Positions 1-39,962 of a stretch of DNA of 39,962 nucleotides are shown here, piece by piece. The first letter of the stretch is position 1. Each line of letters opens with the position of its first letter. The notes beneath the pieces were generated by a model that saw nothing but the letters and a program-made list of their open reading frames with translations, searched no databases and was not told where the DNA came from. Source of the stretch: Bacillota bacterium (GTDB taxonomy: Bacteria > Bacillota > Clostridia > Oscillospirales > Acutalibacteraceae); the NCBI GenBank assembly GCA_021769885.1, contig JAETSA010000001.1, positions 1 through 39,962 of the forward strand. Reading direction: 5' to 3'. A program made the translations under genes and the position numbers.

Positions 1-20
1 TCTATTCCCGCAAAACTCTG

Positions 21-130
21 CGACCTAAAACGGATGAGATTTTCGCCGATTTTTGGTGCAGAGGGCGACGATTGGCTTTCGCCAACCGAGACCGATAAGC
101 CGAAAATCGGCAAAAGGTCGCCGTTTTAGG
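21..130. repeat. Nested imperfect inverted repeat upstream of spo0A
   Basis: The outer arms are CCTAAAACGG (24-33) and CCGTTTTAGG (121-130). A second pair of arms, 40-56 and 100-115 (TTTTCGCCGATTTTTGG against CCGAAAATCGGCAAAA), pairs with few mismatches. The centre holds a small hairpin, TTGGC-tttc-GCCAA (72-85). The whole could fold as one long cruciform or RNA hairpin. I see no coding frame in 1-315. It could be a small non-autonomous repeat element, a structured RNA, or the 3' region of a gene outside the window; the sequence alone does not decide. Confidence 0.5.
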
Positions 131-254
131 CGGGTTCAAATTCGCGCCGCCTGGCTAGCATCTTATAATACCTAAATTTTTAAATGATACAAGGTACTGT
201 CATTTATTTTTTCGTGTTTTTTTGTAAAAAATAAAATAAATTTACGAAAAAGGA

Positions 255-283
255 TTGCCAAAATATAACTTATATGGTAAAAT
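255..283 (+). promoter_or_regulatory. Sigma-A-type promoter of spo0A
   Basis: TTGCCA (255-260), a 17-bp spacer and TAAAAT (278-283) lie 33 bp before the spo0A start codon. No clear 0A box (TGTCGAA) was seen nearby. The call rests on the match to the consensus and its position only. Confidence 0.55.
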
Positions 284-315
284 ATGGCAGAAATAAAATA
301 TTGGAGGTTGTTTTT

Positions 316-1098
316 ATGGAGAAAACACTAAAAGTTTTGTTTACGGAAGAAGCAAACGACTTCGGTAAACATTGCACCGCAGTTTTGAAGTCCTATGGCT
401 TTGATGTAAAGCTGGTTTCGAAGAACGGTGCGGAGGTTCTTCGAATGCTGGAAAGCGAAAAGCCGGACGTTCTGGTGATGGATGCGATTATGGCGTCTAC
501 CGATGCACTCGGCGTTTTGCATCAGATTTCTGCATCGAATCGCAAAAAGCCGTTGGTGATGGTCGTTTCCGGCGTGGACAATCAGCGCTTTGAAAACGAG
601 GTATTATTAGCGGGTGCTGATTATTATTTCCTGAAACCGTTTGACATCAGTATGATGGCGGAACGCATTATGCTGATGACAGGGTGGAATCAAAAGTCGG
701 GCGGCAAAAACGATACATACAGCAATACCGTGCGTATGAGCACCTCGGATTTGGAAGTGCTGGTCAGCGATATTATGCATCAAATCGGTGTACCCGCGCA
801 CATCAAAGGTTATCAGTACTTGCGTGAGGCGATTATTCTTTCCATTAACGATACAGAAATGATGAACTCGGTCACAAAGGTTTTGTATCCGACGGTTGCG
901 AAACGGTTTGCAACAACCTCTTCGCGCGTGGAGCGCGCCATCCGCCACGCGATTGAAGTGGCGTGGGATCGGGGAGATGTGGATGTGCTCAGCTCGTATT
1001 TCGGCTATACGATTCAGAATACGCGCGGCAAGCCTACAAATTCCGAATTTATTGCAATGATCAGCGATAAACTTCGACTGCAACTGAAAATATCATAA
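316..1098 (+). CDS. spo0A: Sporulation master regulator Spo0A
   Basis: Phosphorelay response regulator that turns on sporulation; it acts as a DNA-binding transcription factor in the cytoplasm. The 260-residue product has the usual Spo0A length. The receiver domain covers about residues 5-122, with phospho-acceptor D56 in VLVMDAIM, S85 at the switch Thr/Ser position and K107 in FLKPF. The Spo0A C-terminal domain covers about 145-260 and contains the family hallmarks GVPAHIKGY and [15 protein letters not shown] (recognition helix). The ATG at 316 is chosen because GGAGG at 303-307 sits 8 bases upstream; an upstream in-frame ATG at 274 has no ribosome binding site and lies inside the promoter. 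The acidic pocket pair that is normally Asp-Asp is Glu-Glu here (residues 11-12). The gene is monocistronic with its own promoter and a downstream hairpin terminator. Confidence 0.96.
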
Positions 1099-1166
1099 GT
1101 CTTTTTATTTTTTTAATTTGAGATGTGATAAAACGCAACTATAATTGAGGGTATAGTATATGATAT

Positions 1167-1204
1167 AAGGGGCTGTAAAAAGCGTAAGTTTTTTACAACC
1201 CCTT
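1167..1204 (+). terminator. Intrinsic terminator after spo0A
   Basis: AAGGGG-c-TGTAAAAA and TTTTTTACA-a-CCCCTT form a long stem followed by GTTTTATATTT. It lies between the convergent genes spo0A and dusB and probably ends spo0A transcription; it may also serve dusB, although the minus-strand flank is less T-rich. Confidence 0.75.
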
Positions 1205-1207
1205 GTT

Positions 1208-2179
1208 TTATATTTGATTTTCTCTACAAATTTTATAGGCGATTTCCTCTAATTGCGCTATGCTCTCCAATTGCCCGAGCTGTCTGCGGTATTCTGCCGC
1301 ACCGCGAATCCCTTTGGTATACCAGGCGGCGTGCTTTCTCGCTTCCCGAATACCGATGCGTTCTCCCTTATATTCGCAAATCATTTGAATATGTTTGCAC
1401 ATCACGCGCATACGCTCTGAAACAGGCGGTTCGGGTAAAATTCTGCCGTCCGCAAGATAGGCGTTGATTTGTTGGAATATCCAAGGCCGCCCGAGTGCAC
1501 CGCGCCCGATCATCAGAAAATCGCAGTTGGTGTCCTCCAGCATTTTTGCGGCACTCGCGCCGTCCGTGATATCACCGTTCCCAACTACGGGAATCGAAAC
1601 AGCCTTTTTGACTTCTGCAATAATGCTGTGGTTGACAGGCGGTGCATACATTTGCTGACGGGTTCTGCCATGCACGGTAACGGCGGCGGCACCCGCGGCC
1701 TCTGCGCGTTTTGCCATTTCAACGGCATTGATATGTGCATCATCCCAACCTGCCCGAATTTTTACGGTAACGGGAATGCTTCCGCTCGCTTTCTTTACGG
1801 CAGCAACGATTTTTTCAGCAAGAACGGGGTCGCGCATCAAGGAGGCTCCGCCGCCGTTCCCTGCAATCTTCGGTGCGGGACAGCCCATATTGATATCAAT
1901 AAACTGCGGCTCTACGGACAAAACCGATTCTACAGAGCTTGCCATAATTTCAGGGTCACTGCCGAAAATCTGCACGCCTGCGGGGCGTTCGGCAGGGGAA
2001 AGCTGCATCAGGGCTTTGGATTTTCTGTCGCCCATCGAAACACCTTTGGAGCTGATCATTTCCGAAACTGCATACGCCGCGCCGTAGCTTCGGCAAAGCT
2101 CCCGAAAAGCTCTGTCCGCAACGCCTGCCATCGGTGCAAGCGCCGCGTAACCTTCCATTTCTAAATTTCCGATTTTCAT
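1208..2179 (-). CDS. dusB: tRNA-dihydrouridine synthase DusB
   Basis: Flavoenzyme that reduces specific uridines in the tRNA D-loop to dihydrouridine using FMN and NADPH; cytoplasmic. The 323-residue protein has the Dus TIM-barrel pattern: the N-terminal LAPMAGVADRAFR segment, the active-site Cys100 in NMGCPAPK, VKIRAGWDD, VHGRTRQQMY and the FMN-phosphate segment VVGNGDI, then a helical C-terminal domain with RKHAAWY. Length is normal for the family. The ATG at 2179 is preceded by AAGGTG. The segment after the catalytic Cys reads IAGNGGG where most DusB proteins have a lysine before NG, a minor deviation. It is transcribed leftward from its own promoter and is convergent with spo0A. Confidence 0.92.
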   Translation of the reverse strand: MKIGNLEMEGYAALAPMAGVADRAFRELCRSYGAAYAVSEMISSKGVSMGDRKSKALMQLSPAERPAGVQIFGSDPEIMASSVESVLSVEPQFIDINMGCPAPKIAGNGGGASLMRDPVLAEKIVAAVKKASGSIPVTVKIRAGWDDAHINAVEMAKRAEAAGAAAVTVHGRTRQQMYAPPVNHSIIAEVKKAVSIPVVGNGDITDGASAAKMLEDTNCDFLMIGRGALGRPWIFQQINAYLADGRILPEPPVSERMRVMCKHIQMICEYKGERIGIREARKHAAWYTKGIRGAAEYRRQLGQLESIAQLEEIAYKICRENQI

Positions 2180-2208
2180 ACAAACACCTTATTTTTTTAA
2201 TGATTAAA

Positions 2209-2237
2209 AGTATAACACACTTTAATTTTTACGGCAA
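2209..2237 (-). promoter_or_regulatory. Sigma-A-type promoter of dusB
   Basis: On the minus strand TTGCCG (2237-2232), a 17-bp spacer and TATACT (2214-2209) precede the dusB ATG by about 30 bp. Confidence 0.6.
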
Positions 2238-2319
2238 CTTCAAATTTCTCGTGCATTCTTGCCGAAAGTATGGTATATTCTATTTATAATTCAATTCGCA
2301 TTTGATTTTGGAGTACTGT

Positions 2320-4893
2320 ATGAAATTATTGATACTTGACGGCAACAGCATTTTGAACCGCGCTTTTTACGGAATTAAGCTTTTAACGACCAAAGACGGT
2401 CGATTTACCAATGCCATTTACGGTTTTATGAATATCTTGCTGAAATTAGAGGGAGATGTGCAGCCGGATTCGGTTGCGGTCACATTTGACTTGAAAGCAC
2501 CGACCTTTCGCCATAAAATGTATGACGGTTATAAAGCCAACCGTAAGGGAATGCCGCCCGAGCTTGCCGAGCAAATGCCGATTCTGAAAGAGTTGCTGAG
2601 TTTGCTTGGTTATTCCATCGTGACTAAAGAAGGCTTTGAAGCCGACGATTTAATCGGTACGCTTTCGGCAAATACAAAAGCAGAAGATCAATGCTTTATC
2701 GCGACGGGCGACAGGGACAGCCTGCAATTGGTGCGGGAAAATGTATCTGTTTTGCTGGCTTCCACAAAAATGGGACGTCCCGAAACAAACGTCTACGATA
2801 TTGCACGCATTCGTGAAGAATACGGCGTAACCCCGAAGCAAATGATTGACATTAAAGCCTTAATGGGCGACAGCTCCGACAATATCCCGGGTGTTGCGGG
2901 CATCGGCAAAAAGACGGCGGAGGATTTAATTGTTCGTTTTCATTCCGTGGATGAAATTTATGCGAATTTGGAGTCGATTGATGTAAAACCCGGTGTGCGT
3001 CAAAAATTGACGGACGGGAAAGATATGGCGTATTTAAGCTATCGGCTCGGCACAATCAAACTGGATGTTCCGATGGATACAGAGATTACGCACTATGTCA
3101 AAACGCAGGCAAATGCTGCCGCCGCAACCGCACTGCTAACGTCCTTAGAGATGTTTAAGATTCTCGAAAAATTAAATCTTTCTGCGGATAACGATGTGCC
3201 AAAAACCGTGGATGTGAAAGCGCAAAGTAAAAAACTGCCTTTGGTATACGGACTTTTATCCGCAGATGCCGTTGTGCAGGATGGCAAAGTATATTGCGCA
3301 CTGCGCGGGGAAGACGCACTGTATTTCCAAAGTACAGCTGCTGTAGTCAAGGCGGATTTGACGGATGCGGCACAGCGTGATTGCTTTTTAGAGATATTGG
3401 CAGATGCCTCTATTGAGAAATATGTGTATTCTGCAAAAGAAATATTTGCCTATGCTTTGAAATACGGCGTGCAGGTGCAAAATGTTAAAATGGATATCAC
3501 ACTCGGGGCTTATCTTTTGAATCCCTCTGCCAAGGACTATGACCTCACGCGATTGATTCAGGAATACTGCCCGATTCGAAACGAGGCAGAAGGCGAAGAA
3601 GCTTTTGCCGCTGACTGTGCAAACCTGACGGTTTTGTGTGAAAAAATTACGGCAAGGCTCGAACTCAACGAACAGAGCGCCTTGCTGACGGAAATGGAAA
3701 TTCCCTTAGCTGAGGTGCTCGCTTCTATGGAGCGCGTCGGCGTGTTGGTGGATAAAGCAGGGATTGAAGCCTTCTCCGAAATGCTCAGCGGCAAAATTGC
3801 CGAGTTGCAAAGCACAATTTACGAGCTTGCAGGGGAGGAGTTTAATATCAACTCCCCAAAACAGCTCGGTGAAATTCTGTTTGTTAAATTGCAGATTCCG
3901 ACCAAAAAGAAAACAAAAACAGGGTATTCGACCAATGCCGAAGTGTTGGAAGGTTTGGCGGATGAATATGAAATCGTGCGGCACATTTTGGCATACCGCA
4001 CGCTTGCCAAGCTGAAATCCACATATTGTGACGGACTGTTAAAGGTGATTGGCAGTGACGGCAGAATCCATTCCTGCTTCAATCAGACCGAAACGCGCAC
4101 GGGCAGAATCTCTTCGACCGAGCCGAATTTGCAGAATATTCCCGTGCGGCAGGAGCTCGGCCGCGAAATGCGCAAATTCTTTATGGCAGGCGAGGGGAAC
4201 TTGCTTGTAGATGCCGACTATTCACAAATCGAATTGCGCGTGCTTGCGGATATCGCAAATGACACGGCGATGATAGAAGCGTTTAACGACGGCACGGACA
4301 TTCACACAGTGACCGCCTCGCAGGTTTTTAAAATGCCGCAGCAGATGGTCACGCCGCTGATGCGCAGTCGTGCAAAGGCAGTGAATTTCGGTATCGTTTA
4401 CGGCATCGGTGCATTTTCGCTGAGTAAGGATATCGGTGTTACACGTGCGGAAGCAGACAGATACATTAAGGATTATCTGCACCATTATGCAGGCGTGGAC
4501 CGCTATATGAAAGAGGTCGTGGAGCAGGCGAAAAAAGACGGATATGCAAAAACGCTGTTTGAACGCCGTCGGTATTTGCCGGAGCTCGCTTCTTCCAACG
4601 GGATGCTTCGTGCGTTCGGCGAACGCGTCGCACGGAATATGCCCATTCAGGGTACAGCGGCGGATATCATTAAAATTGCGATGATCCGTGTGTATCGCCG
4701 CTTAAAAGAAGAAAAAATGCAGGCACAGTTGATTTTGCAGGTGCACGATGAATTGATTGTGGAAGCACCCGAATCAGAAATTCAAAAAGCCGCGCAAATC
4801 GTATCACAGGAAATGGAAAATGCGTGCAAAATGAAGGTGCGTCTGCAAAGTGATGCCAACATCGGCAAAACTTGGTATGATGCAAAGGCATAA
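2320..4893 (+). CDS. polA: DNA polymerase I
   Basis: Repair and Okazaki-fragment polymerase of 857 residues. Residues 1 to about 290 are the 5'-3' exonuclease (FEN) domain, with LDGNSILNRAFYG, EADDLIGTL and the helix-hairpin-helix around GDSSDNIPGVAGIGKK. The central 3'-5' exonuclease-like domain lacks the metal-binding Asp/Glu motifs (no DTET-type ExoI motif), so proofreading is predicted absent, as in other Firmicute Pol I enzymes such as the Bacillus stearothermophilus enzyme. The polymerase domain is complete: motif A DYSQIELR, motif B RSRAKAVNFGIVYG and motif C VHDEL. The ATG at 2320 has TTGGAG at 2308-2313; an in-frame ATG at 2302 lies upstream of that site. The next gene starts two bases after the stop, so the two are probably co-translated. 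Confidence 0.96.
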   Translation: MKLLILDGNSILNRAFYGIKLLTTKDGRFTNAIYGFMNILLKLEGDVQPDSVAVTFDLKAPTFRHKMYDGYKANRKGMPPELAEQMPILKELLSLLGYSIVTKEGFEADDLIGTLSANTKAEDQCFIATGDRDSLQLVRENVSVLLASTKMGRPETNVYDIARIREEYGVTPKQMIDIKALMGDSSDNIPGVAGIGKKTAEDLIVRFHSVDEIYANLESIDVKPGVRQKLTDGKDMAYLSYRLGTIKLDVPMDTEITHYVKTQANAAAATALLTSLEMFKILEKLNLSADNDVPKTVDVKAQSKKLPLVYGLLSADAVVQDGKVYCALRGEDALYFQSTAAVVKADLTDAAQRDCFLEILADASIEKYVYSAKEIFAYALKYGVQVQNVKMDITLGAYLLNPSAKDYDLTRLIQEYCPIRNEAEGEEAFAADCANLTVLCEKITARLELNEQSALLTEMEIPLAEVLASMERVGVLVDKAGIEAFSEMLSGKIAELQSTIYELAGEEFNINSPKQLGEILFVKLQIPTKKKTKTGYSTNAEVLEGLADEYEIVRHILAYRTLAKLKSTYCDGLLKVIGSDGRIHSCFNQTETRTGRISSTEPNLQNIPVRQELGREMRKFFMAGEGNLLVDADYSQIELRVLADIANDTAMIEAFNDGTDIHTVTASQVFKMPQQMVTPLMRSRAKAVNFGIVYGIGAFSLSKDIGVTRAEADRYIKDYLHHYAGVDRYMKEVVEQAKKDGYAKTLFERRRYLPELASSNGMLRAFGERVARNMPIQGTAADIIKIAMIRVYRRLKEEKMQAQLILQVHDELIVEAPESEIQKAAQIVSQEMENACKMKVRLQSDANIGKTWYDAKA

Positions 4894-4895
4894 CG

Positions 4896-5753
4896 ATGAA
4901 AAATATTATTTTTGTTTGTACAGGCAATACTTGCCGAAGCCCCATGGCAGAGGGGCTGTTTCGCAAATATCTTTGCGAGCGTAATTTGGATTTTATTTCT
5001 GTAAAAAGTGCAGGTTTGGCGGCGGCTGTCGGCTTACCGCCGTCCGACAATGCCGTAGAAGCCGCCGCGGCACTTGGGGCGGATATTTCCGCACACCGTT
5101 CTCGGGCACTCACGCAATATGATTTCTCACAAGATACATATTTTGTGTGTATGACTTCGTCCCACGCGATGATTTTGCGGCAATATACGAAAAAAGAACA
5201 AATTCTGACGTTGAATGTGCCCGACCCGTATATGGGGGATTTGTCGGTGTATATGGCGGCCGCTGAACAGATTACAGCCTCCTTTGATACGGTCTTTCGG
5301 TTTGTATTCGGGTGCGCGCCGCCGCGCAGAATGTGTCTTTCGGATGTAGAGTCGGTTGCCGAAATCGAAACCGCTTGTTTTGCCCACCCGTGGACGTCGG
5401 CGGGGTTAGCGGAGGAAACTGAAAATCCGACCGCGAGGTTCTTTGTTGCAGAAAGTGACGGAAAGCCGATTGCATATATCGGCGCAAACAATATTGCGGG
5501 GGAAGTTTATATTACCAATATTGCCGTCCTACCGTCTTACAGAAAACGCGGAATCGGGGAATTGCTTTTGTCCGCATTACTGACAGCTTCCGAAAAAGAG
5601 CAGGCGGAATTTGTAACCTTAGAGGTTCGCAAGAGCAATCAGGCAGCGATTCATCTGTATGAAAAGCTGGGCTTTTCAAAATGCGGACTCCGCAAGGGAT
5701 TTTACCGCGACCCTGACGAAGACGCACTGATTTTCACGCACAATTTCCATTAA
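4896..5753 (+). CDS. Fusion: low-molecular-weight protein-tyrosine phosphatase and RimI-type N-acetyltransferase
   Basis: Two complete domains in one 285-residue protein. Residues 1 to about 140 are an LMW-PTP/YwlE-type phosphatase: P-loop CTGNTCR (Cys8 to Arg14) and the catalytic-acid motif DPY (Asp110). Residues about 146-285 are a GNAT acetyltransferase resembling RimI, which acetylates the N-terminal alanine of ribosomal protein S18: it has ACFAHPWT, the acetyl-CoA loop RKRGIG (216-221) and the C-terminal NQAAIHLYEKLGF. There is no stop or frameshift between the domains. The start lies two bases after the polA stop, implying coupled translation. LMW-PTP and RimI are normally separate genes; the shared role, if any, is unknown. 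The phosphatase may act on phospho-arginine or phospho-tyrosine. Confidence 0.88.
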   Translation: MKNIIFVCTGNTCRSPMAEGLFRKYLCERNLDFISVKSAGLAAAVGLPPSDNAVEAAAALGADISAHRSRALTQYDFSQDTYFVCMTSSHAMILRQYTKKEQILTLNVPDPYMGDLSVYMAAAEQITASFDTVFRFVFGCAPPRRMCLSDVESVAEIETACFAHPWTSAGLAEETENPTARFFVAESDGKPIAYIGANNIAGEVYITNIAVLPSYRKRGIGELLLSALLTASEKEQAEFVTLEVRKSNQAAIHLYEKLGFSKCGLRKGFYRDPDEDALIFTHNFH

Positions 5754-5776
5754 AATATTACAAAAGGGGCAAAAGT

Positions 5777-6094
5777 ATGAAAGAGTTGTTTTTTTCGAAC
5801 GTTCCCGCAAGCATCGCAGTCCTTGGGTTGGTTGGCTACTTCTTCGGTATGGCAGTCGTGTTTATCCTCAATCCAATCAAAAATGCCGAAAGCTTTTCCG
5901 TGAAGCCTGTAGACAATGCAGGCAAAACGGAAATCCGCGTGTATTACGGCGGCATTTCCTTCGCGCTCGGCGCATTTTTGCTGTATCTGACCTTGGCTTT
6001 ACAAACACCGATTTATTCACTGGTGGGCGGTCTTTTCTTTTCGACGACCGTATTTGTTACGCGTACCGTTTTTCTGTTTGTGGATAAGGGCTAG
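5777..6094 (+). CDS. Small integral membrane protein, DUF4345-like
   Basis: A 105-residue hydrophobic protein with about three to four membrane segments: residues about 10-31, 52-71 and 75-100. The segment RVYYGGISFALGAFLL resembles the conserved core of DUF4345 membrane proteins. The start ATG follows AAAGGGGC at a suitable distance, 23 bases after the phosphatase-acetyltransferase stop, so it probably belongs to the polA transcript. Function unknown. Confidence 0.65.
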   Translation: MKELFFSNVPASIAVLGLVGYFFGMAVVFILNPIKNAESFSVKPVDNAGKTEIRVYYGGISFALGAFLLYLTLALQTPIYSLVGGLFFSTTVFVTRTVFLFVDKG

Positions 6095-6145
6095 AAATGC
6101 CCGTATACCAAATTGGCGATTCCCGCTGAGGGACTTTTTGTTGTG

Positions 6146-6179
6146 GCACTTTGGACTTGCTTTATTTTGTCAAAAGTGC
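6146..6179 (+). terminator. Hairpin after the polA cluster, possible terminator
   Basis: GCACTTTGGAC (6146-6156) and GTCAAAAGTGC (6169-6179) pair except for one position. There is no T-run directly after it, so terminator function is uncertain. The surrounding stretch 6095-6275 holds this hairpin and the promoter of the next gene, and I see no coding frame in it. Confidence 0.35.
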
Positions 6180-6218
6180 TGTATTAAAGCAAAACTTACG
6201 CATATTTTTCATTAGATA

Positions 6219-6247
6219 TTGCAAGAAACGGTAAAATATGCTATGAT
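6219..6247 (+). promoter_or_regulatory. Sigma-A-type promoter of the PTS IIC gene
   Basis: TTGCAA (6219-6224), 17-bp spacer, TATGAT (6242-6247), 28 bp before the start codon at 6276. Confidence 0.6.
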
Positions 6248-6275
6248 TTAAAAATCAATTCTTGGGGGAATGTGT

Positions 6276-7748
6276 ATGCTCAAACGGGAAATTCGCAGTT
6301 TACGCGAAAATATCAATCGTGCCACTTCTATAATGTTTATTGTACAGCTCTTTGGTGCTTTGGGGGCAGGATTCTTTTTTGTTGTGCAAAATGTGCTGGG
6401 GGTACAGCACATTTTGGGTGCAACAGAGCCGCAAAACGAAAATATTTTGTGGTTTATTCTGTTTTGGGCAACGGATTTCTTTTTTGTCGTAATGGCGGTA
6501 GTTTTGTCGTATTTGATTGCAGGTCTGCCCGCAATCGCACCGGCGTTCGCTTTAAGCATCTATTTTGCACATTTTGCAGGCACGCCGATTTCGGGCGTGG
6601 ATGCCTATTCCGCTTATTTCGCAACACCTTTGCAGAACGGCGGCGGTGCCAATATCGGCTATATGGGCTATTTGATATTGGCAATCTTCTTAGCATACTG
6701 TATCAAATACCTGTTTATCGCTTGGAACAATTGCAAAGAATTTTTAGGCGGGAAATTGGATAAAGCCTTTGCCAAAAAACGTGCCGCAGGGAAAAAACTG
6801 CCGGAAACCTTGACGGGCGTCGGCATTTTAGAACAGGTGGATTTGATTGTATTGGTTTTGATTATGCCCGTTGTTTCTGCTGCAATGACCTTTTTGCTGA
6901 TTCACTACGGTATTGAAATTCCGTTCCGTGCGCTTGGCGACGCTTTGATTGCGCCGCTGACACAGCTTTCAGGCGTATCAACCGTGTTGTGCGCCTTGGT
7001 TATGGGATTGATGGTCGGTTTCGATTTGATTGGACCCGTTTCTATGTCTGCTTTTGCAGTGGCGATTGCCGCATTTGCAGAGGGCAATGCACAGCTTATG
7101 ACGATTTACGGCGCGTGCTTTGTAACGATTGGCTGGGTTCCGTTGATGTGTGTGCTTCTGCAAAAAATTACCAAGAAGGGTGCGGCGCCCGATAACGATG
7201 ATTTCAATCTCGCGGTCAGCGGACCGATTAACGCATTTTTTGAAAATATCAAATTAACGGTTGCTTTCGCGATGCCGTATGCCTACAGAAGTCCTTTGAC
7301 GGTTATTCCGGGGCTAATGATTGGTTCTGCAGCAACAGGCGTGCTGACCGCTTTATTTGGAATCGTGAACACCGCATACCTTATGGAACTGCCGAAATAT
7401 GGCAACGGTGAAACCTTCGCCGAAATGTTTGCACGCGGGGAGAGATATATTTCGTTTACCTTGCCGTTGCGCTCAGGCGATTGGCTGACTTGCCGTATCC
7501 CGTTATTCTTTATCATTCTTGCAGGTGCGCTTATCGGCGGCGTATGTATGTTCTTATTCAAATTGGCGGCAACCCGTTCGCAGAAAAAACGCGGCACTTT
7601 CGTCGCGTGCACGGGTGATGTTGTTTTGGAATTTCGTGCATATGCGCAAAAGCTTTGGAAAGTCTTTAAGTCCGAACGCGGCAAACTACCTGAAAAATAT
7701 ACAGAGATACAAGAAGAAACACGAGAATCCGCTGACACCAAGCTGTAA
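6276..7748 (+). CDS. PTS fructose-type IIC permease, stand-alone
   Basis: A 490-residue polytopic membrane protein resembling the IIC permease component of fructose-family phosphotransferase systems. Key segments are MGLMVGFDLIGPVS (compare the family's FDMGGPVNKAA loop) and the later FAMPYAYRSPLTVIPGLMIGSAATG (a variant of the conserved E-G-A-I-P-F-A region, where the Glu is not conserved). The last 70 residues are a charged cytoplasmic tail. There is no IIA or IIB domain in the protein or nearby, so it either borrows them from another system or is not a sugar phosphotransferase at all. The ATG at 6276 has GGGGGA upstream with good spacing; the ATG at 6270 is too close to that site. It is probably co-transcribed with the DUF4358 gene that follows 23 bases later. 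Confidence 0.75.
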   Translation: MLKREIRSLRENINRATSIMFIVQLFGALGAGFFFVVQNVLGVQHILGATEPQNENILWFILFWATDFFFVVMAVVLSYLIAGLPAIAPAFALSIYFAHFAGTPISGVDAYSAYFATPLQNGGGANIGYMGYLILAIFLAYCIKYLFIAWNNCKEFLGGKLDKAFAKKRAAGKKLPETLTGVGILEQVDLIVLVLIMPVVSAAMTFLLIHYGIEIPFRALGDALIAPLTQLSGVSTVLCALVMGLMVGFDLIGPVSMSAFAVAIAAFAEGNAQLMTIYGACFVTIGWVPLMCVLLQKITKKGAAPDNDDFNLAVSGPINAFFENIKLTVAFAMPYAYRSPLTVIPGLMIGSAATGVLTALFGIVNTAYLMELPKYGNGETFAEMFARGERYISFTLPLRSGDWLTCRIPLFFIILAGALIGGVCMFLFKLAATRSQKKRGTFVACTGDVVLEFRAYAQKLWKVFKSERGKLPEKYTEIQEETRESADTKL

Positions 7749-7771
7749 TTTGAGTTACGGGGATTAAATTT

Positions 7772-8293
7772 ATGAAAAGCGATGCACAAAGAGGGAGTCG
7801 CAAAAGCGTGGGGGTAGTAATTACTGTTTTGGCTGTGCTGTGCTTGTTTTCCGTCTTTGCAATTCGTGAGATTCATACACGCTCTGTCTCGGCGAAGTCT
7901 GATGTATGGATAGAACAGTCGGAATCCGCCGAACAACTTGCTGCGGATTTGGCGGTGCGTATCGATATGACGGATCTTGTACAGCTGAACAGTGCACAAA
8001 TTGAAAAATATTATGCTGTACCGAAAGAAACGTTGGAGAAAGCGGTCGTGTATTCGAATACTACAGAATCCGAGCTTCGCGAAATTGCTGTATTTCAGGT
8101 CGGTTCTCCGGCGGAACGCGATATGGTGATGAACGCTGTGAATACGCGCATTTCTGCTTTTTCGGCTACTTACAATCTCTCCAACAGTGCAAACAGCGAG
8201 AAAATGTATTTTGTCGGCAACAGCGGACCGTATGTTGTATTCGTTATCGGTGTGCCGTATGCACGTACCTCTGCGGCTGTACGCGGCGAATAG
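7772..8293 (+). CDS. DUF4358-like membrane-anchored protein
   Basis: A 173-residue protein with one N-terminal membrane segment (about residues 13-31) after a short basic tail, and an extracytoplasmic domain. The core pattern (LAVRIDM, EKYYAV, ELREIAVFQVGSPAERDMV, an exposed repeat of small residues, then GNSGPYVVFVIG) fits DUF4358, a family of small exported proteins common in Clostridia. RBS GGGGATT precedes the ATG. Function unknown; the operon position with a PTS-type permease gives no clear clue. Confidence 0.7.
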   Translation: MKSDAQRGSRKSVGVVITVLAVLCLFSVFAIREIHTRSVSAKSDVWIEQSESAEQLAADLAVRIDMTDLVQLNSAQIEKYYAVPKETLEKAVVYSNTTESELREIAVFQVGSPAERDMVMNAVNTRISAFSATYNLSNSANSEKMYFVGNSGPYVVFVIGVPYARTSAAVRGE

Positions 8294-8314
8294 CGGAAAC
8301 GGCAAAAAAAGCAG

Positions 8315-8343
8315 TTGAAATTATCTCCCTTTTCGTGTATAAT
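8315..8343 (+). promoter_or_regulatory. Sigma-A promoter of ychF
   Basis: TTGAAA (8315-8320), 17-bp spacer and a consensus TATAAT (8338-8343), 36 bp before the ychF start. Confidence 0.72.
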
Positions 8344-8379
8344 ATCTCCTTGGCTACCAAACAAAAGGAATGACAAAGA

Positions 8380-9474
8380 ATGAAACTGGGCATCGTAGGC
8401 TTGCCGAATGTCGGTAAAAGCACGTTATTTAATGCAATTACGAATGCGGGCGCACAGTCTGCAAACTATGCGTTCTGCACAATTGAGCCGAATGTCGGCG
8501 TTGTGGCTGTTCCCGATGTTCGTTTAGACAAATTGGCGGAAATGTATCAGCCTAAAAAGCTGACGCCCGCTACGATTGAATTTGTGGATATTGCGGGGCT
8601 TGTAAAGGGCGCTTCGAAAGGCGAGGGGCTCGGTAACAAATTCCTTTCGCACATTCGCGAGGTCGATGCGATTATTCACGTTGTGCGTTGCTTTGATAAT
8701 GACGATATTGTCCATGTGGAGGGCAGCGTAGACCCGAAGCGCGATATCGAAACCATCAATTTGGAACTGATTCTTTCCGATTTGGAGATTTTAGACAGAC
8801 GCATTGACCGCGATAAAAAAGCAATGAAAGGCGACAAAAGCCTGCAAGCGGAAGTCGAATTTTTCGAGCGTCTGCGTGCAGCATTGGCAGACGGTGTGAA
8901 CGCCCGTGCCGTCGAAATGAACGACGAGGAAAAAGAAATGCTTGCAACGGTTGCGTTGCTTTCCTCAAAGCCTGTCATTTACGCGTGCAATATGAGTGAA
9001 GAAGATTTTGCAAATTCCATCAGTGAAAATGCGCGCTATAAAACCGTATGTGAAATAGCCGAAGCAGAGGGCGCGGAGGTTCTGCCGATTTGTGCGGAAT
9101 TGGAAGCGGAAATCTCTTCACTTTCCAAAGAAGAAAAAGAGATGTTCCTTTCGGATTTGGGCATTGCACAGGGCGGTTTGGATTTGCTGATTCAGCGTTC
9201 TTACAATCTTTTGGGGCTGATTTCCTATTTGACTGCGGGCGAACCCGAGGTGCGCGCGTGGACGATTACCAAAGGCACGAAAGCACCGCAGGCGGCGGGC
9301 AAAATCCATAGCGATTTCGAACGCGGCTTCATCCGCGCTGAGGTCATATCCTTTGATGAATTGATGGCGTGCGGCACAATGCAGAACGCCAAAGAAAAGG
9401 GTAAAATCCGTTCTGAGGGCAAAGAATATGTAATGCAGGACGGCGATATCGTTTTATTCCGCTTCAATGTTTAA
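8380..9474 (+). CDS. ychF: Redox-sensitive ribosome-binding ATPase YchF
   Basis: Obg-family P-loop NTPase of 364 residues, the normal YchF length, conserved from bacteria to man and associated with ribosomes and stress response. Walker A is GLPNVGKS (7-14); the switch II region is [17 protein letters not shown]. The position of the G4 motif NKxD is occupied by NMSE, the known YchF variation that shifts preference from GTP to ATP. A coiled helical insertion and a C-terminal TGS domain (about 283-363, containing [16 protein letters not shown]) complete it. RBS AAAGGAA. Likely ends at the weak hairpin before the tRNA. Confidence 0.95.
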
Positions 9475-9479
9475 AATCG

Positions 9480-9501
9480 GCGGTTTCCTTTGTGAAGCCG
9501 C
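9480..9501 (+). terminator. Weak hairpin between ychF and the tRNA
   Basis: GCGGTTTC (9480-9487) and GAAGCCGC (9494-9501) form an 8-bp stem with one wobble pair, followed only by TTTCAT. It may be a weak terminator or a processing site releasing the tRNA from read-through transcript; no separate tRNA promoter was recognised. Confidence 0.4.
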
Positions 9502-9509
9502 TTTCATAT

Positions 9510-9586
9510 GCGCTTGTAGCTCAGCTGGATAGAGCGTTAGACTCCGACTCTAAAGGCCGCTGGTTCGAATCCAGTCAAGCGCGCCA
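9510..9586 (+). tRNA. tRNA-Arg (anticodon CCG)
   Basis: A complete cloverleaf can be drawn: acceptor arm GCGCTTG with CAAGCGC, D-arm GCTC/GAGC, anticodon stem TTAGA/TCTAA with loop CTCCGAC (anticodon CCG, decoding CGG), variable loop AGGCC and T-arm GCTGG-TTCGAAT-CCAGT. The discriminator is G and the 3' CCA is encoded in the DNA. The accessory carbohydrate island begins right after it, but I found no repeat of the tRNA 3' end and no integrase in the window. Confidence 0.96.
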
Positions 9587-9592
9587 GTCGAG

Positions 9593-9632
9593 AGCCTCGA
9601 CACGCAATTCGCGTGCGGGGCTTTCTTTTTTT
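9593..9632 (+). terminator. Intrinsic terminator after tRNA-Arg
   Basis: AGCCTCG-a-CACGC (9593-9605) pairs with GCGTG-CGGGGCT (9611-9622) with one bulged base, followed by TTCTTTTTTT. Confidence 0.8.
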
Positions 9633-9742
9633 GTCTGTTCGGCAAAGAGAAGACCCTTGGTCCTACCGGGGGGGAATAAGCAGCTTTTGTGAAAAAGAAA
9701 ACGGAGAGCTGTAAGCAAGCCGAAAAAGGTAAAGAGAAAAGA

Positions 9743-9803
9743 TTAACCTCCAAGTATAATAGAAATAGTTCGGCAACCGCATTACTAAAATACAGGAGGT
9801 TAA
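9743..9803 (+). promoter_or_regulatory. Inverted repeat covering the RBS of the tnpA relic
   Basis: TTAACCTCC (9743-9751) is perfectly complementary to GGAGGTTAA (9795-9803), and the pairing continues with AGTAT/ATAC. The right arm contains the ribosome binding site of the decayed tnpA (ATG at 9808), so in RNA the site would be sequestered. IS200 tnpA is known to be translationally repressed by such a 5' hairpin, which supports the identification of the relic. Confidence 0.6.
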
Positions 9804-9807
9804 AAAC

Positions 9808-10012
9808 ATGATAAAAAAGAGTGGAAATAATGAAATAGAAATAATGAAATAGAAATACTGTCGTACGCAACATATAGATGTCAGTACCGCATCGTGTTCG
9901 CGTCAAAGTATGCAGAAAAGACATCTATGGAAAACTGAGAAAAGATATAGGCGAGATACTCCGCAGTTTGTGTGAATAGAAAGGCGCAGAAACCATAGCA
10001 GCAGAAGCAAGC
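9808..10012 (+). pseudogene. IS200/IS605-family transposase tnpA relic
   Basis: Decayed N-terminal part of a Y1/HUH transposase. Pieced together over three lesions it reads CQYRIVFASKY, then RKDIYGKLRKDIGEILRSLCE, then KGAETIAAEA, matching the IS200 TnpA N-terminus (typically KYHIVFTPKYRRK...RRDLGEILRQLC..KGVEI). The lesions are a 14-bp tandem duplication (AAATAATGAAATAG twice, about 9823-9850) that brings a TAG into frame, a one-base deletion after SKY, and an in-frame TAG before KGAE. It is truncated just before the metal-binding HUH motif, where sequence resembling the 5' end of an araC gene begins. RBS AGGAGG and ATG at 9808 are still present. It cannot make active transposase. Confidence 0.82.
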
Positions 10013-10046
10013 CGCTTTTTTATACGCTGCACTCCTTGTATTCCAA
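10013..10046 (-). pseudogene. 5' remnant of an AraC-type regulator gene
   Basis: On the minus strand the RBS GGAGA, the TTG start and the first codons (LEYKECSV, then a stop caused by a short deletion before AAAAAAGC) align with the start of the intact araC at 26835 (LKSTEHGV, then LKKS). Only about ten codons survive before the IS200 relic. The promoter of this lost regulator is still intact at 10125-10153. Identification depends on the strong DNA similarity between this whole stretch and 26831-26950. Confidence 0.65.
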
Positions 10047-10075
10047 CAAAAGCATCTCCTATACGCAGTATGATA

Positions 10076-10134
10076 GGATTTCTAAATTTTTTGATTGATT
10101 TTCGTAATCATTAGGCTCGTTTTCATTATATAAT
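10076..10134 (+). promoter_or_regulatory. AraC-type operator plus -10 box for the module 1 operon (site O1)
   Basis: The 33-bp element (10076-10108) contains TTTCTAAA, ten variable bases and GATTTTCGTAA. The two half-sites begin 20 bp apart, about two helical turns. The -10 hexamer TATAAT lies at 10129-10134, exactly 20 bp after the element, and no recognisable -35 is present, as expected for an activator-dependent promoter. The start codon of the first enzyme gene is at 10193. Binding by an AraC protein is an inference. Confidence 0.7.
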
Positions 10135-10153
10135 CAAAGTAGGATATTGTCAA
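10125..10153 (-). promoter_or_regulatory. Orphan araC promoter
   Basis: Minus-strand TTGACA (10153-10148), 17-bp spacer and TATAAT (10130-10125): a full consensus sigma-A promoter. It shares the palindrome ATTATATAAT with the divergent plus-strand promoter. Its gene has been lost, so it now reads into the IS200 relic. Confidence 0.75.
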
Positions 10154-10192
10154 ATATTCCGATTCAAAGTATGCAAGATTAAGGAGGATTTT

Positions 10193-12124
10193 ATGAAAAC
10201 AGGGAATATTGCTTTAAAGTTCAATGAACTTACGGGAAACTTTGAGGTTATACATAACGGCTTTTCTTGGGTCAGCGACGGCAGAAGACCGTATATTATT
10301 CTGAGAAAAAAGATAGGTCAAAAATATGTAAGCACTTACAGGGATTTATTCTCCGCTGCCAAGAAGTCCTTTGCATACTCCGACAATAAGGTTACCGCAC
10401 GCTTGGGACGCTATGTTGCCTTCGGGAAAACGCTGGATTTCACACTTATTTTAACTGCGGAAATCACAGGCGAAAATACCGTTGAATTTTCTTTAAAAGC
10501 AGAAAATGAAACAGGCTATGATATTCAGGCGGTGTATTTTCCTGCGCCTTTTAACTCGAAGAAAAAGGGAAAGGAATCCTATCATATTGACGCGATGCGG
10601 CAGGGCTTTTTGCTGCCTGATGGGTATAAGAAAAATGTTCTTTCCACCATCGGCTTTGCCCATTATTTAAGAAAAATCAATACGGGTGACTGCTATATGC
10701 CGTTTTGGGGCAGAGTTTGCGACCAAAAAGGCTTTACCGCCATTGCCGAAACGCCATATGATGCCTGTATGTTTTCTGCGTTCGGCAGACACGGCGCATT
10801 CGTTAATTCCGTACACTGGATGTCGTCCCTCGGTAAGCTTTCCTATGAAAGAAAGATTCGATTTATATTCCACGATGCTATGGATTACAATACCGCCGCA
10901 AAGGATTACAGAAACTACCTTATTGAAACCAATCAATTCGTTTCGATTGAGGATAAAATCAAGAAAAATCAAAATATCGAAAGACTGATTGGCTGTCCTG
11001 TCCTGCACCACAAGATTTTTTCACAGATTCAGCCTGCGTCAAAATTCTATGACGAAAACGGCACAAACAAATTCCTGTATGGAACCTTCCATCAGCGCGC
11101 AGAGGAAATGCAAAAAATCAAAAACCTTGGTCTTAATAAGCTGTATATCCATACGGACGGCTGGGGCGAACAGGGCTATGACAACAATCATCCGTACATA
11201 TTGCCGCCGTGCAAGGAAGCCGGCGGATGGGACGGGATGAAAACACTTTCCAATACCTGCCGTGATTTGGATTACATATTTGCACTGCACGACCAGTATC
11301 GTGATTTCTATTATACCTCGCCCGTATTCGATATGGAAAAGGCTGTAACGCATATGGACGGCACGCATCCATATTGCTCCATTTGGGATGGCGGCGAGCA
11401 CACCTTCCTTTGCGCGTCGCAGGCACTCGAGTTTGTGAAGAAAACGTATTCGGAGCTGGAAGAACACAATATCGATGTGCAGGGGGCATATCTGGATGTG
11501 TTTTCAGTGATGAACGGTGACGAGTGCTTCCACCCCAATCATACAATCACAAGAGAAGAAAGTATAAAACACCGTGCCGAATGCTTTGATTATCTGAATG
11601 AAAAGGGACTGATTATGTCCTCGGAAGAGCCTGCTATGCAGCTTTTAAATCACCTTGCGCTCGTGCATCACGGCCCATACACACTAAGACCGCAGGTGAA
11701 CGGAGAAGCTGTGGGCATACCTGTGCCGCTCGGCAGCCTTGTATTCCACGACTGCATTATGATTCCGTGGGATTGGTGGAATAACTGGGGGATTCCGAAA
11801 GGAGAAAGCGGGAATCTGCACTGCGCTTTAAATGCGGGTATGCCGTATTTCCACCCATATGTGGAAAAGGATATGAAATTAGGCAAAGACCCGCGTTCTG
11901 CCGATGCTGAACTTCTGGACGATGAAAAACTCCTTGCAGAGATTGCGCGAGTGAAACAGCTTGCCGAATTGCAGGCGAAGCTTTACAACAAAGAAATGGT
12001 GAAGCACGAATTTTTGGGCTGTTACGAAAGGCAAAAAGCAACCTATGCAGACGGAACGACGGTTACAATCGATTTGAAAGAAAACACTTACGAAATCAAG
12101 GAGAATGAAAATGCCGAGGCTTGA
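10193..12124 (+). CDS. GH101/GH129-like glycoside hydrolase, probable alpha-N-acetylgalactosaminidase-type
   Basis: A 643-residue protein without signal peptide. An N-terminal beta-sandwich (about 1-245) is followed by a TIM-barrel-like domain (about 260-560). The barrel carries LYIHTDGWGEQGYDN, a conserved LHDQYRDFYY strand, candidate nucleophile Asp435 in GAYLDVFS and candidate acid/base Glu478/479 in MSSEEP. This order resembles the endo- and exo-alpha-N-acetylgalactosaminidase families GH101 and GH129 and the related DUF5696 proteins. The substrate is therefore probably an alpha-linked GalNAc, the core sugar of mucin O-glycans, but exact family assignment needs a profile search. RBS AAGGAGG. 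First gene of a five-gene operon under site O1; the next gene overlaps its end by 14 bp. Confidence 0.62.
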   Translation: MKTGNIALKFNELTGNFEVIHNGFSWVSDGRRPYIILRKKIGQKYVSTYRDLFSAAKKSFAYSDNKVTARLGRYVAFGKTLDFTLILTAEITGENTVEFSLKAENETGYDIQAVYFPAPFNSKKKGKESYHIDAMRQGFLLPDGYKKNVLSTIGFAHYLRKINTGDCYMPFWGRVCDQKGFTAIAETPYDACMFSAFGRHGAFVNSVHWMSSLGKLSYERKIRFIFHDAMDYNTAAKDYRNYLIETNQFVSIEDKIKKNQNIERLIGCPVLHHKIFSQIQPASKFYDENGTNKFLYGTFHQRAEEMQKIKNLGLNKLYIHTDGWGEQGYDNNHPYILPPCKEAGGWDGMKTLSNTCRDLDYIFALHDQYRDFYYTSPVFDMEKAVTHMDGTHPYCSIWDGGEHTFLCASQALEFVKKTYSELEEHNIDVQGAYLDVFSVMNGDECFHPNHTITREESIKHRAECFDYLNEKGLIMSSEEPAMQLLNHLALVHHGPYTLRPQVNGEAVGIPVPLGSLVFHDCIMIPWDWWNNWGIPKGESGNLHCALNAGMPYFHPYVEKDMKLGKDPRSADAELLDDEKLLAEIARVKQLAELQAKLYNKEMVKHEFLGCYERQKATYADGTTVTIDLKENTYEIKENENAEA

Positions 12125-14030
12125 AATAAGAAATTATCGCGTATCCAAAGTAACGCAGGTAAGCGATATACCGCATCTTTCTTTGGAAAGGCAACCGCAC
12201 AAATCGAAATCCGACATTGATAATTTTGAAGGCTTGTTTATCGACTACGGCTGGCGCGAAACCTCGTATCCGTATACACAGCAGAATGCGTATACGGAAG
12301 AAAGTGAACAGGAAATTACGGTTGCCGTATTGGAGAATGATGATCTCTACGCCGAATTTCTGCCGACACTCGGCGGACGGCTTTGGAAGCTTTTTGACAA
12401 GAAAAAACAAAAGGATATTCTCTATACTAACGATGTGATACGCTTTCGGAATTTAAGCATCCGAAACGCTTGGTTTTCGGGCGGCGTGGAATGGAACTGC
12501 GGGATTATTGGGCATTCTCCGTTTACTTGTTCACAAATGTACTGCGCCTTTGTGCAGGGCAAAAACGGGGAAGATGTTTTAAGATTCTATGAATTTGAAC
12601 GCGTAAGAAATATCTATTATCAGATGGATTTCTGGCTCGACGGAAACAGGCTGATGACCGCGGTTCGCATTGAAAATCCGAATGCGGCGGTTGTGCCGAT
12701 GTATTGGTGGAGCAATATGGCAACGCCTGAATATAAGGGCGGCAGAGTGGTTGTGTCCGCCGACAGTGCTTACAATAATTCCGACGGAATGGGCATAAAA
12801 AAATCATCCATTCCGTTTGACAACGGCGTGGATGTGTCTTATCCCGAAAATATCCCGAATACGATAGACTATTTTTACGACATCCCGCAGAACGAAGCGA
12901 GGTGTATTGCAAATGTGGATAAAGACGGCTTCGGTCTTTTGCAGTTTTCAAGCAGTAATCTGAAGGGCAGAAAGCTTTTTTCGTGGGGACATAAAAAAGG
13001 CTCGCACCACTGGCAAAGAATGCTGACCGATAAAGCGGGAGACTATGTTGAGATTCAGGCGGGACTCGGCAAAACGCAGTATGAGTGTATCCCGATGCCG
13101 CCCAAAAGTGTATGGAGCTTTTCGGAATGCTATACGCTCGCCGATATTCCTGCGGATAAAGTCAATGCACCGTACAGTGAATTGGTGAATGCGGTAAAAC
13201 AACAGATTGCGTCTTTCGGCGGCACTGCGCAGTTGGATGAAAGCTTATCCGATTTTGCGGAAAATATCAGTCTGCAAAAGGGGGAAATCATTTTCAAGGG
13301 CAGCGGATTCGGTTATCTGCATACCGTGCTTGGCGGTAAAGCACCGAGTCATTTGGAATTTTTTGCGGACGATGAGGTGAAGCCGTGGCTCAAGCTTGCA
13401 AACGGTGAAAAAATTATAGATAAGCTATCCTTTGCCTATGGCGAAAAAATGGAAAATCTCCTGTTAAAAAATATGGATATTTGTAATGGGAATATCCCGT
13501 ATCAGCTAGCACTGCTTGCCTATGATAAAAGAGAATTTGAAAAAGCAAAGCACTACTGCGAACGCAGTCTGATTTTGGAGAATAACGAATACAACAATCA
13601 TCTGTACGCTTTCATTCTTTATCAGCTGTGCGAGGAGAATTGTGTTTATTTCGCCGAAAAAAGTATAAATATAAACAGCAGCAGCTATTGCCTTGCAGAG
13701 AGCATTTTATCCCTGCTGTTAAAGCAGGAAGCATACGGCGCAGTCATAAACTGCTTTCATAAGCTGTCGGAAGATTTAAAACAGAATGCAAGACTTTTAA
13801 TGTATCTTTCTATGGCGTATCTGCAATCGGGCAAGCCCCAAAAGGCGGAAGAAATTTTGCTCGGCAAAGGCGGCTTGGTTCTGCTCGATTTTCGCGAGGG
13901 CGATAAGTTTTTAGATACGCTTTACCGAGGTATTCGCAAAGAATTATATCACGAAAGCTATGATGCAATTACCGTACCCGAACAGTTTGATTTCATTGTA
14001 GCGGATTTTAAAACGGAGGAACAGGAATGA
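12111..14030 (+). CDS. DUF5107 domain protein with C-terminal TPR-like repeats
   Basis: A 639-residue cytoplasmic protein. Residues about 55-330 match the DUF5107 pattern, a beta-rich aldose-epimerase/galactose-mutarotase-like fold that often accompanies glycosidases: EFLPTLGGRLWKLFDK, NAWFSGGVEWN and YWWSNMATPE. From about residue 460 come paired helices with TPR character (LLAYDKREFEKAKHYCERSL, LSMAYLQSGKPQKAEEIL). ATG 12111 is preferred over ATG 12105 because AAGGAG (12098-12103) lies 7 bases before it. Overlaps the preceding gene and overlaps the next by ATGA. A sugar-binding or anomer-handling role is plausible but unproven. Confidence 0.78.
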   Translation: MPRLEIRNYRVSKVTQVSDIPHLSLERQPHKSKSDIDNFEGLFIDYGWRETSYPYTQQNAYTEESEQEITVAVLENDDLYAEFLPTLGGRLWKLFDKKKQKDILYTNDVIRFRNLSIRNAWFSGGVEWNCGIIGHSPFTCSQMYCAFVQGKNGEDVLRFYEFERVRNIYYQMDFWLDGNRLMTAVRIENPNAAVVPMYWWSNMATPEYKGGRVVVSADSAYNNSDGMGIKKSSIPFDNGVDVSYPENIPNTIDYFYDIPQNEARCIANVDKDGFGLLQFSSSNLKGRKLFSWGHKKGSHHWQRMLTDKAGDYVEIQAGLGKTQYECIPMPPKSVWSFSECYTLADIPADKVNAPYSELVNAVKQQIASFGGTAQLDESLSDFAENISLQKGEIIFKGSGFGYLHTVLGGKAPSHLEFFADDEVKPWLKLANGEKIIDKLSFAYGEKMENLLLKNMDICNGNIPYQLALLAYDKREFEKAKHYCERSLILENNEYNNHLYAFILYQLCEENCVYFAEKSININSSSYCLAESILSLLLKQEAYGAVINCFHKLSEDLKQNARLLMYLSMAYLQSGKPQKAEEILLGKGGLVLLDFREGDKFLDTLYRGIRKELYHESYDAITVPEQFDFIVADFKTEEQE

Positions 14031-15076
14031 AAAAGTGGATGAAAGTTCTGTTATCAATATTACTTGTTGCTGTGCTGATTGTCGGCGGTACACTTGGATT
14101 TGTAACCTTTTATCATAAAGATTACAAAGAGGTGGAAGACACCGCATTTAAGATTCTGCAGATCACCGATATTCATATTCTGAACGATGCAAAAAAGGAC
14201 GCAAAGGCTTTCAAAACGATTACCGCAATGGTCGAAACCGCAAAGCCCGATATGATTATTCTGACAGGCGATTTAACCAGCGAAAAAGAAAATTTCACGG
14301 CGTTTAAAACCGGTTGCGCATTTTTGGAAAGCTTCAACATCCCGTGGGCATTTGTATTCGGCAATCACGAGGGACTGGATATTTCCTATGCAGAAAATGA
14401 AGTCATAGACCCTGAAAAGATTGCGGACAGACAAACTTTGAGCGATTATCTCGAATCCCTGCCGAATTGTATTTATGAAGCGGGCGACGAAAACGTTGAT
14501 GGTATGGGGAACTATTATTACAATGTCAAAAATGAGAACGGCGAGGTCATTACCTCTCTGATTATGATGGATTCCCACAGCTATGATGAAGTAAACGGCG
14601 GCTATGACCATTTCCACGAGAATCAGGTGGAATGGTATGAAAACACGGTGAAAACCATTGCGAAAGAAGTAAACGGCGATGAAAGCAACGTCGTGCCGTC
14701 CCTTGTATTCTTCCACGTGCCTATGCTGGAATATATGACCGCCTATGACGAGGCAAAGGGTACAGAAAACCGCCTTTGGGGCTTCCGTTTCCCGAACGAA
14801 GACGGCACCCCTGCCGCAGATGATCAGATGTTTGAAAAAATGGTAGAGCTTGGGTCTACCAAGGGCTGTTTCGCAGGGCACGACCATATGAACAATTATT
14901 CCGTAATGAAAGACGGCATCCGTTTAACTTTCGGACTTTCCTGCGACCATAATATTTATGTGGTACCTGTGCGGGGCGGCGTGCTTATCAATGTGAAAAA
15001 CGACGGCTCTTTCACAACCCGGCACCTTATGCGCCACAGAGGTCAGAGCTCAATCACAATCGGCAAAGAACAATAA
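14027..15076 (+). CDS. Membrane-anchored calcineurin-like metallophosphoesterase (paralogue 1)
   Basis: A 349-residue protein with an N-terminal membrane segment (about 6-28) that would place the enzyme outside the membrane. The dimetal phosphoesterase motifs are in order: TDIH (Asp48, His50), TGDLT, FGNHE, FFHVP and GHDH. It resembles DCR2/PhoD-like metallophosphoesterases. ATGA overlap with the DUF5107 gene shows tight coupling in the operon. Two paralogues with the same layout occur at 22755 and 26970, one in each of the other surviving modules. The natural substrate is unknown; a phosphorylated glycan, glycolipid or nucleotide could fit. Confidence 0.88.
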   Translation: MKKWMKVLLSILLVAVLIVGGTLGFVTFYHKDYKEVEDTAFKILQITDIHILNDAKKDAKAFKTITAMVETAKPDMIILTGDLTSEKENFTAFKTGCAFLESFNIPWAFVFGNHEGLDISYAENEVIDPEKIADRQTLSDYLESLPNCIYEAGDENVDGMGNYYYNVKNENGEVITSLIMMDSHSYDEVNGGYDHFHENQVEWYENTVKTIAKEVNGDESNVVPSLVFFHVPMLEYMTAYDEAKGTENRLWGFRFPNEDGTPAADDQMFEKMVELGSTKGCFAGHDHMNNYSVMKDGIRLTFGLSCDHNIYVVPVRGGVLINVKNDGSFTTRHLMRHRGQSSITIGKEQ

Positions 15077-15101
15077 GTTGTATTAAAAAGGAATGTGTCT
15101 T

Positions 15102-16754
15102 ATGCATATTATAAATGTCGCAGATTGGGGAATTTATCCCGACAGCGATATAACAGAAAATTTATTCGCACTCATTGAAGCTTTAAAAAACACTTCCGAA
15201 GAAAAAACAGTCCGCTTTCCGTACGGTACATATTTTCTCGACGGTGCAAAATGCCGAAAGCATATGCTTTACATTACGAATACCGTCGGGGACAAGGAGT
15301 TTTCAGCGGAGGAAACACCGCACCTAAATGCAGTGCCTTTCTATTTTAATGGGATAAATCACCTTGTGTTTGACGGAAACAATTCGATTTTCATAATCCG
15401 CGGTAAGGTCACGAATATCGCACTGGAAGACTGTTGTGACATTACATTGAAAAATATGGAAATCCGTCACGCGCACCCCGATATGCACGAGCTCAAGGTT
15501 GTTCGAAAGCGTCTTTTTTCTGTTGAATTTGATATCGATAAAGACAGTGTTTATGAAGTGAAAAACGGCAAGCTGTATTTTAAGGGTGAGGATTACACTT
15601 GCGCCGCCGATGAGAATGCGCTGAATGCACATTGGATTGGTCTGATACGCAGTAAAACACCGAATCGGCTGAAGCGCGTGGCGCATCCGCTGATTGGCAG
15701 TACAGGCGTATCCGATTTACAAAACGGCAGAATCCACGTAAAATATTTGAACACATTTCGATTTGAGATGGGGGATTGCTGTTATCTGTTTGATGTCCGC
15801 CGTCAGTTTGCAGGCGTATTTGTGAACAGATGTAAAAATATAAAGCTGGATAACTTAAAACAGCGGTTTAATTACTCACTTGCGTTGGTTGCGCAGGACA
15901 GTGAAAATGTTTCACTTGTCAATTCCGAATTTGCGCCGGAGCAAAACGCACCGAGAAAAATGGCTTCTGTTGCGGACTTTATTCAGATTTGTATGTGCAG
16001 AGGAAATGTACGCATCGATAATAACCGTTTTGACGGTGCGGGTGACGACTGCCTGAACGTGCACGGAATCCATTTTAAGATAACCGAGAAAAAGGGCAAC
16101 CAAATCACCGTAAGGTTTATGCATCCGCAGTCACACGGATTTAACCCGTTGCGCGCAGGGGATACAATTGCGTTTATAAATCCGAAAACATTGTTGGAAA
16201 CCGCGCAGGCAAAGATTATAAAGTCGGAGCTTATCGGGGAATACGAAATCCGTCTGACACTCGACCCCGCCGAACAGGCAATCGTCGGGGAGGTGATTGA
16301 GGATATTTCCGCCTGCCCGAATGTAACCTTTTCGAAGAATATCCTGAACCGTATTATCACAAGAGGCTTACTGCTAACCACAAGAGGCAAGGTTCTTGTG
16401 GAAAACAATCGTTTTATCAGTACCTCTATGAGTAGTATTTTGCTTTCCGACGATGCGAAAAGCTGGTATGAAAGCGGAATGTGCTGTGATGTGACCATTC
16501 GAAATAATACAATTGAATACTGCGGACAAACGCCCATTCTGATTAAACCCGAAAACAGCGTGCACCGCGCAGCAGTACACAAAAATATTAAAATACACGG
16601 AAATACCTTTAAAAATTATAAAGGCTATTGCATAAAGGCGAAGTCATCTGATATGATTGAAATTGAAAACAATCGCTTTCGTTCAAGTAAAATCATTCAA
16701 CAGAATAACTGCGGAAATATTTCCGTGCAAAAGCAAGGGGAAAAGAATGGATAA
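15102..16754 (+). CDS. GH110-like alpha-1,3-galactosidase (beta-helix)
   Basis: A 550-residue right-handed parallel beta-helix protein with many short NIKLDN-, VRIDNNRF- and VTIRNNTIEYCG-type coils. Asp292 (SVADFIQ) and the pair Asp315-Asp316 in GAGDDCLNVHG follow the arrangement expected for inverting GH110 enzymes, which remove terminal alpha-1,3-galactose from blood-group B or linear B antigens and have the same D/DD layout as GH28. No signal peptide, so apparently cytoplasmic. ATG 15102 is chosen over 15093 because AAAAGGA ends 9 bases before it. It ends inside the start of the GH95 gene (8-bp overlap). Another beta-helix glycosidase or epimerase is the main alternative. Confidence 0.78.
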   Translation: MHIINVADWGIYPDSDITENLFALIEALKNTSEEKTVRFPYGTYFLDGAKCRKHMLYITNTVGDKEFSAEETPHLNAVPFYFNGINHLVFDGNNSIFIIRGKVTNIALEDCCDITLKNMEIRHAHPDMHELKVVRKRLFSVEFDIDKDSVYEVKNGKLYFKGEDYTCAADENALNAHWIGLIRSKTPNRLKRVAHPLIGSTGVSDLQNGRIHVKYLNTFRFEMGDCCYLFDVRRQFAGVFVNRCKNIKLDNLKQRFNYSLALVAQDSENVSLVNSEFAPEQNAPRKMASVADFIQICMCRGNVRIDNNRFDGAGDDCLNVHGIHFKITEKKGNQITVRFMHPQSHGFNPLRAGDTIAFINPKTLLETAQAKIIKSELIGEYEIRLTLDPAEQAIVGEVIEDISACPNVTFSKNILNRIITRGLLLTTRGKVLVENNRFISTSMSSILLSDDAKSWYESGMCCDVTIRNNTIEYCGQTPILIKPENSVHRAAVHKNIKIHGNTFKNYKGYCIKAKSSDMIEIENNRFRSSKIIQQNNCGNISVQKQGEKNG

Positions 16755-18975
16755 GATTTGGTATAAAAAAACTGCCCGAAATTGGCGTGAAGCTTTGCCG
16801 CTCGGCAACGGTCTTATGGGTGTTATGGTGTACGGGTCTTCAAAAAAAGAAAGATTGTGCTTTAACGATGGCACGCTGTGGTCAGGGTATCCGAAGGATT
16901 ACAATTCGGCTGAAAGCTTTGAGAATCTTGAAAAAGTGCGCAGTCTGATTTTTGAGGGCAAAAACAGCGAAGCAGATGCCCTTTGCGAAGATAAACTGAA
17001 AGGCTTTTACAGCGAAACATTTTTGCCCCTCGGGGATGTTTTGCTGACCTTCGGAAAAACAGATAAACACATTCTTTCAAGAAGCCTGGATTTATCCACA
17101 GGGATACATACGGTGCAATCGAACGGCTTTACCTCTGAGCTTTTTTCTTCCTATCCTGACAAAGTAACCGTCTATCAGGTAAAAGCAGACAAGCGGTTTT
17201 CGGTGAAAATCAAGGCAAAAAGCAAGCTGCGCCACAGTGTCGGCACCGGCGCAAACGAATTATGTCTTTACGGCACCGCACCCGATTATGCCGCTCCGGA
17301 TTATTTAAGGACAGAGCTTTTTCCGATAAAATATAATGAGAAAAAAGGAATGGCGTTTTGTCTTTGTGCACAAGCGTTTACGAACGGAACGATTACAAAC
17401 GGAAAACACAGTTTGAAAATTAAAAATGCTACGGAGCTGACAATTTACTTTGCAACGCAGACGGGCTTTCACGGGTTTGATAAAATGCCTAACACAGATG
17501 TGAAAGCGGTTATGCAAAAGTGTAAATCGAAGCTGAACCGCGTGGAGAAGAATTACAACAAGCTGAAAAAAAGGCATATTGCGGACTTTTCAAAGCTTTA
17601 CAAGCAGCAAAGCATTTCCTTTCATAAGGATGTCGATATGCCGGCAGATGCATTGCTTGACAGCGTTAAAAACGGAGGGGACGATAAATCCCTTTGCGAG
17701 CTGTTATATAATTACGGTAAATATATGATAATTTCCGGTAGCCGTGAAGGCGGTCAGCCGCTGAATCTGCAGGGAATATGGAACCACGCCGTTCGTCCGC
17801 CGTGGAGCAGTAATTATACGGTGAACATCAACACGCAGATGAATTATTGGGGAGCGTCGCGCGCGGGGCTGTCGGAATGCATCGAACCGCTCGTTCAGAT
17901 GGTTTACGAAGCCTTGCAAAACGGCAGAAAAACAGCAGAGGTCAATTACGGCTGCCGTGGCTTTGCCTGCAATCATAATGTAGATATATGGAGAAAAACG
18001 CCACCCGTGCAGGGAGATGCAAATTATATGTTTGCACCTCTTTGCGGCGTGTGGCTTGCGAACGAGATATATGCACATTATAAAAACGGATTTTTAAGTG
18101 CCTATCAAGACAAAATCAAAGAAATCGTTACCGAATCTGCAAGGTTCGCGAATGACTTTCTTGTTTTGCACGACGGGCAGTATGTGGTTTGCCCCTCGGC
18201 ATCTCCTGAAAATGTGTATATGCACAACGGCAAAAAGTGTAAGCTCGATTACGCCTCTGCCTTTGATATGGGGCTTGTAAAGCAGGTGTTTCGTAATGCG
18301 CTTGAAATTTGTGAGGACGAAAATCTGAAAGCGGAAATTACAGAAAAGCAGGAAAAGCTCTATCCGTTCGAAAACAGTGCAAACGGTATATGCGAATGGC
18401 ATAAGGTGTACGATACGCCTGAAAAAGGGCACAGGCATTTTTCTCCGCTGTATGCCTTTTACCCCGCCAAAATTATCGGGTATTATGCCGACCGTGAAAA
18501 AACCGAATGGGTAAAACAGCTTTTCCATTACAGAACAGAAAATGCACGGCAGTATATCGGCTGGTCGGCGGCGTGGGGCATCTGTCTTGCCGCAAGACTT
18601 CGGGAAAGTGAAACTGCGCAAAAGATTATCCGCAGTATGTTATGCCATTCCGTATTTAAAAATTTGTTCTGCGTGCATCCGCCGTTTTATTTCCAGATTG
18701 ACGGCAACCTCGGCTTTGTTGCAGGCATAAATGAAATGCTTTTAACCGAGGAAAACGGCATTGTCGAATTATTGCCCGCTCTGCCCAAAAATTTTTCGGA
18801 ATCGGGCGAGGTTCAAGATATGGTCGTAAATGGCGCGAAAATCAGTTTTGCCTGGAAGAACGGCACGGTTGTAAGCGTTTCTGCCGACAAACCTGTTCGG
18901 ATTCTCAAAAAGCATATTTCCGACAATGCGGCGCAAGAAAATACGGTGAGATTGGTTGCTTCGTTGTCAGAATAA
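16747..18975 (+). CDS. GH95 alpha-L-fucosidase
   Basis: A 742-residue protein collinear with GH95: an N-terminal beta domain (WREALPLGNGLMGVMVYG, LCFNDGTLWSG), a linker and an (alpha/alpha)6 barrel. Catalytic residues known from Bifidobacterium AfcA have counterparts: the Asn pair in NINTQMNYW, the Glu in CPSASPEN and the Asp in QIDGNLG. GH95 enzymes mostly hydrolyse alpha-1,2-L-fucose of H antigens; a few act on alpha-L-galactosides. Start ATG 16747 follows AAGGGG and overlaps the GH110 stop; a longer in-frame start at 16657 would lie inside GH110. No signal peptide. It is the last gene of the module 1 operon and converges with the truncated araC, overlapping it by 9 bp with no terminator between. 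Confidence 0.92.
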   Translation: MDKIWYKKTARNWREALPLGNGLMGVMVYGSSKKERLCFNDGTLWSGYPKDYNSAESFENLEKVRSLIFEGKNSEADALCEDKLKGFYSETFLPLGDVLLTFGKTDKHILSRSLDLSTGIHTVQSNGFTSELFSSYPDKVTVYQVKADKRFSVKIKAKSKLRHSVGTGANELCLYGTAPDYAAPDYLRTELFPIKYNEKKGMAFCLCAQAFTNGTITNGKHSLKIKNATELTIYFATQTGFHGFDKMPNTDVKAVMQKCKSKLNRVEKNYNKLKKRHIADFSKLYKQQSISFHKDVDMPADALLDSVKNGGDDKSLCELLYNYGKYMIISGSREGGQPLNLQGIWNHAVRPPWSSNYTVNINTQMNYWGASRAGLSECIEPLVQMVYEALQNGRKTAEVNYGCRGFACNHNVDIWRKTPPVQGDANYMFAPLCGVWLANEIYAHYKNGFLSAYQDKIKEIVTESARFANDFLVLHDGQYVVCPSASPENVYMHNGKKCKLDYASAFDMGLVKQVFRNALEICEDENLKAEITEKQEKLYPFENSANGICEWHKVYDTPEKGHRHFSPLYAFYPAKIIGYYADREKTEWVKQLFHYRTENARQYIGWSAAWGICLAARLRESETAQKIIRSMLCHSVFKNLFCVHPPFYFQIDGNLGFVAGINEMLLTEENGIVELLPALPKNFSESGEVQDMVVNGAKISFAWKNGTVVSVSADKPVRILKKHISDNAAQENTVRLVASLSE

Positions 18976-19638
18976 AATATTTCTGAATTTCAGCGGGGAA
19001 ATTCCTTCCTGTTTTTTAAAAAAATATATAAAATTGCATTCGTTTGCAAAGCCTGTCTGATAGGAGATTTCACTAATCGGCAGGCTTGTGTTTTTTAACA
19101 GATCCTTTGCTTTTGTAAGTCTTATGCCGAGAAGATAATCATAAGGCGACTTGCCCGTTTGTTTCTTAAATTGCCTTGAAAACTGCGAGGCACTCATATT
19201 GATATATTTTGCAATCTGTTCAATTGTCAGTCTGCTTTGATAATTTTGGTTCATATAATGTATCGCTGTCTGAACCACCGTATTGCTGCATATCTTATTT
19301 TCATTGGTATTAAAAAGGCTTATGATAAGCCTGTATATCTTTGACGACATATTGCTTTCGCTGATACTTTCATTATTTTTAATCAGTTCGTAAATATCCT
19401 TTATCTGCATTTCAATTTCATTATCAAAGCGGATGATGTTTCCGAATCTGCCCGTTAATTCCGTGAAAAGCGCTTTTGTATTGCTTCCGTTAATATGAAT
19501 CCAATAAGCTTCAAAGCTGTCGTTGGTATAATACGTGTGCGGATGAAAGCAGTCAATCACGGCGGTTTCACCTGCTTTGCAGGTCAGTTCCTGTCCGTTT
19601 AAGAGAAAGGAAAAGCTTCCGCGTATGAAATGAAACAG
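18967..19638 (-). pseudogene. 5'-truncated AraC-family regulator
   Basis: Minus-strand frame of about 224 codons. The C-terminal double helix-turn-helix is intact (LTIEQIAKYINMSASQFSRQF, then ISEISYQTGFANECNFIYFFKK), as is most of the N-terminal cupin (DCFHPHTYYTNDSFEAYWIH). The frame stays open to about 19638 and aligns with the intact araC product from its ITHIIDG segment onward, but the first roughly 45 residues, the start codon and the promoter are missing. A GTG at 19560 is an internal codon without RBS. At the truncation point the sequence passes directly into a 5'-truncated GH2 gene on the other strand. Confidence 0.85.
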
Positions 19639-20654
19639 TTATTAAAAAATCTGTCTTTATGGACGGTGTAATTGCACTGCCGTTTGAGAATTTTAAGCTT
19701 TGGGATGTAAACAATCCGAATTTGTATATCGTGAAAGTAAAAACGAAAGACGATGAAATCACAAAACGCACGGGATTTAGAACCGTAGAAGTAAAAGGAG
19801 CGAAAGTGCTTCTGAACGGCAAAGAAATCTACCTGAAGGGCTGTGAATGGATGCCCGGCTCACATCCCGATTACGGTATGGCAGAGCCGCTTTCGCACAG
19901 CGTCAAATGTCTGTCTCAGCTGAAAGAGGCGGGATGTGTATTTACGCGTTTCCATTGGCAGCAGGATGCAACTCTGTTTGATTGGTGTGATGAAAACGGT
20001 CTTTTAGTGCAGGAAGAAATTCCGTATTGGGGCAGTCCGAAAAGAGCAACGCCAACACAGCTCCGCATTGCCAAACAGCAAGCGGACGCCATGGTGCAGT
20101 ATCATTCCCACCATCCGTCCATTGTCTGTTGGGGCGTCGGCAACGAGCTCGGCGGACGAACCAAAGAAACCATACGGTATGTCGACACAATGTACGGCTA
20201 TTTTAAATCCAAGGACCGTACCCGCCTTGTAAATTACGTGTCCAACACACTGCATATGAAACGCTTTTTGGCAAAAGACGATGCCGCTATGCACGGCGAT
20301 ATCGCTATGTGGAACGAATATCTCGGTCTTTGGCAGCCCTGTAAAAATGTGAACAAGACTATTATTGAAACGCATAAAAGATGCGGCAATATGCCGTCTA
20401 TGGTCACGGAGTTCGGTTTGTGCGAACCGCATTTTAAAGGCGGAGATGCAAGAAGAACCGAAATCCTTCTTCAAAGAATCCCGATTTACAAATCGCTTTC
20501 CAATATGGTCGGTTATGTTTGGTTCTCGCTCAATGATTACAGAACACATTGCGGCGAAGCGGAAGAGGGCAGATTCAAACAAAGGATTCACGGCTCAACA
20601 GACTTGTATGCCAATGAAAAACCGTCGTACGCCGTTTTTAAAAATATAAAGTAA
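19632..20654 (+). pseudogene. 5'-truncated GH2 beta-galactosidase/glucuronidase-type gene
   Basis: The frame begins in the immunoglobulin-like sandwich (LPFENFKLWDVNNPNLY) and continues through the complete TIM barrel: acid/base Glu in GVGNELGG (codon at 20145) and nucleophile Glu in MVTEFGL (codon at 20409), ending ATKPSYAVF-like (KPSYAVFKNIK). The N-terminal sugar-binding jelly-roll domain, start and RBS are missing; the first ATG (19659) has no ribosome binding site. The gene therefore looks non-functional unless read from an unusual start, although both catalytic residues remain. Ancestrally it was presumably divergent from the neighbouring araC and shared its promoter. Confidence 0.85.
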
Positions 20655-20661
20655 AACAAAA

Positions 20662-20697
20662 AACAAGCACATCGGCAATATCGTCGATGTGCTTGTT
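20662..20697. terminator. Bidirectional terminator between GH2 relic and GH101-like gene
   Basis: AACAAGCACATCG (20662-20674) and CGATGTGCTTGTT (20685-20697) form a perfect 13-bp stem. A-rich sequence lies before it and TTTTT after it, so it can terminate transcription from both strands. Confidence 0.88.
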
Positions 20698-20702
20698 TTT
20701 AC

Positions 20703-22049
20703 TTATTCGCAGACAATCAGCAATGCAGTTTTCGGGGGAACGGACAATTCAATTTTGCAGTTTACAATTTCGGCTTCTTTTAAGAATACATTCCCGTTTT
20801 CGGTTATCTTATATAGTTTGGCTTTTGAAACGTCACTTTCCCATATATCCCAAGCTCTGCAATCGCCCTTTGTGCTGTAAGCAATATATTGTTTTTCTTT
20901 ATGCACAAAAGGTAAAAAGAGCGTGTCACCGTCTTTTATCACCTTGCCGTTGCGTGTGATTTTTTCACCCTTGGAGTAGGAAGCAATATCCTCGCTGAAC
21001 TGACAGGAAAGGTTGTTGCCTTTGCCGTTCATCGCTAATCTTTTATGCGCATTGAGAAAATGGCACGGCACCTGATAGGTTGCGAAACGGTGTATAAATT
21101 CTTCCGCCCAATGCGGATCATCCTTTTTAACAATGTCCTCACCGTGCATATTGCCGTAAAGAAGCTGATTATACTTTTTCTCTCTGTATTCGCCGCCGCA
21201 GTAAACAGAGGGCGGTGTATCAATCAATTCCTGCGGCGTCAGTCTGTAGCACCACCAGCTTAACGGAATTAAGCCGACGGTGTCATGGAGATATTTACGG
21301 AAATGATCCCGCGGTAGTCCGAAAATCGGCTTATTCGGCAGACTTTCACTTTCCTTATAGGTAAATTCCGATGTTATGTCTATTCCCTTCGCATGCACAT
21401 ATTTTATCATTTCACGCCGTGCGTCCTGCATTTCTTTTATGCTGACATAGGGTGCATAGTTTTTATAACACTGAAAATTGTCTACGTGGATTGTGCCCGT
21501 TTCGGCAATAAACGGAAAGGTTTCCACAAATCGGTCGAACTGTCTTTTGAAAAGTCCCGACTCCCAATACGCCTTGTGGCAGGTCTTATAGCACTTTCTG
21601 CCGTTATAGCTTTCAATCGCGTGGGGCTTGCCGTTTTTCTTTCGAATCAGTGCATTTGCCTTTACGAAATCCCCGAAAGACGGCGCATTTTCGTACGCAT
21701 CGTTAAAATTGATATGCACGCTTACGACGGAATGGTATTTTTCAGCCTCTTCCGAAAGCCACCGAAAGCTGTCATAGGCCGTTTTATCCTCAGGTCTTTT
21801 CAGTGCCTCGTTGACCTCAAAAAAATCGGGATATTTGTCATCGTGCCCGAGATACTGCCAACCGACCAAATAATAGATTTTTGTGATTCCCTGCGTGATA
21901 TTGTCAATCTTTTTTATGTATTCCAACGCATCTGCAAAAGTAAGCAGAACTTTGCTTTTGCCGACATTTTCTTTATCGGGATGCGCCATACCTAGCTTCA
22001 TTACCATACATTTTGAATAATCATAGTGGAAATGTAGAACTTCATTCAT
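20703..22049 (-). CDS. Compact GH101-like endo-alpha-N-acetylgalactosaminidase
   Basis: A 448-residue protein without signal peptide. It resembles the catalytic barrel of GH101, which cleaves the Gal-beta-1,3-GalNAc core from Ser/Thr of mucins: KIYYLVGWQYLGHDDKYPDF, VVSVHINFNDAYE, candidate nucleophile Asp190 in TIHVDNFQ, candidate acid/base Glu228 in ITSEFTY, and a short C-terminal beta domain. Classic GH101 proteins are far larger, secreted and multidomain; this one is a bare catalytic core. ATG 22049 has GAGG 8 bases upstream. It is transcribed leftward from site O4, alone, and ends at the bidirectional terminator. An exo-acting relative is possible. Confidence 0.68.
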   Translation of the reverse strand: MNEVLHFHYDYSKCMVMKLGMAHPDKENVGKSKVLLTFADALEYIKKIDNITQGITKIYYLVGWQYLGHDDKYPDFFEVNEALKRPEDKTAYDSFRWLSEEAEKYHSVVSVHINFNDAYENAPSFGDFVKANALIRKKNGKPHAIESYNGRKCYKTCHKAYWESGLFKRQFDRFVETFPFIAETGTIHVDNFQCYKNYAPYVSIKEMQDARREMIKYVHAKGIDITSEFTYKESESLPNKPIFGLPRDHFRKYLHDTVGLIPLSWWCYRLTPQELIDTPPSVYCGGEYREKKYNQLLYGNMHGEDIVKKDDPHWAEEFIHRFATYQVPCHFLNAHKRLAMNGKGNNLSCQFSEDIASYSKGEKITRNGKVIKDGDTLFLPFVHKEKQYIAYSTKGDCRAWDIWESDVSKAKLYKITENGNVFLKEAEIVNCKIELSVPPKTALLIVCE

Positions 22050-22082
22050 AAATACAACCTCACATTGAATCAATCTATCAAC

Positions 22083-22141
22083 AGGATAGCACACTGCACG
22101 CCGCATTCCTTTCGAAAACCTACTTAAAACTTTAGAAATTC
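22083..22141 (-). promoter_or_regulatory. AraC-type operator plus -10 box for the GH101-like gene (site O4)
   Basis: On the minus strand the 33-bp element (22141-22109) has TTTCTAAA, ten variable bases and GGTTTTCGAAA. It matches site O2 at 26 of 33 positions without gaps. The -10 candidate TATCCT (22088-22083) lies exactly 20 bp downstream, as at the other three sites; no -35 is evident. Confidence 0.65.
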
Positions 22142-22163
22142 AACCATAAAATCCGAAATAGCA

Positions 22164-22222
22164 GATTTTCTAAAGAATTTGGCAGGTTTCCGAAATTATT
22201 TTGACAACGGCAACTGTATAAT
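22164..22222 (+). promoter_or_regulatory. AraC-type operator plus -10 box for the lipoprotein relic/GH35 side (site O3)
   Basis: The plus-strand element 22164-22196 has TTTCTAAA, ten variable bases and GGTTTCCGAAA; it is the most divergent copy (22 of 33 matches to O2). TATAAT at 22217-22222 is again exactly 20 bp downstream. It is back to back with O4, 22 bp apart. A TTGACA at 22201 is only 10 bp from the -10 and is not a usable -35. Confidence 0.6.
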
Positions 22223-22258
22223 GGTTTCATAAAACTTTTAAAAAAAGGGTAGTTTTCT

Positions 22259-22721
22259 ATGAAAGTATCCAAAATTATGGTTGCATCTGCGGCGGTGCTT
22301 GCCGCTGTCGGCGTCCTTGCGGGCACGCTCAGCGCCTGCAAAAAGGATGAACAGCCGCAAAGCGACAGTGCCTACCTCACAAAAGTCAATGGATTGCCAC
22401 AAACATTCCGTTTGATGAAAAATACTATTCCAACGGCAAATCGAACTGCGCGGGGTCTGCCGCCACGATGTTTCAAGCAATGATTTCAGAACCAAAAGAT
22501 TGAAAATCAGCAGTTACCTTGTGCATACGGTCAATGAACGAAAACTGCTGGTTAAACCCGATTGCAGCAATATCAATGCTTATGCAAATCCTTTTAACGC
22601 AAAATTACAGATAAGCAAGGGCGGTTACAAGCAATCCATTTTATGGGGCAATTATTGGGGCAAAAGATTTTATCTTTATAATAAAAACACTTTTGCGTTT
22701 TCGGTTTCATTCGGTGTATAA
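22259..22721 (+). pseudogene. Decayed lipoprotein gene
   Basis: The start is intact: RBS AAAGGG and a lipoprotein signal peptide ending in LSAC (lipobox Cys at residue 23). After about codon 42 the coding sense continues in two other frames. One runs through about 22384-22500 (WIATNIPFDEKYYSNGKSN...), the other through about 22512-22718 (SYLVHTVNERKLLVKPDCS, ending YNKNTFAFSVSFGV). At least two frameshifts, probably with internal deletions, have destroyed it. The original protein was exported and lipid-anchored; I do not recognise the family. It might have been a surface glycan-binding or hydrolytic protein of this locus. Confidence 0.6.
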
Positions 22722-22722
22722 T
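22693..22722 (+). promoter_or_regulatory. Possible promoter of the phosphoesterase-GH35 pair
   Basis: TTGCGT (22693-22698), 18-bp spacer, consensus TATAAT (22717-22722), 32 bp before the start at 22755. It overlaps the end of the lipoprotein relic, so it could be fortuitous; transcription from site O3 may instead run through. Confidence 0.4.
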
Positions 22723-22754
22723 TAAATCATTATAAAATAAAAGGGGAATTTGTT

Positions 22755-23861
22755 ATGACCAAGAAAGCAAAAATCATAAAGGGAATAAAAATTACAGTGT
22801 GTGTATTGCTGGCAGCGGTACTGATTATTGCAGGCGTGCTGTTCTTTCCGTTGACAGGGAAAAAGCACACCGAGGTGTGGAGCGCAGATCAGGCGTTTGA
22901 CATCGCAAAAATTCAGACGGTGGAAAAAACTAGAGAGGATTTTAAAATCCTGATGTTTACCGATACGCAGCTTTGGGCAAACCTCGGCAAAAATAAAGAA
23001 TGCTACGAACAAATGGATGCGCTTGTCGAAAAAACACAGCCTGATTTGATTACACTGCCTGGGGATGTTTTATCGGCAATGTCAAGCCGATTTTCGATAA
23101 ATAATTTTATCAAGCATATGGAAAGCTACGGCGTGCCGTGGGCACCTGTTTACGGCAATCACGACAATGAGATTCCATCTAATTCACTTAACTGGCAGAC
23201 AGAGAAATATGTGGCTGCCGATCACTGCCTGATGCAGAAAGGCCCGTCCAATCTTTATGGGTGCGGCAACTATGTGATTAACATTGTGGAAAACGGAAAT
23301 CCCGTTTACAGTATCTTTATGTTGGACAACGGAAGATATACAGAGTATACGGACGAAGAAACAAACGAGACGTATACCAAAGAGATTTATATGGGCTATG
23401 AGCAGATTGCGTGGTACGAATGGAATGTAAAGGGCATTGCCGAAGCGACAGGAAAAACCGTGCCCTCTATGACCTTTTCTCACTTTGCCCAGCCTGAATT
23501 CCGCGAGGCTGTTGAAAAGTACGGTGTTAAAGATGAAAATGATATTTATACAATCCCCGAAGAATACGGCTTTGGGTATTGTCAGTATCTGCCCGGTGCC
23601 GCACCTGTCAAATCAGGCTTTGTAGACAAATGCAAGGAGCTTGGCTCTACGAAATACATTTTCTGCGGTCACGACCACGAGAATAATGCGAGCATTACCT
23701 ATGACGGCATTACGTATACCTACGGTCTGAAAACAGGTCTCTCTCCCGTGCCGTGGAACTATGCAAAGGAAACAGGCGGAACACTGATTACCATTACAGG
23801 CAGTCAGGAGAAACAGCAGGTAAATATTGAACATTTTGTAATGAACGGAGAAAATGCATGA
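22755..23861 (+). CDS. Membrane-anchored calcineurin-like metallophosphoesterase (paralogue 2)
   Basis: A 368-residue protein with N-terminal membrane segment (about 9-33), then the metallophosphoesterase motifs FTDTQ (the usual His of DxH is Gln), PGDVLS, YGNHDNE, FSHFAQPEF and CGHDHENN. RBS GGGGAA before ATG 22755. It overlaps the GH35 start by ATGA, so the two are translated together. Gln in place of the first metal-binding His is shared by some active members of the superfamily but distinguishes it from the paralogues at 14027 and 26970. Substrate unknown. Confidence 0.87.
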   Translation: MTKKAKIIKGIKITVCVLLAAVLIIAGVLFFPLTGKKHTEVWSADQAFDIAKIQTVEKTREDFKILMFTDTQLWANLGKNKECYEQMDALVEKTQPDLITLPGDVLSAMSSRFSINNFIKHMESYGVPWAPVYGNHDNEIPSNSLNWQTEKYVAADHCLMQKGPSNLYGCGNYVINIVENGNPVYSIFMLDNGRYTEYTDEETNETYTKEIYMGYEQIAWYEWNVKGIAEATGKTVPSMTFSHFAQPEFREAVEKYGVKDENDIYTIPEEYGFGYCQYLPGAAPVKSGFVDKCKELGSTKYIFCGHDHENNASITYDGITYTYGLKTGLSPVPWNYAKETGGTLITITGSQEKQQVNIEHFVMNGENA

Positions 23862-25939
23862 ACATACAGATTAACGCGAATCCCAAAGAGGTGCTCGACG
23901 GCCATTTCAATTATTCAAATATGGAAAGCGCATACGGCGCAAACACGCAGTATTTTACCAAAAACGGCAAGCCGTTTACGCCGATTGCAGGCGAATTGCA
24001 TTTTTCACGTGTGCCTCGTGAACGCTGGAGAGAAACGCTTTTGAAAATGCGCGCGTGCGGCATCAATACGGTTTCTACTTATGTGTTCTGGAATTACCAC
24101 GAGGAGATAAAAGGACAGTTTGACTTTTCAGGCAATAAGGATATTTCTACCTTTCTTAAAATTTGCAGAGAGATAGAAATGCCTTGTATTCTGCGTATCG
24201 GACCGTGGTGCCACGGCGAGGTAATAAGGTGCGGATTCCCGAAACGCATACATAAAATGGCGAAAAAAAGATGCGATAATCCGAAATATCTTGCTGAAGT
24301 AAAGGAATTTTGGCAGGGGCTGTATAAAGAGGTGAAACCGTATCTTGATGGTGAAACGGTCATTGGGATTCAGCTGGAAAATGAATATACCGGCTCCACC
24401 GAGCATATTCGCACGCTTCGTAAAATTGCAGAAGAAATCGGATATAAAACGCCGTTTTTTACGATGACGGCATGGCCGTCAGGCAAGCCCGACAAGGATT
24501 TTCTGCCGACAATGGGTGGGTATCCCGATGCACCGTGGACATACGGCAAAACCGCTCTAAAACCGAATAACCGTTTTGCAATTACATCTGCGAAAACAGA
24601 GGATGAAATCGGCGGAGATTTGTTCAAAAGCAATGCCGCGAAAAAAGGCGCTTATGACGATGTGCCTTACGCTTTCTGTGAAACAGGACCCGGCAATCAG
24701 GTGACACAGCATCGCCGACCGTATATCGGCGAAAAAGACGGCTACGGCGTCGGTTTTGCGAAATTTGCAAGCGGTGCAAACTGGCTGGGGTATTATATGT
24801 TCTGCGGCGGTGCAAACCCGAATGACAGACTGATGCAGGAAAACCGTTTGACAGGCTATCCGAATAACTATCCGATTATTGATTATGATTTTCAGGCTCC
24901 CATAAGCCGTTACGGCGTCTGTCGCTCGCACGGGGACAGGCTCCGTCTTATGCATTTGTTTATCAATGAATTCGACCCCGAAATCTGCACAAAGCAGGCA
25001 TATTTTCCAAAATGGAAAAGCAATAATCCCAATGATATTTCATTTTTGAAATGCTCTGTCCGAGCAGACGAAAACGGGTGCGGATATTTCTTTGCATCTA
25101 CTTATGAAAAAGGGTTGCAGTATCAGGACTTTAAAGATGTCTCGGTAACCTTTGAAAGCAAAGGTAAAAAAGTAAATCTGCCGAAGATAGATGTAAAAGC
25201 AGGCACAATGTTCTTTTATCCGTTCAACATTACGCTCGGCAATGTGCATTTTGATTACATTCTTGCACAGCCGATTGCAAAAACACAGATCGACGGAAAG
25301 ACCGTTTGCTATTTTGCACAGTGCGAGGGAATCACGCCCAAATGCGCAGTAGACGGGAAAGAAATTTCGCTTAATTTCAGCGAAAACGGTACGGTTATAA
25401 ATGACGTAAAAATCGTTGTCATTCCCTATGAAAAGGCAAAGCAGTTTCATTTTATAAACGGAAAAGCATATTTTCTGAACGGCACGGTTTACAGCGATAA
25501 CGGTAAAGTTTACTGCGAGTATGCATCCGATACAGACATTCAAAATGAAATAACACTCACAAAAGCAAGCAAACGAAAACTGCCCTATAACTACTTTTTG
25601 TATTCTACAGGCAAACGCAGTTGTTATGCCTTGAAACTGCCGCAGGACATCCTGAAAGACCTTTTCGACGTCAAGCTCGAGTTCGATTTTGACGGGTTGA
25701 ATTTACAGGTGTTCAGCGGAAATACGCTTATCAACGATTATTTCAATATCGACAGAAAATTTGTGATGCATCTGCGCGATTACAAAAAATATATCGAGAA
25801 AAACAGTACGCTTGTCATCCGCACGGCACCGAAAACAAAATTCGGTATTTCCAATGTGTATAACGAAATACCTGTACCGCTTTATTCCGATAGTTTGGTT
25901 TTGAAATCCGCAGATGTGATAGAAGTGCACACAATATGA
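23858..25939 (+). CDS. GH35 beta-galactosidase
   Basis: A 693-residue protein. The N-terminal TIM barrel carries the GH35 signature GELHFSRVPRERW, VSTYVFWNYHE, RIGPWCHGE and VIGIQLENEYTG with acid/base Glu176; Glu275 in FCETGPG is the candidate nucleophile. Beta-rich domains follow (from about residue 380). It removes terminal beta-galactose from glycans and has no signal peptide. Starts inside the phosphoesterase stop (ATGA). Its stop codon lies in the left arm of the terminator hairpin. Confidence 0.9.
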   Translation: MNIQINANPKEVLDGHFNYSNMESAYGANTQYFTKNGKPFTPIAGELHFSRVPRERWRETLLKMRACGINTVSTYVFWNYHEEIKGQFDFSGNKDISTFLKICREIEMPCILRIGPWCHGEVIRCGFPKRIHKMAKKRCDNPKYLAEVKEFWQGLYKEVKPYLDGETVIGIQLENEYTGSTEHIRTLRKIAEEIGYKTPFFTMTAWPSGKPDKDFLPTMGGYPDAPWTYGKTALKPNNRFAITSAKTEDEIGGDLFKSNAAKKGAYDDVPYAFCETGPGNQVTQHRRPYIGEKDGYGVGFAKFASGANWLGYYMFCGGANPNDRLMQENRLTGYPNNYPIIDYDFQAPISRYGVCRSHGDRLRLMHLFINEFDPEICTKQAYFPKWKSNNPNDISFLKCSVRADENGCGYFFASTYEKGLQYQDFKDVSVTFESKGKKVNLPKIDVKAGTMFFYPFNITLGNVHFDYILAQPIAKTQIDGKTVCYFAQCEGITPKCAVDGKEISLNFSENGTVINDVKIVVIPYEKAKQFHFINGKAYFLNGTVYSDNGKVYCEYASDTDIQNEITLTKASKRKLPYNYFLYSTGKRSCYALKLPQDILKDLFDVKLEFDFDGLNLQVFSGNTLINDYFNIDRKFVMHLRDYKKYIEKNSTLVIRTAPKTKFGISNVYNEIPVPLYSDSLVLKSADVIEVHTI

Positions 25940-25980
25940 CAAAAGGTCTTGCCGACTGCATCGGTAAGACCTTTTGTCAT
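25936..25980. terminator. Bidirectional terminator between GH35 and araC
   Basis: ATGACAAAAGGTCTT and AAGACCTTTTGTCAT form a long, nearly perfect stem, extended inward by CCGA/TCGG, around a CTGCA loop; ACATTTTT follows on the plus strand. It serves the convergent genes GH35 (+) and araC (-). Confidence 0.88.
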
Positions 25981-25986
25981 ACATTT

Positions 25987-26835
25987 TTAGAATTGTAGCT
26001 TTCGGAATTTTCCGGGAGAAACGCCCTCGTTTTCCGTAAAAAAGCAAATAAAATTGGATTCGCTGTTGAAGCCTGTTTCATAGGCGATAGCGGCAACGGA
26101 CATTTCTGTTTTTTGCAGCAGATATTTTGCCTTGTTAAGCCGTGTTATCAAAACGTATTCATACGGCGAAAAGCCTGTCTGCTGTTTAAAAACTCTTGAA
26201 AAATGCGAAATGCTCATCAGCGTTCTGTCTGCAAGCTTTTGTACGGTCAGTTTTTCGTTCAGATTTTCTGCAATATAATCTTTAATTTCCTGTATATTCT
26301 CCTCGTAATTTGCTTCGCCCTTGCTCTTGATGCTTTGCGGATTCAGAAGCTCTGCAAACAGCTTGTAAATATCCAAGGACATATTTAACTCCGACGGCGG
26401 GTTCACGCCGCTGATGCTGTCATATATACGGAAAAGCAGTTTTTTCACATGGTGTATATCCCGGCATTTCACAAGACTGCCGTCACCTTTTTCTATTTCC
26501 TCAAACAGCTCAAAGCTGTTTGCACCGCTCAGATGTATCCATATGGATTCGAAGTTGTCGTTTGTATAATATTCGTGCGGCTGATAGCAGTCGAGAATCA
26601 CCGTATCTCCTGCACGCGCCGTGATGTGCCTACCATCCTTGACAAACGTAAAGGTGCCGTCAATGATATGCGTAATCAAAAGACTGTTATAGTTCTTTCG
26701 GATTAAATGATAGCCCTTCACGCAGAAAAAATGCCCCGCGCTGATGGGATAATAATACAGCTTTTTTGCAGTTTGTGACGGCGAAGAAAAATAAACCTCC
26801 GATTTTTTCAATACGCCATGTTCTGTGGATTTCAA
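25987..26835 (-). CDS. AraC-family transcriptional regulator
   Basis: A 282-residue one-component regulator, the only intact one of three in the window. The N-terminal cupin-type sensor domain (about 15-150) has YHLIRKNYNSLLITHIIDG, AGDTVILDCYQPHEYYTND and WIHLSG. The C-terminal AraC DNA-binding domain (about 180-282) has LTVQKLADRTLMSISHFSRVF and MSVAAIAYETGFNSESNFICFF. The TTG at 26835 is preferred as start: AGGAGG ends 8 bases before it, whereas the GTG at 26844 overlaps that site. It is divergent from the oxidative sugar operon and is the likely activator at sites O1-O4; the inducer is probably a sugar released by the hydrolases. Confidence 0.9.
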   Translation of the reverse strand: MKSTEHGVLKKSEVYFSSPSQTAKKLYYYPISAGHFFCVKGYHLIRKNYNSLLITHIIDGTFTFVKDGRHITARAGDTVILDCYQPHEYYTNDNFESIWIHLSGANSFELFEEIEKGDGSLVKCRDIHHVKKLLFRIYDSISGVNPPSELNMSLDIYKLFAELLNPQSIKSKGEANYEENIQEIKDYIAENLNEKLTVQKLADRTLMSISHFSRVFKQQTGFSPYEYVLITRLNKAKYLLQKTEMSVAAIAYETGFNSESNFICFFTENEGVSPGKFRKLQF

Positions 26836-26864
26836 CAAAAGCACCTCCTATTAAAAGTATGATA

Positions 26865-26923
26865 GGATTTCTAAATTTTTTGGTTGATTTTCGTAAGCAT
26901 TCGTTTTGTTTTCATTATATAAT
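26865..26923 (+). promoter_or_regulatory. AraC-type operator plus -10 box for the oxidative operon (site O2)
   Basis: The element at 26865-26897 differs from O1 at only two positions. It contains TTTCTAAA, ten variable bases and GATTTTCGTAA, with GATTT half-sites starting at 26866 and 26886. TATAAT at 26918-26923 lies exactly 20 bp downstream, and the downstream half-site occupies the place of a -35 box, typical of AraC-type activation. Confidence 0.72.
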
Positions 26924-26942
26924 CAAAGTAGAATAATGTCAA
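26914..26942 (-). promoter_or_regulatory. Consensus promoter of araC
   Basis: Minus-strand TTGACA (26942-26937), 17-bp spacer, TATAAT (26919-26914). The -10 is one half of the palindrome ATTATATAAT, the other half being the -10 of the divergent operon, so the two polymerases must compete. The araC leader would pass through the operator element, which suggests autoregulation. Confidence 0.78.
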
Positions 26943-26969
26943 ATATTCTAAATGAAGGAGTATAGAAAT

Positions 26970-28025
26970 ATGAAAAAGTTTTTCGGCAAAAAGCCTGTAA
27001 AGGTGATTATCAGCATAGTTGCGGTTCTCGCAATTATTGTGTGCATCTGTAATGCGGTGTTTGCCTCTGTTGCGCTGAAGGAACAAAAGGGCGTTGCGGT
27101 CTGTGACGAATGGTCGGCGACGGATACTTATACACCCGATTATGCGCAAAGCCTTGAAATCGGAGATAAAGAAGCCAAAATTCTTTGTCTTACGGATATT
27201 CACATCCGCAACCACGGCACATTTGCCGCTTTCCTCGGCATCAATTTCATTTTAGACGGTATGAGTGAAATTCAGCTAAAACAGCTGATTCAAGAAGTGA
27301 ATCCTGACTTAATTGTCGTCGGCGGCGATACGGTTCTGACGGCGTGGAACGACATCTGCACACAGCAGTTCTGCGATTTTATGGAAAAATTCGAAATCCC
27401 GTGGGCGCCTGTTTTCGGGAATCACGATTATGAGGGCAGAGCGGATAAGGCAAAGATTGCCGAAATCTATGAATCGGCAGAGCATTGTCTTTTCAAAAGC
27501 GGTCCTGCGGGTATGAACGGGATGGGCAACTATATTGTAAATTTAACAAGAAACAGTCAGCCTGTCTATTCCTTGTTCCTGTTGGATGACGGGCAGTTCC
27601 GAGTTGTGGATGGGAAAATCACAGACGGCGGTGTGAACGCAAATCAGATTGCATGGTACAAATGGGCAGTAAACGGGATTCGGGAAACAAGCGGCAATGC
27701 TGTTCCGAATATGGCGTTTATGCATGTGGCGGTTCCTGAGTATTTGCAAATTGAAGACGGTTTTGAACTCGGTGATCGCCGCGAAGGCACCTACACGGCG
27801 AAAGTGAACGACGGCTTCTTTGAGGCCTTCAAAGAAAACGGCGGTACACATATGTTTGCAGGTCACGACCACAACAACAATTTTATCACCGAATACGATG
27901 GCGTAAAGCTCGGCTATATGACAAAGAGCTCTTATAATTGTTACTTCGATTTTGACTGCCTTGGCGGTACGATGCTTACGCTTGATAAGGGAAATCATGT
28001 AAATATCGAAATTGTAGAATTTTAA
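26970..28025 (+). CDS. Membrane-anchored calcineurin-like metallophosphoesterase (paralogue 3)
   Basis: A 351-residue protein with a membrane segment at about residues 9-30 and the motifs LTDIH, VGGDTV, FGNHDYEG, FMHVAVPE and GHDHNNNF. The ATG at 26970 has AAGGAG (26955-26960) 9 bases upstream; an ATG at 26952 lies before that site. First gene of the six-gene operon that otherwise encodes only sugar-oxidation enzymes. Substrate unknown; recurrence of this family in every module argues that it acts on the same glycan source. Confidence 0.88.
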   Translation: MKKFFGKKPVKVIISIVAVLAIIVCICNAVFASVALKEQKGVAVCDEWSATDTYTPDYAQSLEIGDKEAKILCLTDIHIRNHGTFAAFLGINFILDGMSEIQLKQLIQEVNPDLIVVGGDTVLTAWNDICTQQFCDFMEKFEIPWAPVFGNHDYEGRADKAKIAEIYESAEHCLFKSGPAGMNGMGNYIVNLTRNSQPVYSLFLLDDGQFRVVDGKITDGGVNANQIAWYKWAVNGIRETSGNAVPNMAFMHVAVPEYLQIEDGFELGDRREGTYTAKVNDGFFEAFKENGGTHMFAGHDHNNNFITEYDGVKLGYMTKSSYNCYFDFDCLGGTMLTLDKGNHVNIEIVEF

Positions 28026-28040
28026 AGGGTGATCAATAAC

Positions 28041-29246
28041 TTGAAAACAAGTGCAACGTATTTTGTGAATGATGAAAATAAGCCAATACGATACGGCGAA
28101 ATCAATTTAATAAACCCTGCCAGAAAAAGATTAAGAAATGAGCCCCCGAAAGCGGGAGTAGAGGTTTTACCGGTATTCTGCGGCTTTTGCGGAACTGACC
28201 TTGAGCTTATGAAAATGGGCAGAAATTGCAGTCTGGATGCGAAATTCCCCGCAGGACAGCCAAGACTTATCAATGGGCACGAGGGCGTTGTTTGGGTACC
28301 AAGTGAAAACCGCTTTGCAATCGTTCTGATTCGCGGCGGTGACTGCTGTGACCCAACAAGATTTACCGAGGATGAAAGCTATTTTGAATACGGCTGTGAC
28401 GGCGCAGACGGCATTTTCTGTGATAAAGGCTATTTCCATCCCGATATGCTTTTGCACTTGCCAAAGAAGTACGACGGTATCGAAAAACTGCCGTTGTCCC
28501 TGGCAAAAAAACTAGTGTTTTCAGACCCTTATGCCTGTGCGATTTTTCAGCACGAGCGTATGTGTGATATCGGTGTTGCACAGAATTTCAGAGTGGAAAC
28601 GGCAAAACACGGCTGTAACACAGAAACGGCAAAAAAACTTGCCTATGACAGTACCTTTGACAGAGTTGTTATATTTGGCTTAGGTACAACGGGACTGTTT
28701 ATCGGCGACCAAATAAGACGCAATCACAAAAACGCAAAAATTCTTTTTGTGGCAAGAAGCCGTGAAAACTGTGACAAGGCGGACTTTGTAAAAGCAAATT
28801 TAAAGGCAGATTATCTATCAACTGCGGGTATGAACGAAAATGAAATCGCGCAGGGTATTCTGAAAAAGCTCAGCGGTACGGCAACGGTTTTTGTCGGCAC
28901 TTCCGGTACCGAACTCGAAAGCAGAATTGCTTTTGAATACGGGGCGCTCGGCTGTAACGGAATTTATGACAGCTTTTCGCTCGGACCGAAGGTTACATAC
29001 AACACCATGCCGTTCGGATTTAAAAATCAGGTGATATTGGCATCTATCAATTTTACGCAGAAGCATATGGAAGAAGCCATTCAAATCTTATGCGAAAGCA
29101 ATTTTGATGAGTTGGTGGAGCTGATTGATAAAAATGAATTTACATCCGCTCCTGTTTCCGCTTACGAAAACAAAATATACACAGCAGGTGCACCGCTGAA
29201 AACGGCAGTTATATGGAATAAAAATTATATAGACGAGGCGAAATAA
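28041..29246 (+). CDS. Zinc-type sugar dehydrogenase, glucose-dehydrogenase-like (MDR superfamily)
   Basis: A 401-residue medium-chain dehydrogenase. The N-terminal catalytic domain has FCGFCGTDLELM (zinc Cys) and GHEGVV; the Rossmann domain has VIFGLGTTGLFIG. Layout and length resemble archaeal and bacterial glucose 1-dehydrogenases, which oxidise aldoses at C1 to lactones. In this operon the likely substrate is a released hexose or 6-deoxyhexose, with the lactone passed to the lactonase gene at 32947. The TTG at 28041 is chosen because AAAGGGTGA precedes it at proper distance; the GTG at 28029 lies inside that site. Next gene starts immediately after its stop. Confidence 0.72.
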   Translation: MKTSATYFVNDENKPIRYGEINLINPARKRLRNEPPKAGVEVLPVFCGFCGTDLELMKMGRNCSLDAKFPAGQPRLINGHEGVVWVPSENRFAIVLIRGGDCCDPTRFTEDESYFEYGCDGADGIFCDKGYFHPDMLLHLPKKYDGIEKLPLSLAKKLVFSDPYACAIFQHERMCDIGVAQNFRVETAKHGCNTETAKKLAYDSTFDRVVIFGLGTTGLFIGDQIRRNHKNAKILFVARSRENCDKADFVKANLKADYLSTAGMNENEIAQGILKKLSGTATVFVGTSGTELESRIAFEYGALGCNGIYDSFSLGPKVTYNTMPFGFKNQVILASINFTQKHMEEAIQILCESNFDELVELIDKNEFTSAPVSAYENKIYTAGAPLKTAVIWNKNYIDEAK

Positions 29247-30272
29247 ATGAAAGCAATTGAAATCACGAAACCGTTTGAAATAAAAATAATCGATAAGGAA
29301 ATGCCCGTCGCGAAAAAAGGCGAAGCACTTTTAAAAGTGCTTTACTGCGGCATCTGCGGTGCGGATGTGGCATCCTTTACAGGCAATCAGCCGTTTACAA
29401 CCTATCCGAGAATCCCGGGGCACGAGTTTTCGGCGCAAATTGTTGAAATCCCCGAAAATGATAAGGGCTTGAAAAAAGGCGATATTGTCACTTGCAATCC
29501 GTATTTTAATTGCGGCGAATGCTATGCCTGCAAGCGAGGAATCGTCAACGCCTGCACAGATAATCAAACCATGGGCGTGCAGCGTGACGGTAGTTTTCAG
29601 GAATATATCACTATGCCTGTGGAACGCATTATTGATGGCAAAGGCTTAACGGCACAACAGCTCGCACTGATTGAGCCTTTTTCCATCAGTAATCACGCTT
29701 TGTCCCGTGCCGAAGTGAAGCAGGGAGATAATCTGCTGATTATGGGCGCGGGGCCAATCGGTCTTTTTGCTCTGCTGAAAGCTAAGGCGATGGGCGCAAG
29801 GGTTGCGATTGCTGATATGTTGGGTAGCCGACTTACACTTGCTAAGGAATACGGTGCGGATTTAATCGTAAATGTAAAAGAAACGGATTTGCAAGGTGCG
29901 TGCAGTGCGTTTACAAACGGAAACGGCTTTGATGTCTGCGTGGAAGCCTGCGGTGCACCTGAAACCTTTTTGAATTGTATTGAAAATGCCACACACGGTG
30001 CGAACATTATTTTAATCGGCAACGGCAAGCGTGAAACCACCTTTGTGCATTCCGTAATTTTGAAAAAAGAGCTGAATATTTTCGGCAGCCGCAATGCGTT
30101 TACAAAGGATTTTGAAGAATTGATTGCGATTGTAAAATCCGAAAAAGTCAACCCGTTAAAAATGATTAGCGGTGTTTACGATGCCGTCAATGCAAAATCC
30201 GCCTTTGATGCGCTTAGCCATAATGACGGTTCGCTTGCAAAGTTGTTGATTAAATTTTCGGATGCGGAGTAA
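29247..30272 (+). CDS. LgoD-like zinc dehydrogenase (L-galactonate 5-dehydrogenase type)
   Basis: A 341-residue zinc-dependent MDR dehydrogenase. Catalytic zinc ligands are in CGICGAD and PGHEFS; the four structural-zinc cysteines are in CNPYFNCGECYACKRGIVNAC-type order (residues about 90-111); the nucleotide-binding motif is GAGPIG. It resembles E. coli LgoD (YjjN) in detail: GNQPF, YPR-x-x-GHE, ALIEPF-x-IS-x-HA and GSRNA-x-x-x-DF. LgoD oxidises L-galactonate at C5 to D-tagaturonate. The next two genes encode exactly the following steps, which supports the assignment; L-fuconate (6-deoxy-L-galactonate) is an alternative substrate. Confidence 0.75.
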   Translation: MKAIEITKPFEIKIIDKEMPVAKKGEALLKVLYCGICGADVASFTGNQPFTTYPRIPGHEFSAQIVEIPENDKGLKKGDIVTCNPYFNCGECYACKRGIVNACTDNQTMGVQRDGSFQEYITMPVERIIDGKGLTAQQLALIEPFSISNHALSRAEVKQGDNLLIMGAGPIGLFALLKAKAMGARVAIADMLGSRLTLAKEYGADLIVNVKETDLQGACSAFTNGNGFDVCVEACGAPETFLNCIENATHGANIILIGNGKRETTFVHSVILKKELNIFGSRNAFTKDFEELIAIVKSEKVNPLKMISGVYDAVNAKSAFDALSHNDGSLAKLLIKFSDAE

Positions 30273-30278
30273 CGGGAA

Positions 30279-31604
30279 ATGAAAGAAAAAATTATTCAGT
30301 TCGGGACAGGCAATTTCCTGCGCGGATTTGCAGATTACTTTGTAGATAAGCTGAATAAAGAATCTTTATTTGACGGAAAAGTTGTAATTGTTTCGCCGAC
30401 GGATTCCAAAACAGTCGATGCTTTAAATGCACAGGGCTGTAAATACAATTTGTATTTAAGAGGTATTGAGAACGGAAAAGAAATCTGCGAAAGAACAGAG
30501 ATAAACACAATCAGCCGTGCGATAAATCCGTACAGAGATTTTGAAGAATACCTTTCTCTTGCCGAAAATCCCGATTTTAGATTTATCATTTCTAATACGA
30601 CGGAAGCCGGTATTGCTTTTTCCGGCGAGGATAAATTTACCGACAGACCCGCAAAATCGTTTCCTGCGAAGCTCACACAGCTTTTGTATGCGCGATTTCA
30701 AGCGGGACTTGACGGCTTTGTGATTTTTCCCTGCGAGTTAATAGACAATAACGCAAAAGAACTCCAAAGATTTGTTTTGCGGTACGCACAGCAATGGACG
30801 CTCGGCGAGGATTTTTTTCATTGGATTATTACAGAAAACAAATTTTGTAATACACTTGTGGACAGAATTGTAACAGGATACCCCGAAGGCGAAGTCGATA
30901 GCTTATGCGGCGAAATCGGATATGAGGACAAACTGCTCGACACAGCAGAGCCGTATCATTTGTGGGTCATTGAAGGTGATTTTGAAGCTGAACTGCCTTT
31001 GCAGAAGGCAGGCTTTAATGTTATTTGGGCAAACGATGTTTCGCCGTACAAAAAAATGAAGGTGCGTATCCTCAACGGTGCACACACCTCGCTTGTGTTT
31101 CCGTCTATGCTTTGCGGTATAGAAACCGTGAAGGAAAGCCTTGCAGATGAAGATTTAAACAAGTTTTTAAATACTTGCCTTTTCCACTACATACTCCCCA
31201 CACTTGGGGATACAGAAGAAAACAGGCGATTCGCTTCGGCTGTGCTGGAACGCTTTGCAAATCCGTACATCAAGCATCTGTGGCAGTCCATTTCCCTTAA
31301 CTCTGTCAGCAAATTCGCAGCAAGAGTTCTGCCCACAATTATGGATTATGCGGATAAAAACCATACATTGCCAAAAGCCCTTGTATTTTCTCTTGCCTGT
31401 TTGATTGCATATTACAAAACAAATGCTGTAAATGACGACAAATCAGCAGTGGAATACATCAAAAATCATTCTGTACACGAGATTTTATCAAACACAAGGC
31501 TTTGGGGTAGTGATTTGTCCAATCTTTTGGATCTGACCGAAAAAAGCATAGACAAAATACATACCGTAGGCATAAGAGAGGCAGTAAAGTGGGCTATGTC
31601 ATAA
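30279..31604 (+). CDS. uxaB: Tagaturonate reductase (altronate oxidoreductase) UxaB
   Basis: NAD-dependent reduction of D-tagaturonate to D-altronate; mannitol-dehydrogenase family. The 441-residue protein starts with the Rossmann motif IQFGTGNFLRGF, followed by SNTTEAGI, FPCELIDNN and the catalytic segment VRILNGAHTSLV (Lys/Asn/His). It is slightly shorter than E. coli UxaB. It lies between the LgoD-like gene and uxaA, which overlaps its end by 16 bp. Confidence 0.88.
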   Translation: MKEKIIQFGTGNFLRGFADYFVDKLNKESLFDGKVVIVSPTDSKTVDALNAQGCKYNLYLRGIENGKEICERTEINTISRAINPYRDFEEYLSLAENPDFRFIISNTTEAGIAFSGEDKFTDRPAKSFPAKLTQLLYARFQAGLDGFVIFPCELIDNNAKELQRFVLRYAQQWTLGEDFFHWIITENKFCNTLVDRIVTGYPEGEVDSLCGEIGYEDKLLDTAEPYHLWVIEGDFEAELPLQKAGFNVIWANDVSPYKKMKVRILNGAHTSLVFPSMLCGIETVKESLADEDLNKFLNTCLFHYILPTLGDTEENRRFASAVLERFANPYIKHLWQSISLNSVSKFAARVLPTIMDYADKNHTLPKALVFSLACLIAYYKTNAVNDDKSAVEYIKNHSVHEILSNTRLWGSDLSNLLDLTEKSIDKIHTVGIREAVKWAMS

Positions 31605-32950
31605 TTCATCCCGACGACAATGTAAAAGTAAATCTTGAGAATGGGCATAAGTATGCAATTAAACATATCAAAAAAGGCGAAGCTGTAATGAAATACGGCT
31701 TTCCTATCGGTATTGCAAAAGAGAATATAAAAGCTGAAGAGCATGTGCATACGCACAATTTAAAAACTGCTTTGTCAGGCGAAAAGGAATATACATATAC
31801 GCCGTTTGCACAGGAATATACCGAAGAAGCACCGACTGCTATTTCTGCATTTGTACGTAAAAACGGCGAAATCGGCATCCGAAACGACATATGGATAATT
31901 CCTACCGTCGGCTGTGTAAATGGCATTGCAAACAGCCTCTCTCAAAAAACAGGTGCCTTTGCATTTCCCCACCCTTACGGGTGCAGTCAATTGGGCGATG
32001 ATTTACTCGTTACGCAAAAAATTATTTGCAGCCTGATTCAGTATCCCAATGCGGGCGGCGTACTTGTTCTTGGCTTAGGTTGTGAAAACAACAATATTAC
32101 AGAGCTGAAAAAGATACTCGGAGAATTTGATGCAGAAAGAATAAAATTCCTGAACTGTCAGGATACAGAGGATGAAATCGCAGAGGGTGTAAAAATAATA
32201 GCCGCGCTTCAAAAGCGGGCTGAAAAGGATAAACGGTCTGAAGTGCCGATTTCAAAGCTGAAAATCGGTCTAAAATGCGGGGGCAGTGACGGGTTATCGG
32301 GTATCACAGCAAATCCACTTGTCGGCAGAATAACCGATAAAATCATTGCAATGGGCGGTACGGCTGTATTAACCGAAGTGCCTGAAATGTTCGGTGCGGA
32401 GCATATCCTTATGAACCGCTGTATAAATGAAAATGTGTTTCAAGATACAGTTAAGCTTATCAATAACTACAAAAAATATTTCATATCGCACAATCAGCCT
32501 GTCAGTGAAAATCCGTCACCCGGCAATAAAGCGGGCGGCATCACTACGCTTGAGGAAAAGTCCCTTGGCTGTGTCCAAAAAGGCGGAAAAGCACCTGTGA
32601 CAGCGGTGCTTGATTACGGCGATGTTGCAGTGAAAGCGGGGCTGAATCTGCTGAACGGACCCGGCAACGATATGGTAGCGGTAACGAATTTAACCGCCGC
32701 AGGCTGTCACTTGATTCTGTTTACCACAGGCAGGGGAACACCACTCGGTGCGCCTGTACCTACTGTAAAAATATCTACCAACGCAAAGCTTGCGGAGAAA
32801 AAGAAAAGCTGGGTAGATTTTGATGCACAATCAAGCAAAGAGGACGCTTTATTCAATCTGATTGTTGAAACCGCCAACGGAAAAGAAACCAAAAACGAGC
32901 AGAACGGCTACCGTGAAATAGCCATATTCAAAGACGGAGTTACCTTATGA
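31589..32950 (+). CDS. uxaA: Altronate dehydratase UxaA
   Basis: Iron-dependent dehydration of D-altronate to 2-keto-3-deoxy-D-gluconate. The 453-residue protein has the N-terminal SAF domain (1 to about 75, with GHKYAIKHIKKGEAVMKYG), then the altronate/galactarate dehydratase core: IPTVGCVNGIA, FPHPYGCSQLG, VLGLGCENN, LKCGGSDGLSG, TEVPEMFGAEH, TTGRGTPLG. All family cysteines and histidines expected for metal binding appear present. It starts with GTG at 31589, with AGAGAGG 7 bases upstream, inside the end of uxaB, and overlaps the next gene by ATGA. Confidence 0.9.
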   Translation: MGYVIIHPDDNVKVNLENGHKYAIKHIKKGEAVMKYGFPIGIAKENIKAEEHVHTHNLKTALSGEKEYTYTPFAQEYTEEAPTAISAFVRKNGEIGIRNDIWIIPTVGCVNGIANSLSQKTGAFAFPHPYGCSQLGDDLLVTQKIICSLIQYPNAGGVLVLGLGCENNNITELKKILGEFDAERIKFLNCQDTEDEIAEGVKIIAALQKRAEKDKRSEVPISKLKIGLKCGGSDGLSGITANPLVGRITDKIIAMGGTAVLTEVPEMFGAEHILMNRCINENVFQDTVKLINNYKKYFISHNQPVSENPSPGNKAGGITTLEEKSLGCVQKGGKAPVTAVLDYGDVAVKAGLNLLNGPGNDMVAVTNLTAAGCHLILFTTGRGTPLGAPVPTVKISTNAKLAEKKKSWVDFDAQSSKEDALFNLIVETANGKETKNEQNGYREIAIFKDGVTL

Positions 32951-33819
32951 TTATTGATGCACATACACACCTTTGGAAGAAACAAAACGGTAGGGTGGAC
33001 GGCAAGCCCGTTTTAGCCCTTCAAAACGGACAAAGTGATTTCGGCGGAGAAATCCGACAGATGATGCCCCCGTATATGATAAATTGTGAAAATACAGCCG
33101 ATATGCTTATATCCAATATGGATTATGCCGGTGTAAACGGTGCGGTAATTACACAGGAAGAGATTGACGGCAATCAGGATGCATATTTGCTGAAAGCAAA
33201 AGCAGAGTATCCCGGCAGGCTCAAAATATGCGCCTTATATGAAGAAAATAAGCCGTTTAATATCGATGGATTTGACGGCATAAAAATCTGCGCAGGCAGA
33301 TTGCCCACACAGGATTTAACCAAGCATTACAAGGTGTTTGAAGTGGCTGACAAGAATAATCTGTTTATCTCTATTGATATGGCGGACGGTGCCTTGCAAA
33401 CAAAATCACTCCTCGAAATGATACAGCAATACCCGAATTTAAAAATTGCCATCGGTCATTTCGGTATGGTGACCAAAAACGGCTGGAAAGCGCAAATAAA
33501 GCTCGCACAAAATAAAAATGTGTTTATTGAAAGCGGTGGAATCACGTGGCTTTTCAACAGCGAATTTTACCCATATCCGTCAGCAATAAAAGCCATTCGC
33601 GAAGCGGCGGAAATCTGCGGCTTTGAAAAACTGATGTGGGGCAGTGATTATCCGCGCACGATGGTTGAAATCACCTATAAAATGAGCTTTGATTTTGTTC
33701 TGAAATCAAACGCCATTTCCGATTTTGATAAGGAAAAATTCTTGTATCAAAATGCAAAAGATTTTTACGGCTTTGCGGATTTCGAAGAAATCAAGCCTAT
33801 TCAAAATATGTTGGAGTAA
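32947..33819 (+). CDS. Amidohydrolase-family sugar lactonase (L-fuconolactonase-like)
   Basis: A 290-residue metal-dependent TIM-barrel hydrolase: N-terminal DAHTHLW (HxH metal motif), IGHFG, and MWGSDYP carrying the last metal-binding Asp. The pattern fits the amidohydrolase-2 group that includes L-fucono-1,5-lactonases and related sugar lactonases. In this operon it would hydrolyse the aldonolactone made by the 28041 dehydrogenase. It overlaps uxaA by ATGA and is the last gene of the operon. Decarboxylases of the same superfamily are an alternative. Confidence 0.72.
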   Translation: MIIDAHTHLWKKQNGRVDGKPVLALQNGQSDFGGEIRQMMPPYMINCENTADMLISNMDYAGVNGAVITQEEIDGNQDAYLLKAKAEYPGRLKICALYEENKPFNIDGFDGIKICAGRLPTQDLTKHYKVFEVADKNNLFISIDMADGALQTKSLLEMIQQYPNLKIAIGHFGMVTKNGWKAQIKLAQNKNVFIESGGITWLFNSEFYPYPSAIKAIREAAEICGFEKLMWGSDYPRTMVEITYKMSFDFVLKSNAISDFDKEKFLYQNAKDFYGFADFEEIKPIQNMLE

Positions 33820-33923
33820 AAAAGGGGGGGAGACAATCGATAAAACCGCAACGAACTGACAAGATGCTATAAAATTATACATACGGCTTTTTGTGGATGT
33901 GTGACGATGGAGTGCTTCTCGGA

Positions 33924-33952
33924 TTGACAAGGCTTTGAAGATACGATATACT
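33924..33952 (+). promoter_or_regulatory. Consensus-like promoter before the 34048 gene
   Basis: TTGACA (33924-33929), 17-bp spacer, TATACT (33947-33952). A second possible TTGACA lies at about 33970. The rest of 33820-34047 shows no coding frame or terminator that I can support; it marks the right edge of the carbohydrate island. Confidence 0.6.
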
Positions 33953-34047
33953 TGTTTTGAGCGTAAGACTTGACAAAATAGGCAAAAGCGGAATATGTCG
34001 TGAGAGCATAAGGCACTGAAAAAGGCATTTGCGGAGGCAAAAGAACA

Positions 34048-34605
34048 ATGAATGTTAAAATTGGGTGGAAATTTATCATTATAGGATTCGCAGTGCTGTT
34101 TTTATTTATAATTCTTATGGATGTATATATGCTTGTAAAGCATAATTCCACTACGAAAAAATATTACAGCGGGAACTTTAAGGGGCTTACCAAAGAGCTA
34201 AAAAGACTTCAGTCCGTCAGTGACATTTTTTCTATAAACCCCCGAAACAAAAACAGAGAAATGATTTTTAACACGACTTGCATCTTTTTAGCTTCTATTG
34301 CATTGCTGAACGGCGATGAAAACGGATTCCTACTGGAGCTAAACAAAGTAAAAAATGAAAAAAGATGCGAAATCAAACCGTTTATGTTATCTCTGTTTTA
34401 TAAATCCAAAAACAACATACAAAGTGCAGAGATGTACTATCAAGTATTTAAAGACTGCGAACATAGTAATGAGAGTATGTGTGTTGTTATGAATTACTTA
34501 TTCGCTCGTGAAGATACAACCACAATTGAGGCGTTTACAAATGCGGTAAGCACTTTTAGAAATCCGGCTATTATTCAATTGTTGAATGCAATTGGGGAAT
34601 GTTGA
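34048..34605 (+). CDS. Hypothetical membrane-anchored protein
   Basis: A 185-residue protein with one N-terminal membrane segment (about 8-30) and a helical, charged remainder; residues about 75-180 look like short helix pairs, but no family is recognised. RBS GGAGG (34034-34038) before ATG 34048. Its promoter is separate from the sugar operon. The codon usage is A-rich, more like the island than the core genes to its right. No functional call is possible. Confidence 0.6.
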   Translation: MNVKIGWKFIIIGFAVLFLFIILMDVYMLVKHNSTTKKYYSGNFKGLTKELKRLQSVSDIFSINPRNKNREMIFNTTCIFLASIALLNGDENGFLLELNKVKNEKRCEIKPFMLSLFYKSKNNIQSAEMYYQVFKDCEHSNESMCVVMNYLFAREDTTTIEAFTNAVSTFRNPAIIQLLNAIGEC

Positions 34606-34627
34606 AACACAGGGAACGATTCTCTTA

Positions 34628-34656
34628 TGGACAATGTTTAGAAGCTACGATATAAG
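34628..34656 (+). promoter_or_regulatory. Probable promoter of the HAD hydrolase gene
   Basis: TGGACA (34628-34633), 17-bp spacer, TATAAG (34651-34656). It overlaps interrupted inverted repeats (GGAAC...GTTCC and CTCTTAT...ATAAGAG, 34613-34671) that could be an operator or coincidence. The promoter argues against translation starting at the ATG at 34665. Confidence 0.5.
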
Positions 34657-34697
34657 AGTGCATAATGTTCCTTGGAATCAATCCACAGCGGAGACAA

Positions 34698-35534
34698 ATG
34701 ACAGAAAACGGGGTGTACCTTTTGCAAAGAAAACTTTGCGCAGTAGATATAGATGGAACTTTGGTGACAGATGAAAAAATACTTCTGCCGCAAACCAAGG
34801 CGGACATTCATTGGTTTATTCGAGAGGGCGGCATATTCGTTTTGGCGTCCGGCAGACCGACCCGCGGCATTTTGCGTTATATAGATGAATTGGATTTAGC
34901 CGCAGTCGGCGGTTTTGTCATCTCCTATAACGGCGCGCGTATTATGGATGCGCGAACAAATAACATTATTTTGCAGAAGAATATTGACCCAACGTGCTAT
35001 CCGATTATTTTTAAGGCGGCAGATGCGCTGAACTTGCCACTGACAGCCTACAAGGGGCAGGACGTTGCTGTAACGCAAAAGGCAACAGATTCCTATTTTT
35101 TAACCGAAACCTCTATAAATCGGTTACAGGTTGTGCGGGTTTCGAATTTACAGGCAGAGCTTACTTATCCGACGCCGAAATTTTTAATTACGGGTGAGCC
35201 GGAAATATTGTGTCAGGCGGAAATCCGATTGCGGGAGATGTTATCCGCACTTCCGGTGACGGTGTTCCGTTCCGAACCGTTTTATTTGGAAATTACCGCG
35301 TGCGGTTGCGATAAGGGTGCGGCAATTTTGGAATTGGCAGAAATGCTGCATATAGACAGAAGCGAAACAATGGCGTGCGGCGACGGGTTTAACGATGTAA
35401 CAATGCTGTCTGCTGTCGGGCTGGGGGTCGCCATGGAAAATGCGCAGTCTGCCGCCAAAGACGCGGCAGATTGCCTGACCGCTTCCAATAATGAAAACGG
35501 TGTGGGAAAAGCGATTCGAAAATTTGCAGGCTAA
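34698..35534 (+). CDS. Cof-type HAD-superfamily sugar/nucleotide phosphatase
   Basis: About 278 residues. HAD motif I is DIDGTL, motif II is ASGRP, the motif III lysine is in CDKGAAI and motif IV is CGDGFNDVTML; a type C2 cap lies between motifs II and III, as in Cof/YidA/YwpJ proteins. These hydrolyse small phosphorylated metabolites; specificity cannot be read from sequence. The start is uncertain: ATG 34698 has GGAG nearby, and TTG 34722 has GGGGTG and would give a protein beginning close to motif I, as usual for the family. It ends at a strong terminator. Confidence 0.87.
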   Translation: MTENGVYLLQRKLCAVDIDGTLVTDEKILLPQTKADIHWFIREGGIFVLASGRPTRGILRYIDELDLAAVGGFVISYNGARIMDARTNNIILQKNIDPTCYPIIFKAADALNLPLTAYKGQDVAVTQKATDSYFLTETSINRLQVVRVSNLQAELTYPTPKFLITGEPEILCQAEIRLREMLSALPVTVFRSEPFYLEITACGCDKGAAILELAEMLHIDRSETMACGDGFNDVTMLSAVGLGVAMENAQSAAKDAADCLTASNNENGVGKAIRKFAG

Positions 35535-35561
35535 CGATCTAATTGCATAACAAAGCAGTAC

Positions 35562-35590
35562 AAGGGCAATCTTTGTATAAGATTGCCCTT
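35562..35590. terminator. Bidirectional terminator between HAD and radical SAM genes
   Basis: AAGGGCAATCTT (35562-35573) and AAGATTGCCCTT (35579-35590) form a perfect 12-bp stem with a TGTAT loop; TATTCT follows. Confidence 0.85.
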
Positions 35591-35627
35591 TATTCTACGT
35601 TACGTAGGTTGCCAAACGGCTATCGGG

Positions 35628-36548
35628 TTAATATACCGATAGATGTTTTTTCCCTTGCTGTATATTTCGTTCCCGAAACGCTTTTTGTATGCTGTTGAGC
35701 ACATCTTTTTTGTTCGCTGACCACGCGGGCGCAATCAAAAGCGACTTTGGTGCGTCACCCGTCAGTCGGTGAATGACTGTATTTTCGGGAAGTAATTCGA
35801 TGCAGTCGCATAAAATGCCAATATATTCTGCTTTTGACAGCGTCTGAAATGTACCGTTACGGTACATTGTTTCCAAATCCGTTCCGCGCAGAATGTGTAA
35901 GAGCTGTAATTTAATGCCGTCTGCGCCGCTGTTCCCGACATATTGCAACGTTTCAAGCATTTGCTCGCGTGTTTCAAACGGCAAGCCTAAAATAATGTGC
36001 GTCACAACCGAGATGCCGATTTGATGCAGATTTTTAACGGCAGAGTCGTACACCGAGAGGGGATAGCCCCGCCGAATCCGCTGTGCGGTGCTTTCGTGTA
36101 TGGATTGCAGACCCAGTTCAACAAAAACGGGAATCCTTTCACGCAATTCGGCGAGCATTTTCAGGATTTCGGGCGGTAAGCAATCCGGACGTGTGGCGAT
36201 GGAAATCGCCCGTATACAGTCGTTTTCTGCCGCCGTGAAAAAGATGCGACGAAGCGTTTTCACATCGCCATATGTGTTCGTGTAGCTTTGAAAATAGGCG
36301 ATGTAGTGTTCGCCCTTGAATTTCTTTTGCACGCGCAGTTTCGCAAGTTCAATTTGTGCATTTACATCTGTAATCGCTCGTTCGGCAAATTCGCCGCTGC
36401 CGCCTGCACTGCAAAAAATGCATCCGCCTGTGCCGAGTGTACCGTCGCGATTCGGACAGGTACAACCTGTTTCGAGCGAAAGCTTATACAATTTTTCTCC
36501 GAAGTTTTCCTGTAAATATTGATTGAAAGAATAATAAGGCTTATGCAT
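35628..36548 (-). CDS. TIGR01212-type radical SAM protein (YhcC-like)
   Basis: A 306-residue radical SAM protein. The Fe-S cluster cysteines are in CTCPNRDGTLGTGGCIFC (wider spacing than CxxxCxxC, characteristic of the YhcC/TIGR01212 group), followed by YFQSYTNTYG, IATRPDCL, VELGLQS and the C-terminal NTVIHRLTGD. The biochemical reaction of the group is not established. ATG 36548 follows GAGGTGG on the minus strand; the upstream in-frame GTG is part of that site. Own promoter at 36567-36595. Confidence 0.9.
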   Translation of the reverse strand: MHKPYYSFNQYLQENFGEKLYKLSLETGCTCPNRDGTLGTGGCIFCSAGGSGEFAERAITDVNAQIELAKLRVQKKFKGEHYIAYFQSYTNTYGDVKTLRRIFFTAAENDCIRAISIATRPDCLPPEILKMLAELRERIPVFVELGLQSIHESTAQRIRRGYPLSVYDSAVKNLHQIGISVVTHIILGLPFETREQMLETLQYVGNSGADGIKLQLLHILRGTDLETMYRNGTFQTLSKAEYIGILCDCIELLPENTVIHRLTGDAPKSLLIAPAWSANKKDVLNSIQKAFRERNIQQGKKHLSVY

Positions 36549-36566
36549 GGTATCCACCTCGGGTAC

Positions 36567-36595
36567 AGTATAACAGATTTTTTGTAAAATGGCAA
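36567..36595 (-). promoter_or_regulatory. Sigma-A-type promoter of the radical SAM gene
   Basis: Minus-strand TTGCCA (36595-36590), 17-bp spacer, TATACT (36572-36567), 19 bp before the start codon. Confidence 0.62.
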
Positions 36596-36672
36596 AATAT
36601 ATAAATTATATGTGTGCATTCTTTTAAAATCTCGTGCATTCTGCTAAAATCAAATAAATAGCCGTTTTTTAC

Positions 36673-36701
36673 TTGACGGGTTGGAAAAATTGGCGTATGA
36701 T
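36673..36701 (+). promoter_or_regulatory. Promoter of the amt-PII gene
   Basis: TTGACG (36673-36678), 17-bp spacer, TATGAT (36696-36701). Transcription would start about 36708, giving an untranslated leader of roughly 178 nt with two strong hairpins. Confidence 0.62.
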
Positions 36702-36718
36702 TTGTACATAACAACAAA

Positions 36719-36756
36719 GGCGTTGTGGAGTTTTCTTCACAGCGCCGTTTTCTTTT
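36719..36756 (+). promoter_or_regulatory. Leader hairpin 1 of amt-PII, terminator-like
   Basis: Positions 36719-36746 form a continuous 12-bp stem (GGCGTTGTGGAG with CTTCACAGCGCC, two wobble pairs) with a TTTT loop, directly followed by GTTTTCTTTT. This has the form of an intrinsic terminator located within the transcript leader, so it may act as an attenuator. Confidence 0.6.
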
Positions 36757-36804
36757 GAATTGCTTTCCGGAAAGTGTTTTCGTGAATTTGTTGTTTTGCA
36801 CAAC

Positions 36805-36848
36805 GGCGTGCAAAGGGAAAAAACTCTCTTTGTGCGCCTATTTTTTTG
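36805..36848 (+). promoter_or_regulatory. Leader hairpin 2 of amt-PII, terminator-like
   Basis: GGCGTGCAAAG (36805-36815) pairs with CTTTGTGCGCC (36828-36838) with two adjacent mismatches, followed by TATTTTTTT. It is a second terminator-like element 37 bp before the start codon, suggesting antitermination control of nitrogen uptake. Confidence 0.55.
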
Positions 36849-36885
36849 AAAACAAATCGGTTTTGTTTTCTAAGGAGAAGTGATT

Positions 36886-38604
36886 ATGGCAGAATTTATG
36901 GAAGCAACGTCGAAATTGACCTTCGGCGTATGGTTTTTGATTGGGGCGGCATTGGTGTTCTTTATGCAATGCGGCTTTGCAATGGTGGAAGCAGGATTTA
37001 CCCGTGCGAAGAACGCAGGGAACATCATTATGAAAAATCTGATGGATTTTTGTATCGGCTCGGTAGTGTTTGTCACACTCGGCTCGGGACTGATGCTGTC
37101 TGAAGATTATATTGCGGGCGTTATCGGTATGCCGAACTTAGATATTTTTGCGAATTGGGAAAATTATAACTGGTCAAGCTTTGTATTTAACCTTGTCTTT
37201 TGTGCAACTGCGGCGACAATCGTTTCGGGTGCTATGGCAGAGCGAACCAAGTTCAGTGCCTATTGCATTTACAGTGCGGTAATCAGTGCGGTTGTATATC
37301 CGATTGAGGCGGGTTGGGTTTGGAACAGCCAAGGCTGGCTCGCGAAGCTCGGGTTTATTGATTATGCAGGCTCCGCCGCGATTCATATGGTCGGCGGTAC
37401 GGCGGCACTCATCGGTGCGATTTTCTTAGGTCCGAGAATCGGGAAATATGTTACCGATAAGAACGGGAAAAAAGAAGCACGCGCAATTCCCGGGCATTCA
37501 TTGACAATCGGGGCACTCGGCGTGTTTATTCTTTGGTTCGGTTGGTACGGCTTTAACGGTGCGGCGGCAACCGATGTCGGTACGCTCGGTAAAATCTTTG
37601 TCACTACAACCCTTTCCCCGGCATTTGCCTCTTGTGCAACCATGGCATATACATGGATTAAAAACGGCAAACCGGATGTATCTATGACCTTGAACGGCTC
37701 TTTGGCAGGGTTGGTTGCCGTCACTGCAGGGTGTGCCAGCGTAGACGCACTCGGTTCTATCATCATCGGTTTGGTGTCGGGTATTTTGGTTGTTGTCGTT
37801 GTAGAATTTTTAGATTTGAAACTGCATATTGATGACCCTGTCGGTGCAATCGGCGTGCACTTTGCCAACGGTATTTGGGGCACATTTGCAGTCGGTCTGT
37901 TCGCAACCGACGGTGGGCTGTTCTATGGCGGCGGCTTCCGTCAGCTCGGCGTACAGCTTCTCGGTATGGTGTCTATTCTTGCCTATACAACTGTAATGAT
38001 GCTGATTACGTTTACGCTGATTAAAAAATTCCACGGCTTACGTGTTTCGCCGGAAGAGGAAATCAGCGGATTGGACAGCGTAGAGCACGGTCTTACTTCT
38101 GCTTATGCGGGATTTGAATTTGGACTGGATCCGACGCTTCGTGAATATACTGCGGAAGTGTCAAACGAAGCAGCGCCGATGGAAATTGCAGTTCCCGTAA
38201 CTGATGCCACAACGGAAGAAAAGCCAATCGCAACAGCGCATAAAATTACAAAGGTTGAAATTATTTGCAAAGAAGCTCGATTTGAGGCACTGAAAGCCGC
38301 GATGGATGCCGTCGGGATTACGGGTATGACCGTCACCAAAGTTTTAGGCTGCGGGATTCAAAAGGGCAGAACAGGATATTATAGAGGCGTAAAAATCGAG
38401 AGTATGGATTTGAATCCGAAAGTACAAGTGGATATTGTGGTTTCGAAAGTGCCTGTCCGCACATTGGTAGAAGCCGCGAAGAGGGCACTGTATACAGGAA
38501 ATATCGGCGATGGTAAGATTTTTATTTATGATGTGGAAAATGTTGTAAAGGTCAGAACGGGTGAGGAAGGCTACGATGCCTTACAGGGTGTCGAGCAGTT
38601 CTGA
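36886..38604 (+). CDS. Ammonium transporter fused to a C-terminal PII (GlnB/GlnK) domain
   Basis: A 572-residue protein. Residues 1 to about 410 are an Amt/MEP ammonium channel with eleven membrane segments. The twin pore histidines lie in AIHMVGGTAAL and GVHFANGIWGTF, with DPVGAIG before the second. A linker of about 40 residues (TDATTEEK...) leads to a complete PII domain (about 455-572), with VTKVLGCGIQKG, the T-loop region YYRGVKIESMDLNPKV and GDGKIFIYDVENVVKVRTGE. The T-loop lacks the uridylylated tyrosine of GlnB/GlnK. PII normally plugs Amt in response to 2-oxoglutarate and ATP/ADP; here the regulator is covalently tethered. ATG 36886 has AAGGAG 8 bases upstream. Confidence 0.93.
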   Translation: MAEFMEATSKLTFGVWFLIGAALVFFMQCGFAMVEAGFTRAKNAGNIIMKNLMDFCIGSVVFVTLGSGLMLSEDYIAGVIGMPNLDIFANWENYNWSSFVFNLVFCATAATIVSGAMAERTKFSAYCIYSAVISAVVYPIEAGWVWNSQGWLAKLGFIDYAGSAAIHMVGGTAALIGAIFLGPRIGKYVTDKNGKKEARAIPGHSLTIGALGVFILWFGWYGFNGAAATDVGTLGKIFVTTTLSPAFASCATMAYTWIKNGKPDVSMTLNGSLAGLVAVTAGCASVDALGSIIIGLVSGILVVVVVEFLDLKLHIDDPVGAIGVHFANGIWGTFAVGLFATDGGLFYGGGFRQLGVQLLGMVSILAYTTVMMLITFTLIKKFHGLRVSPEEEISGLDSVEHGLTSAYAGFEFGLDPTLREYTAEVSNEAAPMEIAVPVTDATTEEKPIATAHKITKVEIICKEARFEALKAAMDAVGITGMTVTKVLGCGIQKGRTGYYRGVKIESMDLNPKVQVDIVVSKVPVRTLVEAAKRALYTGNIGDGKIFIYDVENVVKVRTGEEGYDALQGVEQF

Positions 38605-38647
38605 CGAACGCAGAAATTTATATTCAGCCCTTTCATTTTATTTATAC

Positions 38648-38684
38648 AGAGAAGCTGTCGGGATTTTATCTCGGCGGCTTTTCT
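38648..38684 (+). terminator. Terminator after amt-PII
   Basis: AGAGAAGCTGTCGGGA and TCTCGGCGGCTTTTCT pair over 16 positions including wobbles, followed by GTTGGTTCTTTT. The rest of 38605-38771 shows nothing else I can support except the sigK ribosome binding site. Confidence 0.65.
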
Positions 38685-38771
38685 GTTGGTTCTTTTACCA
38701 ATCCACGGCGGACTTGCAACCTGCTTTGCTGTTTGTCATATATTGAAACAGACTGAAAGGGGTGTATTGCA

Positions 38772-39461
38772 ATGTTTTTAGAATGGCTTTCGATGATTGC
38801 CAATAATATGCTGTATTTTATGCTGCATATTGAGGGAACCGGTTCATTTCCGAAGCCGCTGCGTGCGAAAGAAGAGCGCGAAGCGTTAGAGCGGTTTGCG
38901 GCAGGGGACACAGAAGCGCGCGATTTGCTGATTGAGCACAATCTTCGTTTGGTGGCGCACATCATTAAAAAATATTACTCCTCTTACTCTGACCAGGATG
39001 ATTTAATTTCCGTGGGAACAATAGGACTTATCAAAGGAATAAATTCCTTCAATGGTGATAAGGGAACGCGGCTTGCGACCTATGCCGCACGGTGTATAGA
39101 AAACGAAATTTTAATGTATTTTCGCAGTCAAAAGAAAAGCGCCCAGGACATTTCTATGAACGAACCGATTGACACCGATTCGGAAGGAAATCCCTTGACG
39201 CTTTCAGAAATTATTTATACAGATGATACGATTGCGGATGATTTGGATACAAAAATTAAAATTGAAAAACTGCGAACGCATATTCGCGCTATGCCGAATA
39301 CGCGCGAAAAAGAAATTATTATTCGCCGTTACGGCTTAGACGGGAATGCACCTGAAACACAGCGTGAAATTGCAAAGCGACTGCAAATTTCACGCTCTTA
39401 TGTGTCCAGAATCGAAAAGCGCGCTTTGACGCAGTTGCGAAAGCAATTTGACAAACCGTAA
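38772..39461 (+). CDS. sigK: Sporulation sigma factor SigK (pro-sigma-K)
   Basis: Late mother-cell sigma factor, 229 residues. The N-terminal 20 or so residues (MFLEWLSMIANNMLYFMLHI) form the hydrophobic pro-sequence that is removed on activation; next come SFPKPL, region 2 (DQDDLISVGTIGLIKGINSF, KGTRLATYAARCIENEIL) and region 4 (REKEIIIRRYGL, QREIAKRLQISRSYVSRIEKRAL). The gene is continuous, with no skin-type insertion. GGGGTG precedes the ATG at normal distance. Together with spo0A it shows that the organism has the genes to sporulate. Confidence 0.93.
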   Translation: MFLEWLSMIANNMLYFMLHIEGTGSFPKPLRAKEEREALERFAAGDTEARDLLIEHNLRLVAHIIKKYYSSYSDQDDLISVGTIGLIKGINSFNGDKGTRLATYAARCIENEILMYFRSQKKSAQDISMNEPIDTDSEGNPLTLSEIIYTDDTIADDLDTKIKIEKLRTHIRAMPNTREKEIIIRRYGLDGNAPETQREIAKRLQISRSYVSRIEKRALTQLRKQFDKP

Positions 39462-39468
39462 AACCGTA

Positions 39469-39962
39469 TTACCAATTTTCTACATATCGCTTCAATGTGT
39501 TTTCAATACCGCAGGCAACGGCATTCGGGTCGTCCATTGTTTTGTCGGTTGCCAAACGGAATACCATTACGCCGCCCGCACCGCTCAGTAATGCATAGGC
39601 AGTCTTATCGCCTGCAAGGGCGGGTGCACAGAACGTACCTTCATAAATTTGATTGCCGTCAGCGATGGTGTAGTATTTACTGTTCCAATAGTTTGCTTCT
39701 TTCAAATCACGCCAAAGTGCCCAAAACGGCGATCCGTTTATCGGTCGTGCGTAAGCGGCAATACCGATGTTGATTTTTCGAATGTCTGCGCCGTTCTTCA
39801 CGAAATCACGCAGACCCTCTTCGGCTTGCTGTAAAGAGCTTTGATAGCCGTCTTCGTCGTTGCCGTCGTATGCCATAAATTGAATTTGATCAATACAGTC
39901 ATAAGTTTCCTGCGAAAGACCGAGTTGACCTGCCGAGAGCGCTGTGGAGATAATCGCATCTT
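39469..39962 (-). CDS. GH18 glycoside hydrolase, C-terminal part (runs off the window)
   Basis: The minus-strand frame is open from the window edge (frame ...DAIISTALSAGQLGL, then CIDQIQFMAYDGND) to a stop at 39469, about 164 codons. QIQFMAYD and the closing part of the barrel (KINIGIAAYARP, then GAGGVMVFRLATD) are typical of GH18 chitinase-like enzymes, including spore-coat and cortex hydrolases of the YaaH/SleL kind. The catalytic DxxDxDxE motif would lie upstream, outside the window. Its start cannot be seen. It converges with sigK with only 7 bp between the stops. Confidence 0.8.
   Translation of the reverse strand, partial: DAIISTALSAGQLGLSQETYDCIDQIQFMAYDGNDEDGYQSSLQQAEEGLRDFVKNGADIRKINIGIAAYARPINGSPFWALWRDLKEANYWNSKYYTIADGNQIYEGTFCAPALAGDKTAYALLSGAGGVMVFRLATDKTMDDPNAVACGIENTLKRYVENW

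Follow-up and report, generated by a model that had tools for sequence, protein, structure and literature searches.

Here we describe an operator-like element that recurs at four promoters of a sugar-degrading gene island. The island lies in a 39,962-nt stretch of an Acutalibacteraceae genome (Bacillota, gut; assembly GCA_021769885.1, contig JAETSA010000001.1, positions 1–39,962), hereafter referred to as the window. The O1 operator (10074–10107, + strand; direct repeat TAGGATTTCTAAA / TTGATTTTCGTAA with a 21-bp period) and its −10 box TATAAT (10129–10134, +) precede a presumed operon (10193–18975, +), with membership assigned by spacing, that encodes DUF5696, DUF5107, metallophosphoesterase, GLAA-B/beta-helix (GH110-like) and GH95 proteins; the GH110-like gene starts 16 bp after the preceding gene. 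The O2 operator (26863–26896, +) has the same half-sites, TAGGATTTCTAAA / TTGATTTTCGTAA, and a TATAAT box at 26918–26923 (+). Its presumed operon (26952–33819, +) encodes a metallophosphoesterase, two dehydrogenase-like proteins, a tagaturonate reductase, a protein of the altronate/galactarate dehydratase type and an amidohydrolase. On the opposite strand lies the gene for an AraC-family regulator with a cupin-type N-domain and two HTHs (AraC1; 25987–26835, −), which we propose as the binder of O1–O4. O3 (22162–22195, +; CAGATTTTCTAAA / CAGGTTTCCGAAA; TATAAT at 22217–22222, +) and O4 (22110–22143, −; TTGAATTTCTAAA / TAGGTTTTCGAAA; TATCCT at 22083–22088, −) form a divergent pair that is also kept in the related genome G016. 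The presumed O3 operon (22260–25939, +) comprises a broken phosphodiesterase-type lipoprotein gene, a metallophosphoesterase gene and a GH35 gene. Behind O4 is a GH101-like gene (20703–22049, −), whose start was set by eye, guided by the G016 sequence and by its ribosome-binding site; the ORF as called mechanically extends to 22106. A truncated AraC paralogue (AraC2; 18967–19638, −) is deletion-fused to a truncated GH2 gene.

The pattern TTTCTAAA-N10-GRTTTYCGWAA is matched in the window with no mismatch at 10079 (+), 22167 (+), 26868 (+) and 22138 (−), which bears out the claim of an earlier note that the four island promoters have an element in common. When up to three mismatches are allowed, the four sites make up four of the five window matches, against a mean of 0.22 matches and a maximum of 2 in 100 shuffled controls. 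All four are real matches; O1 and O2 share a duplication, so the window holds at most three separate sites. The start of the element was moved about 2 bp to the left of where it had been placed, with TAGGA or CAGGA in most sites of relatives. The element consists of two 13-bp half-sites in direct orientation (TAGGATTTCTAAA / TWGNTTTTCGNAA), repeated with a period of 21 bp: over 32 sites, comparing the left 13-bp block with the sequence 21 bp further on gives agreement at 8.56 of 13 positions, while an offset of 20 gives 5.25 and no other offset tried (13–47) exceeds 5.97. A half-site distance of 20 bp, as first read, is thereby rejected. This count covers 32 of the 33 aligned rows (UBA7101_b, partly N, was left out), with UBA7101_c and L085_b registered one base off. 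The constant distance to the −10 box was confirmed: at O1–O4 the hexamer starts 20 nt past the 33-bp element, that is, 21 nt past its last conserved A.

For a matrix scan of the genome, as proposed in the earlier note, the loose pattern at up to three mismatches was discarded (32 matches, compared with 23 in a reversed control) and replaced by a model spanning 61 columns and taking in the −10 box. This model, R1, was trained on 15 sites of relatives, none of them from the window's genome. On the 2.32-Mb genome, with 150 of 1911 first-look candidates scored (a depth at which weak sites may escape), R1 gave five matches with E < 1e-6, the next having an E value of 0.14, at chance level. Among these scored candidates, the five strong sites are O1–O4 and a fifth, unlinked one that precedes an LPXTG-type surface-protein gene by about 310 bp. 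Many random matches, the outcome that would have counted against the element, were not seen, the exact pattern matching only the four sites. Chance as the source of the likeness between the four sites is rejected by the shuffles, by the scan with the relatives-trained model and by the direct-repeat analysis. The LPXTG-type gene carries the site in all five genus genomes that have both the gene and this AraC, and lacks it in both genus genomes that have the gene without this AraC.

Across 98 genomes (55 candidates scored per genome under stricter filters, so that weak sites may escape), sites with E < 1e-5 were found in 12, all within the 15 that have an AraC match with E < 1e-40, and in none of the 83 without a close AraC; weaker matches occur in two genomes without this AraC (G014 and G032; E values of 5.1e-5 and 8.2e-5). 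This co-occurrence is partly circular, since the training sites had been chosen near AraC genes and, of the twelve matching genomes, nine contributed such sites, only G000, G020 and G025 having contributed none. In species outside the training set, the site lies just upstream of, and divergent from, araC at six of six loci (the locus scan for further species covered 15 of 16 loci, with L079, the G016 record, left out). A search with the element only, making no use of the −10 box, covered 400 bp upstream of 21 araC genes (G020, at a contig end, was left out) and found a divergent element, matching at least 17 of 24 fixed positions, at 16 of them; it passed over G019, where the site is about 410 bp upstream, and G013, where it is at the araC 3′ end. 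Among gaps of 10–32 nt, the best or equal best −10 box lies exactly 21 nt past the element at 15 of the 16 divergent araC promoters. The exception is G025, in which AraC1 is present, the right half-site of the element upstream of araC is degenerate and the gap is 19 nt, a 2-bp shift. No site was found in G040, G050 and G093, whose AraC proteins are 35–36% identical, while G074 (37%) and G001 (39%) do carry it.

The 25987–26835 protein has a C-terminal tandem HTH (HTH_18, 2.4e-23; HTH_AraC, 6e-15; both above cut-off) and an N-terminal cupin-type domain (AraC_binding, 5.8e-8; 33 bits against a cut-off of 21.1) with a predicted role in sugar sensing. No named NCBIfam subfamily (AraC, RhaS, MelR and others) was reached, all of the best 25 of 28 matches falling below their cut-offs (77.9 of 208 bits for AraC). 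Residues 180–278 match 2k9s, the E. coli AraC DNA-binding domain and one of the nearest solved relatives in sequence, with an E value of 1.9e-9. The claim that this one regulator serves the whole island survives the computational tests; it needs amending in that the regulon reaches beyond the island and a second, truncated paralogue exists.

That second paralogue raises the possibility, which we consider unlikely, that two AraC proteins share the island sites, the 25987–26835 product acting at O1/O2 and the truncated 18967–19638 product (once or still) or another AraC at O3/O4. No araC gene adjoins O3/O4, AraC2 retains both HTHs, and its orthologues in G016 and G038 adjoin a like site at an unchanged distance from the −10 box; the two specificities therefore resemble each other closely. 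However, in the window AraC2 no longer has a promoter or the N-terminal sensor part, and base 31 of the site differs. At 13 sites divergent from AraC1-clade genes this base is G (11) or T (2), whereas it is A at all four sites divergent from AraC2 (G016 and G038) and from the G001 and G074 regulators; a fifth A-type site lies near AraC2 in G016, and one extra site near the AraC1 gene in L085 also has A. Because the intact AraC2 relatives adjoin the A variant and O1–O4 all have G, the full-length AraC is the likely regulator of the window sites. In the trees, which omit two of 24 rows, both fragments (G016_A1bfrag and G006c), AraC2 groups with G001/G074 at 91/88 support, with a long-branch warning. 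No HTH residue that tracks base 31 was established: G001 combines an A-type site with the His found in the AraC1 clade.

On the motif, the repeat, the spacing, the co-occurrence and the conserved targets, all read from the DNA, we infer that the element is very probably an operator with two half-sites for an activator of the AraC/XylS family, the 25987–26835 product being the likeliest candidate, with binding predicted. Two subunits would occupy the two direct 13-bp half-sites, which at 21 bp apart would lie on the same face of the DNA, and the bound activator would replace the missing −35 box and recruit RNA polymerase. As had been noted, none of the four promoters has a usable −35: the best hexamers at 15–19-bp spacing have 3, 3, 4 and 4 mismatches to TTGACA at O1–O4, respectively. 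With its end 21 nt short of the −10 box, the downstream half-site reaches about 2 bp into the −35 position, supporting the usual layout of AraC-type activators that had been proposed. Could the protein instead be a repressor, with an operator that keeps RNA polymerase off promoters that are weak in its absence? We regard such repression as improbable: a fair −35 at 17 bp does lie over the right half-site in G019 and G020 (1 mismatch each) and G012 (2 mismatches), but the site is wholly upstream of the −10 box and ends at the −35 edge, 26 of the 33 sites have no −35-like hexamer with fewer than three mismatches, and in Caldicellulosiruptor the tandem AraC sites that precede mapped starts are interpreted as activator sites (PMC8579813). 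The near-consensus hexamers of G019 and G020, together with the 7 of 33 sites at two mismatches or fewer, suggest that dependence on the activator may not be strict.

The activator reading extends to a regulon that would comprise the four island promoters and the unlinked LPXTG-type gene, with an inducer that is probably a sugar freed from host (fucosylated, O-linked) glycans. O1 and O2 lie within a 144-bp duplication (10016–10159, +, and 26805–26948; 83% identical), in which O1 is the copy of the araC/O2 promoter segment and its left end a decayed araC start. Shared ancestry of duplicated promoter DNA alone, with no common binding protein, might explain this pair, but as an account of all four sites it is rejected as wholly improbable, since O3, O4 and the C29:105054 site (the last judged by eye) have the element and −10 spacing in common with O2 but show no more extended repeat, and the element recurs upstream of other gene kinds in other species.

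A tentative reading of the island's history, which we hold to be quite possible if slightly more doubtful than not, is that a two-regulator glycan island is collapsing to one regulator, with control captured through promoter duplication and the LPXTG-type protein as a conserved, unlinked regulon member. The window island would be circularly permuted relative to that of G016, either by tandem duplication and complementary deletions or by excision of a circle and re-insertion; an att-type repeat of the 3′-terminal 27 bases of the tRNA-Arg gene was not found in the window at up to three mismatches. The AraC2 front and the A-type operators would have been deleted, and the GH110-like and GH95 genes, which have their own A-type site in G016, would now stand behind the operon of the duplicated AraC1 promoter. 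How islands of this type can be rewired is suggested by the promoter duplication and by the truncation of the second regulator. An uncultured gut lineage gains a concrete, checkable regulon, in which one small activator would turn on an oxidative sugar route and a cell-wall surface protein together with hydrolases acting on host-type glycans; the motif also offers a way to look for more targets in related genomes.

This kind of switch is already well known, and the view that the island's operator and regulator are a further example is well supported. At the E. coli araBAD promoter, AraC binds a pair of directly repeated half-sites spaced by roughly two helical turns, of which the downstream one extends into the −35, and the regulator gene is divergent; operator layout and divergent regulator are alike here, whereas the protein match is confined to the 2k9s region. 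The L-fucose cluster of Campylobacter jejuni encodes an oxidative, non-phosphorylating route whose enzymes include an amidohydrolase and one resembling altronate dehydratase, and operons of this type comprise a fucose dehydrogenase, a fuconolactonase, a fuconate dehydratase and an aldolase. The six ORFs of 26952–33819 hold dehydrogenase, amidohydrolase and GD_AH dehydratase domains, with no aldolase domain among them, and the island differs from the C. jejuni cluster in having a tagaturonate-reductase-type enzyme and a zinc-type dehydrogenase. A description of the motif was not found in the open-licence literature; in the accessible part of PMC5583593, AraC is mentioned once, in the reference list. 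For AraC-family local regulators of Caldicellulosiruptor bescii, PMC8579813 describes tandem-repeat sites that precede candidate mapped promoter elements and interprets them as sites of activation. These resemble the present case in their tandem repeats and local control of carbohydrate loci and differ in their plant-polysaccharide targets, the likeness being one of layout and not a base-by-base one of motif. For AraC-family L-rhamnose regulators of Bacillales, Bacteroides and Enterococcus, the portion of PMC3870299 drawn on here reports predicted direct repeats with 21-bp periodicity and group-specific sequences. They share with the island the 21-bp direct repeats and sugar-catabolism regulons, a likeness drawn without comparison of motif or orthology, whereas the targets here are glycan hydrolases and an oxidative sugar operon.

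The operator-like element is real and well supported. All four copies placed in the window by the earlier note were re-found exactly, and as redefined here they span 10074–10107 (+; O1), 26863–26896 (+; O2), 22162–22195 (+; O3) and 22110–22143 (−; O4). The note's pattern (a fixed left block, ten variable bases and GRTTTYCGWAA) matched these sites without mismatch and one further stretch of the window at up to three mismatches, a threshold at which 100 shuffled windows gave a mean of 0.22 matches and a maximum of two. As a stand-alone genome search, this loose IUPAC pattern was insufficiently specific and was set aside (32 matches at three mismatches or fewer, versus 23 for a reversed control). 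A sequence-only model trained on 15 relatives' sites, none from the source genome (G000), gave five matches at E < 1e-6 in the 2.32-Mb genome (150 of 1,911 first-look candidates scored): O2 (4.5e-11), O1 (1.5e-9), O4 (5.1e-9), O3 (6.5e-8) and an unlinked fifth site, C29:105054 (6.5e-7). The sixth-best match had an E value of 0.14, and up to E 5 the window held O1–O4 only.

Alignment of sites from G000 and its relatives gives an element of 34 bp, in which eight loose bases separate the left half, TAGGATTTCTAAA (or CAG...), from the right half, TWGNTTTTCGNAA. Over 32 of the 33 aligned rows, the left block agrees with the sequence at offset 21 in 8.56 of 13 positions; offset 20 gives 5.25, and no other offset tried exceeds 5.97. 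The half-sites, previously put 20 bp apart, are therefore direct repeats two helical turns apart. The proposed 20 bp between the 33-bp element and the −10 box holds at all four sites, where the hexamer (TATAAT three times, TATCCT once) starts 21 nt past the last conserved A. A −35 hexamer spaced 17 bp from the −10 would begin at column 33, giving a 2-bp overlap with the right half, in keeping with a downstream half-site at the −35 position. At O1–O4 the best hexamers have three to four mismatches, and none is a good −35, as had been stated. Relatives are mixed: a hexamer with two mismatches or fewer occurs in 7 of 33 aligned rows, and G019 and G020 have one with a single mismatch at 17-bp spacing.

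The gene at 25987–26835 (−; AraC1), divergent from O2, encodes HTH_18, HTH_AraC and AraC_binding domains; the product falls below the cut-off for all 25 NCBIfam matches listed. AraC1 matches at E < 1e-40 occur in 15 of 98 related genomes. Under stricter filters (55 candidates scored per genome), model matches at E < 1e-5 occur in 12 of these 15 and in none of the other 83, two of which have weaker matches (5.1e-5 and 8.2e-5); nine of the 12 supplied training sites, and G000, G020 and G025 did not. Only strong matches are telling, because under laxer filters 26 of 39 genus genomes hold some match at E ≤ 0.1. G040, G050 and G093, which have a close AraC and no site, form a tree group of their own, on long branches and modestly supported (87/74); an element-only search upstream of their araC genes found no element. 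Across 21 araC genes that search found a divergent-strand element in 16, with the best or equal-best −10 exactly 21 nt past it in 15 (19 nt in G025); the G019 and G013 sites fall beyond the stretch that it covered. Among named genomes, all six loci from species outside the training set (L078, L080–L083 and L085) carry a site that lies immediately upstream of araC and points away from it. Overall, 10 of 15 loci searched in named genomes have a site upstream of araC; of the remaining five, one is a contig end, one a gene fragment and one G025, and two belong to remote relatives. By AraC identity the nearest named relatives are Ruminococcaceae UBA7101 and UBA7212, and genus relatives include Candidatus Fimenecus excrementavium. 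The G006 araC1 orthologue (L067 7836–8682) matches in two overlapping pieces, so its frame is apparently shifted near the front; its operator is well kept. Weaker model matches at G019:C10:71436–71494 (4.2e-4) and G020:C11:1753–1811 (9.9e-4), both in genomes carrying AraC1, are possible further targets.

In the stretch G000:C29:105054–106980 (L075), the fifth site is followed at a distance of about 310 bp by a gene encoding a 538-aa protein; the −10 of this site is weaker (TAAACT). By eye, the start of the protein resembles a signal peptide and its end an LPXTG motif; a Pfam search found no domain in it and identified an LPXTG anchor in the homologue from G019. Homologues at E < 1e-60 occur in 7 of 39 genus genomes. 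The site precedes the gene by about 300–340 bp in all five that also hold AraC1 (G000, G016, G025, G012 and G019; G012 and G019 in the training set, the others outside it) and is absent there in both genomes lacking AraC1 (G007 and G038, the latter with the AraC2 type only). The gene adjoins araC in G012 and G019 and lies elsewhere in G000, G016 and G025; no homologue at that threshold was found in AraC1-bearing G003, G006 and G020, nor in G013 (46% AraC). An operator-bearing LPXTG-type surface protein gene, unlinked to the island, is thus conserved in five genomes.

A truncated paralogue with 42% identity to AraC1 lies inside the island (AraC2; 18967–19638, −). In G016 and G038 its orthologues are full length and stand divergent from a site of the same kind, in which base 31 of the aligned element is A. 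Base 31 is A in all four sites beside AraC2 (G016 and G038) and the related G001 and G074 proteins. A fifth A-type site in G016 precedes the GH110-like and GH95 genes adjoining AraC2; in the window these two genes have none. Of the 13 sites that lie divergent from genes of the AraC1 clade (alignment; clade from the tree), 11 have G at this base and two T, and it is G at O1–O4 and C29:105054. One site near an AraC1 gene (L085 4766–4826) is an exception: its base 31 is A, its −10 is displaced by one further base, and it lies upstream of a DUF5107-type gene. Base 31 type is thus correlated with regulator type, as judged from aligned sequences.

All four sites are present as claimed but are not four independent ones: O1 and O2 share a 144-bp duplication (83% identity) spanning the araC ribosome-binding site and first bases, the araC start in the O1 copy being decayed, as read by eye. 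A site of this kind and the same DUF5696 gene accompany an intact, divergent araC in L080. The island has the same block order as in G016, circularly permuted and with internal deletions (G016 99907–95024 corresponds to window 10193–15076; 134107–101397 to 15085–33816). The G016 stretches compared with the window flanks gave one 63-bp match and nothing on the scale of the island; the G016 counterparts of the right-flank gene and of the flank with YchF and tRNA-Arg lie on separate contigs. No repeat of the tRNA-Arg gene end was found within the window. A tandem duplication with complementary deletions would explain why O1 carries an araC start, and excision as a circle is the alternative account. 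Left of the island (9510–10016) lie a tRNA-Arg (CCG) gene and then, by eye, an apparent decayed IS200-type transposase. G016 has full-length AraC2 and GH2 genes, with the AraC2 operator and a DUF5107-type gene between them; relative to this arrangement, one deletion in the window has removed both intervening elements and the fronts of the two genes. At 18967–20654 this deletion joins the truncated AraC2 and GH2 genes. Across 10193–33816, relative to G016:C27:95024–134107, GH29, a GH2, most of a phosphodiesterase-type lipoprotein and the AraC2 front are deleted; the lipoprotein gene, first behind O3 (22260–22700), is broken and is full-length in G016 (L062:10752–11903).

We infer that the element is the operator of an AraC-type activator, most likely AraC1, with binding, activation and inducer likewise inferred. 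The GH95, GH110-like, GH101-like, GH35 and (in the G016 operon) GH29 targets suggest fucosylated host O-glycans. In the oxidative operon, one product scores as tagaturonate-reductase type (545.8 bits versus a cut-off of 359), and the dehydratase falls below the galactarate cut-off (221.8 versus 730.85). The switch is ordinary in kind. Three groups of AraC-family rhamnose regulators are reported to have a 21-bp direct repeat (PMC3870299), and tandem AraC sites upstream of candidate mapped promoters in C. bescii are interpreted as activator sites (PMC8579813); the O1–O4 element agrees with both in the respects tested.
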